Positions 1-42,334 of a stretch of 42,334 nucleotides of DNA are shown here, piece by piece. Below the pieces are notes generated by a model that did not search any database, was not told the origin of the DNA, and worked only from the letters and a program-made list of their open reading frames with translations. Position 1 is the stretch's first letter. Every line of letters begins with the position of its first letter. The stretch is from Carboxylicivirga sediminis (lineage in GTDB: Bacteria; Bacteroidota; Bacteroidia; Bacteroidales; Marinilabiliaceae). The position numbers were made by a program, and so were the translations under genes. The stretch covers positions 1 through 42,334 of the forward strand of contig NZ_JAGTAR010000046.1 of assembly GCF_018156225.1 (NCBI RefSeq), written 5' to 3'.

Positions 1-40
1 TTACCCCGGGTTATTATTGTGGCAGGCCTACAGCCTGCAA
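1..40 (+). repeat. Three-hairpin repeat, partial copy (cut by window edge)
   Basis: Only the end of hairpin II (ACCCCGGG) and the complete hairpin III (GCAGGC-CTACA-GCCTGC) are inside the window. The rest lies upstream of base 1. Same family as the copies at 279, 1515, 1725, 5974, 6671, 6895, 7065 and 12486. Confidence 0.75.
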
Positions 41-278
41 GTTGCAGTTTTCTGAACCTACTGAAGACATCACTCCACCGCTGCTAACGAGCTCTCTTGC
101 GACTGCACAGCGTCCTATTCCCTAAGCCCTAACACCTATAGCCTATAACCCAATCCCCCCATCCCCCCATCCCGCTACGCGGACTTCCCCAAGGGGAAGA
201 TGACCAACCGTCACAACAAGTGCACTAAACACTGGGCACTAATGTCGGACTGAGGAGGCATAAAATATAACTGGCTAT

Positions 279-402
279 TTCGGTGCAAATTACATCCTTC
301 ATTTATTAATGCCCGGTTGCACCGGTTTTTGATTGGGTTGACGTGTCCCGGGGTGTCGCTACGCTTACCCCGGGTTATTATTGTGGCAGGCCTGCAGCCT
401 GC
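279..402 (+). repeat. Three-hairpin repeat, copy A
   Basis: Hairpin I is CGGTGCAA...TTGCACCG followed by TTTTTGATTGGG. Hairpin II is CCCGGGGT...ACCCCGGG (348-374). Hairpin III is GCAGGC-CTGCA-GCCTGC (387-402). It is preceded by the leader GGCATAAAATATAACTGGCT, which also precedes copies D and E. Confidence 0.85.
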
Positions 403-692
403 AATTTGCAATTTTCAGAAACTACTGAAGACATCACTCCACCGCTGCTAACGAGCTCTCTAGCTACAGTACAGCGTCCTATTCCCTAACACCTATAGCC
501 TAAAATCTATAACCCAATACCCCCATCCCGCTTCGCGGACTTCCCCATGGGGAAGATGACCACATTTGTGTAATTATTTTAGACCACTAAGCTAAAGTAC
601 CATTTTACTAACGTGCTTAACAGCTACAAGCCGAAGGCGCTGCTAACATGCTATAGCCAAAGGTATCGCTAAAGAGCTACAGCGCAGCGCTG

Positions 693-1325
693 CTACCGTA
701 TAAAATGCATATAAGTCTTCTCCTCTACTTCGGGCAAGGCCTCTGTTTGCTTATGTGTATGGACAGCCTTTAGCAGCCATGCCATGTTCTTACCCAGTAT
801 ACGGGCAATCTGCACACCTTCTTCATCCTTAAGGGCGTCGCCAGGTTTAAGTCCGTGAATTACATTCCAGTAGTTGGAAGCAGGGATAAACATTTCGCTG
901 TATTGCAGATAGTTATTGATGGTGTTAATAGCTGGCATACCACCTGTACGGCGCACAGCCACCATACCTGCGGCTACCTTGTGCCTGAACAAACGTTGAT
1001 TGACGCCAGCCACATAAAAAGCCCGGTCCAGAAAGGCCTTCATGGTACCACCAATATCGGCATAATGCACCGGAGCCCCAAACAGAATGCCATCAGCCGC
1101 TTTCATTTGCTGAATCAATTCATTCACGCCATCATCGATGATGCAACGCTCATCAAGGCTTTTTGCACAAGCGTTACAGGCCGTACAGCCTTGTATTTTC
1201 TTATGTCCAATAGCGATGATCTCCGTTTCGATACCCTCTTTATTCAATTGCTCGCATACAATCGTTAAAGCCAGGTAGGTATTACCTTTTTTATGAGGAC
1301 TTCCGTTAATGGCCAGTACTTTCAT
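693..1325 (-). CDS. NAD(P)H-dependent FMN reductase / iron-sulfur flavoprotein family
   Basis: A 210-residue flavodoxin-like protein. The N-terminal GSPHKKGNT loop (residues 8-16) is the FMN phosphate-binding motif of the NADPH-dependent FMN reductase fold, and GAPVHYADIGGTMKAFLDR is the typical second flavin-contact region. Cysteines 47, 50, 53 and 61 form C-x2-C-x2-C-x7-C, the compact motif that binds a [4Fe-4S] cluster in iron-sulfur flavoproteins, so a cluster is plausible. No signal peptide, so cytoplasmic. The electron partner and substrate cannot be read from the sequence. The gene stands alone between two repeat-filled gaps. Its TAG stop lies within the last short palindromic unit of the upstream-coordinate gap, so repeat sequence abuts the coding end. 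Confidence 0.88.
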   Translation of the reverse strand: MKVLAINGSPHKKGNTYLALTIVCEQLNKEGIETEIIAIGHKKIQGCTACNACAKSLDERCIIDDGVNELIQQMKAADGILFGAPVHYADIGGTMKAFLDRAFYVAGVNQRLFRHKVAAGMVAVRRTGGMPAINTINNYLQYSEMFIPASNYWNVIHGLKPGDALKDEEGVQIARILGKNMAWLLKAVHTHKQTEALPEVEEKTYMHFIR

Positions 1326-1514
1326 AATTGATCATTTTATAGTGATTTACATTGTTTATTTAGCTCATTAGCTGTTTAGCATATTAGAGCGGCCTGACGG
1401 CCTTTTTTAGAATAGCACATTTGCCAAAGCCGAAAGCATTGACATGTAACTTAGGATTGCAACTTAACAAGCGTCTTGTTCATGTAGAGGCAAGCTGGCA
1501 AACTTCAGTATCCA

Positions 1515-1640
1515 TTCCGGTGCAAATTACATAGCGTTCTAATTAATTTCTGCTTGCACCGGTTTTTGATTGGGTTAGCGTAACCCGGGGTGGCGCTTCG
1601 CTTAACATGGGTAATTATTGTGGCAGGCCTGCAGCCTGCT
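1515..1640 (+). repeat. Three-hairpin repeat, copy B
   Basis: Hairpin I CCGGTGCAA...TTGCACCGG is a perfect 9-bp stem followed by TTTTTGATTGGG. Hairpin II is degenerate here (CCCGGGGT against AACATGGG). Hairpin III is GCAGGC-CTGCA-GCCTGC. Confidence 0.85.
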
Positions 1641-1724
1641 ATTCGCAGCTACTAAAAAAAGTCAATCTCTGTTTCCTCCTTTCACTCTGCGGTAAAATTT
1701 TTTAATCCTTAGAATCAGTGCTAT

Positions 1725-1850
1725 TCCGGTGCAAATTACATCCTACGTGTTATTAATTTTCAGTTGCACCGGTTTTTGATTGGGTTAGCGTAACCCGGGG
1801 TGGCGCTTCGCTTACCTTGGGTTATTATTGTGGCAGGCCTACAGCCTGCT
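1725..1850 (+). repeat. Three-hairpin repeat, copy C
   Basis: Hairpin I CCGGTGCAA...TTGCACCGG is perfect. Hairpin II (CCCGGGGT...ACCTTGGG) has decayed at two positions. Hairpin III GCAGGC-CTACA-GCCTGC is perfect. It lies in tandem after copy B with the common TCAATCTCTGTTTCCTCC tail between them. Confidence 0.85.
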
Positions 1851-2022
1851 ATGTGCAACTTATTAATAAACTCAATCTCTGTTTCCTCCTTTTATACGAT
1901 TTAAATATTAAAATGAACTGGTATAACTCTGCGGTAAAATTTTAAGCCTTAGAGAGCGCTCTGCTATCCCGCTTTCTTTGCTATAGCCGAAGGCGTCGTT
2001 AATATACTATTGTGCAGCGTGC

Positions 2023-3012
2023 CTACTCATAAAAATCCTTGACAATCTTCTGCATCACCTTATTGGTTCGTATGGCTGTTTCACCTGTACTGACACATTG
2101 TCCAATACCCTGCAAGGTCTCCACCACCTGTTTAATGAGGTTATACTGTATATTCTCGGGATTCAGGTATGGGTATTCTATCACTTCACCATCTTTATAA
2201 AGAATGATGGGGGTGTGTTCAAAGCCCGAGAGCTGTATTTTACCAGTTGTGCCCACCACTTCGATTATATCTTCCTGGGCATTTTCGTGCGTTACAAATG
2301 ACCAGATACCATTACCCACCACACCGTTTTTAAACTGCATTGAGGCACTGACGGTATCTTCTACCTCATAGTAACCTCCGCGATTAGCTGCCACACCAAA
2401 TACCGTTTTGATGGGTCCGAAGAGAAAATCCAGAAAATCAAGCTGATGGGATGCCAGATCATAAAAAATCCCACCTCCTGAATGTTCAGCCTGTAGTCGC
2501 CAGATATCCTGACGGGCCTCCTTCTCATATGGTCTTGCGGCCCTAATCAAGCGCATATTAACATATAATGTCTGACCAATCTCACCACTATCGATTAGTT
2601 CCTTGACCTTCAGAAAACCGGGCAGGGTACGCCGGTAATAAGCCACGAATAAAGGCACACCCGTTGAACGACTGGTTTCGAGCATGGCCAACGCCTGCTT
2701 ATAAGTGGCGGCCATGGGTTTCTCAACATATACCGCTTTACCGGCTTCCATGGCTTTTATGGCATACTCGGCATGTGAGCCAGGTGGTGTAGCTATATAT
2801 ATAGCGTTGATATCCGGATGGTTAATCAGCTCATCCGCTACATTGGTCCATTGTGGCACCTCATGGCGATGAGCATATGATTTAGCTTTATCAGCATCCC
2901 TTCGCATGACCATCTGCAAAGCACTTCCTTCCACCTTATTGAATGCGGGTCCACTCTTGACTTCGGTCACATTGCCACAGCCGATGATTCCCCAGTTGAT
3001 TTGTTTGAGCAT
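2023..3012 (-). CDS. Gfo/Idh/MocA family NAD(P)-dependent oxidoreductase
   Basis: About 329 residues from the chosen ATG at 3012. The reading frame is open to 3120, but the added N-terminus has no homologous look and would run into the hairpin at 3098-3144. The Rossmann motif GIIGCGN sits at residues 8-14, directly after the start, as is normal for this family. YIATPPGSHAEYAIKAMEAGKAVYVEKP (EKP at 97-99) is the family signature, with the catalytic-region lysine in EKP. The C-terminal alpha/beta domain (GGGIFYDLASHQLDFLDFLFG) fits. Such enzymes oxidise or reduce sugars, inositols or related polyols; this one's substrate is not readable. Cytoplasmic, no signal peptide, not obviously in an operon. 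Confidence 0.9.
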   Translation of the reverse strand: MLKQINWGIIGCGNVTEVKSGPAFNKVEGSALQMVMRRDADKAKSYAHRHEVPQWTNVADELINHPDINAIYIATPPGSHAEYAIKAMEAGKAVYVEKPMAATYKQALAMLETSRSTGVPLFVAYYRRTLPGFLKVKELIDSGEIGQTLYVNMRLIRAARPYEKEARQDIWRLQAEHSGGGIFYDLASHQLDFLDFLFGPIKTVFGVAANRGGYYEVEDTVSASMQFKNGVVGNGIWSFVTHENAQEDIIEVVGTTGKIQLSGFEHTPIILYKDGEVIEYPYLNPENIQYNLIKQVVETLQGIGQCVSTGETAIRTNKVMQKIVKDFYE

Positions 3013-3097
3013 AATTTCCAAGTTGAATCGTGTTAAGATAAGGTTTTCCGGAAAAAATTGCATGGTTAGAGAGCGAGAAAGAGTATTCACTGCGAAG

Positions 3098-3144
3098 AAG
3101 GATCGCATCTTTAAGTACACAATGGCTATAAAGATGCGATCCTT
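3098..3144. repeat. GATCGCATC hairpin, copy 1
   Basis: Perfect 16-bp inverted repeat: AAGGATCGCATCTTTA at 3098-3113 and its complement at 3129-3144, with a 15-nt loop containing ACACAATGGC. A close relative, loop included, lies at 3607-3645. It sits about 86 bp upstream of the Gfo/Idh/MocA start and may be a transcriptional boundary. Confidence 0.8.
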
Positions 3145-3385
3145 AGATGATTATTTTATGACTTACTATCCTAACTTAAGCCTCCACTGTGGTTCATTAC
3201 ATCAATCCCAATGCTGGCGAGGATTTTCAATCCGTACACCTGCTAACTACCTACAACATCTGGCAACCTATTTTCTTACATAACACAGATTACAAATCTG
3301 CGCTAGTGTTGACTTGTCCCTTGTCAAAATGGTCGCCCCTGTGGCTGTCCGAGAAAAAAGCTTTGTGCCCTTATGCCGGGCAGGC

Positions 3386-3409
3386 ACATCCTTTTTTAAA
3401 AAAGGATGT
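3386..3409. repeat. Perfect 24-bp palindrome with T6A6 centre
   Basis: ACATCC, then six T, six A, then GGATGT: fully self-complementary. Read on either strand it is a stem with a T-run, so it could act as a weak bidirectional terminator. There is no adjacent gene end to prove it. Confidence 0.6.
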
Positions 3410-3606
3410 AAAAACCTTATTGAAAGAGGTGATTGCTTCGCACCGGCATGAATCTGTTACGCCAGGCTTTCCCTTTTTCAAAGGCCGCCATTCTGTAACA
3501 TTCATTCCTATCACTGGCTTTCAATATTTCGAAACCCTGTTTCGAGTGGGGTTGAAAAAAGTTCATTATGTGGCCTCCCTCTCTCCCTGACCTCAGTTCT
3601 GAATAA

Positions 3607-3645
3607 ATCGCATCTTTAAGCACACAATGGCAAAAAAGATGCGAT
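3607..3645 (-). terminator. GATCGCATC hairpin, copy 2, after the asparaginase gene
   Basis: Inverted repeat ATCGCATCTTT (3607-3617) with AAAGATGCGAT (3635-3645). It lies 28 bp past the stop of the minus-strand glycosylasparaginase gene, a good position for a terminator. The loop CACACAATGG is shared with the hairpin at 3098. The U-tract is poor on the minus strand, so the terminator role is tentative. Confidence 0.45.
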
Positions 3646-3672
3646 CCCTCTTTAATCCTTGTTACAATAAGT

Positions 3673-4656
3673 TTATTTCAGGTAGTAATCCGAATCTATT
3701 AATTGATTGTTATCATTGGCATAAAGCGCGTAGTTAAAGCCTTTGTGCAGGCTGTAGGCACCTACCTCACCGGCTTTGTTAATAGCCAGGTAACCAATCT
3801 GAAAATCCTGATAACCTGGTATTTTCTTAACAATACGGGCTATGGCCTCTTCAACCGCCTTTTGGGGGCTCAGGCCCTGGTTCATTAATTCCACCACGAG
3901 GAATGACCCGAGCGTTTTCATCACCAGCTCACCCATGCCGGTTGCAACGGCACCACCTATTTCATTATCACAGTACATACCGGCACCAATAATCGGGCTG
4001 TCACCCACCCGTCCATGCATTTTATAGGCCAAACCGCTGGTGGTACATGCTCCCGATATATCCCCTTTCTGGTCCAGAGCCAGCATGCCGATGGTATCGT
4101 GGTTTTCAATATTAATAACCGGCTTGTAATCGGATGTTTTTCGCCACTCCTGCCATTCCTTTCGGGCTTTCTCGGTCAACAGAATTTCTTCAGCAAAGCC
4201 CTCTTCTTTGGCAAACTGCAAGGCGCCTGCCCCAGCCAGCATCACATGAGGTGTTTTCTCCATCACACGACGTGCCACCGATATAGGATGTTTTATATTC
4301 TCCAGTGCACATACCGAGCCCGCGTTACCCGTTTCATCCATGATGCAGGCATCAAGTGTAACAATACCATCGCGATCGGGACGTCCACCGTAGCCCACGC
4401 TCATATCGTTCGGGTCGGCTTCAACTACCATTACGCCTTGCTCAACTGCATCCAGGGCGCGCCCGCCATTTTTAAGGACTTCCCACCCGGCCACATTGGC
4501 CTGCATCCCGTTTTTCCAGGTGGATATAGCCAATGGTTTAGTTATCTTACCGGCTTTTATTTTGCGCACAGCGGCCTGGCCGGATTGACTGCCTGCAGCT
4601 AATAATCCAAGTGATGCCAATCCACTTTGTTTGATAAATTTTCGACGTGAACTCAT
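3673..4656 (-). CDS. Exported N4-(beta-N-acetylglucosaminyl)-L-asparaginase (glycosylasparaginase)
   Basis: 327 residues from the ATG at 4656. The frame stays open to 4833, but only the internal start places a Tat signal at the N-terminus: SSRRKFIKQSGLASLGLLAAG at residues 2-22 (twin Arg 4-5), cleaved near GQA. This is an Ntn-hydrolase. HDTIGM at 186-191 places Thr188 as the nucleophile exposed by autocatalytic cleavage into alpha and beta chains. GRVGDSPIIGAG and GGAVATGMGE are the substrate-binding loops of the family. The enzyme hydrolyses the GlcNAc-Asn bond of glycoasparagines in the periplasm, releasing aspartate and an amino sugar. Divergent from the metallophosphoesterase with about 96 bp between start codons. 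Confidence 0.93.
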   Translation of the reverse strand: MSSRRKFIKQSGLASLGLLAAGSQSGQAAVRKIKAGKITKPLAISTWKNGMQANVAGWEVLKNGGRALDAVEQGVMVVEADPNDMSVGYGGRPDRDGIVTLDACIMDETGNAGSVCALENIKHPISVARRVMEKTPHVMLAGAGALQFAKEEGFAEEILLTEKARKEWQEWRKTSDYKPVINIENHDTIGMLALDQKGDISGACTTSGLAYKMHGRVGDSPIIGAGMYCDNEIGGAVATGMGELVMKTLGSFLVVELMNQGLSPQKAVEEAIARIVKKIPGYQDFQIGYLAINKAGEVGAYSLHKGFNYALYANDNNQLIDSDYYLK

Positions 4657-4752
4657 ATTATATGCGTTTGTTTTAATAATAATTGATTGATGAATTTCAA
4701 AATTGTCTATTTTTAAACCATCAATTTCAAATGTAAGGAAAATAGGGTTAGA

Positions 4753-5709
4753 ATGACCGCCAGACATAACGAAGCACACCAAGATGAACATTTTTACGAC
4801 ATAATTGGCGATGTTCACGGACATCATATCCAATTACAAAAACTACTGTTGCAAATGGACTATACCCTGGTGAACGGTGTTTGGTCACATGCCTACCGGG
4901 TAGCGGTGTTTGTTGGGGATTTCATCAACAGAGGACCAAATAGTAAAGGTGTTATTCAAATCATTCGTGACATGGTTAATGCAGGAACGGCACTGGCAAT
5001 TCTGGGTAATCATGAGGTGAATGCCATCCTGTACTTCACGAAAGATGATGAGGGAGAACCATTGCGCATACCAGGTAATAACAATAGCAAATTACTCTAT
5101 AAATTTGCCCGCGAATACAATGGCAATAAAGAGGCACTTAAGCGGGATATCAAATGGCTGCGCAGCTTACCCCTGCACCTTTGTTTAAATGGCATCAGGG
5201 TGGTGCATGCCTACTGGAATGACGCCCATATCAGGCAGCTGGAGGGTTTGTATACCGATGGACGAATTAAGAAAGGGATGCTTAAACATTTGCTAAATGA
5301 TGCCGATGATCTCAGCAAAGCCTTTTTTGAAACCATCAAAGGCATTGAGTTATCCATGCCAAAGGATCTCATCATTAAAGATGAACAGAATATCAAACGT
5401 GACAATTTCAGGGTGAAATGGTGGATGATACCCAAAGGCAAAACCTTTAAGACGCTCAGCTACGGGAATAAATTTGAACTGCCGGATTATACCATACCCA
5501 CTGAAATCATTGATGAGTATGAAGTCTATCCTGAGAATGCACCCATTGTATTTATAGGGCACTATTGCATGGGGCGTGGACCGATGATACCAACCAATAA
5601 TGTGTGTTGTGTGGATGCCTGCGTAACCGGCTCCGGCCGATTGGCGGCCTATCGCTATAGCGGCGAAAAAGCCTTAGACGAATCAAATTTTGTATTTGTG
5701 AAAAGATGA
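4753..5709 (+). CDS. Metallophosphoesterase (serine/threonine phosphatase / Ap4A hydrolase-like)
   Basis: 318 residues. The calcineurin-like metal sites are intact: GDVHG (Asp20, His22), GDFINRG (Asp56) and GNHE (residues 85-88), with a late GHYCMGRGP and VCCVDACV region supplying the distal histidine and aspartate. This order matches PPP-type protein phosphatases and diadenosine tetraphosphatases of bacteria. Phosphoprotein or dinucleotide specificity cannot be decided by eye. No signal peptide, so cytoplasmic. The gene is divergent from the glycosylasparaginase gene. Its TGA stop is followed at once by repeat units (AGAACGGCCTGACGGCC). Confidence 0.87.
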   Translation: MTARHNEAHQDEHFYDIIGDVHGHHIQLQKLLLQMDYTLVNGVWSHAYRVAVFVGDFINRGPNSKGVIQIIRDMVNAGTALAILGNHEVNAILYFTKDDEGEPLRIPGNNNSKLLYKFAREYNGNKEALKRDIKWLRSLPLHLCLNGIRVVHAYWNDAHIRQLEGLYTDGRIKKGMLKHLLNDADDLSKAFFETIKGIELSMPKDLIIKDEQNIKRDNFRVKWWMIPKGKTFKTLSYGNKFELPDYTIPTEIIDEYEVYPENAPIVFIGHYCMGRGPMIPTNNVCCVDACVTGSGRLAAYRYSGEKALDESNFVFVKR

Positions 5710-5973
5710 TTAGAACGGCCTGACGGCCTTAGTAGCTCGTTAGAACGGGCGTTGCCCTTAATAGCAAATTAGAGCGGCTGGCGCCTTTTAGCGGAATAGC
5801 CAATTTTTGTGAGGCATTTGCTAATGCGCTAATCTGCTAAAGCGAAGCGTTGCTTACTCACTCATATACAAAAGTACTTCGTGCTCATCTCCCCTTAAAT
5901 ATCAATGTCGAATGCATCCCTGGGGGAGCTTCAGCCTAAGCCGGATGAAGGGGCATAAAAATATGACAGCTAG

Positions 5974-6100
5974 TCCGGTGCAAATATCATCCTACATTAT
6001 TTAACACACGGTTGCACCGGTTTTTGGTTGGCGTGATGTGTCCCGGGGTGTCGCTACGCTTACCCCGGGCTATTATTGTGGCAGGCCTACGGCCTCCTAT
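5974..6100 (+). repeat. Three-hairpin repeat, copy D
   Basis: Hairpin I CCGGTGCAA...TTGCACCGG followed by TTTTTGG. Hairpin II CCCGGGGT...ACCCCGGG is perfect. Hairpin III is decayed (GCAGGCCTACGGCCTCC). Confidence 0.85.
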
Positions 6101-6182
6101 TTGCAGTTTTCAGAAACTACTGAAGAAATAAATCTTTAGAACTTCGTCATGAAGCAATTCAGATACTGGAGCCCTGACCTCG

Positions 6183-6361
6183 GCAACGCAGTCTGGGACC
6201 CACTCATTGAGTGAAAGAAAGGAAGATTTGGAGCATGAAATGTAAATCTTTAAATCTTCTCTGTAATGAAATGTTAGTGGGTAGACGAGTGCTGTAGTCT
6301 TGATTTTCTTTGTATACTTTCTTGCATCAAGGCAAGAATAGTATAAGCCGGTCCGGCTTGA
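6183..6361 (+). repeat. Structured repeat (possible RNA element), copy 1, interrupted at its 3' part
   Basis: Homologous to 12728-12907. Three stems: P1 ACCCACT (6198-6204) with AGTGGGT (6276-6282); P2 GAAGATTT (6222-6229) with AAATCTTC (6252-6259); P3 around CTTGC (6321-6325) with GCAAG (6332-6336), extended by TATACTTT against ATAGTATA. Linear conserved pieces are CATCTTTAAATCT-like, GAGTGCTGTAGTC and GTCCGGCTTGA. P1 and P2 differ from the other copy by paired compensatory changes. A MITE-like insertion separates it from its GGACAAAG continuation at 6517. Orientation is arbitrary. Confidence 0.6.
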
Positions 6362-6516
6362 CAATGTCATTAAGTTAAGGGTTTTTCGTGCCGTTAAACA
6401 CTTCCAGATACTACCCCAAACCCCTAAAGGGGCTTACCCCGCAAGCTGTTCCCTTTAGGGAAGCAAAGGGTAAGTGTGAGGGAGACTCCTAACTTAATGA
6501 CATTGGTCCGGCTTGA
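6351..6516. mobile_element. MITE-like element (144 bp) with 11-bp target-site duplication
   Basis: The element proper is 6362-6505. Its termini are perfect 16-bp inverted repeats: CAATGTCATTAAGTTA at 6362-6377 and the complement at 6490-6505. It is flanked by direct repeats GTCCGGCTTGA at 6351-6361 and 6506-6516. The homologous sequence near 12896 reads GTCCGGCTTGAGGACAA without interruption, so it represents the empty site. An internal hairpin CCCTAAAGGG (6422-6431) with CCCTTTAGGG (6451-6460) is present and there is no transposase. An 11-bp duplication fits IS4-family transposition (10-13 bp), so trans-mobilisation by such an element is a reasonable guess. Confidence 0.8.
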
Positions 6517-6670
6517 GGACAAAGACATATCCGAGGCAGGCGGGTATATTAAAAACAATGCAGTAAAACATCTTCCCCTCGGGGAAGTGGCTGTAAGCCG
6601 ATGGGGGAATGAAAGCATATATATCACTTCCGCCTAAGCCGGATGAAGGGGCATAAAAAATGACTGGCTA

Positions 6671-6797
6671 TTCCGGTGCATATACCATCCTACATTATTT
6701 AATGCGCGGTTGCACCGGTTTTTGATTAGATTGGCGTATCCCCGGGTAACACTACGTTTACCCAGGGTTATTATTGTAGCAGACCTACTGCCTGCTA
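6671..6797 (+). repeat. Three-hairpin repeat, copy E
   Basis: Hairpin I is CCGGTGCA...TGCACCGG, then TTTTTGATTAG. Hairpin II CCCCGGGTAA...TTACCCAGGG has one mismatch. Hairpin III is decayed (GCAGACCTACTGCCTGC). Confidence 0.8.
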
Positions 6798-6894
6798 TGT
6801 GCATCTTTCATAAAACCTTATGAGCTGTTAATTGAGCCACGTCCAGGAGAACTTTCTTCTGAGCTGGTTGAGGGGGCATTAAATAGCTGGTTAA

Positions 6895-6987
6895 TCCGGT
6901 GCAAATTACCTCTTACATTATTTAATGCACGCTTGCACCGGTTTTTGGTTGGCTGGGGTATCGCTGCGCTTACCCAGGGCTATTCGC
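6895..6987 (+). repeat. Three-hairpin repeat, copy F (truncated)
   Basis: Hairpin I CCGGTGCAA...TTGCACCGG and TTTTTGG are intact. Hairpin II is shortened and hairpin III is missing. The shared tail (TCAATCTCTGTTTGCTCC) follows and leads directly into copy G. Confidence 0.75.
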
Positions 6988-7064
6988 AGTTTCTAAAATA
7001 AGTCAATCTCTGTTTGCTCCTTTCTCTCTGCGGTAATTTGTTTTAATTCTTAGAGTCAGGGCTA

Positions 7065-7190
7065 TTCCGGTGCAAGTTACCTCCTACTTTTATTAATGCT
7101 CGGTTGCACCGGTTTTTGATTAGATTAGCGTATCCCCGGGTGGCACTGCGTTTACCCGGGGTTATTATTGTAGCAGGCCTACAGCCTGCT
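7065..7190 (+). repeat. Three-hairpin repeat, copy G
   Basis: Hairpin I CCGGTGCAA...TTGCACCGG. Hairpin II is CCCCGGGT...ACCCGGGG, against CCCGGGGT...ACCCCGGG in copies A, D and H: a paired change that keeps the stem. Hairpin III GCAGGC-CTACA-GCCTGC is perfect. Confidence 0.85.
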
Positions 7191-7476
7191 ATGTGCAGCT
7201 ACTAAAAATATAAAAGTCAATCTCTGTTTCCTCATATCACTCTGCGGTAAAATTTTTCAGCCTAAAAGGTTGAATGCACTGCCAATCCCCCATCCCGCTG
7301 CGCGGACTTCCCCAAGGGTAAGATGCCCATATATGTGGATTTATTATAGACCATTAAGCTGAACGACCATTTTACTAAGGTACAAACCAGCTACAAGCCG
7401 AAGTACCTGCTAATGCGCAAAAAGCGCAGCGTTGCTGATGTGCTATTTTACTAAAGCCGAAGGCGTCGCTAATGGG

Positions 7477-7947
7477 CTAACTTTTCTTTGTAAAAAAGGC
7501 AACAATGGCTGATGTGATGGCACCCATCATAACGGCACCAATCATGCTCTTTTTAATATACGAACCCAGATTAAAGAAGGCCTCCATTTGCTCACGGTCT
7601 TTTCCTTCACTTACCGAATACTCAATGATATTGGCAAAATAGTCGGGCGACAGGTACTCATGCGTCAGGTATTGCCCAATCGGACTTAGTAAAGAAACAA
7701 TAACTGCTATAATAAGGCCACTGAGAAAGCCTTGCGACCAGGTCATTTTACCACCCAGCCACTTACGCTTATCGAGCAATGCCAAGACATAGATAATGAT
7801 GGCCGGCACAGCAAAGAAGTTAGTCAGAAAGTAATGTTTATCAATGCGTTCATCATGCAATCCGATGGATTTTTCAAAAACAGCCCATAATAATACAGCT
7901 GCAAAAAAGATGATACCCCACTTGAGTTCAATAGCGATTTTCTTCAT
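7477..7947 (-). CDS. DUF4199-like integral membrane protein
   Basis: About 156 residues from the ATG at 7947. I prefer this to the in-frame ATG at 7974 because a purine-rich AAGGAT lies about 7 nt upstream of it and the protein then begins directly with MKKIAIELKWG. About four hydrophobic segments are visible (IIFFAAVLLWAVF, AVPAIIIYVLALL, FLSGLIIAVIVSLL, MMGAITSAIVAFF), with a charged loop in the second half. The layout resembles DUF4199 proteins, common in Bacteroidota and of unknown function. Inner membrane. It follows the isocitrate dehydrogenase gene but is separated from it by a strong terminator, so it is probably transcribed on its own. Confidence 0.7.
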   Translation of the reverse strand: MKKIAIELKWGIIFFAAVLLWAVFEKSIGLHDERIDKHYFLTNFFAVPAIIIYVLALLDKRKWLGGKMTWSQGFLSGLIIAVIVSLLSPIGQYLTHEYLSPDYFANIIEYSVSEGKDREQMEAFFNLGSYIKKSMIGAVMMGAITSAIVAFFTKKS

Positions 7948-7999
7948 GATTATATCCTTAGTTTGTTTATTCAACAGTTTTTTTGCCCTGTGTGTTCAC

Positions 8000-8031
8000 A
8001 AAAAAGGCCCCGAGATATCCCGGAGCCTTTG
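8000..8031 (-). terminator. Rho-independent terminator after isocitrate dehydrogenase
   Basis: On the minus strand: AAAGGCTCCGGGATATCTCG, then GGGCCTTTTTT. The GC-rich stem AAGGC(T/C)CCG-GGATAT-C(T)CGGGGCCTT is followed by a run of T, 20 bp past the icd stop codon. Confidence 0.85.
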
Positions 8032-8051
8032 TTTATCTATAATATAACTTT

Positions 8052-10289
<2,238 letters not shown>

Positions 10290-10485
10290 TTATTAAATGG
10301 ATCATGCATTAAGTAACGTTTCATCCGCCAATGTGTTTAGCTATTATCGAAGGATTCCACTTTACTATTTTCAATTAAAGGTTTATTGTTAACACAAATC
10401 TACTGTATTTAATAAACTACCAGCTGATTTATCTCATGCTTCAACTGGTATTTTATCAGTTAAACCGGTGTTGACGACCTTCTAT

Positions 10486-11118
10486 TTATTCCAGATCGAG
10501 GTTAAATTGCTTTCTAAACATTGCCAAAGCCGGATTCTTTTCGGCCATTGCTTTGTACTTATCAGCTACTGTAAAGGCTTTTTGTGTATTTTTATCCTCT
10601 TCCAGTGATATTTCAATATTGAGACGTATGCCGGCATTTTTCAGGTGTCGTCGTAAATAAGAAAGAATAGTACTACGCTCCTTATTTAATTCATGTTCCT
10701 GAGTATTGTTGCGCAATTTGATAAGTAAAGTATTATCCTGAAGCAACTGAGGCGGATGATTCTTATAGATGGTATGAATCCGCGGCTGGCTGTCGTACTG
10801 ACGGGTAAATTTCCGCCAGACTTCATTGAGCCTATCCTGATTAAAGGCTTCATTCCATGTAGGATCAATGGGCGCCTCTTGCTTAACTTCTTTCTTATCA
10901 GTTTTTTTAGCTATCACTGGCTGTTGTACTCTCTGCGCCAGGTTTTTAAGCGATACAGATTTAATACCACCTGCACTTCCTCCGTTCATGCCAGGAGGTG
11001 GCGGAATGGGTCTTGCTGCACTTTTGCTGCCGCTTGTCTGCCGGGGAGATGATGTTGATTGGGGGGCAGGCTGCACCTTACCTACCGTGATGATGGGTAT
11101 TTCATCAGACGGCTCTAC
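10486..11118 (-). CDS. dnaX: dnaX tau-specific C-terminal extension, -1 frame
   Basis: 210 codons continuous with the upstream dnaX frame after a -1 shift at the A10 run. The frame stays open from the GTA at 11118 to the stop at 10486. The segment starts with a proline- and serine-rich linker, typical between the DnaX AAA+/collar part and the tau C-terminus. It ends in a conserved-looking domain (NEVWRKFTRQYDSQPRIHTIYKNHPPQLLQDNTLLIKLRN, then AMFRKQFNLDLE), as in Bacteroidota DnaX. A tau-like product would be about 577 residues. Known tau tails bind the replicase alpha subunit and the DnaB helicase. I see no good independent start: the GTG at 11076 lacks a start context. Confidence 0.8.
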   Translation of the reverse strand, partial: VEPSDEIPIITVGKVQPAPQSTSSPRQTSGSKSAARPIPPPPGMNGGSAGGIKSVSLKNLAQRVQQPVIAKKTDKKEVKQEAPIDPTWNEAFNQDRLNEVWRKFTRQYDSQPRIHTIYKNHPPQLLQDNTLLIKLRNNTQEHELNKERSTILSYLRRHLKNAGIRLNIEISLEEDKNTQKAFTVADKYKAMAEKNPALAMFRKQFNLDLE

Positions 11119-12218
11119 TTTTTTTTTTCGGTAACGATACGGGCCAGACGTATGAGCGCAAATTCAATGTGCAAACGCTTGTTTTTAGCGGCGCGGTATT
11201 GCTGCTCACTATCGTTAATAATCTTTAATGCTTCGTATAAAAAGTCAACAGAACAGTTGGCTGCCTGCTGTACATATTTTTCCCTGGTATTCTGGCCAAC
11301 TTCTAACAAACTGGCAGTTGATGCATCACGGCACATCAGCAAATCGCGCATATGGCTGTTCAAACCGGCCATAAAATGCTGTGCATCGAATCCCTTGAGT
11401 AAAATCTCGTTGAAGGTCAACAGCCCTTTCTTGTAGTCTTCAGCCAAAAATGCATCCGTCAGCCTGAAATAGTAGTCGTAATCCAACACGTTCAGGTTAT
11501 CAATCACCTGCTGGTAAGAGATTTCCTTACCCGAGAAGGCCACTATCTGATCAAAGATAGATAAGGCATCACGCATGGCACCATCGGCCTTTTGGGCGAT
11601 AACTGCCAGTCCTTCCTCTTCCACCTGCACACCTTCACTTTCCGACACATATTTTAGGTGTCCTACAGCGTCGGCTATGGTAATACGGTTGAAGTCAAAA
11701 ATCTGACAGCGCGACAGTATGGTTGGCAATATCTTGTGCTTCTCAGTGGTTGCCAAAATAAAGATGGCATGACGCGGAGGCTCTTCCAGTGTTTTCAAAA
11801 ACGCATTGAAGGCCGCCTGAGATAACATATGCACCTCGTCGATGATATAAACTGAATAGCTGCCTAACTGAGGTGGAACGCGTACTTTGTCAATTAAGCT
11901 CCGAATATCGTCCACCGAGTTATTACTGGCGGCATCCAGCTCATGGATATTGTATGAGCGATTATCGTTGAATGACTGACAGGATTCGCACTCGTTGCAA
12001 GCTTCAAAATCATCGGATATATTGGAACAGTTAATGGTTTTGGCAAAAATACGCGCACAGGTGGTTTTACCCACACCACGCGAGCCACAGAACAGATACG
12101 CATGCGCCAAATGATTGCTTTTAATGGCATTCTTTAGCGTGGTGGTAATGTTGCCCTGCCCTACTACCGAGCGAAACGTTGCCGGTCTGTATTTTCTAGC
12201 CGAAACAATGTATTCCAT
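11115..12218 (-). CDS. dnaX: DNA polymerase III gamma subunit (zero-frame product of dnaX)
   Basis: 367 residues, AAA+ clamp-loader ATPase. Walker A GSRGVGKT is at 45-52. The zinc-binding cysteines are 64, 74, 77 and 80. The Walker B-type DEVH is at 127-130, SRC follows in ILPTILSRCQ, and the collar domain runs to about 355. It loads the sliding clamp in the cytoplasmic replisome. The frame ends GAA AAA AAA AAG TAG: the stop directly follows an A10 run, and the remaining third of DnaX lies in the -1 frame. So this ORF is the short gamma form, as in E. coli and Thermus, unless the run has been miscounted. A -33/-7 promoter-like pair lies about 66 bp upstream. Confidence 0.94.
   Translation of the reverse strand: MEYIVSARKYRPATFRSVVGQGNITTTLKNAIKSNHLAHAYLFCGSRGVGKTTCARIFAKTINCSNISDDFEACNECESCQSFNDNRSYNIHELDAASNNSVDDIRSLIDKVRVPPQLGSYSVYIIDEVHMLSQAAFNAFLKTLEEPPRHAIFILATTEKHKILPTILSRCQIFDFNRITIADAVGHLKYVSESEGVQVEEEGLAVIAQKADGAMRDALSIFDQIVAFSGKEISYQQVIDNLNVLDYDYYFRLTDAFLAEDYKKGLLTFNEILLKGFDAQHFMAGLNSHMRDLLMCRDASTASLLEVGQNTREKYVQQAANCSVDFLYEALKIINDSEQQYRAAKNKRLHIEFALIRLARIVTEKKK
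11118..11128 (-). promoter_or_regulatory. Slippery A10-G site: programmed -1 frameshift or transcriptional slippage in dnaX
   Basis: On the coding strand ten A followed by G. Zero-frame codons are AAA AAG TAG and the embedded heptamer is A AAA AAG, the same as in E. coli dnaX. Reading the -1 frame (or adding one A to the mRNA) joins gamma to the tau extension. A run of ten A also suits RNA-polymerase slippage as in Thermus thermophilus dnaX. Downstream, GGTAGG...CCTGCC (about 11083 to 11063) can form a modest wobble-containing stem; its relevance is unproven. Confidence 0.75.
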
Positions 12219-12283
12219 GATTTTTTAGTCAGTTGTTTAAAAGTCAGCAGACAGTAGTCATGAGACTTTAATTTAAACGATGA

Positions 12284-12315
12284 CAAATATATAATTTCTT
12301 TAAGGCCTACCCAAT
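12284..12315 (-). promoter_or_regulatory. Candidate dnaX promoter (ATTG-N20-TATATTTG)
   Basis: On the minus strand TATATTTG (12291-12284) matches the Bacteroidota -7 box TAnnTTTG. ATTG (12315-12312) lies 20 nt upstream, in place of the TTTG -33 box. Transcription would begin near 12277, giving a leader of about 60 nt. Match by eye only. Confidence 0.4.
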
Positions 12316-12485
12316 CAGAAACACGATAAGTTATTAACAAGTCTATCTATCATACAAAAGTGCAAAGACTTACTGCTATTTGCATTATCGCCTTTGCACT
12401 TATTGATACATCAGATTCTATGAAAAAATGTGCAGAATATGGTTGTGTATGGATATTTGGTAATTCCGTTTAATACAACTGCCTG

Positions 12486-12612
12486 TTCTGGTGCAAATAA
12501 CTTTCCTGCATTTATTAATGTCCGGTTGCACCGGTTTTTCATTGGGTTAATGTATCCCGGGGTGTCGCTGCGCTTACCCCGGGCTATTTATGTGGCAGGC
12601 CTACAGCCTGCA
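12486..12612 (+). repeat. Three-hairpin repeat, copy H
   Basis: Hairpin I CTGGTGCAA...TTGCACCGG with one G-T pair, then TTTTTC. Hairpin II CCCGGGGT...ACCCCGGG is perfect. Hairpin III GCAGGC-CTACA-GCCTGC is perfect. Confidence 0.85.
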
Positions 12613-12727
12613 ATGTGTAGCGTCCTAAAACCTAGTACCTATAGCCTAAAACCTTTAACTCACCCCCCCATCCCACTTCGTGGACTTCCCCAGGGGGAAG
12701 ATGAGCATATATTTGCCATCTGACATC

Positions 12728-12907
12728 AGCAACGACATTGGGGTACCCGCTCAGTGAAGCAGAGCAAAATGAGATTTGTTAACGAAGCTGTACATCTTTA
12801 AATCTCATGCGGTGCAAGGTGTTAGCGGGTCAATGAGTGCTGTGGTCAGCGGACCTTTTGACAACTTTTGCAACTGAAGGCAAAAGTTGGAGCCCGTCCG
12901 GCTTGAG
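12728..12907 (+). repeat. Structured repeat (possible RNA element), copy 2, uninterrupted
   Basis: Homologue of 6183-6361. P1 ACCCGCT (12745-12751) pairs AGCGGGT (12824-12830). P2 TGAGATTT (12770-12777) pairs AAATCTCA (12800-12807). P3 CAACTTTTGC (12862-12871) pairs GCAAAAGTTG (12880-12889). Relative to copy 1, one P1 pair and two P2 pairs have changed on both sides, and P3 is rebuilt with different bases. It continues through GTCCGGCTTGAGGACAA without the MITE seen in copy 1. Confidence 0.6.
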
Positions 12908-12980
12908 GACAAGGCACAGATCACTAAGGTCGAACTGAAGGAGTAGAAACCCGGATGATGCATTGGAAGTTAGTGATGAA

Positions 12981-13054
12981 CCTTGAAACTACAATAAAAC
13001 AAGGACTTGTTGAATCAAACCAGCATAGCGACTTGTTTTGAAGTAGTTTCGAGG
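12981..13054 (-). other. Long hairpin downstream of the last PUL gene
   Basis: Outer stem CCTTGAAACTAC (12981-12992) with GTAGTTTCGAGG (13043-13054), 12 pairs including one G-T. Inner stem AAAACAAG (12996-13003) with CTTGTTTT (13032-13039). It lies 28 bp past the GH3 stop on the minus strand. There is no T-run after it, so it is more likely a 3'-end stabilising or processing structure than a classic terminator. Confidence 0.6.
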
Positions 13055-13082
13055 TATAAAAGTTCTAATGCATATAGCGGGT

Positions 13083-15413
13083 TTAATTAAAGCTGATAAC
13101 AAAATGATTACTTTCATCGTTAGAGCTGGTGCCCAACCAGATATCAAACTCACCCGGTTCGGTTGTCCAGTTCAAGTTACGATCCCTGAAGCTGAGCAAT
13201 GCTTCATCAATGGTAAACTCAATGGTTTTTGTTTCTCCTTTCCGCAATGCTACCTTCCTGAAGTCTTTAAGTTCTTTTACAGGCCTTGTAATGGATGCTA
13301 CCCTGTCGCGGATATACAATTGCACGATTTCGGTCCCATCATAGTCTCCGCTATTCACTATATCCGCTTTTAATGTAATGGCTTCCCCTTGTTCAAAGCT
13401 TTCGGCATTGAGCATGATATTGGTGTATTCAAAGGTGGTATAACTTAAACCATGACCAAATGGAAAAAGTGGCGTATTATCCACATCAATATAGGACGAT
13501 TTATAGTCGGATGGTGCCTTGGCATCAAAGGGACGCCCCGTGTTTTTGGCGTTGTAATAGATGGGAATCTGCCCCACGTTACGCGGGAAAGTCATTACCA
13601 GTTTGGCCGATGGACAAACCGCACCCGACAGCACATCAGCCACTGCATGGCCAGCCATTAAACCCGGATACCAGGCTTCTACAATGGCATCCAGGTTCTC
13701 TGCTTCCCATGACAAGTCTAAAGGTCGGCCATTAAACAGCACCAATACAACGGGCTTACCAGTTTGCTTCAAGGCTTTAAGCAGCTCGCGCTGATTGCCT
13801 GGTAAAGTGATGTCGGTACGACAAGCTGCTTCTCCCGACCAGTGAAAGTTCTCGCCCATGGCCACCAGAATAATATCACTGGCTTTTGCCACCTTAATGG
13901 CTTCAGCAAATCCCCTCTCATCAGGTTGATTGTCTTTAGACGCCTTCATGGTGGAACGATCGAGTAATGGTAAATCTGTGCCTTTTGCGTAGGTAAACTG
14001 TACCCCGGTGCCCTTGTATTTAGCCTCCAGTCCCTCTCGTAATGTCACTGACCGACTTCTGTTACCTTTGATAGCCCATTCGCCATTTAAGCTTGCACGC
14101 TCATCTACAAATGGTCCTATCAGCGCCACTTTTAAGGCTTGATCTGTTGAAAGAGGTAGTAGCTTACCTTCATTTTTAAGCAATACGATGGATTGTTGGG
14201 CAGCCTGACGAGCCAATGATTGGTTGGCTTCACTCATCACTACCTGTTTTTGTCTTTCTGCATCAAAATAACGATAAGGATCATCGAACAGCCCCAGCAG
14301 GAACTTCATCTCCAGAATGCGTGACACAGCAACATCAATCTGTTTTTCACTCACTTTGCCTTCTTCCACTAATTCTTTAAGATGCGTTACAAAGGCTTCG
14401 CTAATCATGTCCATATCAATACCCGCATCCAGACTTAACTGGGCGCCATGCTTTAAGTCCCTGGCAAAACCATGATGCATCAGTTCCATAATGGCCGTAT
14501 AATCAGTTACTACCATGCCTTTAAATCCCCATGCCTCTCTTAAAATATCCTTATATAAATAGTTATTGGCTGTACAGGGCACGCCATTTAAGTCGTTAAA
14601 CGCTGTCATAAAAGAGGTCACACCCTCATCGATGGCTGCCTCAAATGGTGGAAAATAGGTATCATACAAGCTTCGTTCAGACACATCCACTGAGTGATAA
14701 TCTCGACCAGCCTGGGCAGCCCCATAGCCAACAAAGTGTTTGGCGCATGCCATCATGGTATTGGGCTTCGATAGATCGCGGTAATCACTGATGCCTTGAA
14801 AACCTCTCACCCGGGCACGTGCCACTGCCGACGCCAAAAACACATCTTCACCGGCACCTTCCATCACGCGGCCCCAACGCGGATCACGCGCAATATCAAT
14901 CATGGGAGCAAAATTCCAGGCTACGCCGCTGGCCGTGGCCTCTTCGGCTGCTGCACGTGCTGTTTCTTCCATTAGTTCCAGGTCCCACGAGCAGGCTTCG
15001 GCCAGGGGAATCGGAAAAGTTGTCTCCAGGCCATGAATGACATCAGCCGCAAAGAGCATCGGAATCTTCAGGCGCGAATATTTAAGATTTTGCTCCTGCA
15101 GCATGCGCAGGTGATCGGCTCCAAACACATTGAATGTACTGCCAATCATACCTCTTTTGAGGTATTCGCCCGACTGGTTATCACTGACTGCACCTGTTGA
15201 GGCAAAATTCCCCGAATACTGGTTCATCTGGCCTATTTTCTCATCCAGGGTCATCAGACTCAATACCGAGTCCACCTTTTGCTCAATGATAGGGTCGCCG
15301 CTATAGCTTTGCCATATTACTTGTTTCTTTGGCTGCTGGCAGCTGACCACTATTAAACAGCCCACTATTAGACCAGTATATTTAAATACGGTCATTCGCT
15401 TTTTGTTTTTCAT
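13083..15413 (-). CDS. GH3 beta-glucosidase, BglX-like, lipoprotein
   Basis: 776 residues. The SPII signal has its lipobox VVSC at Cys25, so the enzyme is membrane-anchored. GH3 N-terminal barrel about 45-370: DPRWGRVMEGAGEDVFL (substrate loop), KHFVGYGAAQAGRDYHSVD, and the nucleophile Asp304 in KGMVVTDYTA. The alpha/beta sandwich (about 405-620) carries GENFHWSGEAACR with Glu528 as acid/base candidate. A C-terminal FnIII-like domain follows (NTPLFPFGHGLSYTTFEY, then NSGDYDGTEIVQLYIRD). It removes glucose from non-reducing ends of beta-glucooligosaccharides. Next to GH144-like genes, beta-1,2 (sophorose-type) specificity is possible but inferred. Last gene of the PUL, 47 bp after a second GH3 gene. 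Confidence 0.94.
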   Translation of the reverse strand: MKNKKRMTVFKYTGLIVGCLIVVSCQQPKKQVIWQSYSGDPIIEQKVDSVLSLMTLDEKIGQMNQYSGNFASTGAVSDNQSGEYLKRGMIGSTFNVFGADHLRMLQEQNLKYSRLKIPMLFAADVIHGLETTFPIPLAEACSWDLELMEETARAAAEEATASGVAWNFAPMIDIARDPRWGRVMEGAGEDVFLASAVARARVRGFQGISDYRDLSKPNTMMACAKHFVGYGAAQAGRDYHSVDVSERSLYDTYFPPFEAAIDEGVTSFMTAFNDLNGVPCTANNYLYKDILREAWGFKGMVVTDYTAIMELMHHGFARDLKHGAQLSLDAGIDMDMISEAFVTHLKELVEEGKVSEKQIDVAVSRILEMKFLLGLFDDPYRYFDAERQKQVVMSEANQSLARQAAQQSIVLLKNEGKLLPLSTDQALKVALIGPFVDERASLNGEWAIKGNRSRSVTLREGLEAKYKGTGVQFTYAKGTDLPLLDRSTMKASKDNQPDERGFAEAIKVAKASDIILVAMGENFHWSGEAACRTDITLPGNQRELLKALKQTGKPVVLVLFNGRPLDLSWEAENLDAIVEAWYPGLMAGHAVADVLSGAVCPSAKLVMTFPRNVGQIPIYYNAKNTGRPFDAKAPSDYKSSYIDVDNTPLFPFGHGLSYTTFEYTNIMLNAESFEQGEAITLKADIVNSGDYDGTEIVQLYIRDRVASITRPVKELKDFRKVALRKGETKTIEFTIDEALLSFRDRNLNWTTEPGEFDIWLGTSSNDESNHFVISFN

Positions 15414-15460
15414 TTTGTCTTTTGGTTTATGTTGTATTATTTAAATGCTTCAGTTAATAT

Positions 15461-17779
15461 TTATTCCAAAGAAAAAGAGACGTCGAGCCATTTCTCTGAA
15501 TGTGGCCCGACCATAATCTTAAAAGTTCCAGGCTCCCAAACATATTGGTTACTGACATTATAAAACATCAGATCATCAACGCACAGATGAAAAGTAACAG
15601 ATTTGCTTTCACCTGGTTGCAAGCTTATTTTTTTAAACTTTTTGAGTTCTTTTAGTGGTCTGACCACCGAGCTGACTTCATCCTGAATGTATAGTTGTAC
15701 AATTTCATCAGCAGCATATTTACCTGTATTTTTGACCTGTACCCTGACCTCTAACCTCTCATCGGCTGATATAACTCTCTTCGATAATGTCAGGTTTGAA
15801 TAGGCAAACGATGTATAGCTAAGGCCGTAACCAAAAGGATAAAGTGGCGAATTATTCACTGCTAAATACCCATTTTTTGGTTTGAACAGTGCATTGTAAT
15901 ATTGTGGCAAATGGCCGACACTGCGCGGAAAAGTAACGGTTAATTTGCCCGAGGGAACAACGTCGCCTGCTAATACATTAGCTACGGCTTCCCCGGTTTT
16001 TTCGCCCAGGTACCAACATTCCAATAGGGCATCTGCTGACTCATCAATTGCATTGATGGTTAGAGGCCGGCCATTAATTAAGCATACGACCACCGGCTTA
16101 CCTGTTGCTTTGACAGCCTCAAACAATTGATTTTGATTGCCATATAAATCTAGGGAGCTGCGGTATCCCAGAAATTCACCACAGGTCATCGCCGTACCAC
16201 CTAAAGCCAATATTACCATATCAGCCTCTTGGGTGACTTTAACAGCCTCTTTAATACGTTCTATATCTTCAGTTTGATCAACACTATCAACTTTAAAATC
16301 CAACCAATAACCATGATTTTGGTGGATTTTACACCCCTCGGCATACAGTATCTCAAGCTCCTTTCCAAGTTTGTTTTTTAAACCATCATAAATGGAAATA
16401 CCTCTTGCTTCATCACGATGCGAATAGCCACCATAACGACAGACTTTGGCATTAGGGCCAATAACTGCCAAGGTTTTAATTTTAGCCTTATCCAAAGGCA
16501 ATGTTTCATGTTCATTTTTGAGCAAAACAATTGATTTTTCAGCTGCTTTCAGGGCTAATGCCTGCTGCTCTTTTGTATGACAAACCTGGGATGCCCGATC
16601 TTCATTGGCATAAGGATGTTCAAAGAGTCCAAGTTTAAATTTCATCCTAAGAACCCTTGCAACAGCGGTATCTAAAGCCACTGCCATTTCACGGTTGCTC
16701 TCACATAGGTTGGTAAGGTTTCGAAAACAATTGGGACTAGCCAATTCGAGGTCAACACCAGCCAGTAGTGCTTTAGCGGCCGCCTCCTCCGTTGATGCGG
16801 CCAAGCGATGATCATTTTTAATACCATCAATACCACCATAATCCGACACCACATAGCCTTTAAAATGCCACTCTTCGCGCAATATTTCATTCAACAACCA
16901 ATGATTAGCGTGGCTAGGCACTCCATCAACTGCATGATAGCCCGGCATAACACTCAAAGCACCTGCCTCTTCAACGGCTACTTTAAAAGGAGGAAGAATC
17001 ACCTCTCTCATGGCTCTCTCACCATAATTGACCGTTCCTTTATTTGTGGCACGCTCCGATACCCCATAGCCGGCAAAATGTTTGATTGTGGCAATAACAT
17101 GCGCACTATCAATGCCATTTCTCTCAACAATTTTTTTCGTTCCCTGCAGTCCTTCAACAATAGCCTTTGCGAAGCAAGCTATCAGGTATGGATCCTCGCC
17201 ATAGGATTCTTCAATACGCCCCCAACGCGGATCGCGACAAACATCAAGCATCGGTGTATTCACCTGGTGACTGCCCCTGCTGCGTGTTTCTAAAGCAACC
17301 TGTTCGAAAATATCCTTTACCAGTTCAGGCTCCCAGCTACAAGATAAACCCAGTGCCTGCGGATAAACAGTTGAATTTCTTGCCCATAAGCCATGCAATG
17401 CCTCTTCATGAAAAATAGTGGGAATACCTAATCGACCATTCTCCATTACATATCTCTGTATTTCATTGGAGATTCTGGCAGTTTGACTGGCATCCAAATC
17501 AAAGGCCACGCAAGGTTTACCTAATTGTCCCAAACCCTTTTGAATTAATGACTGATGAGAGGCGTGCGGGTGAAAGTGTCCCAAAGAATCCATATCATTT
17601 TTCCTTAAAACACTTGCTGATATTTGCAGCAATTTTTCTTCTAAGGTCATGCGATTAATCAAATCGGCAATTCGTTCCTCAACAGGTCTGGTAGCATCTT
17701 TATATAAAGGTTTATCTTCAGCTTTCAACCTGAAGTTACAAGCTATTAATAACAACGCGTATAATAAGATTTCTTTCAT
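15461..17779 (-). CDS. GH3 beta-glucosidase / beta-xylosidase-like, exported
   Basis: 772 residues. The signal is ambiguous: LLLIAC (Cys14) is a possible lipobox, although RLKA (about residue 20) could be an SPI site. GH3 layout: the barrel holds DPRWGRIEESYGEDPYLIACF and KHFAGYGVSERATNKGTVNYGERAMREV, with the nucleophile Asp313 in KGYVVSDYGGIDG. The sandwich domain follows (LLKNEHETLPLDK, then GGTAMTCGEFLGYRSSLDLYGNQ) and a C-terminal FnIII domain (YPFGYGLSYTSFAYSNL). The SERATNKG insert and the divergent acid/base region differ from the downstream GH3 protein, so the two probably split the linkage or oligomer-length range. 20 bp downstream of a sulfatase gene in the same operon. Confidence 0.92.
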   Translation of the reverse strand: MKEILLYALLLIACNFRLKAEDKPLYKDATRPVEERIADLINRMTLEEKLLQISASVLRKNDMDSLGHFHPHASHQSLIQKGLGQLGKPCVAFDLDASQTARISNEIQRYVMENGRLGIPTIFHEEALHGLWARNSTVYPQALGLSCSWEPELVKDIFEQVALETRSRGSHQVNTPMLDVCRDPRWGRIEESYGEDPYLIACFAKAIVEGLQGTKKIVERNGIDSAHVIATIKHFAGYGVSERATNKGTVNYGERAMREVILPPFKVAVEEAGALSVMPGYHAVDGVPSHANHWLLNEILREEWHFKGYVVSDYGGIDGIKNDHRLAASTEEAAAKALLAGVDLELASPNCFRNLTNLCESNREMAVALDTAVARVLRMKFKLGLFEHPYANEDRASQVCHTKEQQALALKAAEKSIVLLKNEHETLPLDKAKIKTLAVIGPNAKVCRYGGYSHRDEARGISIYDGLKNKLGKELEILYAEGCKIHQNHGYWLDFKVDSVDQTEDIERIKEAVKVTQEADMVILALGGTAMTCGEFLGYRSSLDLYGNQNQLFEAVKATGKPVVVCLINGRPLTINAIDESADALLECWYLGEKTGEAVANVLAGDVVPSGKLTVTFPRSVGHLPQYYNALFKPKNGYLAVNNSPLYPFGYGLSYTSFAYSNLTLSKRVISADERLEVRVQVKNTGKYAADEIVQLYIQDEVSSVVRPLKELKKFKKISLQPGESKSVTFHLCVDDLMFYNVSNQYVWEPGTFKIMVGPHSEKWLDVSFSLE

Positions 17780-17799
17780 AATCGTATCGGTTTATTGCT

Positions 17800-19416
17800 T
17801 TACTTCTGTTTTGTTTGATATACCTCAGTCGTTCTTGGTTCCATGGTTGTATTATCATGATCATTATAGGTAATGAACTTCTGAAGTAACCGCGATACGA
17901 GTGCCTGGTATTCAGCCTTGGCAATAAGATTTACTTCCTGTGCCAGGTCGTTTCCCAGGTGATATAATTCGGTCGCTTCATTATATCGGTTGACCAACAG
18001 CACCCAGTTGCCTTCCCTGATGGCTCCGTCATAGGCATATCCGGCCTGGTAAATAATAAACGGATGAAGTGGAGTCTCACTCTCTTTTGTCTTAAGCATT
18101 ATGGGGAGTAATGAAGTGCAATCCATGGCCTGGTCTTCCTCCATGGGCTGATTGGTAATCTCGTACATGGTGGCTACCCAATCTTGGGTCAGCACCGCTT
18201 CATTGGCAACAAAGCCTGATTTGATTTGCTCAGGCCAATTAATGATGAATGGCACCCGGTGGCCACCTTCGTATACCGATGCTTTATACCCTCGCAAAGG
18301 TCCGTTATTATCATGCTCAGGGTTGCCAAAATCACATACTCCGGGCCATAAAGCGCCATTATCACTTGTAAAGAATACAATGGTATTATCGTATAAGCCC
18401 TCCTGCTTCAATTTGTCAATCAGTTGGCCTACCTGTACATCCAACTCATATACAAAATCGCCGGTAGCGCCGCCTGTCATGCCGTTCACCTGCTCATTCA
18501 ATTCAGTATCATTCCCGTCAAAATCATTGGGAGGCGTGTGCGGCACATGAATGGCCTGCGATGCAAAATAGATCAGGAAGGTTTTTGCCTCATCACGCTG
18601 CTTATTCAACAGAATATGCTCATCAATAAACGCTTTGGCTTTGTTAATCATCATGATACCAGTCTGGCTGGAATTATAGTCTACGTCACCTATTCCTGCG
18701 TGTTTTTGATGCTCCACAATCTCTGATGTGCCATTTTTCATTTCATAGCGACCATTGCTCCATAAACGTGTTGAGCTGTTATCCGCCGGTTTAGTTGGGT
18801 CAAAAGGTGCGAAATGTCCATTTTCGAAAAAGGCAAATGGTTCGTGCTGTATCCCGCTGGGCAACGAATAAGAATAGTCAAAGCCAAACTCATTGATGGA
18901 GTTGTGTACTCCCTGTGCAAAGTCCATTTGACAGATATTATTTTGCTCCCTGATAAGTTGACCTTCCTTATCCCTGATGTCGCCACCCAGGTGTGATTTG
19001 CCAAAGAAAGCGGTTCGGTAGCCGGCCTTTTGCAATATTTCAGCGACTGTCACCTTTCTGCCTGCCCTGGTATGTTGATAGGGATCTGAAAAGATGGATG
19101 GACTATTGGTATTCCAGGCACCACCTGCCCTATACGATCGATAGGGGTAGCTGCCGGTCAGCATGCTGAAACGCGAAGGTGCGCAAAGGGCAGCTGGTGA
19201 ATGGGCATCGGTGAAGCGAATACCGTTAGCCGCTAATTCGTCAAGGCGGGGCGTCGGAATTTTTCCGCCATAGCATCCCAAATCACCATAACCAATGTCA
19301 TCGGCCAGAATAAACACCACATTGGGCAATGCAGGTTTATTCGTTTGAGGCTGGCAGGCACCCATTAAAAGCCCCAGAACTAACCACATTAAACCCTTAT
19401 TATTCAGCGATTGCAT
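17800..19416 (-). CDS. Sulfatase (S1 family), lipoprotein
   Basis: 538 residues from the ATG at 19416. The frame extends upstream into the preceding gene, and an ATG at 19422 is the alternative. The chosen start gives an SPII signal with lipobox MGAC (Cys21). PNVVFILADDIGYGDLG holds the metal-binding Asp pair. CAPSR at 78-82 is the C-x-P-S-R core in which Cys78 becomes formylglycine. The second half has GKSHLGGD, FFTSDNGALWPG and ASVYEGGHRVPFIINWP, standard for the fold. It hydrolyses a sulfate ester at the cell envelope. The start overlaps the end of the upstream GH144-like gene by about 17 bp, suggesting translational coupling. No formylglycine-generating gene is in the window. Confidence 0.93.
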   Translation of the reverse strand: MQSLNNKGLMWLVLGLLMGACQPQTNKPALPNVVFILADDIGYGDLGCYGGKIPTPRLDELAANGIRFTDAHSPAALCAPSRFSMLTGSYPYRSYRAGGAWNTNSPSIFSDPYQHTRAGRKVTVAEILQKAGYRTAFFGKSHLGGDIRDKEGQLIREQNNICQMDFAQGVHNSINEFGFDYSYSLPSGIQHEPFAFFENGHFAPFDPTKPADNSSTRLWSNGRYEMKNGTSEIVEHQKHAGIGDVDYNSSQTGIMMINKAKAFIDEHILLNKQRDEAKTFLIYFASQAIHVPHTPPNDFDGNDTELNEQVNGMTGGATGDFVYELDVQVGQLIDKLKQEGLYDNTIVFFTSDNGALWPGVCDFGNPEHDNNGPLRGYKASVYEGGHRVPFIINWPEQIKSGFVANEAVLTQDWVATMYEITNQPMEEDQAMDCTSLLPIMLKTKESETPLHPFIIYQAGYAYDGAIREGNWVLLVNRYNEATELYHLGNDLAQEVNLIAKAEYQALVSRLLQKFITYNDHDNTTMEPRTTEVYQTKQK

Positions 19417-21586
19417 GCTCATTATTAAGTTTTTGAATTTCATATAATGCATTGGTAATCTCATCGTTCTGCATAAAGAGGTTCCACAACAGGCCACTGC
19501 GGTAGTTTTCAATCATCACCGCGACAGGTGCCTGATTAAGTCCCATATAAATCCTTGCACACCAGTTTTCCTGCAGATTCACTGCGTCTTTAAAGCCATA
19601 CTCACCCCACAGGTAACGCCCATGCTCCCTGTACATGTTTTTAAGGGCAGCCATCGATTGCTCTGGCGTATAGGGAAACGATGCCAACGCACCCGTTGGT
19701 GCCAGTGTGCCATTATCATTATCAACATTCGGTTCAATGGCTCTATAGCCCCATGGTCCGTCGCTGGCTGTTAAACCCCAAAAATCAGGATTAAATCCCC
19801 TGTGATTCTTCGGATTTTCGGAGCAATAGCGCCAATTGATTAAGGCAATGTTGCGGTTGTTCTCAAAGTAGTTGGTATAACTATCATCCACCAAATGCGG
19901 ATTGAGACCGAGGAAAGAGTAATGAATAAAAAACAATGGTCCGCCGTTGGATACCCCAACTGGTAATTGAATGCCATGGTAATAGTTGCCATTCGTATAA
20001 TTGGCCCCATCATCTGTTTGGCCCCAGTCCTTGCGGTATTCGGCCGCTTTTTGAGACTGACTGGCCCATCCTTTGTAATACATACTGGCTGGCACCGGAT
20101 GAGTTGGTGAAGCAATGGCCAACAGGTAGGTTATCAGGGTTTCGTTCCATCCTATGAGCTGATGATCGATTAACCATCCTTTATCAGGCGACCAGTGCCA
20201 GGTTAAGAAATCGCTCTTCTTATGCTGATCATACCAATCCCACTCTACGGCTTCCCACAGCTGGATGATTATCTCTCGAATTTCGTTTTCCCGGGCATTT
20301 TTTCCATCGAAATAGCTTCGAGCAGTGAGCAAGCCCTGAAACAAGAAGGATGTTTCCACCAAATCGCCGCCATTATCGCGCTCACCAAAAAACGGTTCTA
20401 CATGTCCGCTTGGGCCATCTATAAAGTGTGATACAGCGCCATGAAACGTATCACAAGCTTTCAGGAAATGACATATCTTAAGCAGCCGTTCAACTGCCTG
20501 CTCGCGCGATATAAAACCACGCTCGGCACCAACGATAATGGCCATGATGCCAAAGCCGGAAGCGCCGGTGGCAATCATGTCTTTCCGCCCGGGAATATTC
20601 TCTAAAGCCAAACCACTGTTGGCTTCAGCACCATCCCAATAATAGCGAAAGGCAGCTTCCTGCACCATATCCAACAGTTCTTCATCAGAAAAGGAACGGG
20701 TTGATATGCTGACTGTATTTGAATCATCCGTTTCGTTATAGTTTTCGTCCAGTAAGGTTATTTTGTAGGAATAGGTTTTATCACTCTCGCCAGTGAAATC
20801 GGTATAGATGCCATACCAGGGCACCTGAATCCCGACTGGCTTAAACCCGGAATTATCGTCAGAACGATAAACCTTGACATATTTGGCACCAACTACAGCA
20901 GTTGCATCCCAATAAATATCAACGTGTCGTTCAAATGCCTTAGCTGTCATCTCCGGAGTGCTTGCTGCCTTATTGGACTGAACAGGCGTTATCAACTCCA
21001 GTTGGTCAATATATGCTTGTCCCTCTCCCTCCTGATGACTATTTGAGAATATAATACAATTGGGAAGCTGCTTAATAGGGCCAAAGTCTGATAGAGGAAT
21101 TTTTACCCAAGTCCAGCCTTCATTATCTTCCCCGTTTAGATAATTATCAATCGCTACCTTTGCGGAGCGAGTTTCAGCATGCAAAGTACCGGTTCTTCGC
21201 TCTTTATCCTGAAAACATAATTGAACCAGCGGTAGTAGCCCGGCATCAACGTCACCTTTAAAGAGCCAGAAAGACAAATGAGTAGCCTCTTTGAAATAAT
21301 CCTGCCCACGTAACTTTTCAAACTCCACTGCAGCCTCCCAGAAGCCATTACCGTTACTATAGTTCAGCTCTAATGAGTTAGGTGGCGTAAAATAATGCGT
21401 TTCAGATACTGGTAATTTATGCCTGATGTTCCTAATATAACTGCCTTCCTCATAGCTTACATGCGAAAAGAAGTAAGGCCCCGACATATTACTGTTTTCA
21501 AAAAACCTGTAATCATAAAGCCGTTCCTGGCCTGTTATGCCTATGTGAATTACTGTGATGAGTAGTAGTGATATTGCGTGCTTCAT
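19400..21586 (-). CDS. GH144-like (Glycoamylase fold) enzyme with N-terminal binding module and FnIII
   Basis: 728 residues, SPI signal (about 1-20), no lipobox. Order: beta-rich module resembling a carbohydrate-binding domain (about 25-200, ending AYIDQLELIT), an FnIII-like domain (about 218-295), then the (alpha/alpha)6 Glycoamylase domain (PF10091-type, about 300-718). Catalytic candidates: Asp404, Asp408 and Glu411 in ERDNGGDLVETS, and Glu482 in GWNETLITYLLAIASPTHP. Their spacing closely matches that reported for the Chitinophaga endo-beta-1,2-glucanase founding GH144. Closing motif: APVAVMIENYRSGLLWNLFM. Endo-action on a beta-1,2-glucan-like chain is the best guess. Its stop is overlapped by the following sulfatase start. 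Confidence 0.88.
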   Translation of the reverse strand: MKHAISLLLITVIHIGITGQERLYDYRFFENSNMSGPYFFSHVSYEEGSYIRNIRHKLPVSETHYFTPPNSLELNYSNGNGFWEAAVEFEKLRGQDYFKEATHLSFWLFKGDVDAGLLPLVQLCFQDKERRTGTLHAETRSAKVAIDNYLNGEDNEGWTWVKIPLSDFGPIKQLPNCIIFSNSHQEGEGQAYIDQLELITPVQSNKAASTPEMTAKAFERHVDIYWDATAVVGAKYVKVYRSDDNSGFKPVGIQVPWYGIYTDFTGESDKTYSYKITLLDENYNETDDSNTVSISTRSFSDEELLDMVQEAAFRYYWDGAEANSGLALENIPGRKDMIATGASGFGIMAIIVGAERGFISREQAVERLLKICHFLKACDTFHGAVSHFIDGPSGHVEPFFGERDNGGDLVETSFLFQGLLTARSYFDGKNARENEIREIIIQLWEAVEWDWYDQHKKSDFLTWHWSPDKGWLIDHQLIGWNETLITYLLAIASPTHPVPASMYYKGWASQSQKAAEYRKDWGQTDDGANYTNGNYYHGIQLPVGVSNGGPLFFIHYSFLGLNPHLVDDSYTNYFENNRNIALINWRYCSENPKNHRGFNPDFWGLTASDGPWGYRAIEPNVDNDNGTLAPTGALASFPYTPEQSMAALKNMYREHGRYLWGEYGFKDAVNLQENWCARIYMGLNQAPVAVMIENYRSGLLWNLFMQNDEITNALYEIQKLNNEHAIAE

Positions 21587-21624
21587 GGTATCTTTTTTTT
21601 ATTCAACAGATTCAATTAAACGCC

Positions 21625-22950
21625 CTACTGCTGAGGTGCCAATCCCTTTTCCCACTCTTCAAATAGCTGTCTCAGTTCGGTTACTTTCTTTGATGCATCA
21701 TGATAAAGGTTTCGGCGTTCCCCTTTATCAATAGCCAGGTTAAAGAGCATGGTGTCGGCTGTGGCATTTTTATCTTCTACCACCAGTTTCCAGTCACCGT
21801 GTCTGATGGCCATGTCCTTGCCTCGCCTCCAGTACAAAGTTTCATGAGGTCGTTCTTCGGTACTTTTTTCACCTTTTATATATGGTAAGAGGTCAACGCC
21901 ATCAAACTGGTATTTAGATTTCTTTTTCAGATTGAGAAATGACGCGATAGTTGGCATTATATCCAGATTAATCACCGGATAATCATATCGTGAACCCTGT
22001 TCTATTTGTCCAGGCCATTTAATGATGTATGGCACGCGAATACCTCCTTCCAGACAATCCCCTTTCCAGCCGCGAAATGGTCCTGTTGAAGACATATTAC
22101 CCATCTGTCCTTGCGGTGAGCCATTATCGCTAATAAAAAACACAATGGTATTATCCGATAAGCCCTGTTTATCCAACTCATCAATTACTTTACCAACACC
22201 ATCGTCCATGGCCAGTACCATGCCAGCAAACAGGCGACGCTGACGACTTTTGATATGTGATACACGCTGGATATAATTATCGGGCACCTCCCAAGGAAAA
22301 TGCACGGCATTATAAGCCAGGTACAGACAAAATGGGGTTTCTGTTTTAGTGGGATGATTACGTCTTATAAAATCAATGGCCTCATCGGTAAATACCTCGG
22401 TAGTATAGCCTTCGTAGTCAACCATTTCGTTATTGCGGAAGATGGGCCAATATTCACGAATGCGCGTAAATTTCTTTTCGGCTTTATAAAACGAATGGGA
22501 TCCGTTTAAAAAGCCATAGAACTCATCCCAACCACGCGCATTAGGGCGAAGCGATTCATCAGCCCCCAGGTGCCACTTGCCAATCACTCCTGTATAGTAG
22601 TCTGCCGGTTTAAGAATGTCTGGCAGCATTTGTTGCTGCTTAAATAGCTCCATATTCGGATCTTCATCCCTGGAGTTTTGCCCGTTGGTAAAGCGTTGCT
22701 GATAAACCCCTGTGAGCAAGCCACAGCGGGAAGGCGAACAAATAGAAGACGAAACATAACCCTGGGTAAAGTAAACGCCACTCTCGGCCAGGGCATCAAT
22801 GTTTGGGGTCAATATATCATCTACCCCATGGTAGCCCACATCGCCCCAGCCCATGTCATCGGCGTAAATAATGACAATATTCGGTTTGTTTTGCGCCTGC
22901 AGAAGAAAGGAGCAAAAAACAAAGTATAGTATAATGGTCTTTTTTTTCAT
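21625..22950 (-). CDS. Sulfatase (S1 family), periplasmic
   Basis: 441 residues with an SPI signal (about 1-20, cleaved near LQAQ). IYADDMGWGDVGYHG carries the metal aspartates. CSPSR at 71-75 places Cys71 as the formylglycine precursor, followed by CGLLTGVYQQRF. GKWHLGADE, FFISDNGSPQGQMG and CLEGGIRVPYIIKWPGQ complete the active-site set. Compact, with no added modules, so it probably works on imported oligosaccharides in the periplasm. It follows a 17-bp perfect hairpin that separates it from the T9SS sulfatase, and precedes a GH144-like gene by 38 bp. Confidence 0.93.
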   Translation of the reverse strand: MKKKTIILYFVFCSFLLQAQNKPNIVIIYADDMGWGDVGYHGVDDILTPNIDALAESGVYFTQGYVSSSICSPSRCGLLTGVYQQRFTNGQNSRDEDPNMELFKQQQMLPDILKPADYYTGVIGKWHLGADESLRPNARGWDEFYGFLNGSHSFYKAEKKFTRIREYWPIFRNNEMVDYEGYTTEVFTDEAIDFIRRNHPTKTETPFCLYLAYNAVHFPWEVPDNYIQRVSHIKSRQRRLFAGMVLAMDDGVGKVIDELDKQGLSDNTIVFFISDNGSPQGQMGNMSSTGPFRGWKGDCLEGGIRVPYIIKWPGQIEQGSRYDYPVINLDIMPTIASFLNLKKKSKYQFDGVDLLPYIKGEKSTEERPHETLYWRRGKDMAIRHGDWKLVVEDKNATADTMLFNLAIDKGERRNLYHDASKKVTELRQLFEEWEKGLAPQQ

Positions 22951-23038
22951 GTGCTTGATTACTGGTTGTGAATGATCATTGATGGGTTTGATTACTCAAA
23001 TTCAATTTGTAAAGTGAGTGTAGCTGATTGTTCCATTC

Positions 23039-23077
23039 CCTTCCTTGAAGTGGTGCATAGCACCACTTCAAGGAAGG
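23039..23077 (-). other. Intercistronic 17-bp perfect hairpin in the PUL
   Basis: CCTTCCTTGAAGTGGTG (23039-23055), loop CATAG, exact complement 23061-23077. It lies in the 176-bp spacer between the T9SS sulfatase and the next sulfatase. With no T-run on either side, it is more likely an mRNA-stability or processing stem, or a partial attenuator, than a full terminator. Confidence 0.75.
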
Positions 23078-23126
23078 TACTATGCACTCTGCCTGGTTAG
23101 TTTTATGAATAAGGGAACAGTAAACT

Positions 23127-25928
23127 CTAGAATCCTTTACCTGTCTTGACAATTTTTCGACTAATCTGTTTACCATTGTATTGACAGCTTAGTATATATA
23201 TGCCTGCAGGAATGGATTGCATGCCAACACCTTCATTTAATTGGCTTTGATTAGCTTTTAAAATCGGCACCCCATTGATGTCATATATAATCACATCACT
23301 TTCTATCATTCCAGCATTTTTAAAATATAGAGTACTTTCAACAGGTAATGGATAAACAAGGAAATCAGCTTGTTTTTCTTCATCCTGACTAATGGAAGTA
23401 CTTATGCCCTGACGGGGCTCCGGGTTATTACTCATGATTATTTCATCCACATACATGATTTGTTGTGTTCCGTCGTTAATAAAATCGGGCTGAATAATCA
23501 CTTTATTGACACTTGCATTATGCCCGCCAAAATCGAATACCAGGTCTTCCCATTGCCCCGTTATAGTTTGTGCCTCCATACTCTCCTGCACCATGGTTGC
23601 GCTGCCTTCAAACTTTACTTTCACCGGCGTAATCCGCTCTTTATACACCATCATGTGTACATATCGTAACTGACAATTAAATTCATCGACAGGCCCCCAA
23701 ACACCGGCCCAGTTGGTGGTATTACCAGACAAACGCTGAATTTTTAATACATTGTTACTAGGGTTAATACCGGTCTTATCAGGATTGCTGATAATCTCAA
23801 ATGGCAGCTGCCCCAATTCTCTGAAATCACCTGTTTTAGTGTCAAAGTCGCAAATAATGTAGCTATACTCTGGCATCATCAGTGAATAAACTTCACTGCT
23901 TGCCGATAATTCATCCCGGCTGTTGACGGCTACCACAGACAGCTCATATGAGCCGTTACTTTGCAGATTAGTTAATGCAATGGTATTGGTATTTACTTCC
24001 TGATAAAATTCACCATCCATGTAAACATGATAAGCAACAGCCTCCGCCACAGGATTCCAGGTGAAATTGGCGGTGTTACCGGTAATATCGGTAGCCGAAA
24101 GTCCAACTGGTATAGTTTCCGAAAAGGATGCACCACGAGGTGTAGGGTCATCGCTAAACCAGATATCATCGATGTACACAACTGTTTCCGTACCCACCAC
24201 AAAATCAGGCTGTATATTGATTTTCACCACGGCATTGTAGAAGTCCAGATCAAAAACCAGATCCTGCCACTCACCAACTTTTGTGTATTGATTCATATTT
24301 AAGCTGGTAACACCGGTGTTGTTGTCTCCCTCGACTTTGAAGCGTACGGATGAAGTTCGCTCCTTAAGTACCTTCATGTGTACATAGCGGTATTTCTTCT
24401 GAAAACGTGGTACACTTGCCCAGCCACCCGACCAGTCCTGGGCCTGATCAGCTATTGTCACCTTCAACACATTAGCACTGGTATTGATACCTGCAGGATT
24501 CGGATTTGCCGCATATTCGCACGTACCGCCACCCATATTATTAAACATGAGTTTGACAACATTTTCAAAATCTTCATCGGCATGCTTCACGTAATCGCCA
24601 ACACTTGGCTGCCAGCCCCATTGCGGTTCCATTACACCACTCTCCCACACATCAAACCCGGCTTTTAACTCAGCAGCCTTCTCAGGCATCGTTGCATAAA
24701 GATCATTCTCCGAACTAATATCTTCTGATATTTTGAATAACATAGGATCGGCCGTATCCCCGTTATTAACCAACTTATAATCTGCATCTCTGACTGCCCA
24801 TTTTGTGGCATTAATACGCCAGAAAATCTGCTCATGTGGTATGGCGGTATTTTGTCCCGAGATATATGGCAGCAAATCAACACCATCCAGGTCTGAATAA
24901 TTACTCAAATCCTCACCAGCTGCCGACAGGGCTGTTGGAATAATATCAAGTGCCGTCACTGCCTTATCATATGACGTTCCAATATATGCGCTTCCGGGCC
25001 ATTTAATGGCAAACGGAATACGAATACCACCTTCATATACGGTGCCTTTTTCGCCTTTATAAGGGGCGTTGTATGAGAAATTGCCAGATGGTATCCCTCC
25101 ATTGTCACTCAGGAAGAACACCAGGGTATTCTCATCAAGGTTCAGTTCATTTAACTTAGTCAAAATCTTTCCGATGTTAAGGTCCATTGAATGCTGCATG
25201 GCGCATAGCTTCCGTCGTCCTTCCGGTTCGATGTGAGCATACAAATCAATCAGTTCCTGTGGTGCCTGTAAAGGACCATGTACTGCATTAAACGCTATAT
25301 ACATCATGAATGGATTAGACTGATTCCTGACAATAAAATCATTGGCTTCCCTGGCAATGGCATCAGTCAGGTAATCTGGTTCATTATCAACCGGCACCGT
25401 ACCGCGTAATAACGTTTCTTTATCATTACTCCCCGGAAAATAGCTGGATGCTCCACCTAAAAATCCATAAAACTCATCAAATCCTCTGTTGGTTGGCAAA
25501 AGGGCATCGCTTTCTTCTCCGCCCACGTGCCATTTACCAATACATGATGTAGCGTAACCCAAAGGTTTGAAATATTCGGCAATCGTTTTCTGAGTTGTGG
25601 GAATACCCGGAATAACGTTTGGGGCAGCCCTGAAGGGTCCCGGATTATCATCAAAACCAAAACGTTGCTGATAAACGCCCGTAAGTAGCCCGGCCCTTGA
25701 AGGTCCGCAAACAGGCGCCGTTACATAGCCGGCTGTGAACTTCACCCCATTATTCACCAATGCGTCGATATTGGGTGTGGCTATTTCACTTTGTTGATTA
25801 TTATAACCAACGTCGGCATTACCAAGGTCGTCGGCCAGAATGATGATGATATTGGGTTTTTGCTGACTAAATAATACAGATGTCAAACCCAGGAAAAGCA
25901 CTAATAATAAACTTAGTTTATTTCGCAT
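23127..25928 (-). CDS. Large secreted sulfatase with duplicated binding modules and T9SS sorting domain
   Basis: 933 residues; signal 1-21. Sulfatase domain about 24-465: LADDLGNADVGYN, CGPSR at 74-78 (Cys74 to formylglycine), GKWHVGGEE, FFLSDNGGIPSG and YEGGIRIPFAIKWPG. Then two related beta modules (about 470-620 and 700-840). Both contain RYVHMKVLKER / RYVHMMVYKER, WQDLVFDLD / WEDLVFDFG and IQPDF...YIDDIWFSDDPTPR / IQPDF...YVDEIIMSNNPEPR, with an FnIII domain between them. The last 75 or so residues (FLVYPLPVESTLYF...YDINGVPILKA...MQSIPAGIYILSCQYNG) are a type A T9SS sorting domain. So it is sent across the outer membrane and probably surface-attached or released. It is 4 bp from the preceding sulfatase gene. 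Confidence 0.93.
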   Translation of the reverse strand: MRNKLSLLLVLFLGLTSVLFSQQKPNIIIILADDLGNADVGYNNQQSEIATPNIDALVNNGVKFTAGYVTAPVCGPSRAGLLTGVYQQRFGFDDNPGPFRAAPNVIPGIPTTQKTIAEYFKPLGYATSCIGKWHVGGEESDALLPTNRGFDEFYGFLGGASSYFPGSNDKETLLRGTVPVDNEPDYLTDAIAREANDFIVRNQSNPFMMYIAFNAVHGPLQAPQELIDLYAHIEPEGRRKLCAMQHSMDLNIGKILTKLNELNLDENTLVFFLSDNGGIPSGNFSYNAPYKGEKGTVYEGGIRIPFAIKWPGSAYIGTSYDKAVTALDIIPTALSAAGEDLSNYSDLDGVDLLPYISGQNTAIPHEQIFWRINATKWAVRDADYKLVNNGDTADPMLFKISEDISSENDLYATMPEKAAELKAGFDVWESGVMEPQWGWQPSVGDYVKHADEDFENVVKLMFNNMGGGTCEYAANPNPAGINTSANVLKVTIADQAQDWSGGWASVPRFQKKYRYVHMKVLKERTSSVRFKVEGDNNTGVTSLNMNQYTKVGEWQDLVFDLDFYNAVVKINIQPDFVVGTETVVYIDDIWFSDDPTPRGASFSETIPVGLSATDITGNTANFTWNPVAEAVAYHVYMDGEFYQEVNTNTIALTNLQSNGSYELSVVAVNSRDELSASSEVYSLMMPEYSYIICDFDTKTGDFRELGQLPFEIISNPDKTGINPSNNVLKIQRLSGNTTNWAGVWGPVDEFNCQLRYVHMMVYKERITPVKVKFEGSATMVQESMEAQTITGQWEDLVFDFGGHNASVNKVIIQPDFINDGTQQIMYVDEIIMSNNPEPRQGISTSISQDEEKQADFLVYPLPVESTLYFKNAGMIESDVIIYDINGVPILKANQSQLNEGVGMQSIPAGIYILSCQYNGKQISRKIVKTGKGF

Positions 25929-25931
25929 AGC

Positions 25932-27320
25932 TTAGTTCTTAATGTTATTGATATTGTAACTTCCACAGTAGTCAGGTTGCCAGCCCCATTGGGGCGCCAG
26001 CATCTGATCTGACATGTCTGTGTAGATATCCAGCAGTTCCTTTACTTTATCGGGATGCTGCTGACTTAGATTGGTTTGTTCGCTTATATCGGAGGCGAGG
26101 TTATAGAGCTCCCAATCGGTCTGATCACGGTGTTTCACCAGCTTCCAGTCACCTTTGCGTACAGCGTGGTGCCATAAAAATCGCCAGTAAAGAAACTGAT
26201 GGGGCTCACCTTGTTTTTCACCTGTCAGGTAAGGCAGCAGATTAACACCATCGAGAAACCACTCCCCGCTAACACTTGCACCTGTTGCAGCAATGGCAGT
26301 CGGTAATACATCCAGTGCAATCACCGGATGATTCACCACGTGATTGGCGGGCAGCACACCTTTCCATTGCATGCAAAACGGCACCCTGATACCACCTTCG
26401 TAGATACTTCCTTTGCACTCCCGTAAGGGTGTGTTATCGGCTCGTTCACACTCACCTCCATTATCGCTCAAGAACACTATCAGTGTTTCCTCTTCAATGC
26501 CTTTATTTTTGAGGGTAGTTATGATCTTACCCACATTTTCGTCCATGCAGTTGATCATTGCCAGAAATGTTTGACGCTTTTCATCCTTCACATGGCTGAA
26601 CTTGCTTTTATATTCATCGGGTACTTCAAATGGGCCGTGCGGTGCGTTGAATGGTACATATAACATGAACGGTTTATTACGGTCTGCATTCCGCTCAATG
26701 AACAAACAAGCCTCGCGGCCAAAGGCATTGGTCAGGTATTCTTCTTCCGACTCCACAGGCCTTAAGCCATTTAGCAGCTTACCCTGGCTATTGTCATTTA
26801 TATAATAGCTACTAGCTCCATTTATAAAGCCAAAGAACTTATCAAATCCTCTTGCGGAAGGGTTACGAAGCGGCACATTCTCTTCGTGCCACTTACCTAT
26901 CAGTGCGGTATTGTATCCCAACTCTTTAAAATACTCTCCCATGGTGGTCTCCCGTAATGGAATACCCGGGATGGTTTCTTCTGTTCGTCTGAATGGTCCC
27001 GGATTATCTTCAAAGCCAAAACGATTCTGATAGCGACCGGTTAATAAGCCTGCTCTGCTTGGTCCGCATACCGGACATGTTGTATAGGCATCGGTAAAAC
27101 GAAGCCCATTGGCGGCAATGGCATCGATATTGGGTGTTGCATTGGCATCGCTGCCCATATAACCCACATCGTTGTAACCCAGATCATCGGCCAGGATAAC
27201 AATGATATTGGGGCGCTTGCCAGGTATTTGTTTTTGTGCATTCGCTATGCCCAGGTTCATTAATAATCCGAGCATAAGGCAGCCAACAAACCCCTGCCAT
27301 TGTATTGTATATAAATGCAT
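25932..27320 (-). CDS. Sulfatase (S1 family), exported
   Basis: 462 residues, SPI signal (about 1-28, GIANA cleavage region). LADDLGYNDVGYMG holds the metal aspartates. TCPVCGPSR places Cys85 as the formylglycine precursor. The sequence then follows the large T9SS sulfatase closely (RAGLLTGRYQNRFGFEDNPGPFR, GKWHEENVPL, FLSDNGGECERADN, YEGGIRVPFCMQWKG). Both end their catalytic part in a PQWGWQP motif. The two genes are 4 bp apart, so they look like an old tandem duplication in which one copy gained binding modules and a secretion tail. Likely substrate: a related sulfate ester, handled in the periplasm. Confidence 0.93.
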   Translation of the reverse strand: MHLYTIQWQGFVGCLMLGLLMNLGIANAQKQIPGKRPNIIVILADDLGYNDVGYMGSDANATPNIDAIAANGLRFTDAYTTCPVCGPSRAGLLTGRYQNRFGFEDNPGPFRRTEETIPGIPLRETTMGEYFKELGYNTALIGKWHEENVPLRNPSARGFDKFFGFINGASSYYINDNSQGKLLNGLRPVESEEEYLTNAFGREACLFIERNADRNKPFMLYVPFNAPHGPFEVPDEYKSKFSHVKDEKRQTFLAMINCMDENVGKIITTLKNKGIEEETLIVFLSDNGGECERADNTPLRECKGSIYEGGIRVPFCMQWKGVLPANHVVNHPVIALDVLPTAIAATGASVSGEWFLDGVNLLPYLTGEKQGEPHQFLYWRFLWHHAVRKGDWKLVKHRDQTDWELYNLASDISEQTNLSQQHPDKVKELLDIYTDMSDQMLAPQWGWQPDYCGSYNINNIKN

Positions 27321-27351
27321 GGTTGTTGATTTAAGGATATTAGTTGTAATA

Positions 27352-27384
27352 CATCCTTCGGAGACGCATGGTCACCGAAGGATG
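27352..27384 (-). other. Intercistronic hairpin in the PUL
   Basis: CATCCTTCGGAGAC (27352-27365), loop GCATG, GTCACCGAAGGATG (27371-27384): 14-nt arms with a single A-A mismatch. It lies between a GH144-like lipoprotein gene and a sulfatase gene. No T-run follows. Confidence 0.7.
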
Positions 27385-27393
27385 ATTCGTTCA

Positions 27394-28731
27394 CTATTCA
27401 ATACTAAAACCTAATAAATTAAGACCTCTGTTAACATCCTCATTGGCCATAAACAGGTTCCACAATAAACCGCTGCGATGATTTTCGATCATCACAGGTA
27501 TCGGGCCCTGATCAATGGCCAGATAGTGAGGTTTGCACCATGCAGCTGTATGACTGTAGGCATCATAAGGACCGTAAACACCTACCAGTGAATCTGCCTC
27601 TGTATATAAGTACTTAAGGAATTCCATTGATTCAGCAGGGGTATAGGGAAATGAACTTAACGCGGCTGTAGGAGAGATAACACCCAAGTCGGCATCTCCC
27701 GGGTGGTGTCCTGCATACCCTTTCATTGAATAGCTGGATGTGAGGCCCCACTGCTTGCTACCGTACCCCTTATAACCTTTGGGATTATCAACACAATAGC
27801 GGTGGTGAATTTTGGCATGATTGGTGGTTAGCTCCCAATAATTGGCATATATATCTTTTAACCCTTTCGGGTTAAGTCCAAGGTAAGAATAATGTGCCCA
27901 AAACAGCGGTCCTATAGGATCATCACTATGCTCGTAATAATTTAGCACAGTGGGTAAGTCGTAATAAACGGTGTCATTGGCGATATTGCCGTTAACTGTC
28001 CACCCTTTGTGATACACCGATGGTTTTATCGGATGGGTTGGTGATGAAGCAGCCAGGATGTACATAATCAGGCATTCATTATAGCCGCCAACAGCAAAAT
28101 TCATGTCCCATCCATAATTGGGTGACCAGTGCCAGTAGAGCACATCTTCGCCACCTTTGGTATACCAGTCCCACTCCACTTCGTGCCATAGCTGGTTGAT
28201 ATCGGCCACCAACTGTTGCTCCGCCGGCGTTCCCTCCTTAAAATATTCGGCCACTGCCAATAGGCCTTGCACCATAAAAGCGGTTTCTACCAAATCGCCA
28301 CCATCATCCTTTTTACTGAAAGGCGCCACTTTACCTGTTTCTCCGTTCAGCCAGTGTGGCCAGGCGCCATGGAAACGATCGGCCTGCTTAAGAAAACTGA
28401 CGATTTTCTGATAGCGCTCGAGAGCTTCCTGACGCGTAATAAAGCCTCTTTCAACGCCAACCAGGATGGCCATCACACCAAAGCCTGTTCCTCCAAGGGT
28501 AACAACGCTGGCATCATTTTTAGGATAATCACCATCAGTATGAATGCGTTCACAGGCCATCCCACTATTGGGTTCAGCCCCGTTCCAAAAATACTGGAAT
28601 GTTTGATATTGAACTGTATCCAACAATTGCTCATCGGTCCAGTTTTTGTCTGAAACAGCTGATGTTTCAGTGCGTTTATGCCCACAGCTAAGTAATGCTA
28701 TCAGCATAATTAATAGATATATGGTTTTCAT
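27394..28731 (-). CDS. GH144-like (Glycoamylase fold) lipoprotein, single-domain
   Basis: 445 residues with SPII lipobox LLSC (Cys16). Apart from a short linker the whole protein is the (alpha/alpha)6 Glycoamylase domain. Catalytic candidates are Asp142, Asp146 and Glu149 in KKDDGGDLVETA, and Glu219 in GYNECLIMYILAASSPTHP. Other shared landmarks are RFHGAWPHWLNGETG, VLYWHWSPNYGWDMN, PLFWAHYSYLGLNP and GPIPVMIENHRSGLLWNLFM. It probably cuts the glucan backbone endo-wise at the membrane. It lies 26 bp after its larger paralogue and is more similar to that protein than to the 19400-21586 enzyme (NPKGYKGYGS and GVISPTAALSSFPYTP stretches). Confidence 0.9.
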   Translation of the reverse strand: MKTIYLLIMLIALLSCGHKRTETSAVSDKNWTDEQLLDTVQYQTFQYFWNGAEPNSGMACERIHTDGDYPKNDASVVTLGGTGFGVMAILVGVERGFITRQEALERYQKIVSFLKQADRFHGAWPHWLNGETGKVAPFSKKDDGGDLVETAFMVQGLLAVAEYFKEGTPAEQQLVADINQLWHEVEWDWYTKGGEDVLYWHWSPNYGWDMNFAVGGYNECLIMYILAASSPTHPIKPSVYHKGWTVNGNIANDTVYYDLPTVLNYYEHSDDPIGPLFWAHYSYLGLNPKGLKDIYANYWELTTNHAKIHHRYCVDNPKGYKGYGSKQWGLTSSYSMKGYAGHHPGDADLGVISPTAALSSFPYTPAESMEFLKYLYTEADSLVGVYGPYDAYSHTAAWCKPHYLAIDQGPIPVMIENHRSGLLWNLFMANEDVNRGLNLLGFSIE

Positions 28732-28757
28732 TAGATTCTGGATAATAGGTTATTGTA

Positions 28758-30725
28758 TTAATTGGTAAATCCCAGCAGGCTCATCGCACTTTGTACTTCA
28801 GGAGCTGACATAAACAGGTCCCACAATAAGCCTGTGCGGTGGTTCTCAATCATAATGACAATCGGTCCCTGATCGATACCTATGTTTGAAGTGGCATACC
28901 ACTCATCCTGAATGCAGAACGCATCATAAAAGCCATAAGGCCCCCACAGGCGATCACCCAGGCGATAATAAAAATGCTTAAGAGCCTCCATGGATTCTAC
29001 AGGTGTAAAAGGGAAAGACGAAAGAGCTGCTGTTGGTGTAATAACACCTCTGTCGTTGGTTGGTGAATGGGCTGAATAGCCTTCGTAACCATCGCTGGCC
29101 GTTAAACCCCAGCAATCTTTACTATAGCCAACATATCCTTTAGGGTTTCTGACGCAGTGTTCCCTGTTGATTAAAGTATGATTGACCGCTTGCTCCCAAT
29201 AGTTTTCACCCTCATCACCAACCAGGTTATGCGGATTTAACCCCAGGAAGGTATATTGCTCAAAGAAAAGTGGGCCTCCATAATCGTGACCTAGCGGTAA
29301 GGTTATGCCATAATATTCCTGGCCATTTAAGAAATTGCCTGTTTTCCAACCTCCGTCATACACTTCTTTGGGAATACCATGGGTGGAAGACGTTGCTGCC
29401 ATGAAATAAGTTATCAGGGCTTCATTCCAGCCTCTTATTTTCATATTCTTTTCCCAACCATAGTTGGGTGACCAATGCCAGTAAAGCACATTCTGATCAC
29501 CTTGTCGGTACCAGTCCCACTCAATGCCATCAAGGATGGTATTAATTTTATCAATAAGCGTTTTTTCTGATGGTGTATTTTCATCCAGATACTGACGTAC
29601 GGTCATAAGGCCCATGGCTACAAATGATGTTTCAACCAGATCACCTCCATCATCTTTCTGGCTAAATGGCTTGGCTGCACCTGTTTCGCCATGCAACCAG
29701 TGTGACCAGGCACCATGAAAGCGTTCGGCTTTATCTCCCAAAAAATTAATCATGGTTGCTAATCGTTCTACACCTTCGGTACGTGTTACAAAACCACGCT
29801 CAATACCAACAGGAATGGTCATCAATCCAAAGCCGCTGGCTCCTGAAGCCACGGTATGGCCAGATGTGTTACGCTCACGCGACAAACCACTCACCGGATG
29901 GCCAAAATCCCAGAAGTATTTAAACGTTTGCTTCTGCACAAGTGTTAGGAGTTCTTCATCACTTATCTCCGGAAACTTATAAGTCGAATCTAAAACGGTA
30001 AACAATTGATTGGAAAATCCCTCAAAATTGGCGCCATCAATACTCTCCAGGTTGCGTGATATTTTAAAGGCATATTTACTTAAATAGCTCAGCGATGCAT
30101 CCGCCGTTAAAGTAATGGTCTGATCATTATTGGCATATGCATATGATAAAGCGGGTACATTTAATCCATTTAAACTAACGGCACTTTCAAGTGAACTTCG
30201 TTTAACAGGTTCGGTAAAATTCATCTCCAATTCAAGAGTAAGTGGCACATTAGGCACAATGTCCAGTTTTGATATATCTGATTCATTAATTATCAGACTT
30301 TCTAACTGTAAAGTACCGGCAACAGTCTTAAAAGTAACCTCAAAAGCATCAAAATTACTGCCTGCTTTACTGCTTAACTCATTTGTTATTTGCAAGGTAT
30401 AAGTAGTAAAGGTTTCGAGTTTATCCTGCGGAATTAGATTGATCGTCTTGTCTTCTGACGCTAAGCTTGTATTAACCGCCACAGGTTGATTATTATTAAG
30501 CAACAACACACCATTAGTAAGTGATTCGGCATTAATGGCTGCTGAAAAGACCAACCTGATAATTGGTGCTAATGTCACATCAGCAACAGTGCCGCCATTT
30601 GGATCAATTTCATCTGAATTGATATAAATTTTTTCAAGCATTAGTGGAGCTGGCGGATTGTCTTTTTGACATGAGAGGGTCAGGACTGTTATTAGTAGTA
30701 AAAAATATCGTACTCGGATCATCAT
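28758..30725 (-). CDS. GH144-like (Glycoamylase fold) lipoprotein with two SbsA/Big_5-type Ig domains
   Basis: 655 residues from the ATG at 30725. The next codon is also ATG. An upstream in-frame ATG at 30767 lies inside the preceding hairpin and is unlikely. SPII lipobox TLSC at Cys19. Two repeated Ig-like domains (about 30-135 and 140-245) share the pattern IRLVFSAAINAESL / LEMNFTEPVKRSSL and a TYTLQITNEL / YAFKISRNL end; they probably hold the enzyme away from the membrane. Catalytic domain about 255-650 with Asp358, Asp362 and Glu365 in KDDGGDLVETS, and GWNEALITYFMAATSSTHG. Likely an outer-surface endo-glucanase acting before import. First enzyme gene after the transport cassette. Confidence 0.9.
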   Translation of the reverse strand: MMIRVRYFLLLITVLTLSCQKDNPPAPLMLEKIYINSDEIDPNGGTVADVTLAPIIRLVFSAAINAESLTNGVLLLNNNQPVAVNTSLASEDKTINLIPQDKLETFTTYTLQITNELSSKAGSNFDAFEVTFKTVAGTLQLESLIINESDISKLDIVPNVPLTLELEMNFTEPVKRSSLESAVSLNGLNVPALSYAYANNDQTITLTADASLSYLSKYAFKISRNLESIDGANFEGFSNQLFTVLDSTYKFPEISDEELLTLVQKQTFKYFWDFGHPVSGLSRERNTSGHTVASGASGFGLMTIPVGIERGFVTRTEGVERLATMINFLGDKAERFHGAWSHWLHGETGAAKPFSQKDDGGDLVETSFVAMGLMTVRQYLDENTPSEKTLIDKINTILDGIEWDWYRQGDQNVLYWHWSPNYGWEKNMKIRGWNEALITYFMAATSSTHGIPKEVYDGGWKTGNFLNGQEYYGITLPLGHDYGGPLFFEQYTFLGLNPHNLVGDEGENYWEQAVNHTLINREHCVRNPKGYVGYSKDCWGLTASDGYEGYSAHSPTNDRGVITPTAALSSFPFTPVESMEALKHFYYRLGDRLWGPYGFYDAFCIQDEWYATSNIGIDQGPIVIMIENHRTGLLWDLFMSAPEVQSAMSLLGFTN

Positions 30726-30750
30726 AATTGTTTTTAGCAATAGGATGATT

Positions 30751-30776
30751 GGAAAGCAGATGAACATCTGCTTTCC
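30751..30776 (-). other. Hairpin between the SusCD/LamG cassette and the enzyme genes
   Basis: GGAAAGCAGATG (30751-30762) with CATCTGCTTTCC (30765-30776): 12 pairs, only two unpaired bases at the tip. It sits in the gap after the LamG lipoprotein gene, where PULs often reduce expression downstream of the susCD genes. No T-run, so partial attenuation or RNA stability is the likely role. Confidence 0.7.
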
Positions 30777-30843
30777 TTCTCAGGTCATTTTAACTTAATT
30801 CCTGACCATCCTTTTGTTAGTAATTCTACTTACAAATTTATTC

Positions 30844-31923
30844 TTATTCCTCAGCGGCTATAATGGCCTTGATTTCATCCTGGCTAAGAGCCTTTTGGAA
30901 TATGCGTAATTCATCGTACTGGCTTAAGTCTTCGGCATGCCCCCAACCACTAAAATACGGTCCACCTGAAGCGATATATAGGTCTTCGCAGTTATCCAGA
31001 CTCATTGGACTAGTCAAAGCACCCTCAGAAACCACTTCGCCATTGATATAAACGGCTGCCGATGATTCGGAGATGGTAATGGCAACATGAACCCAGTCGG
31101 TTGTTTGCGGATTAACTGTAGCTGCAGCTCCTCCATCAAACCATTGGTCTCCCGAGCCATTGCCTACATTCAGCTTGATAATCTGTGCATCATCTCCTCC
31201 TTCGCGGAATAGTCTAAATCCTGCTACGCGATTATTATTACTGCCCGATGGGCTGGCTGATAAAATACCTGAACGGCCCTGCTGTGCAATATTGTACCAA
31301 AAGGTGGCACTCATTTCGGTACCTGACAATACATCAGCAACTGGGAATGAAAGGCTGGCGCCTTCAGCTCCCTGGTAAGCAGCTCCAATAACACCATTGG
31401 CTTCGAAACCAGGAAAACCTTCAACTTTTGCACCTGTTACTGAAGCATGATCAAGGAAGTGATTCTGGAAACTCATGTAGAAAGTCTCACCATATAATGG
31501 TTCAAAGTTGCCCATCTCCACCACACTAAAGCTGATGACATCTGATAAGGTACTCTTACCTGTTTTATCAACACCTTCAATTTGCATGGTATAGGTTCCA
31601 TCTTCCAGGTTTAAAGCATGACCTTTTAGCGGGGCATAGCGTCTGTAATCTCTAAAATTGATTACATTTTCTAACACCTCGTCATTAATAGTAAAGCTCA
31701 CAGAAGCCAGCTCTATGTCGTCCACTACCTCCAACATAATGGGCACACCACTTCCGGCTGCCACAATAAGCTGATCCCCATCCTGTGGTGAGCTAATTGC
31801 TATGGTTGGAGCTAATTCATCACTCCCCGGTTCAACGGGAGAAATTGAATCAATACCCTCGGTACATGCCTGCAGGCTTAATATAATCCCAAGGCTATAT
31901 AGAATTGTTTTAAGTGTTTTCAT
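30844..31923 (-). CDS. LamG-domain surface glycan-binding lipoprotein (SusE/F position)
   Basis: 359 residues, SPII lipobox LQAC (Cys20). An N-terminal bacterial Ig-like domain (about 38-130: TIAISSPQDGDQL, then GTYTMQIEGVDKTGKS) is followed by a concanavalin-like LamG domain (about 145-355: FYMSFQNHFLDH, MSATFWYNI, GFRLFREGG, DWVHVAITISESSAAVYINGEVV, YDELRIFQKALSQDEI). No catalytic motif is seen. Third gene of the cassette, 18 bp after susD, the place where SusE/SusF-type glycan-binding proteins are found, so a glycan-capture role at the outer surface is likely. Confidence 0.85.
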   Translation of the reverse strand: MKTLKTILYSLGIILSLQACTEGIDSISPVEPGSDELAPTIAISSPQDGDQLIVAAGSGVPIMLEVVDDIELASVSFTINDEVLENVINFRDYRRYAPLKGHALNLEDGTYTMQIEGVDKTGKSTLSDVISFSVVEMGNFEPLYGETFYMSFQNHFLDHASVTGAKVEGFPGFEANGVIGAAYQGAEGASLSFPVADVLSGTEMSATFWYNIAQQGRSGILSASPSGSNNNRVAGFRLFREGGDDAQIIKLNVGNGSGDQWFDGGAAATVNPQTTDWVHVAITISESSAAVYINGEVVSEGALTSPMSLDNCEDLYIASGGPYFSGWGHAEDLSQYDELRIFQKALSQDEIKAIIAAEE

Positions 31924-31941
31924 TTTTCCAATATTTAACGA

Positions 31942-33510
31942 TTAGTTATTGGCATAAGCCTTTAGGTTTGGTAACTGATCAAGCTGAGCCAGAGGATATG
32001 GTAAAAAGACCTTATCAGCATTAAACTGACGCACCCCATCACTATCGTCGTAGCGATCGCTATAGTTTAACTCATCGTATTGCTCATATCGTACCATATC
32101 GTAGAATCGTGCTCCTAATTCCATTGCCAGCTCTGCAAATTTTTCATCCAAAACCTCTTGTAACCCAACTCCAGTGATGCTTCCTAATCCAGCCCTATTC
32201 CGTACTTTATTCACCGCTTCATCGGCCGACATAGCCGAACTTGTAGCGCCTTGTACCATTGCTTCAGCGTGTATCAGCAATATTTCAGCATAACGAATTA
32301 GCGGATAGTTTTTACCATTACCATAATCATTTCGACCTGGTGTCAATTGATCAGATGGCAAATAGTGTTTACCACTGGCAAAGTTGGCTCGTGCATAATC
32401 ATTAACGATATCTCCCGATGGAGTTGTGTTACTTATCCATGCAGGTAGGGTACTATAAGCAGGATCTGCCTTTAAGGTATTAATACCTTTATTGGTGAAT
32501 AGTACACTGGTTTGAAGACGTGTATCATCACCTCTATCCAACATAAACTTAATCCACTTTAGAGTTGGCTCCCAAAATCCCCATCCACTCTTGGCACCTT
32601 CAACTTTTGGTGACCAGTTCTGTGAACCATAAAAGGCATATAAATATGTCTCTTGAGGTCCTGTACTTTGATTATAATCTGAGAATTGCAATTCAAAGAG
32701 GTTCTCAGAGCATAATTCGCCATCCTTCTTAAATAACTCGTAATAATCAGAATAAAGGGCAAATTTGTTAGACTTGATAATTTGTGAAGTAGCATCGGCC
32801 ACTTTCTGATATTCTTTCAGCTCCAGGTTTACCATCGCTTTTAATGCCAGCGCTGTATATTTTGTTACACCGCCTGGCACATCAGTGCGATCCGCTGGAT
32901 GCATATCCGGTAAATTGGGTATTGCTTCATCCATCAAGTCCGAAATATATTGCATCACTTCTGCATAGGTCGATACATCAGTCACCAACATATCTGACGG
33001 ATCTGAAGTTTCAGGAATTAGAATATCACCCCAAGTACGAGCTAAATTACGTAGTAACCAACCTTTTATTACCATTGTTTCAGCAATATACTGATCGGCA
33101 TTAGGATTACCTGAATTTTCTCTGTACAGTTCTATTTGCTCTTCAGCATCAAACATGCGGAATATTGTGGTATACTCCAGGCCCCATAATGAGTTATACA
33201 TCCAATAGCCCTGGTCGTAGACGTAGCGATCGGTCATAAAGAATGGTTGAGCATCACCATAGCCGCCAGCATTTACATCATCTCCCCTAACAGACTGTAA
33301 AGGAATACCTTCCCATCCTCTTCTCATATAGAATTGTGAGTATGCACCATAAAGGGGCAATATCATATCTTTTGACATAGTGTAATCCACTTCTTCGGTA
33401 GGAACACGGTTTTCAAATGGCTCTTCCAGGTTATCATGACAGGCTGCTATTGCCATAACCACAATTACCATAGCCATAAGCTTTATAATATGTTTATTAA
33501 TGAACTTCAT
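31942..33510 (-). CDS. susD: SusD/RagB-family outer-membrane lipoprotein
   Basis: 522 residues, SPII lipobox IAAC (Cys24). The N-terminal part (DYTMSKDMILPLYGAYSQFY...WGLEYTTIFRMFDAEEQIELYRENSGNPNADQYIAETMVIKGWLLRNLARTWGDI) is the TPR-like SusD fold. The C-terminal half has YPLIRYAEILLIHAEAMVQG and VRNRAGLGS, then RFYDMVRYEQ, the RagB/SusD signature region. It binds the target glycan on the outer surface and caps the SusC channel. Directly after susC with a 19-bp gap. The symbol denotes the family. Confidence 0.96.
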   Translation of the reverse strand: MKFINKHIIKLMAMVIVVMAIAACHDNLEEPFENRVPTEEVDYTMSKDMILPLYGAYSQFYMRRGWEGIPLQSVRGDDVNAGGYGDAQPFFMTDRYVYDQGYWMYNSLWGLEYTTIFRMFDAEEQIELYRENSGNPNADQYIAETMVIKGWLLRNLARTWGDILIPETSDPSDMLVTDVSTYAEVMQYISDLMDEAIPNLPDMHPADRTDVPGGVTKYTALALKAMVNLELKEYQKVADATSQIIKSNKFALYSDYYELFKKDGELCSENLFELQFSDYNQSTGPQETYLYAFYGSQNWSPKVEGAKSGWGFWEPTLKWIKFMLDRGDDTRLQTSVLFTNKGINTLKADPAYSTLPAWISNTTPSGDIVNDYARANFASGKHYLPSDQLTPGRNDYGNGKNYPLIRYAEILLIHAEAMVQGATSSAMSADEAVNKVRNRAGLGSITGVGLQEVLDEKFAELAMELGARFYDMVRYEQYDELNYSDRYDDSDGVRQFNADKVFLPYPLAQLDQLPNLKAYANN

Positions 33511-33529
33511 GTCTAATCTTTTTTAACGA

Positions 33530-36500
33530 TTAAAATTTAAGATTTAGTCCAACTGTGTAAATAGCAGGAACAGGGTGTACCTGGTTATCAATGCCATTAT
33601 TTACTTCAGGGCTGAAACCATTGTAACTGAATACGGTTAATGGGCGTTCTGCCGTAAATGAGATACGTGCATCGGGCATTTCTACTCCGAAAAGAGACTT
33701 ATTTGAAAGCGTGTAAGCCAACTGAACATTCTGTATTCTGAAGAAAGCTCCATCTTCCACCAGGTAATCACTCATCTTCTGGTTCCACGATTTTCTTAAA
33801 CCTTTAGATGATGGATATTCATTGGATGTTCCTTCGCCGTGCCAACGGTTAGTCGCTAAATCGGCATCCCAGTTCGTGTCATTGGTCCAGATAACTTCAC
33901 CTCGCTTGCGGTTAAGAATCTTATTACCCGACTGCCCCATTATGTTGGTTGTAAGTTGTAGGTTTTTGTATTTAATACCCAAGTTGGCACCATACATAAG
34001 CGTTGGGAAATATGAACCCAATATCACACGGTCGTTATCATCAATAACGCCATATCCTTCTTCTCCTTCTTTCTGTTGGTCTTTGTATTTAAAATCACCT
34101 GGTTCCAGGCCATTAGCTATCGCAATAGGATCGGCATCAATCTCGGCCTGATTTTGGTAAACTCCTGCTACTTCCCATCCATAAAATGCCAGAAGAGGCT
34201 CACCTACCATAGTGCGCTGACGAAATTCTGCTGAGCCACCATCAATATAATCCTGACCATAAAGCTCACGTACTTCGTTCTTATTGGTTGACAATGTAGC
34301 CCCAACAATATAGCTCAGGTCACTGGTTATATTATCACTCCAATTTACAGCCAATTCGAATCCTGAGTTACGAATAACACCAGCACTCTTTAATCCACCA
34401 CCCATTATAACAGGCGTATTGACATAAATAGCAGCATCTTTAGTATCTCTGGTATAATAATCAGCTTCAATACCTAAACGATTACCAAGCATATTGGCAC
34501 TTAATCCTACATTTGTTTCTTCGGTGACTTCCCAACGCAGGATATTGATATTATTAGTGGTAACTGTACCTGCAGCTCTCTGATCACCCAATGCTACATA
34601 ATTAATATAAGTTGCAGCCGAACCGTCAGAACGAGGAATCTTGTCATTTCCTAACTGTCCCCAACCAAAGCGTAGTTTCAGGAAATCGATATAATCATTG
34701 TTTTTAAGGAAATTTTCTTCTGATAGTACCCAACCAGCACCTACGGCCGGGAAATACGCCCAGGTATTCTCAAACTTATTACTGCCATCAGCACGCATGG
34801 TGGCATAGAGCATGTATTTGCCATTAAAATTATAAGACAAACGACTAAAGTATGACTGGCCATAGTATTTAGCACCACCATCACCCGTTAAATGAGAATC
34901 ATTATTCTGACCTGCATCGATGTACCAGTACTGCTCTTTCTCAGCAGGCACATCTTCAGCTGATCCCCATAGGTTATGGCTAGTTTCCTGACGGTATGAA
35001 GAACCAGCCATCACTGAAATATTGTGAGCTCCAAAGCTATCCGAATAAGTCAAAACATTATCCCATATCTTATTTGAATAGGTACTGTTCTGCTTTCTTA
35101 CTTTTACAAAATCCGCCCTGTATTCAACTGATTCATCTTCACCTTCGGTATAAAACTCTCTAAACCAGTTATCGTTTATATAGAAGGGGAAATCAACATT
35201 GCGCTGATTTAAATCCGTATAAGCATGATTATAGCTGGTTTTAAACGTTAGCTTTGAAGGAATCAGATCTATTTGCGCATAGAAGTTTGCATTAACCTTC
35301 ATAATATCCAGCTGCCTATCGTTATAAAGCATGCTTGGAAACGGATTTTGATGTCCGCGATAGCCAAGCAACTGGGCATCAGCAAAATTATCTGGAGTGG
35401 AAACACCTAAATAATCCTGATCATATACCGGCAAAATTGGTACTGCCAGGTAAGCTTGTTTCCAGGCATCATTATTAGGATCTTTTTTGGTTGCATTACT
35501 AAAAACCACATTACCACCATACGATAACCACTGATTGGCTTTAGCATCAATTTTAGCTGTCAGGTTAAAACGCTCGTAATAGTTTTCCACATCCATAATA
35601 CCATCTTGCTTAAAGTAGCTGGTTCCTAGGGCATATTTTACATTCTCAGTTCCACCCCTGGCACTTAAACTATGATTTTGAATAGGTGCCGGCCTTAAGA
35701 TTTCATCGTACCAGTCGGTATTGACATCAGGCACATTAGGGTTTACACGGCTACGACCATACTTCTGCATGGCGTTCAAAACGAAATTGTAGTCGACATC
35801 TGAACCTGATTCCAATGCCATATTAGTGAATTGCTCTGCATTGGCCATTTTAAGCACATTCTGGGCCACCTGGTAACCATAGTAACCATCGTACTCAACT
35901 TCAGTTTTCCCTTTACTTCCAGATTTGGTTTCGATAAGGATTACACCATTGGCGGCACGTACACCATAAATAGCAGCAGCTGATGCATCTTTAAGAACTG
36001 AAACGGACGCTATTTCTGAGATATTCAGAAAATCGATGTTGTCATAGAACATGCCATCTACAACATATAATGGATTTTGTCCTGCCGATTGGAAGGAACC
36101 AATACCCCTCACCCTTACTGTTGGCTGATTGCCTGGCTGTCCGGAGCTTACTACCTGAAGACCGCCAACCTTACCTTGTAAAGCCTGCATAGCTGTAGCA
36201 GCTGGAGTTTTGGCTAATTCTTCAGAAGCAACCGTTGTAATAGCCGAAGTTAAGTCCTTTACTTTCTGTGTACCATACCCTACCACAACCACTTCATCTA
36301 CTAACTCAACCGATTCCTGCAATACGATATTAAGTGTGGTTTGGGTTCCAACAACCACTTCCTGAGATTCATAGCCAATGAAGCTGAATTCGATAATATT
36401 ATCAGGGGTTGCATTAACTACGTAGTTACCGTCAAAATCGGTAATTGTACCTGTTGTTGTTCCTTTTATTATTACAGAAACACCCGGTATTCCTATATTA

Positions 36501-36598
36501 TCAGTACCCGTCACTTTTCCGGCAACCTTAACAGGATTTTGCGCCATCATGAGTGTTGATACGAACAATAGAAGAATCGAATAAAAGATTTTTTTCAT
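33530..36598 (-). CDS. susC: SusC/RagA-family TonB-dependent transporter
   Basis: 1022 residues. Signal 1-19; carboxypeptidase-D regulatory-like domain about 23-100 (VAGKVTGTDNIGIPGVSVIIKGTTTGTITDFDGNY). The TonB-box region is EVVVVGYGTQ. The plug is about 115-225 (ALQGKVGGLQVVSSGQPGNQPTVRVRGIGSF, then SVLKDASAAAIYGVRAANGVILIETKSG), followed by a 22-strand barrel ending in the terminal aromatic motif VGLNLKF. It imports glycan oligomers across the outer membrane using TonB energy, paired with SusD. First gene of the PUL. A TTTC-N20-TACTTTTG promoter-like pair lies about 30-60 bp upstream. Divergent from the regulator gene across 376 bp. Confidence 0.97.
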   Translation of the reverse strand: MKKIFYSILLLFVSTLMMAQNPVKVAGKVTGTDNIGIPGVSVIIKGTTTGTITDFDGNYVVNATPDNIIEFSFIGYESQEVVVGTQTTLNIVLQESVELVDEVVVVGYGTQKVKDLTSAITTVASEELAKTPAATAMQALQGKVGGLQVVSSGQPGNQPTVRVRGIGSFQSAGQNPLYVVDGMFYDNIDFLNISEIASVSVLKDASAAAIYGVRAANGVILIETKSGSKGKTEVEYDGYYGYQVAQNVLKMANAEQFTNMALESGSDVDYNFVLNAMQKYGRSRVNPNVPDVNTDWYDEILRPAPIQNHSLSARGGTENVKYALGTSYFKQDGIMDVENYYERFNLTAKIDAKANQWLSYGGNVVFSNATKKDPNNDAWKQAYLAVPILPVYDQDYLGVSTPDNFADAQLLGYRGHQNPFPSMLYNDRQLDIMKVNANFYAQIDLIPSKLTFKTSYNHAYTDLNQRNVDFPFYINDNWFREFYTEGEDESVEYRADFVKVRKQNSTYSNKIWDNVLTYSDSFGAHNISVMAGSSYRQETSHNLWGSAEDVPAEKEQYWYIDAGQNNDSHLTGDGGAKYYGQSYFSRLSYNFNGKYMLYATMRADGSNKFENTWAYFPAVGAGWVLSEENFLKNNDYIDFLKLRFGWGQLGNDKIPRSDGSAATYINYVALGDQRAAGTVTTNNINILRWEVTEETNVGLSANMLGNRLGIEADYYTRDTKDAAIYVNTPVIMGGGLKSAGVIRNSGFELAVNWSDNITSDLSYIVGATLSTNKNEVRELYGQDYIDGGSAEFRQRTMVGEPLLAFYGWEVAGVYQNQAEIDADPIAIANGLEPGDFKYKDQQKEGEEGYGVIDDNDRVILGSYFPTLMYGANLGIKYKNLQLTTNIMGQSGNKILNRKRGEVIWTNDTNWDADLATNRWHGEGTSNEYPSSKGLRKSWNQKMSDYLVEDGAFFRIQNVQLAYTLSNKSLFGVEMPDARISFTAERPLTVFSYNGFSPEVNNGIDNQVHPVPAIYTVGLNLKF

Positions 36599-36625
36599 GT
36601 CTGTGTTTTTTTAAGTTCGCTTAGC

Positions 36626-36657
36626 CAAAAGTATTGAGCCAATCACAGGTCATGAAA
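36626..36657 (-). promoter_or_regulatory. Candidate susC promoter (TTTC-N20-TACTTTTG)
   Basis: On the minus strand TACTTTTG (36633-36626) fits the Bacteroidota -7 box TAnnTTTG exactly. TTTC (36657-36654) is one base off the -33 TTTG, at a 20-nt distance. The implied leader is short, about 20 nt. Confidence 0.45.
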
Positions 36658-36891
36658 AAAATCCCCACACTATAAGCTCTCTTTGTTAAAAAGTCTTAAT
36701 TCATGCTTACACAATTACCTCACCCTCTCATTGTATGCATTCTCTAAAGCCTGATTACCTAATTATTACAAATAGAAAAATCTCACATTTAGTATTTTGC
36801 AAAACCGAATATTTAGGTCACTCAATGAGCTATTTTTATGTATTTACCAGCCAAATTCCGGTCAAAATCGCCTCACGAATCAAGAATTACA

Positions 36892-36911
36892 AAATATTGT
36901 TAACAACATTT
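36892..36911. promoter_or_regulatory. Operator-like 20-bp dyad upstream of the regulator gene
   Basis: AAATATTGTTAACAACATTT: a perfect TTGTTAACAA core with one mismatched pair in the flanks. It lies about 64 bp upstream of the regulator start and 294 bp from susC. Candidate binding site for the dimeric LuxR-type HTH; not demonstrated. Confidence 0.35.
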
Positions 36912-36989
36912 AATGTCTTCAAAAGAGAATAATTTATTTTTACTGATGTTATATCATCAAATCATAATCAGTTAATGTCATATCAGCTC

Positions 36990-39806
36990 ATGAAGCTTTT
37001 TTATATCACCCTGTTCATTCTTCTGCTTAATGGCATAATTGACCATTCAGTACTTTCAGCACAATCATTAATAAGTTTTACTAAAGATGATTATCAGGCA
37101 GCTAGTCAAAACTGGTCTATTGGATGCGCACCAACAGGCTATATTTACTTTGGCAATAGCAGTGGTTTGCTCGAATTTGACGGGGTGAGCTGGCAGTTAT
37201 ATCCTTCTCCCAACGCTTCTATTATAAGAGCTGTAGCTGTTGATAACAGAAGAGTGTATACAGGAGGCTATCGTGAGTTGGGTTTTTGGGAAAGAACACA
37301 AAATAGTCAACTGCAATATTTTTCTCTTACAGACAGTGTGAAATCGCAGTTTGGCATTAATGAGGAATTCTGGAGTATTTTTAAAAGCCAGGAGCAAATC
37401 ATCTTTCACTCATTTGCCGGCATCTATATCTACGAAAATGGATCATTTACAGTATTAAAAAACGGCGGTTTCTTTAATTTTGCTACTTTGGTTGACGGTA
37501 CTGTGTTTGTTGCTATTCATAACGATGGTATCTATCGAACAGAAAACAATCAGCTTATCCCGGTAACCAACAGCGATTTCTTAAAGGAAAAGCATGTGCG
37601 TTTTATTGCCAAAGGACACTTACCCAATACTTACTATATTGGCACCGAATCAGCAGGAATGTACATCCTAAACACAACTACCGATGAATTTAAACCAATA
37701 GCCAATAATCTTCAATCGTTTTTTATCACCAATAAAATCAATCATGGTGCTGTAACTGCCGAAGGGGACCTTATTATTGGCACCATACTGGATGGTGTCA
37801 TTGGCTTTTCGCCCACTGGCAAGGTGAAGTTTCAGTATAACAATAAGAATGGTTTACAAAGTAATACTGTATTAGGAATAAGTTTCGACCAGTACAATAA
37901 TATGTGGCTGGCACTGGATGCCGGTATCGAATATATTTCGTTGACGCCCGGAAACAACTACCGAATGTATATGGAAAAAGAAATTGGAGCCATTTACAGC
38001 GGCGCATTGTTTAATAATCAGTTGTACCTGGGCACAAATCAAGGCTTGTATGTTAAATCGTGGCAGGATACGGATGGTAGTTTTAAGCTGGTTGACGGGA
38101 CTCAAGGGCAAGTGTGGGACTGTGAAATCATCGACAATCATCTGTTTATCGGTCATAATAAGGGTACATTCATTAGCAGCAATGAGTTTTCTCTGCTTTC
38201 TGACTATTCGGGTGCTTATAATATCAAACGACATCCGCGGCATCCGGATGTACTGCTTCAAGGTACTTACAATGACCTAATCGTCTACCGTGAAACGCAG
38301 AATGGCTGGAAGATGTCCAATACCATCAGTGGCTTTAATAACTTAACACGTTTCATAGAAGTGGATCACCTGGGCAATCTGTGGGCCAGCCATTTCTACA
38401 GCGGCCTGTATAAAATTCGTTTAAATGATGATTTTGATAATGTGGAATCAGTCATTAAATACGATAAGTTTGAAGATGGACCAGAACAGCTTGGTCACTT
38501 AAATGTATTTAAAATAGAAAATCAGATCGTTATAACTACCGGACATAAGCTATATACATATGACGATCTTAAGAACACCATTGTTCCGTATAACTTGCTT
38601 AATGACGCTCTGGGGGATTTTAAAGCAGCCAAGCGCATTGTACCCGGTCTTAATCACCACTACTGGTTTATTAGCGAAAAAGGCATCGCCTACTTTAAAA
38701 TTTATGCCAACGAGGTATCCAGGATCAAGTTTTACCCCAAGCAATTATTTGAGAATCATTTAATTCCTGATCATGAAAACATTGTGCAGTTCAATGATAC
38801 TACGGCAATGGTTTGCCTGGAAAATGGTTATATGCTGCTCAACTTAAACGGCAACAATGAAGGTATTGATATTGCCAGTCACGAAATAACACTCAGGCAA
38901 GTAACTGCAACTAATCGAAAAGGTAAGCCATTTCCTTTGAGCATTGAAGACCAATCTATCAACTTGCCACATAGTTTAAATAATCTGATACTTCGTTATT
39001 CCTTCCCTTTATTGAATGGTGAAACGGTTAAATTTCAATATAAAATACCAGGTCTGTATGACCAATGGTCGGCTCTGTCAAACAAGCCCACTATTGAATT
39101 GAGTAGAATACCCTCTGGCACATATACCATTGAAGTTAAAGCGGTTAACAATTGGCTCAAGTCATCCAAAACACACCTATTGAAACTAATAGTGCATCCA
39201 CCGTGGTACCAAACGACGTATGCCATTGCCGGCTATTTATTATTAATGGTTGGCCTGATGTTGGGATTAAAGTATATAACCAGTCGTAAAATTAAACTAA
39301 AGGAAAAGCGGAAACGTGAGGAGAAAGAGAAAGAACTGATTCAACTAAAAAATGAGAAACTCAGTTCTGAATTATCCTATAAAAGCCAGAAACTGGCGAG
39401 TTCGGCTATGAGCATAATTAAGAAAAATGAATTCTTGTTATCACTAAAAGCTAAGATAAAGAAACACAAAGAATATCTTGGTAATCGCTATCCAGACAAG
39501 TATTACCAAGAAGTTATTGATAAAATTGATGATAACATCAGTGGTCAGGATGACTGGCAATTGTTTGAAGCAAATTTTGAGCAAGCGCACGAGGCTTTTC
39601 TGAAAACCATGAAGAAAAAACATCCGGAACTAACCCCTAGTGATTTGCGCCTCTGCGCTTACTTAAGAATCAATCTGACATCAAAAGATATCGCGCCATT
39701 GCTTGGTATTACTGTCAGAGGTGTTGAAAACCACAGGTATCGCCTGCGTAAGAAGCTTGGGTTAACTGCGGAAGATAATTTGACCGACTATATATTAAAT
39801 GCGTAA
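36990..39806 (+). CDS. Membrane-spanning propeller / Y_Y_Y / LuxR-HTH transcription regulator
   Basis: 938 residues from the ATG at 36990. An ATG at 36975 would add five residues; the later one gives a cleaner signal (MKLFYITLFILLLNG). Numbering here is from 36975. The periplasmic sensor has many propeller blades (about 30-650: GYIYFGNSSGLLEFDGVSW, NMWLALDAGIEYI, LWASHFYSGLYKI), then a Y_Y_Y domain (about 682-745), one TM helix (about 748-767), a charged coiled coil (about 772-835) and a LuxR-type HTH (about 885-943: LTSKDIAPLLGITVRGVENHRYRLRKKLG). There is no histidine kinase or receiver domain, so it is a one-component sensor resembling SusR-type regulators. It probably senses a degradation product and activates the divergent PUL. 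Confidence 0.93.
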   Translation: MKLFYITLFILLLNGIIDHSVLSAQSLISFTKDDYQAASQNWSIGCAPTGYIYFGNSSGLLEFDGVSWQLYPSPNASIIRAVAVDNRRVYTGGYRELGFWERTQNSQLQYFSLTDSVKSQFGINEEFWSIFKSQEQIIFHSFAGIYIYENGSFTVLKNGGFFNFATLVDGTVFVAIHNDGIYRTENNQLIPVTNSDFLKEKHVRFIAKGHLPNTYYIGTESAGMYILNTTTDEFKPIANNLQSFFITNKINHGAVTAEGDLIIGTILDGVIGFSPTGKVKFQYNNKNGLQSNTVLGISFDQYNNMWLALDAGIEYISLTPGNNYRMYMEKEIGAIYSGALFNNQLYLGTNQGLYVKSWQDTDGSFKLVDGTQGQVWDCEIIDNHLFIGHNKGTFISSNEFSLLSDYSGAYNIKRHPRHPDVLLQGTYNDLIVYRETQNGWKMSNTISGFNNLTRFIEVDHLGNLWASHFYSGLYKIRLNDDFDNVESVIKYDKFEDGPEQLGHLNVFKIENQIVITTGHKLYTYDDLKNTIVPYNLLNDALGDFKAAKRIVPGLNHHYWFISEKGIAYFKIYANEVSRIKFYPKQLFENHLIPDHENIVQFNDTTAMVCLENGYMLLNLNGNNEGIDIASHEITLRQVTATNRKGKPFPLSIEDQSINLPHSLNNLILRYSFPLLNGETVKFQYKIPGLYDQWSALSNKPTIELSRIPSGTYTIEVKAVNNWLKSSKTHLLKLIVHPPWYQTTYAIAGYLLLMVGLMLGLKYITSRKIKLKEKRKREEKEKELIQLKNEKLSSELSYKSQKLASSAMSIIKKNEFLLSLKAKIKKHKEYLGNRYPDKYYQEVIDKIDDNISGQDDWQLFEANFEQAHEAFLKTMKKKHPELTPSDLRLCAYLRINLTSKDIAPLLGITVRGVENHRYRLRKKLGLTAEDNLTDYILNA

Positions 39807-39859
39807 ACTACAACAGATAAGCATCAAGATATTACATATTGGCAGGATATGGATAAAAA

Positions 39860-39888
39860 GCATCGCATTTGAGAGTTCAATGCGATGC
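39860..39888 (-). terminator. Terminator between regulator and CarD/Tudor-like gene
   Basis: GCATCGCATT (39860-39869) with AATGCGATGC (39879-39888): 10-bp perfect stem, 9-nt loop. On the minus strand it is followed by TTTTTA, 11 bp past the minus-strand stop codon. On the plus strand it lies 53 bp past the regulator stop and may work there too. Confidence 0.75.
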
Positions 39889-39899
39889 CATATCTTATT

Positions 39900-40439
39900 C
39901 TATTTCTTGCCACTACCAACAAAATAGTCCTCTTTATCGGCAAACAATACATTAAAAGTGGTTAGGCTGCCATAGGCCCTGGTAATGTACTGCTGCATGT
40001 GCACTTTTTCTTCATCATTAAGCGAGCCTGATGAATTGATGTTCTGCTCTAATACACGCAAACGGTCACGCAACATAACAATCTTTTTAAAGAAAATTTC
40101 GATTGGTATTTCCTTAGCTTGCAATGATTCATTGGCGGGTTGAAGCAACAACTTACCTCCCAGCCATTTTTGCCCTAACTCTACCTCTGCCGGTAAGGTT
40201 CCATACTCATCCAGCACAGAAGCTATAGCTTGCCTTAAATCGCGGGCAGTCACCGTTTCTGGCTTGCCTTCATCCGGACTCTCAATAATTGTAAGGTTTG
40301 TACTTGTTTTTGGTATTTCCATCTTGCCGCCATCTTCAAAGAAGACAATGTAGGCGCCAAGATTAATCTTAGCAATTATACCCTCACCATATCTGGGATG
40401 TTCAACACGTGTACCAACTTTTATATCGATTGTATCCAT
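39900..40439 (-). CDS. Conserved protein of unknown function with CarD/Tudor-like N-terminus
   Basis: 179 residues. The first 60 or so (KVGTRVEHPRYGEGIIAKINLGAYIVFFEDGGKMEIP) form a small beta-barrel-like segment. It resembles the Tudor-type fold seen at the start of CarD or at the end of UvrD/PcrA helicases, where VEHPRYGEGxI is typical. The rest is helical: AEVELGQKWLGGKLLLQPAN, then EIFFKKIVMLRDRLRVLEQNI, a possible coiled coil. I know such proteins from Bacteroidota as conserved hypotheticals. An RNA-polymerase or nucleic-acid contact role is only a guess from the barrel. Cytoplasmic. Divergent from the META lipoprotein. Confidence 0.75.
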   Translation of the reverse strand: MDTIDIKVGTRVEHPRYGEGIIAKINLGAYIVFFEDGGKMEIPKTSTNLTIIESPDEGKPETVTARDLRQAIASVLDEYGTLPAEVELGQKWLGGKLLLQPANESLQAKEIPIEIFFKKIVMLRDRLRVLEQNINSSGSLNDEEKVHMQQYITRAYGSLTTFNVLFADKEDYFVGSGKK

Positions 40440-40521
40440 TTTAAAAAGTATTTAAGTTACTTATTTCTTTGGCATGATTTTTATTGCCTAAATTAGCTAA
40501 ACAAAACAAAAACTTAATAAG

Positions 40522-40980
40522 ATGAAGAAATTATTTGTAGCGCTTATGGCTGTAGCAGCATTAGTAAGTTGCAAAAGCACACAAGGTACCAGTCAGGAAA
40601 AAGCATCGAATAAACAGAATATAAGTGAGCTTTTTGTTGAGGCTAATCAATGGGAGTTAATTTCATTTAATGGCCAAGCTGCCAAAGAGGCCGGATTTAC
40701 ACTAAAGACACCTACACTGGTAATTAATATGGCTGAAAACAAAGCTGGTGGTAATAGTGGTTGCAACTCCTTTGGAGGAGAAGTGGTAATTGAAGGTAAT
40801 ACCCTCACCATTGACAAGGTTTTTTCTACTAAAATGTATTGCGATGGCGTACCTGAAATAGAGTTCTTTCAGATGCTGCAACAGACACTGAATTATACCA
40901 TTAAGGGTGAAGTGCTTCAGTTGGAAAAAGATGGACAGATTATAATGGAGTTTAAACTAAAGGCTGAGAGTGCTGAATAA
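40522..40980 (+). CDS. META-domain (HslJ-like) lipoprotein
   Basis: 152 residues, SPII lipobox LVSC (Cys17). One META domain (about 42-145): QWELISFNGQ, PTLVINMAENKAGGNSGCNSFGGEVVIEGNTLTI, FSTKMYCDGVPEIEFFQMLQ, and YTIKGEVLQLEKDGQIIMEF. The G-GCNSF-G core and the FxxTxMxC pair are the family hallmarks. HslJ-type proteins are tied to envelope stress or heat-shock responses, but the exact role is unknown. Membrane-anchored in the periplasm. A hairpin follows about 54 bp after the stop. Confidence 0.9.
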   Translation: MKKLFVALMAVAALVSCKSTQGTSQEKASNKQNISELFVEANQWELISFNGQAAKEAGFTLKTPTLVINMAENKAGGNSGCNSFGGEVVIEGNTLTIDKVFSTKMYCDGVPEIEFFQMLQQTLNYTIKGEVLQLEKDGQIIMEFKLKAESAE

Positions 40981-41033
40981 GCATATCAACGGAAAAACTG
41001 TAAATTATACCGTATTATTAAATCCATAAAATT

Positions 41034-41083
41034 GCGTCCGCTTTGTTTGATAAGATATTATCCAGAGCGGATGTAATCTTTTA
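41034..41083 (+). terminator. Probable terminator of the META gene
   Basis: GCGTCCGCTTTG (41034-41045) pairs with CAGAGCGGATGT (41063-41074): 12 pairs including three G-T. It is followed by AATCTTTTATA. Confidence 0.5.
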
Positions 41084-41189
41084 TACCGGGCCATCTCCCC
41101 GATACTACAGCTGCATGATTCAACAAAACACAAACTGCTTTAATGAGTAGCATTAATACGGTTGTTATCAGTAGCTAAAGCCTATTATA

Positions 41190-41795
41190 TTATGAGAACT
41201 CCAGAATTACTGTAACCAGGATTGGTACTAAAATAGTAAGTATGATGCCGCTAAAAATGGCTATGATACCATATTCCTTACCAGTAAACTTAACTATCAC
41301 AGGTAAAGTCGTATCCATGGCTGTAGCTCCACCAGAGGCAATACCTGCCAGCTTACCAAAGTATTTAACCAATAAAGGTACCCCTAACAGGGTAATGATT
41401 TCTCTGAATATATTTGACAGTAAGGCGATGACCCCCAGTTCCTGACTATGCAGCTGACTGATAAAAATACTTGACAAGGAGTAGTATCCAAACCCTGCTC
41501 CTACGGCAGTGGCTTCCTTAATATCGATGTCGGCAAGCATCAACGATATAATGGCGGTGCCCAATAAGCTGCCAATAATCACCGTTAACGGCACTAACAC
41601 CACTTTAAAGTTTAACTTGCGAAGGATGTAAAAGGCATTTTTATCACTGCCGATACTAATACCAACCAAAAACATCAGCACAAATAAAGCATAGGTAGTC
41701 AGGTTTTCATTTAGTAACCACTCTGGAAATAAACCATAAATACCGCCTAAAAGGCCCACGGCAAAAAAGGCCAGAATAATTATACTTCCTTTCAT
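41190..41795 (-). CDS. lysO: LysO-family lysine exporter, C-terminal part as a separate protein
   Basis: 201 residues with about six TM segments. ALFVLMFLVGISIGSDKNAF, TAVGAGFGYYSLSSIFISQL, LGVIALLSNIFREIITLLGVPLLVKYFG and SGGATAMDTTLPVIVKFTGKEYGIIAIFSG match the second half of LysO (YbjE, DUF340), an inner-membrane L-lysine exporter that in E. coli is one protein of about 300 residues. The N-terminal half is encoded just upstream with a 2-bp gap, and the two together come to 296 residues. Both pieces look intact, so this is probably a two-subunit exporter. No riboswitch-like leader is evident before the pair. Confidence 0.88.
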   Translation of the reverse strand: MKGSIIILAFFAVGLLGGIYGLFPEWLLNENLTTYALFVLMFLVGISIGSDKNAFYILRKLNFKVVLVPLTVIIGSLLGTAIISLMLADIDIKEATAVGAGFGYYSLSSIFISQLHSQELGVIALLSNIFREIITLLGVPLLVKYFGKLAGIASGGATAMDTTLPVIVKFTGKEYGIIAIFSGIILTILVPILVTVILEFS

Positions 41796-41797
41796 TA

Positions 41798-42085
41798 TTA
41801 CTCCTCGTTATCTGTTTTAAAAAAGAAATGATACACCAACCAGGCAATTAATACACTTCCGGCAACTGCTCCAAAAGTCAGCCAGAAAGCCTGATAACCG
41901 ATTCTGGAAAAATTATTTACTATTTCTTTGTTGATACCTACTGAGATTCCTAAGAGAAACAATAGCAAATATACCGACCAGGTAACGGCCGTATCAACTC
42001 CTTTTCGGGTCTTATCTTTATCGCGAAATAACCAACCGATAGCGATACCAGTCGCAAACAGGGCAATAACAATGTATGAAGTCAT
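41798..42085 (-). CDS. lysO: LysO-family lysine exporter, N-terminal part as a separate protein
   Basis: 95 residues, three TM helices (YIVIALFATGIAIGWLF, VYLLLFLLGISVGINKEIV, FWLTFGAVAGSVLIAWLVYHFFF). LLFLLGISVG(I/S) mirrors LMFLVGISIGSDK of the partner, reflecting the internal repeat of LysO. First gene of a two-gene unit, stop codon 2 bp before the partner's ATG. Probably works only with the larger partner. Confidence 0.85.
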   Translation of the reverse strand: MTSYIVIALFATGIAIGWLFRDKDKTRKGVDTAVTWSVYLLLFLLGISVGINKEIVNNFSRIGYQAFWLTFGAVAGSVLIAWLVYHFFFKTDNEE

Positions 42086-42123
42086 GCTTCAAAAATAGTT
42101 ATTAATTAGCTAATGTGAAACGA

Positions 42124-42139
42124 GCCCGCCAAAGCGGGC
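42124..42139. other. Short GC-rich hairpin upstream of lysO
   Basis: GCCCGC-CAAA-GCGGGC, 38 bp before the lysO start. It could be the end of a transcript from beyond the right edge or part of the lysO leader. The T-run is too weak to call a terminator. Confidence 0.4.
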
Positions 42140-42199
42140 CCGAATCGATCTAAATCCAAATCACACACTAACAACCTGAGTTCGATTAAAATTACAGAG

Positions 42200-42310
42200 C
42201 TCAAAATTTCTTAAATAACCGATTTACAATGCGAATTTTAGAAGCGTAGCGAGCTACGGTGATGAAATTTAAAGCAGTAAATCGATTATTTAAGGAAAAG
42301 CTTAGAGTTT
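42200..42310. repeat. Long imperfect inverted repeat at right edge
   Basis: The outer arms TTAAATAACCGATTTAC (42211-42227) and GTAAATCGATTATTTAA (42276-42292) pair with one mismatch. Around and inside are further pairings, CGTAGC-GAG-CTACG (42245-42258) at the tip and AAATTT-type arms between. A cruciform-capable element of about 110 bp with no ORF. Confidence 0.65.
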
Positions 42311-42334
42311 CACTTATAAATATTCATTTTCATC

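Follow-up and report, generated by a model that had tools for sequence, protein, structure and literature searches.

Marine PULs in which GH144 genes are accompanied by an added sulfatase have been taken to indicate an unknown, sulfate-decorated marine counterpart of a terrestrial polysaccharide (Lapebie et al. 2019, PMC6499787). In Maribacter, one GH3 and two GH144 genes occur together with susCD and sulfatases, and GH144 genes are present in all Maribacter and Zobellia that were compared (Wolter et al. 2021, PMC8072126); both statements, like those on these two papers below, refer to the accessible sections of the reports. The known beta-1,2-glucans of the osmoregulated periplasmic type are bacterial and carry succinate, phosphoglycerol and phosphoethanolamine (PMC11842490, accessible part), and the text of that paper contains no word beginning with ‘sulf’. 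A literature search found no published test of the proposal for a sulfated beta-1,2-glucan, and a search mostly of open-access journal papers found no chemical description of a sulfated natural beta-1,2-glucan. A candidate source for a ‘sulfated glucan’ (PMC5802718) was discarded, as all it offered was a red-alga study among its references.

We analysed a stretch of Carboxylicivirga sediminis DNA of 42,334 nucleotides (the window). It contains 12 co-directional genes on the minus strand (13083–36598) and, divergently on the plus strand, a sensor/regulator with Y_Y_Y and LuxR-type HTH domains (36975–39806), in which the GerE match is below the Pfam cut-off. The minus-strand block includes a SusC TonB-dependent transporter (33530–36598) and a SusD protein (31942–33510), both recognized by Pfam, and a LamG-domain lipoprotein (30844–31923) that is likely to be a surface glycan-binding protein. 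Three GH144 enzymes, four sulfatases (SulfA to SulfD) and two GH3 enzymes make up the rest. A SusC/SusD pair, co-directional enzymes and a regulator are the features by which a Bacteroidota PUL is recognized, and all are present. For each of the nine enzymes, the strongest Pfam match has an E-value between 6.5e-51 and 9.6e-77, so their identities are not due to chance. Intergenic gaps within the block are 3 to 176 bp, except that the open reading frame of SulfA, which begins with TTG, overlaps the GH144a gene by 113 bp; judged by eye, the true start of SulfA would lie downstream of this TTG, between 19443 and 19389.

Pfam thus returns the gene content that an initial annotation had read from the sequence, and the other features listed there also hold: the tight array on one strand, a C-x-P-S-R maturation motif in each sulfatase (CAPSR, CSPSR, CGPSR and CGPSR, all four with a PF00884 domain) and the key GH144 residues, of which D135, D139, E142, E211, F268 and Y330 (CpSGL numbering; catalytic and clan roles as given in the accessible part of PMC12102758) are present in all three copies. 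The genome of 5.8 Mb has 74 PF00884 matches over the cut-off (about 0.13 per 10 kb) compared with four in 9.5 kb of the locus, a ratio that is only a rough guide because sulfatases tend to cluster in PULs. All three PF10091 (GH144) matches in the genome fall inside the locus.

The PUL forms a genomic island. In one congener (G010), the match to window positions 8478–12339 ends 91 bp before the match to 39890–40548, and the entire PUL with its regulator (12340–39889, 27.55 kb) is absent from the dnaX–LysO interval. The dnaX and META/LysO genes are likewise close together in genome G012. We found no exact direct repeats of at least 10 bp at the island ends (400 bp compared with 300 bp). At another site, G010 has a GH144 PUL with an S1_11 sulfatase (L110).

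All three GH144 proteins pass the PF10091 cut-off, and PDB sequence searches with GH144a and GH144b strengthen both the GH144 identity and the likely beta-1,2-glucan backbone suggested by the initial annotation. GH144b (27394–28731, minus strand; a lipoprotein by eye) matches the endo-beta-1,2-glucanase CpSGL (5gzh) with an E-value of 2e-170 and is predicted to act similarly. GH144a (19400–21586, minus strand; 728 amino acids) matches CpSGL less closely (E = 2e-120) and aligns over residues 21–724 of 728 with BDI_3064 (5z06; E = 7e-249). BDI_3064 is reportedly an exo-type enzyme acting on beta-1,2-glucooligosaccharides. The residue corresponding to D400 of CpSGL is Asn in GH144a; in a GH144 tree, Asn at this position is found in 10 of 198 rows, which are exactly the ten rows of the BDI_3064 clade, GH144a included. 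Of 200 rows, 198 remained in this tree once the domains had been trimmed; it omits duplicate or short loci (L004, L006–L009, L084–L102, L001–L003, L128) and open reading frames of fewer than 380 amino acids. All three window proteins fall among its GH144 rows, with GH144c (28758–30767, minus strand; Big_5 plus GH144 domains, a lipoprotein by eye) representing a third type. The three copies therefore seem to be non-equivalent, comprising a putative endo type (GH144b), a putative exo type (GH144a) and the third type (GH144c).

The two GH3 enzymes also differ. GH3a (13083–15413, minus strand; a lipoprotein by eye) has Pfam and PDB matches of a beta-glucosidase-like enzyme: its closest PDB chain is 3u48 (named only JMB19063), followed by chains named as beta-glucosidases, such as 9urf and 5xxl. 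It belongs to the conserved core, lying directly after GH144b in sulfatase-free congeners. The closest solved relatives of GH3b (15461–17779, minus strand) are beta-xylosidases (7zb3 and 5z87), and GH3b is found at its locus position only in the window and in G011. The pairing of GH144 with GH3 enzymes that had been pointed out earlier is thus supported, with the refinement that GH3b is xylosidase-like, accessory and outside the conserved core.

Three sulfatase-free loci from the same genus (L104, L105 and L114) have the gene order SusC-SusD-LamG-GH144c-GH144b-GH3a, with GH144b adjoining GH3a. The window shares this core order, and the divergent regulator where the stretches reach it (L105 and L114), but these loci have neither a sulfatase nor GH144a. 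In the window, a cassette of SulfD-SulfC-SulfB-GH144a-SulfA-GH3b lies between GH144b and GH3a. The sulfatases are thus inserted inside a colinear core, in agreement with the earlier view that sulfate removal and GH144 cutting belong to one unit. Four or five sulfatases plus GH144a occupy the same place in the window, G011, G005 (five sulfatases) and Labilibacter sediminis (L005). The minimal cassette, GH144a-SulfA alone, occurs in G001 (L103), and fuller ones occur in L111/L112, L106/L107 and L005. SulfD is the first gene after GH144b in four of the five cassette genomes (window, L111, L107 and L005); in L005, SulfC sits between GH144a and SulfA.

GH144a and SulfA are closely associated. The five proteins of the GH144a subclade (support 99) all have SulfA in the operon, adjoining in four cases and one gene further in L005. 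Elsewhere in the BDI_3064 clade, L061, L055 and L116 have no SulfA, although L116 has another sulfatase; the neighbourhood could not be judged for the other two of the ten rows, as the L038 stretch ends after GH144a and BDI_3064 was included as a protein only. Matches to SulfA of at least 72% identity occur in 4 of the 60 genomes searched (its own included), which are the cassette genomes of the genus, each time beside GH144a, and the next best match has 45% identity. Sulfation thus has the appearance of a module attached to an otherwise plain PUL for beta-1,2-glucan.

SulfB (21625–22950, minus strand) and SulfD (25932–27320, minus strand) are closest in PDB searches to S1_19 carrageenan sulfatases, SulfD in particular to 6prm (an exo-4S kappa-carrageenan sulfatase, S1_19B), and SulfC (23127–25928, minus strand) groups with them in a sulfatase tree, in a 13-row group with 6prm and 6bia (support 100/97; long branches flagged, which makes the S1_19 placement of the three tentative). 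The solved S1_19 members that we compared remove the 4-sulfate of carrageenan galactose. SulfC also has a C-terminal fn3 domain, two stretches that look alike by eye, and a Por_Secre_tail, a weak T9SS sorting-signal match just under the Pfam cut-off; it is possibly secreted or surface-bound. The tree has 68 rows, six of them PDB references, and omits L001–L003, L128, L103, L105, L108, L111, L112, L114, L084–L102 and open reading frames of fewer than 400 amino acids.

SulfA (17800–19512, minus strand; start uncertain) has S1_15 galactose/GalNAc-6-sulfatases as its nearest solved relatives (BT3333, PDB 6s20; lambda-carrageenan S1_15A/B). S1_15 is described as strictly galacto-specific, and in BT3333 D173 and R174 recognize the axial O4, and H225 recognizes O3 (PMC10154612 and PMC6994673, accessible parts). 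In SulfA and its four orthologues, however, Q-H replaces the galacto-recognizing Asp-Arg dyad (5/5), and H225 is unmatched, the column holding I, K or V, or a gap. Remoter homologues have GIQN or GIQD motifs in some cases and LDI or other forms elsewhere, and these varied motifs indicate that SulfA is probably a member of a subfamily neighbouring S1_15. Three GIQ-type homologues (L155, L156 and L157) have no GH144 among their neighbours (ten proteins, Pfam), which include one set with GH2 and an alpha-L-fucosidase-family protein; this sulfatase type is therefore not tied to beta-1,2-glucan. The missing dyad removes the galacto argument for SulfA, but gluco specificity is not thereby proven. 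Predicted structures of SulfA (mean pLDDT 49 from a five-row alignment) and of the C-terminal half of SulfC (mean pLDDT 39 from a single sequence) fell short of the quality that fold comparison requires. Because the genome has five matches over the cut-off to the FGE-type family PF03781 and none to the radical-SAM sulfatase-maturing enzyme (TIGR03942; one weak match), maturation is probably carried out by FGE.

A different sulfatase accompanies GH144 in other marine loci. Among 80 GH144b loci (the best 80 of at least 588 relatives, and hence drawn from the nearest kin), 36 have a same-strand S1_11 gene, identified by motif in 32 and by tree in 4 (L024, L032, L058 and L069, which miss the strict motif yet lie inside the S1_11 clade); its strand is that of GH144b in 36 of 36. 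The other loci in this sample have a cassette (3), another sulfatase-like gene (2), no sulfatase in reach (26) or a truncated locus (13); sulfate is thus a variable feature. In L009, the S1_11 gene is behind opposite-strand open reading frames and may fall outside the PUL. The D-R-H triad of S1_11 is found in 40 of 40 rows of the clade that includes 7p24 (the outlier L036 reads D-R-P), and none of the four window sulfatases has this triad or belongs to this clade.

S1_11 includes 6-sulfatases of a gluco-configured sugar, in which the D-R-H triad binds O4 and O3 of 6-sulfated GlcNAc, and aquatic members use the same triad for L-galactose (accessible parts of PMC10154612 and PMC6994673). The triad alone is therefore no proof of glucose. 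A representative S1_11 protein from these loci matches the GlcNAc-6-sulfatases 7p24 (E = 5e-156) and 5g2v (E = 1e-153) better than the L-galactose-6-sulfatase 7lha (E = 1e-98). The PDB entry 9S03 (‘Putative sulfatase’), for which our literature search found no describing paper, is at near-zero tree distance from a protein of a Mariniflexile fucanivorans GH144 PUL (L031).

We propose, with a probability of roughly two in three, that the 27.55-kb PUL targets a sulfated beta-1,2-glucan by stepwise desulfation and hydrolysis, and that probably at least one sulfate is on O6 of glucose. We favour this reading because the core has the gene order of PULs that lack sulfatases, the cassette lying between GH144b and GH3a; because GH144a and GH144b are near solved beta-1,2-glucan enzymes and keep the catalytic residues; because SulfA is tied to the GH144a subclade; and because other marine GH144 loci have the S1_11 triad while SulfA is without the galacto dyad. 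Pfam also identifies in the locus no hydrolase family specific for galactan, fucan or ulvan. Counting against it are the S1_19-like SulfB, SulfC and SulfD, the xylosidase-like GH3b, the SulfA-like GIQ relatives in other clusters and the GH144b loci that have no sulfatase.

In the mechanism that we envisage, a plain system (regulator, SusC/D, LamG binder, GH144c, GH144b and GH3a) would have acquired the desulfation cassette SulfD-SulfC-SulfB-GH144a-SulfA-GH3b. At the cell surface, the LamG protein, SusD and the lipoprotein GH144c would bind and cut the chain, with SulfC, through its T9SS-like tail, desulfating outside the cell. SusC/D would then import sulfated oligosaccharides, from which SulfB and SulfD may strip further sulfates in the periplasm. 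GH144b would make internal cuts, GH144a would take short units off the non-reducing end while SulfA clears blocking sulfates, and GH3a would liberate glucose.

Within the sulfated beta-1,2-glucan reading, the polymer might be a bacterial rather than an algal product, namely a cell-envelope glycan akin to the osmoregulated periplasmic glucans, with sulfate as its acidic substituent in place of the known succinate or phosphoglycerol. We regard this source as possible, if somewhat doubtful. The known glucans of this kind are bacterial and bear the substituents listed above (PMC11842490, accessible part), and the PULs of relatives carry carboxylesterases, Exo_endo_phos proteins and calcineurin-like phosphoesterases, as would be expected for such substituents; the ten proteins examined by Pfam in these loci also include DUF2961 and a GH43/F5-8C protein. 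GH144 PULs may thus have slots for substituent-stripping enzymes, with sulfate as one more substituent. The absence of any sulfated natural beta-1,2-glucan from our literature search speaks against a bacterial source.

We consider it unlikely that the PUL targets some other sulfated polysaccharide, such as a galactan or an algal glycan containing xylose, with beta-1,2-glucosyl bonds at some positions only and GH144 enzymes whose specificity has drifted. Such a target would explain the affinity of SulfB, SulfC and SulfD with 4S-galactose sulfatases of S1_19 and that of GH3b with beta-xylosidases, and L-galactose is a possible substrate of the aquatic S1_11 sulfatases. The catalytic and clan-defining GH144 residues are nevertheless kept, the core is colinear with that of sulfatase-free PULs, SulfA is missing the galacto dyad, and the locus is free, by Pfam, of GH16, GH2, GH167, GH110, polysaccharide lyase and fucosidase families. 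More improbable still is a mixed diet, in which the PUL serves mainly for plain beta-1,2-glucan and the sulfatases, carried along in the operon, act on another glycan. Sulfatase genes are common material in this genome and their number varies from one to five per cassette locus, but the cassette lies on one strand between two core genes with SulfD first after GH144b in most cassette genomes, SulfA is found only with GH144a (in five loci), and unrelated S1_11 sulfatases have joined other marine GH144 PULs. We judged less likely that the sulfatases are unrelated neighbours or that the locus is a carrageenan PUL, the latter having no carrageenase family (Pfam).

Extending the sulfated beta-1,2-glucan reading beyond this locus, we suggest, at close to but just short of even odds, that an undescribed marine polysaccharide is involved: a multiply sulfated beta-1,2-glucan with widespread 6-O-sulfate (removed by S1_11 or SulfA) and a heavier form that requires SulfB, SulfC and SulfD, to which Bacteroidota would have adapted on two or more occasions, recruiting unrelated sulfatases to one and the same beta-1,2-glucan machinery. 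If so, a bacterial glucan has a sulfated relative that is abundant enough at sea for several bacterial lineages to have evolved separate tools for it. The 2019 prediction can now be tested at the bench, using the minimal one-sulfatase locus (G001), the sulfatase-free sister loci as controls, the empty site and the 9S03 crystal structure.

The window carries GH144 and sulfatase genes in one PUL, the combination that marks the marine type proposed in PMC6499787, and shares it with the PULs of PMC8072126, which also have GH3 and susCD; the substrate proposed in PMC6499787 is the same, a sulfated counterpart of beta-1,2-glucan. In their accessible sections, the two papers assign the sulfatases to no subfamily. 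The initial annotation had recognized no described PUL with this mix, a view that does not stand: such PULs, and the sulfated-beta-1,2-glucan idea that it drew from the locus, were already in print. Among its solved relatives, GH144a resembles BDI_3064 in full-length homology and in the Asn at CpSGL position 400 but is one of five subclade members that all share an operon with SulfA. The S1_11 6-sulfatases (7p24, 5g2v; 9S03) are the type of other marine GH144 PULs, and the window PUL has none. Whereas the flavobacterial sulfatase loci among the best 80 of at least 588 mostly have one S1_11 gene after GH3, the PUL of the window holds four sulfatases within its operon, none of them S1_11, and adds a second GH3 and a GH144 of the BDI_3064 type. 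What appears to be new here is this large cassette, with its predicted exo-type GH144 and its non-S1_11 sulfatases.

Two PF10091-like proteins encoded in GH144 loci of relatives, L106:14838-16166 and L127:5090 (position within the locus after the colon), are very divergent and pair with each other on long branches in the GH144 tree. A residue check showed altered catalytic positions in both (CpSGL numbering), with D135 replaced by S or N, D139 by a gap or S, and E142 by D. The L106 protein is enclosed by a sulfatase cassette (sulfatases and GH144a inserted between GH144b and GH3a). These proteins may represent a new family. Relatives' GH144 loci (L024, L025, L103, L104, L106, L110 and L116) also encode DUF2961, a GH43/F5-8C protein, esterases, and phosphoesterases of the EEP and calcineurin-like types, as if these served different substituents.

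Within the island, SulfC, an S1 sulfatase (window 23127-25928, minus strand), has two C-terminal stretches that by eye resemble each other (approximately residues 460-600 and 695-840) and are possibly glycan-binding domains; a T9SS sorting-tail match is weak. Between the left end of the island and the beta-glucosidase-like GH3a, window 12340-13082 (~740 bp) contains a run of C and no listed open reading frame of at least 120 amino acids.

The C. sediminis genome has 74 sulfatases over the cut-off and five FGE-type PF03781 matches; no radical-SAM sulfatase maturase exceeded the cut-off in this genome. One of its sulfatase matches (C83:13586-14707) has an in-frame TAG. Among relatives, two sulfatase-like proteins adjoining GH144-like genes (L015:10260 and L121:4877) form a far outgroup in the sulfatase tree, and the motif check recognized C-x-P-S-R in neither. 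PDB 9s03, deposited with no name beyond 'Putative sulfatase', corresponds to L031:18631, a GH144-PUL sulfatase of Mariniflexile fucanivorans.
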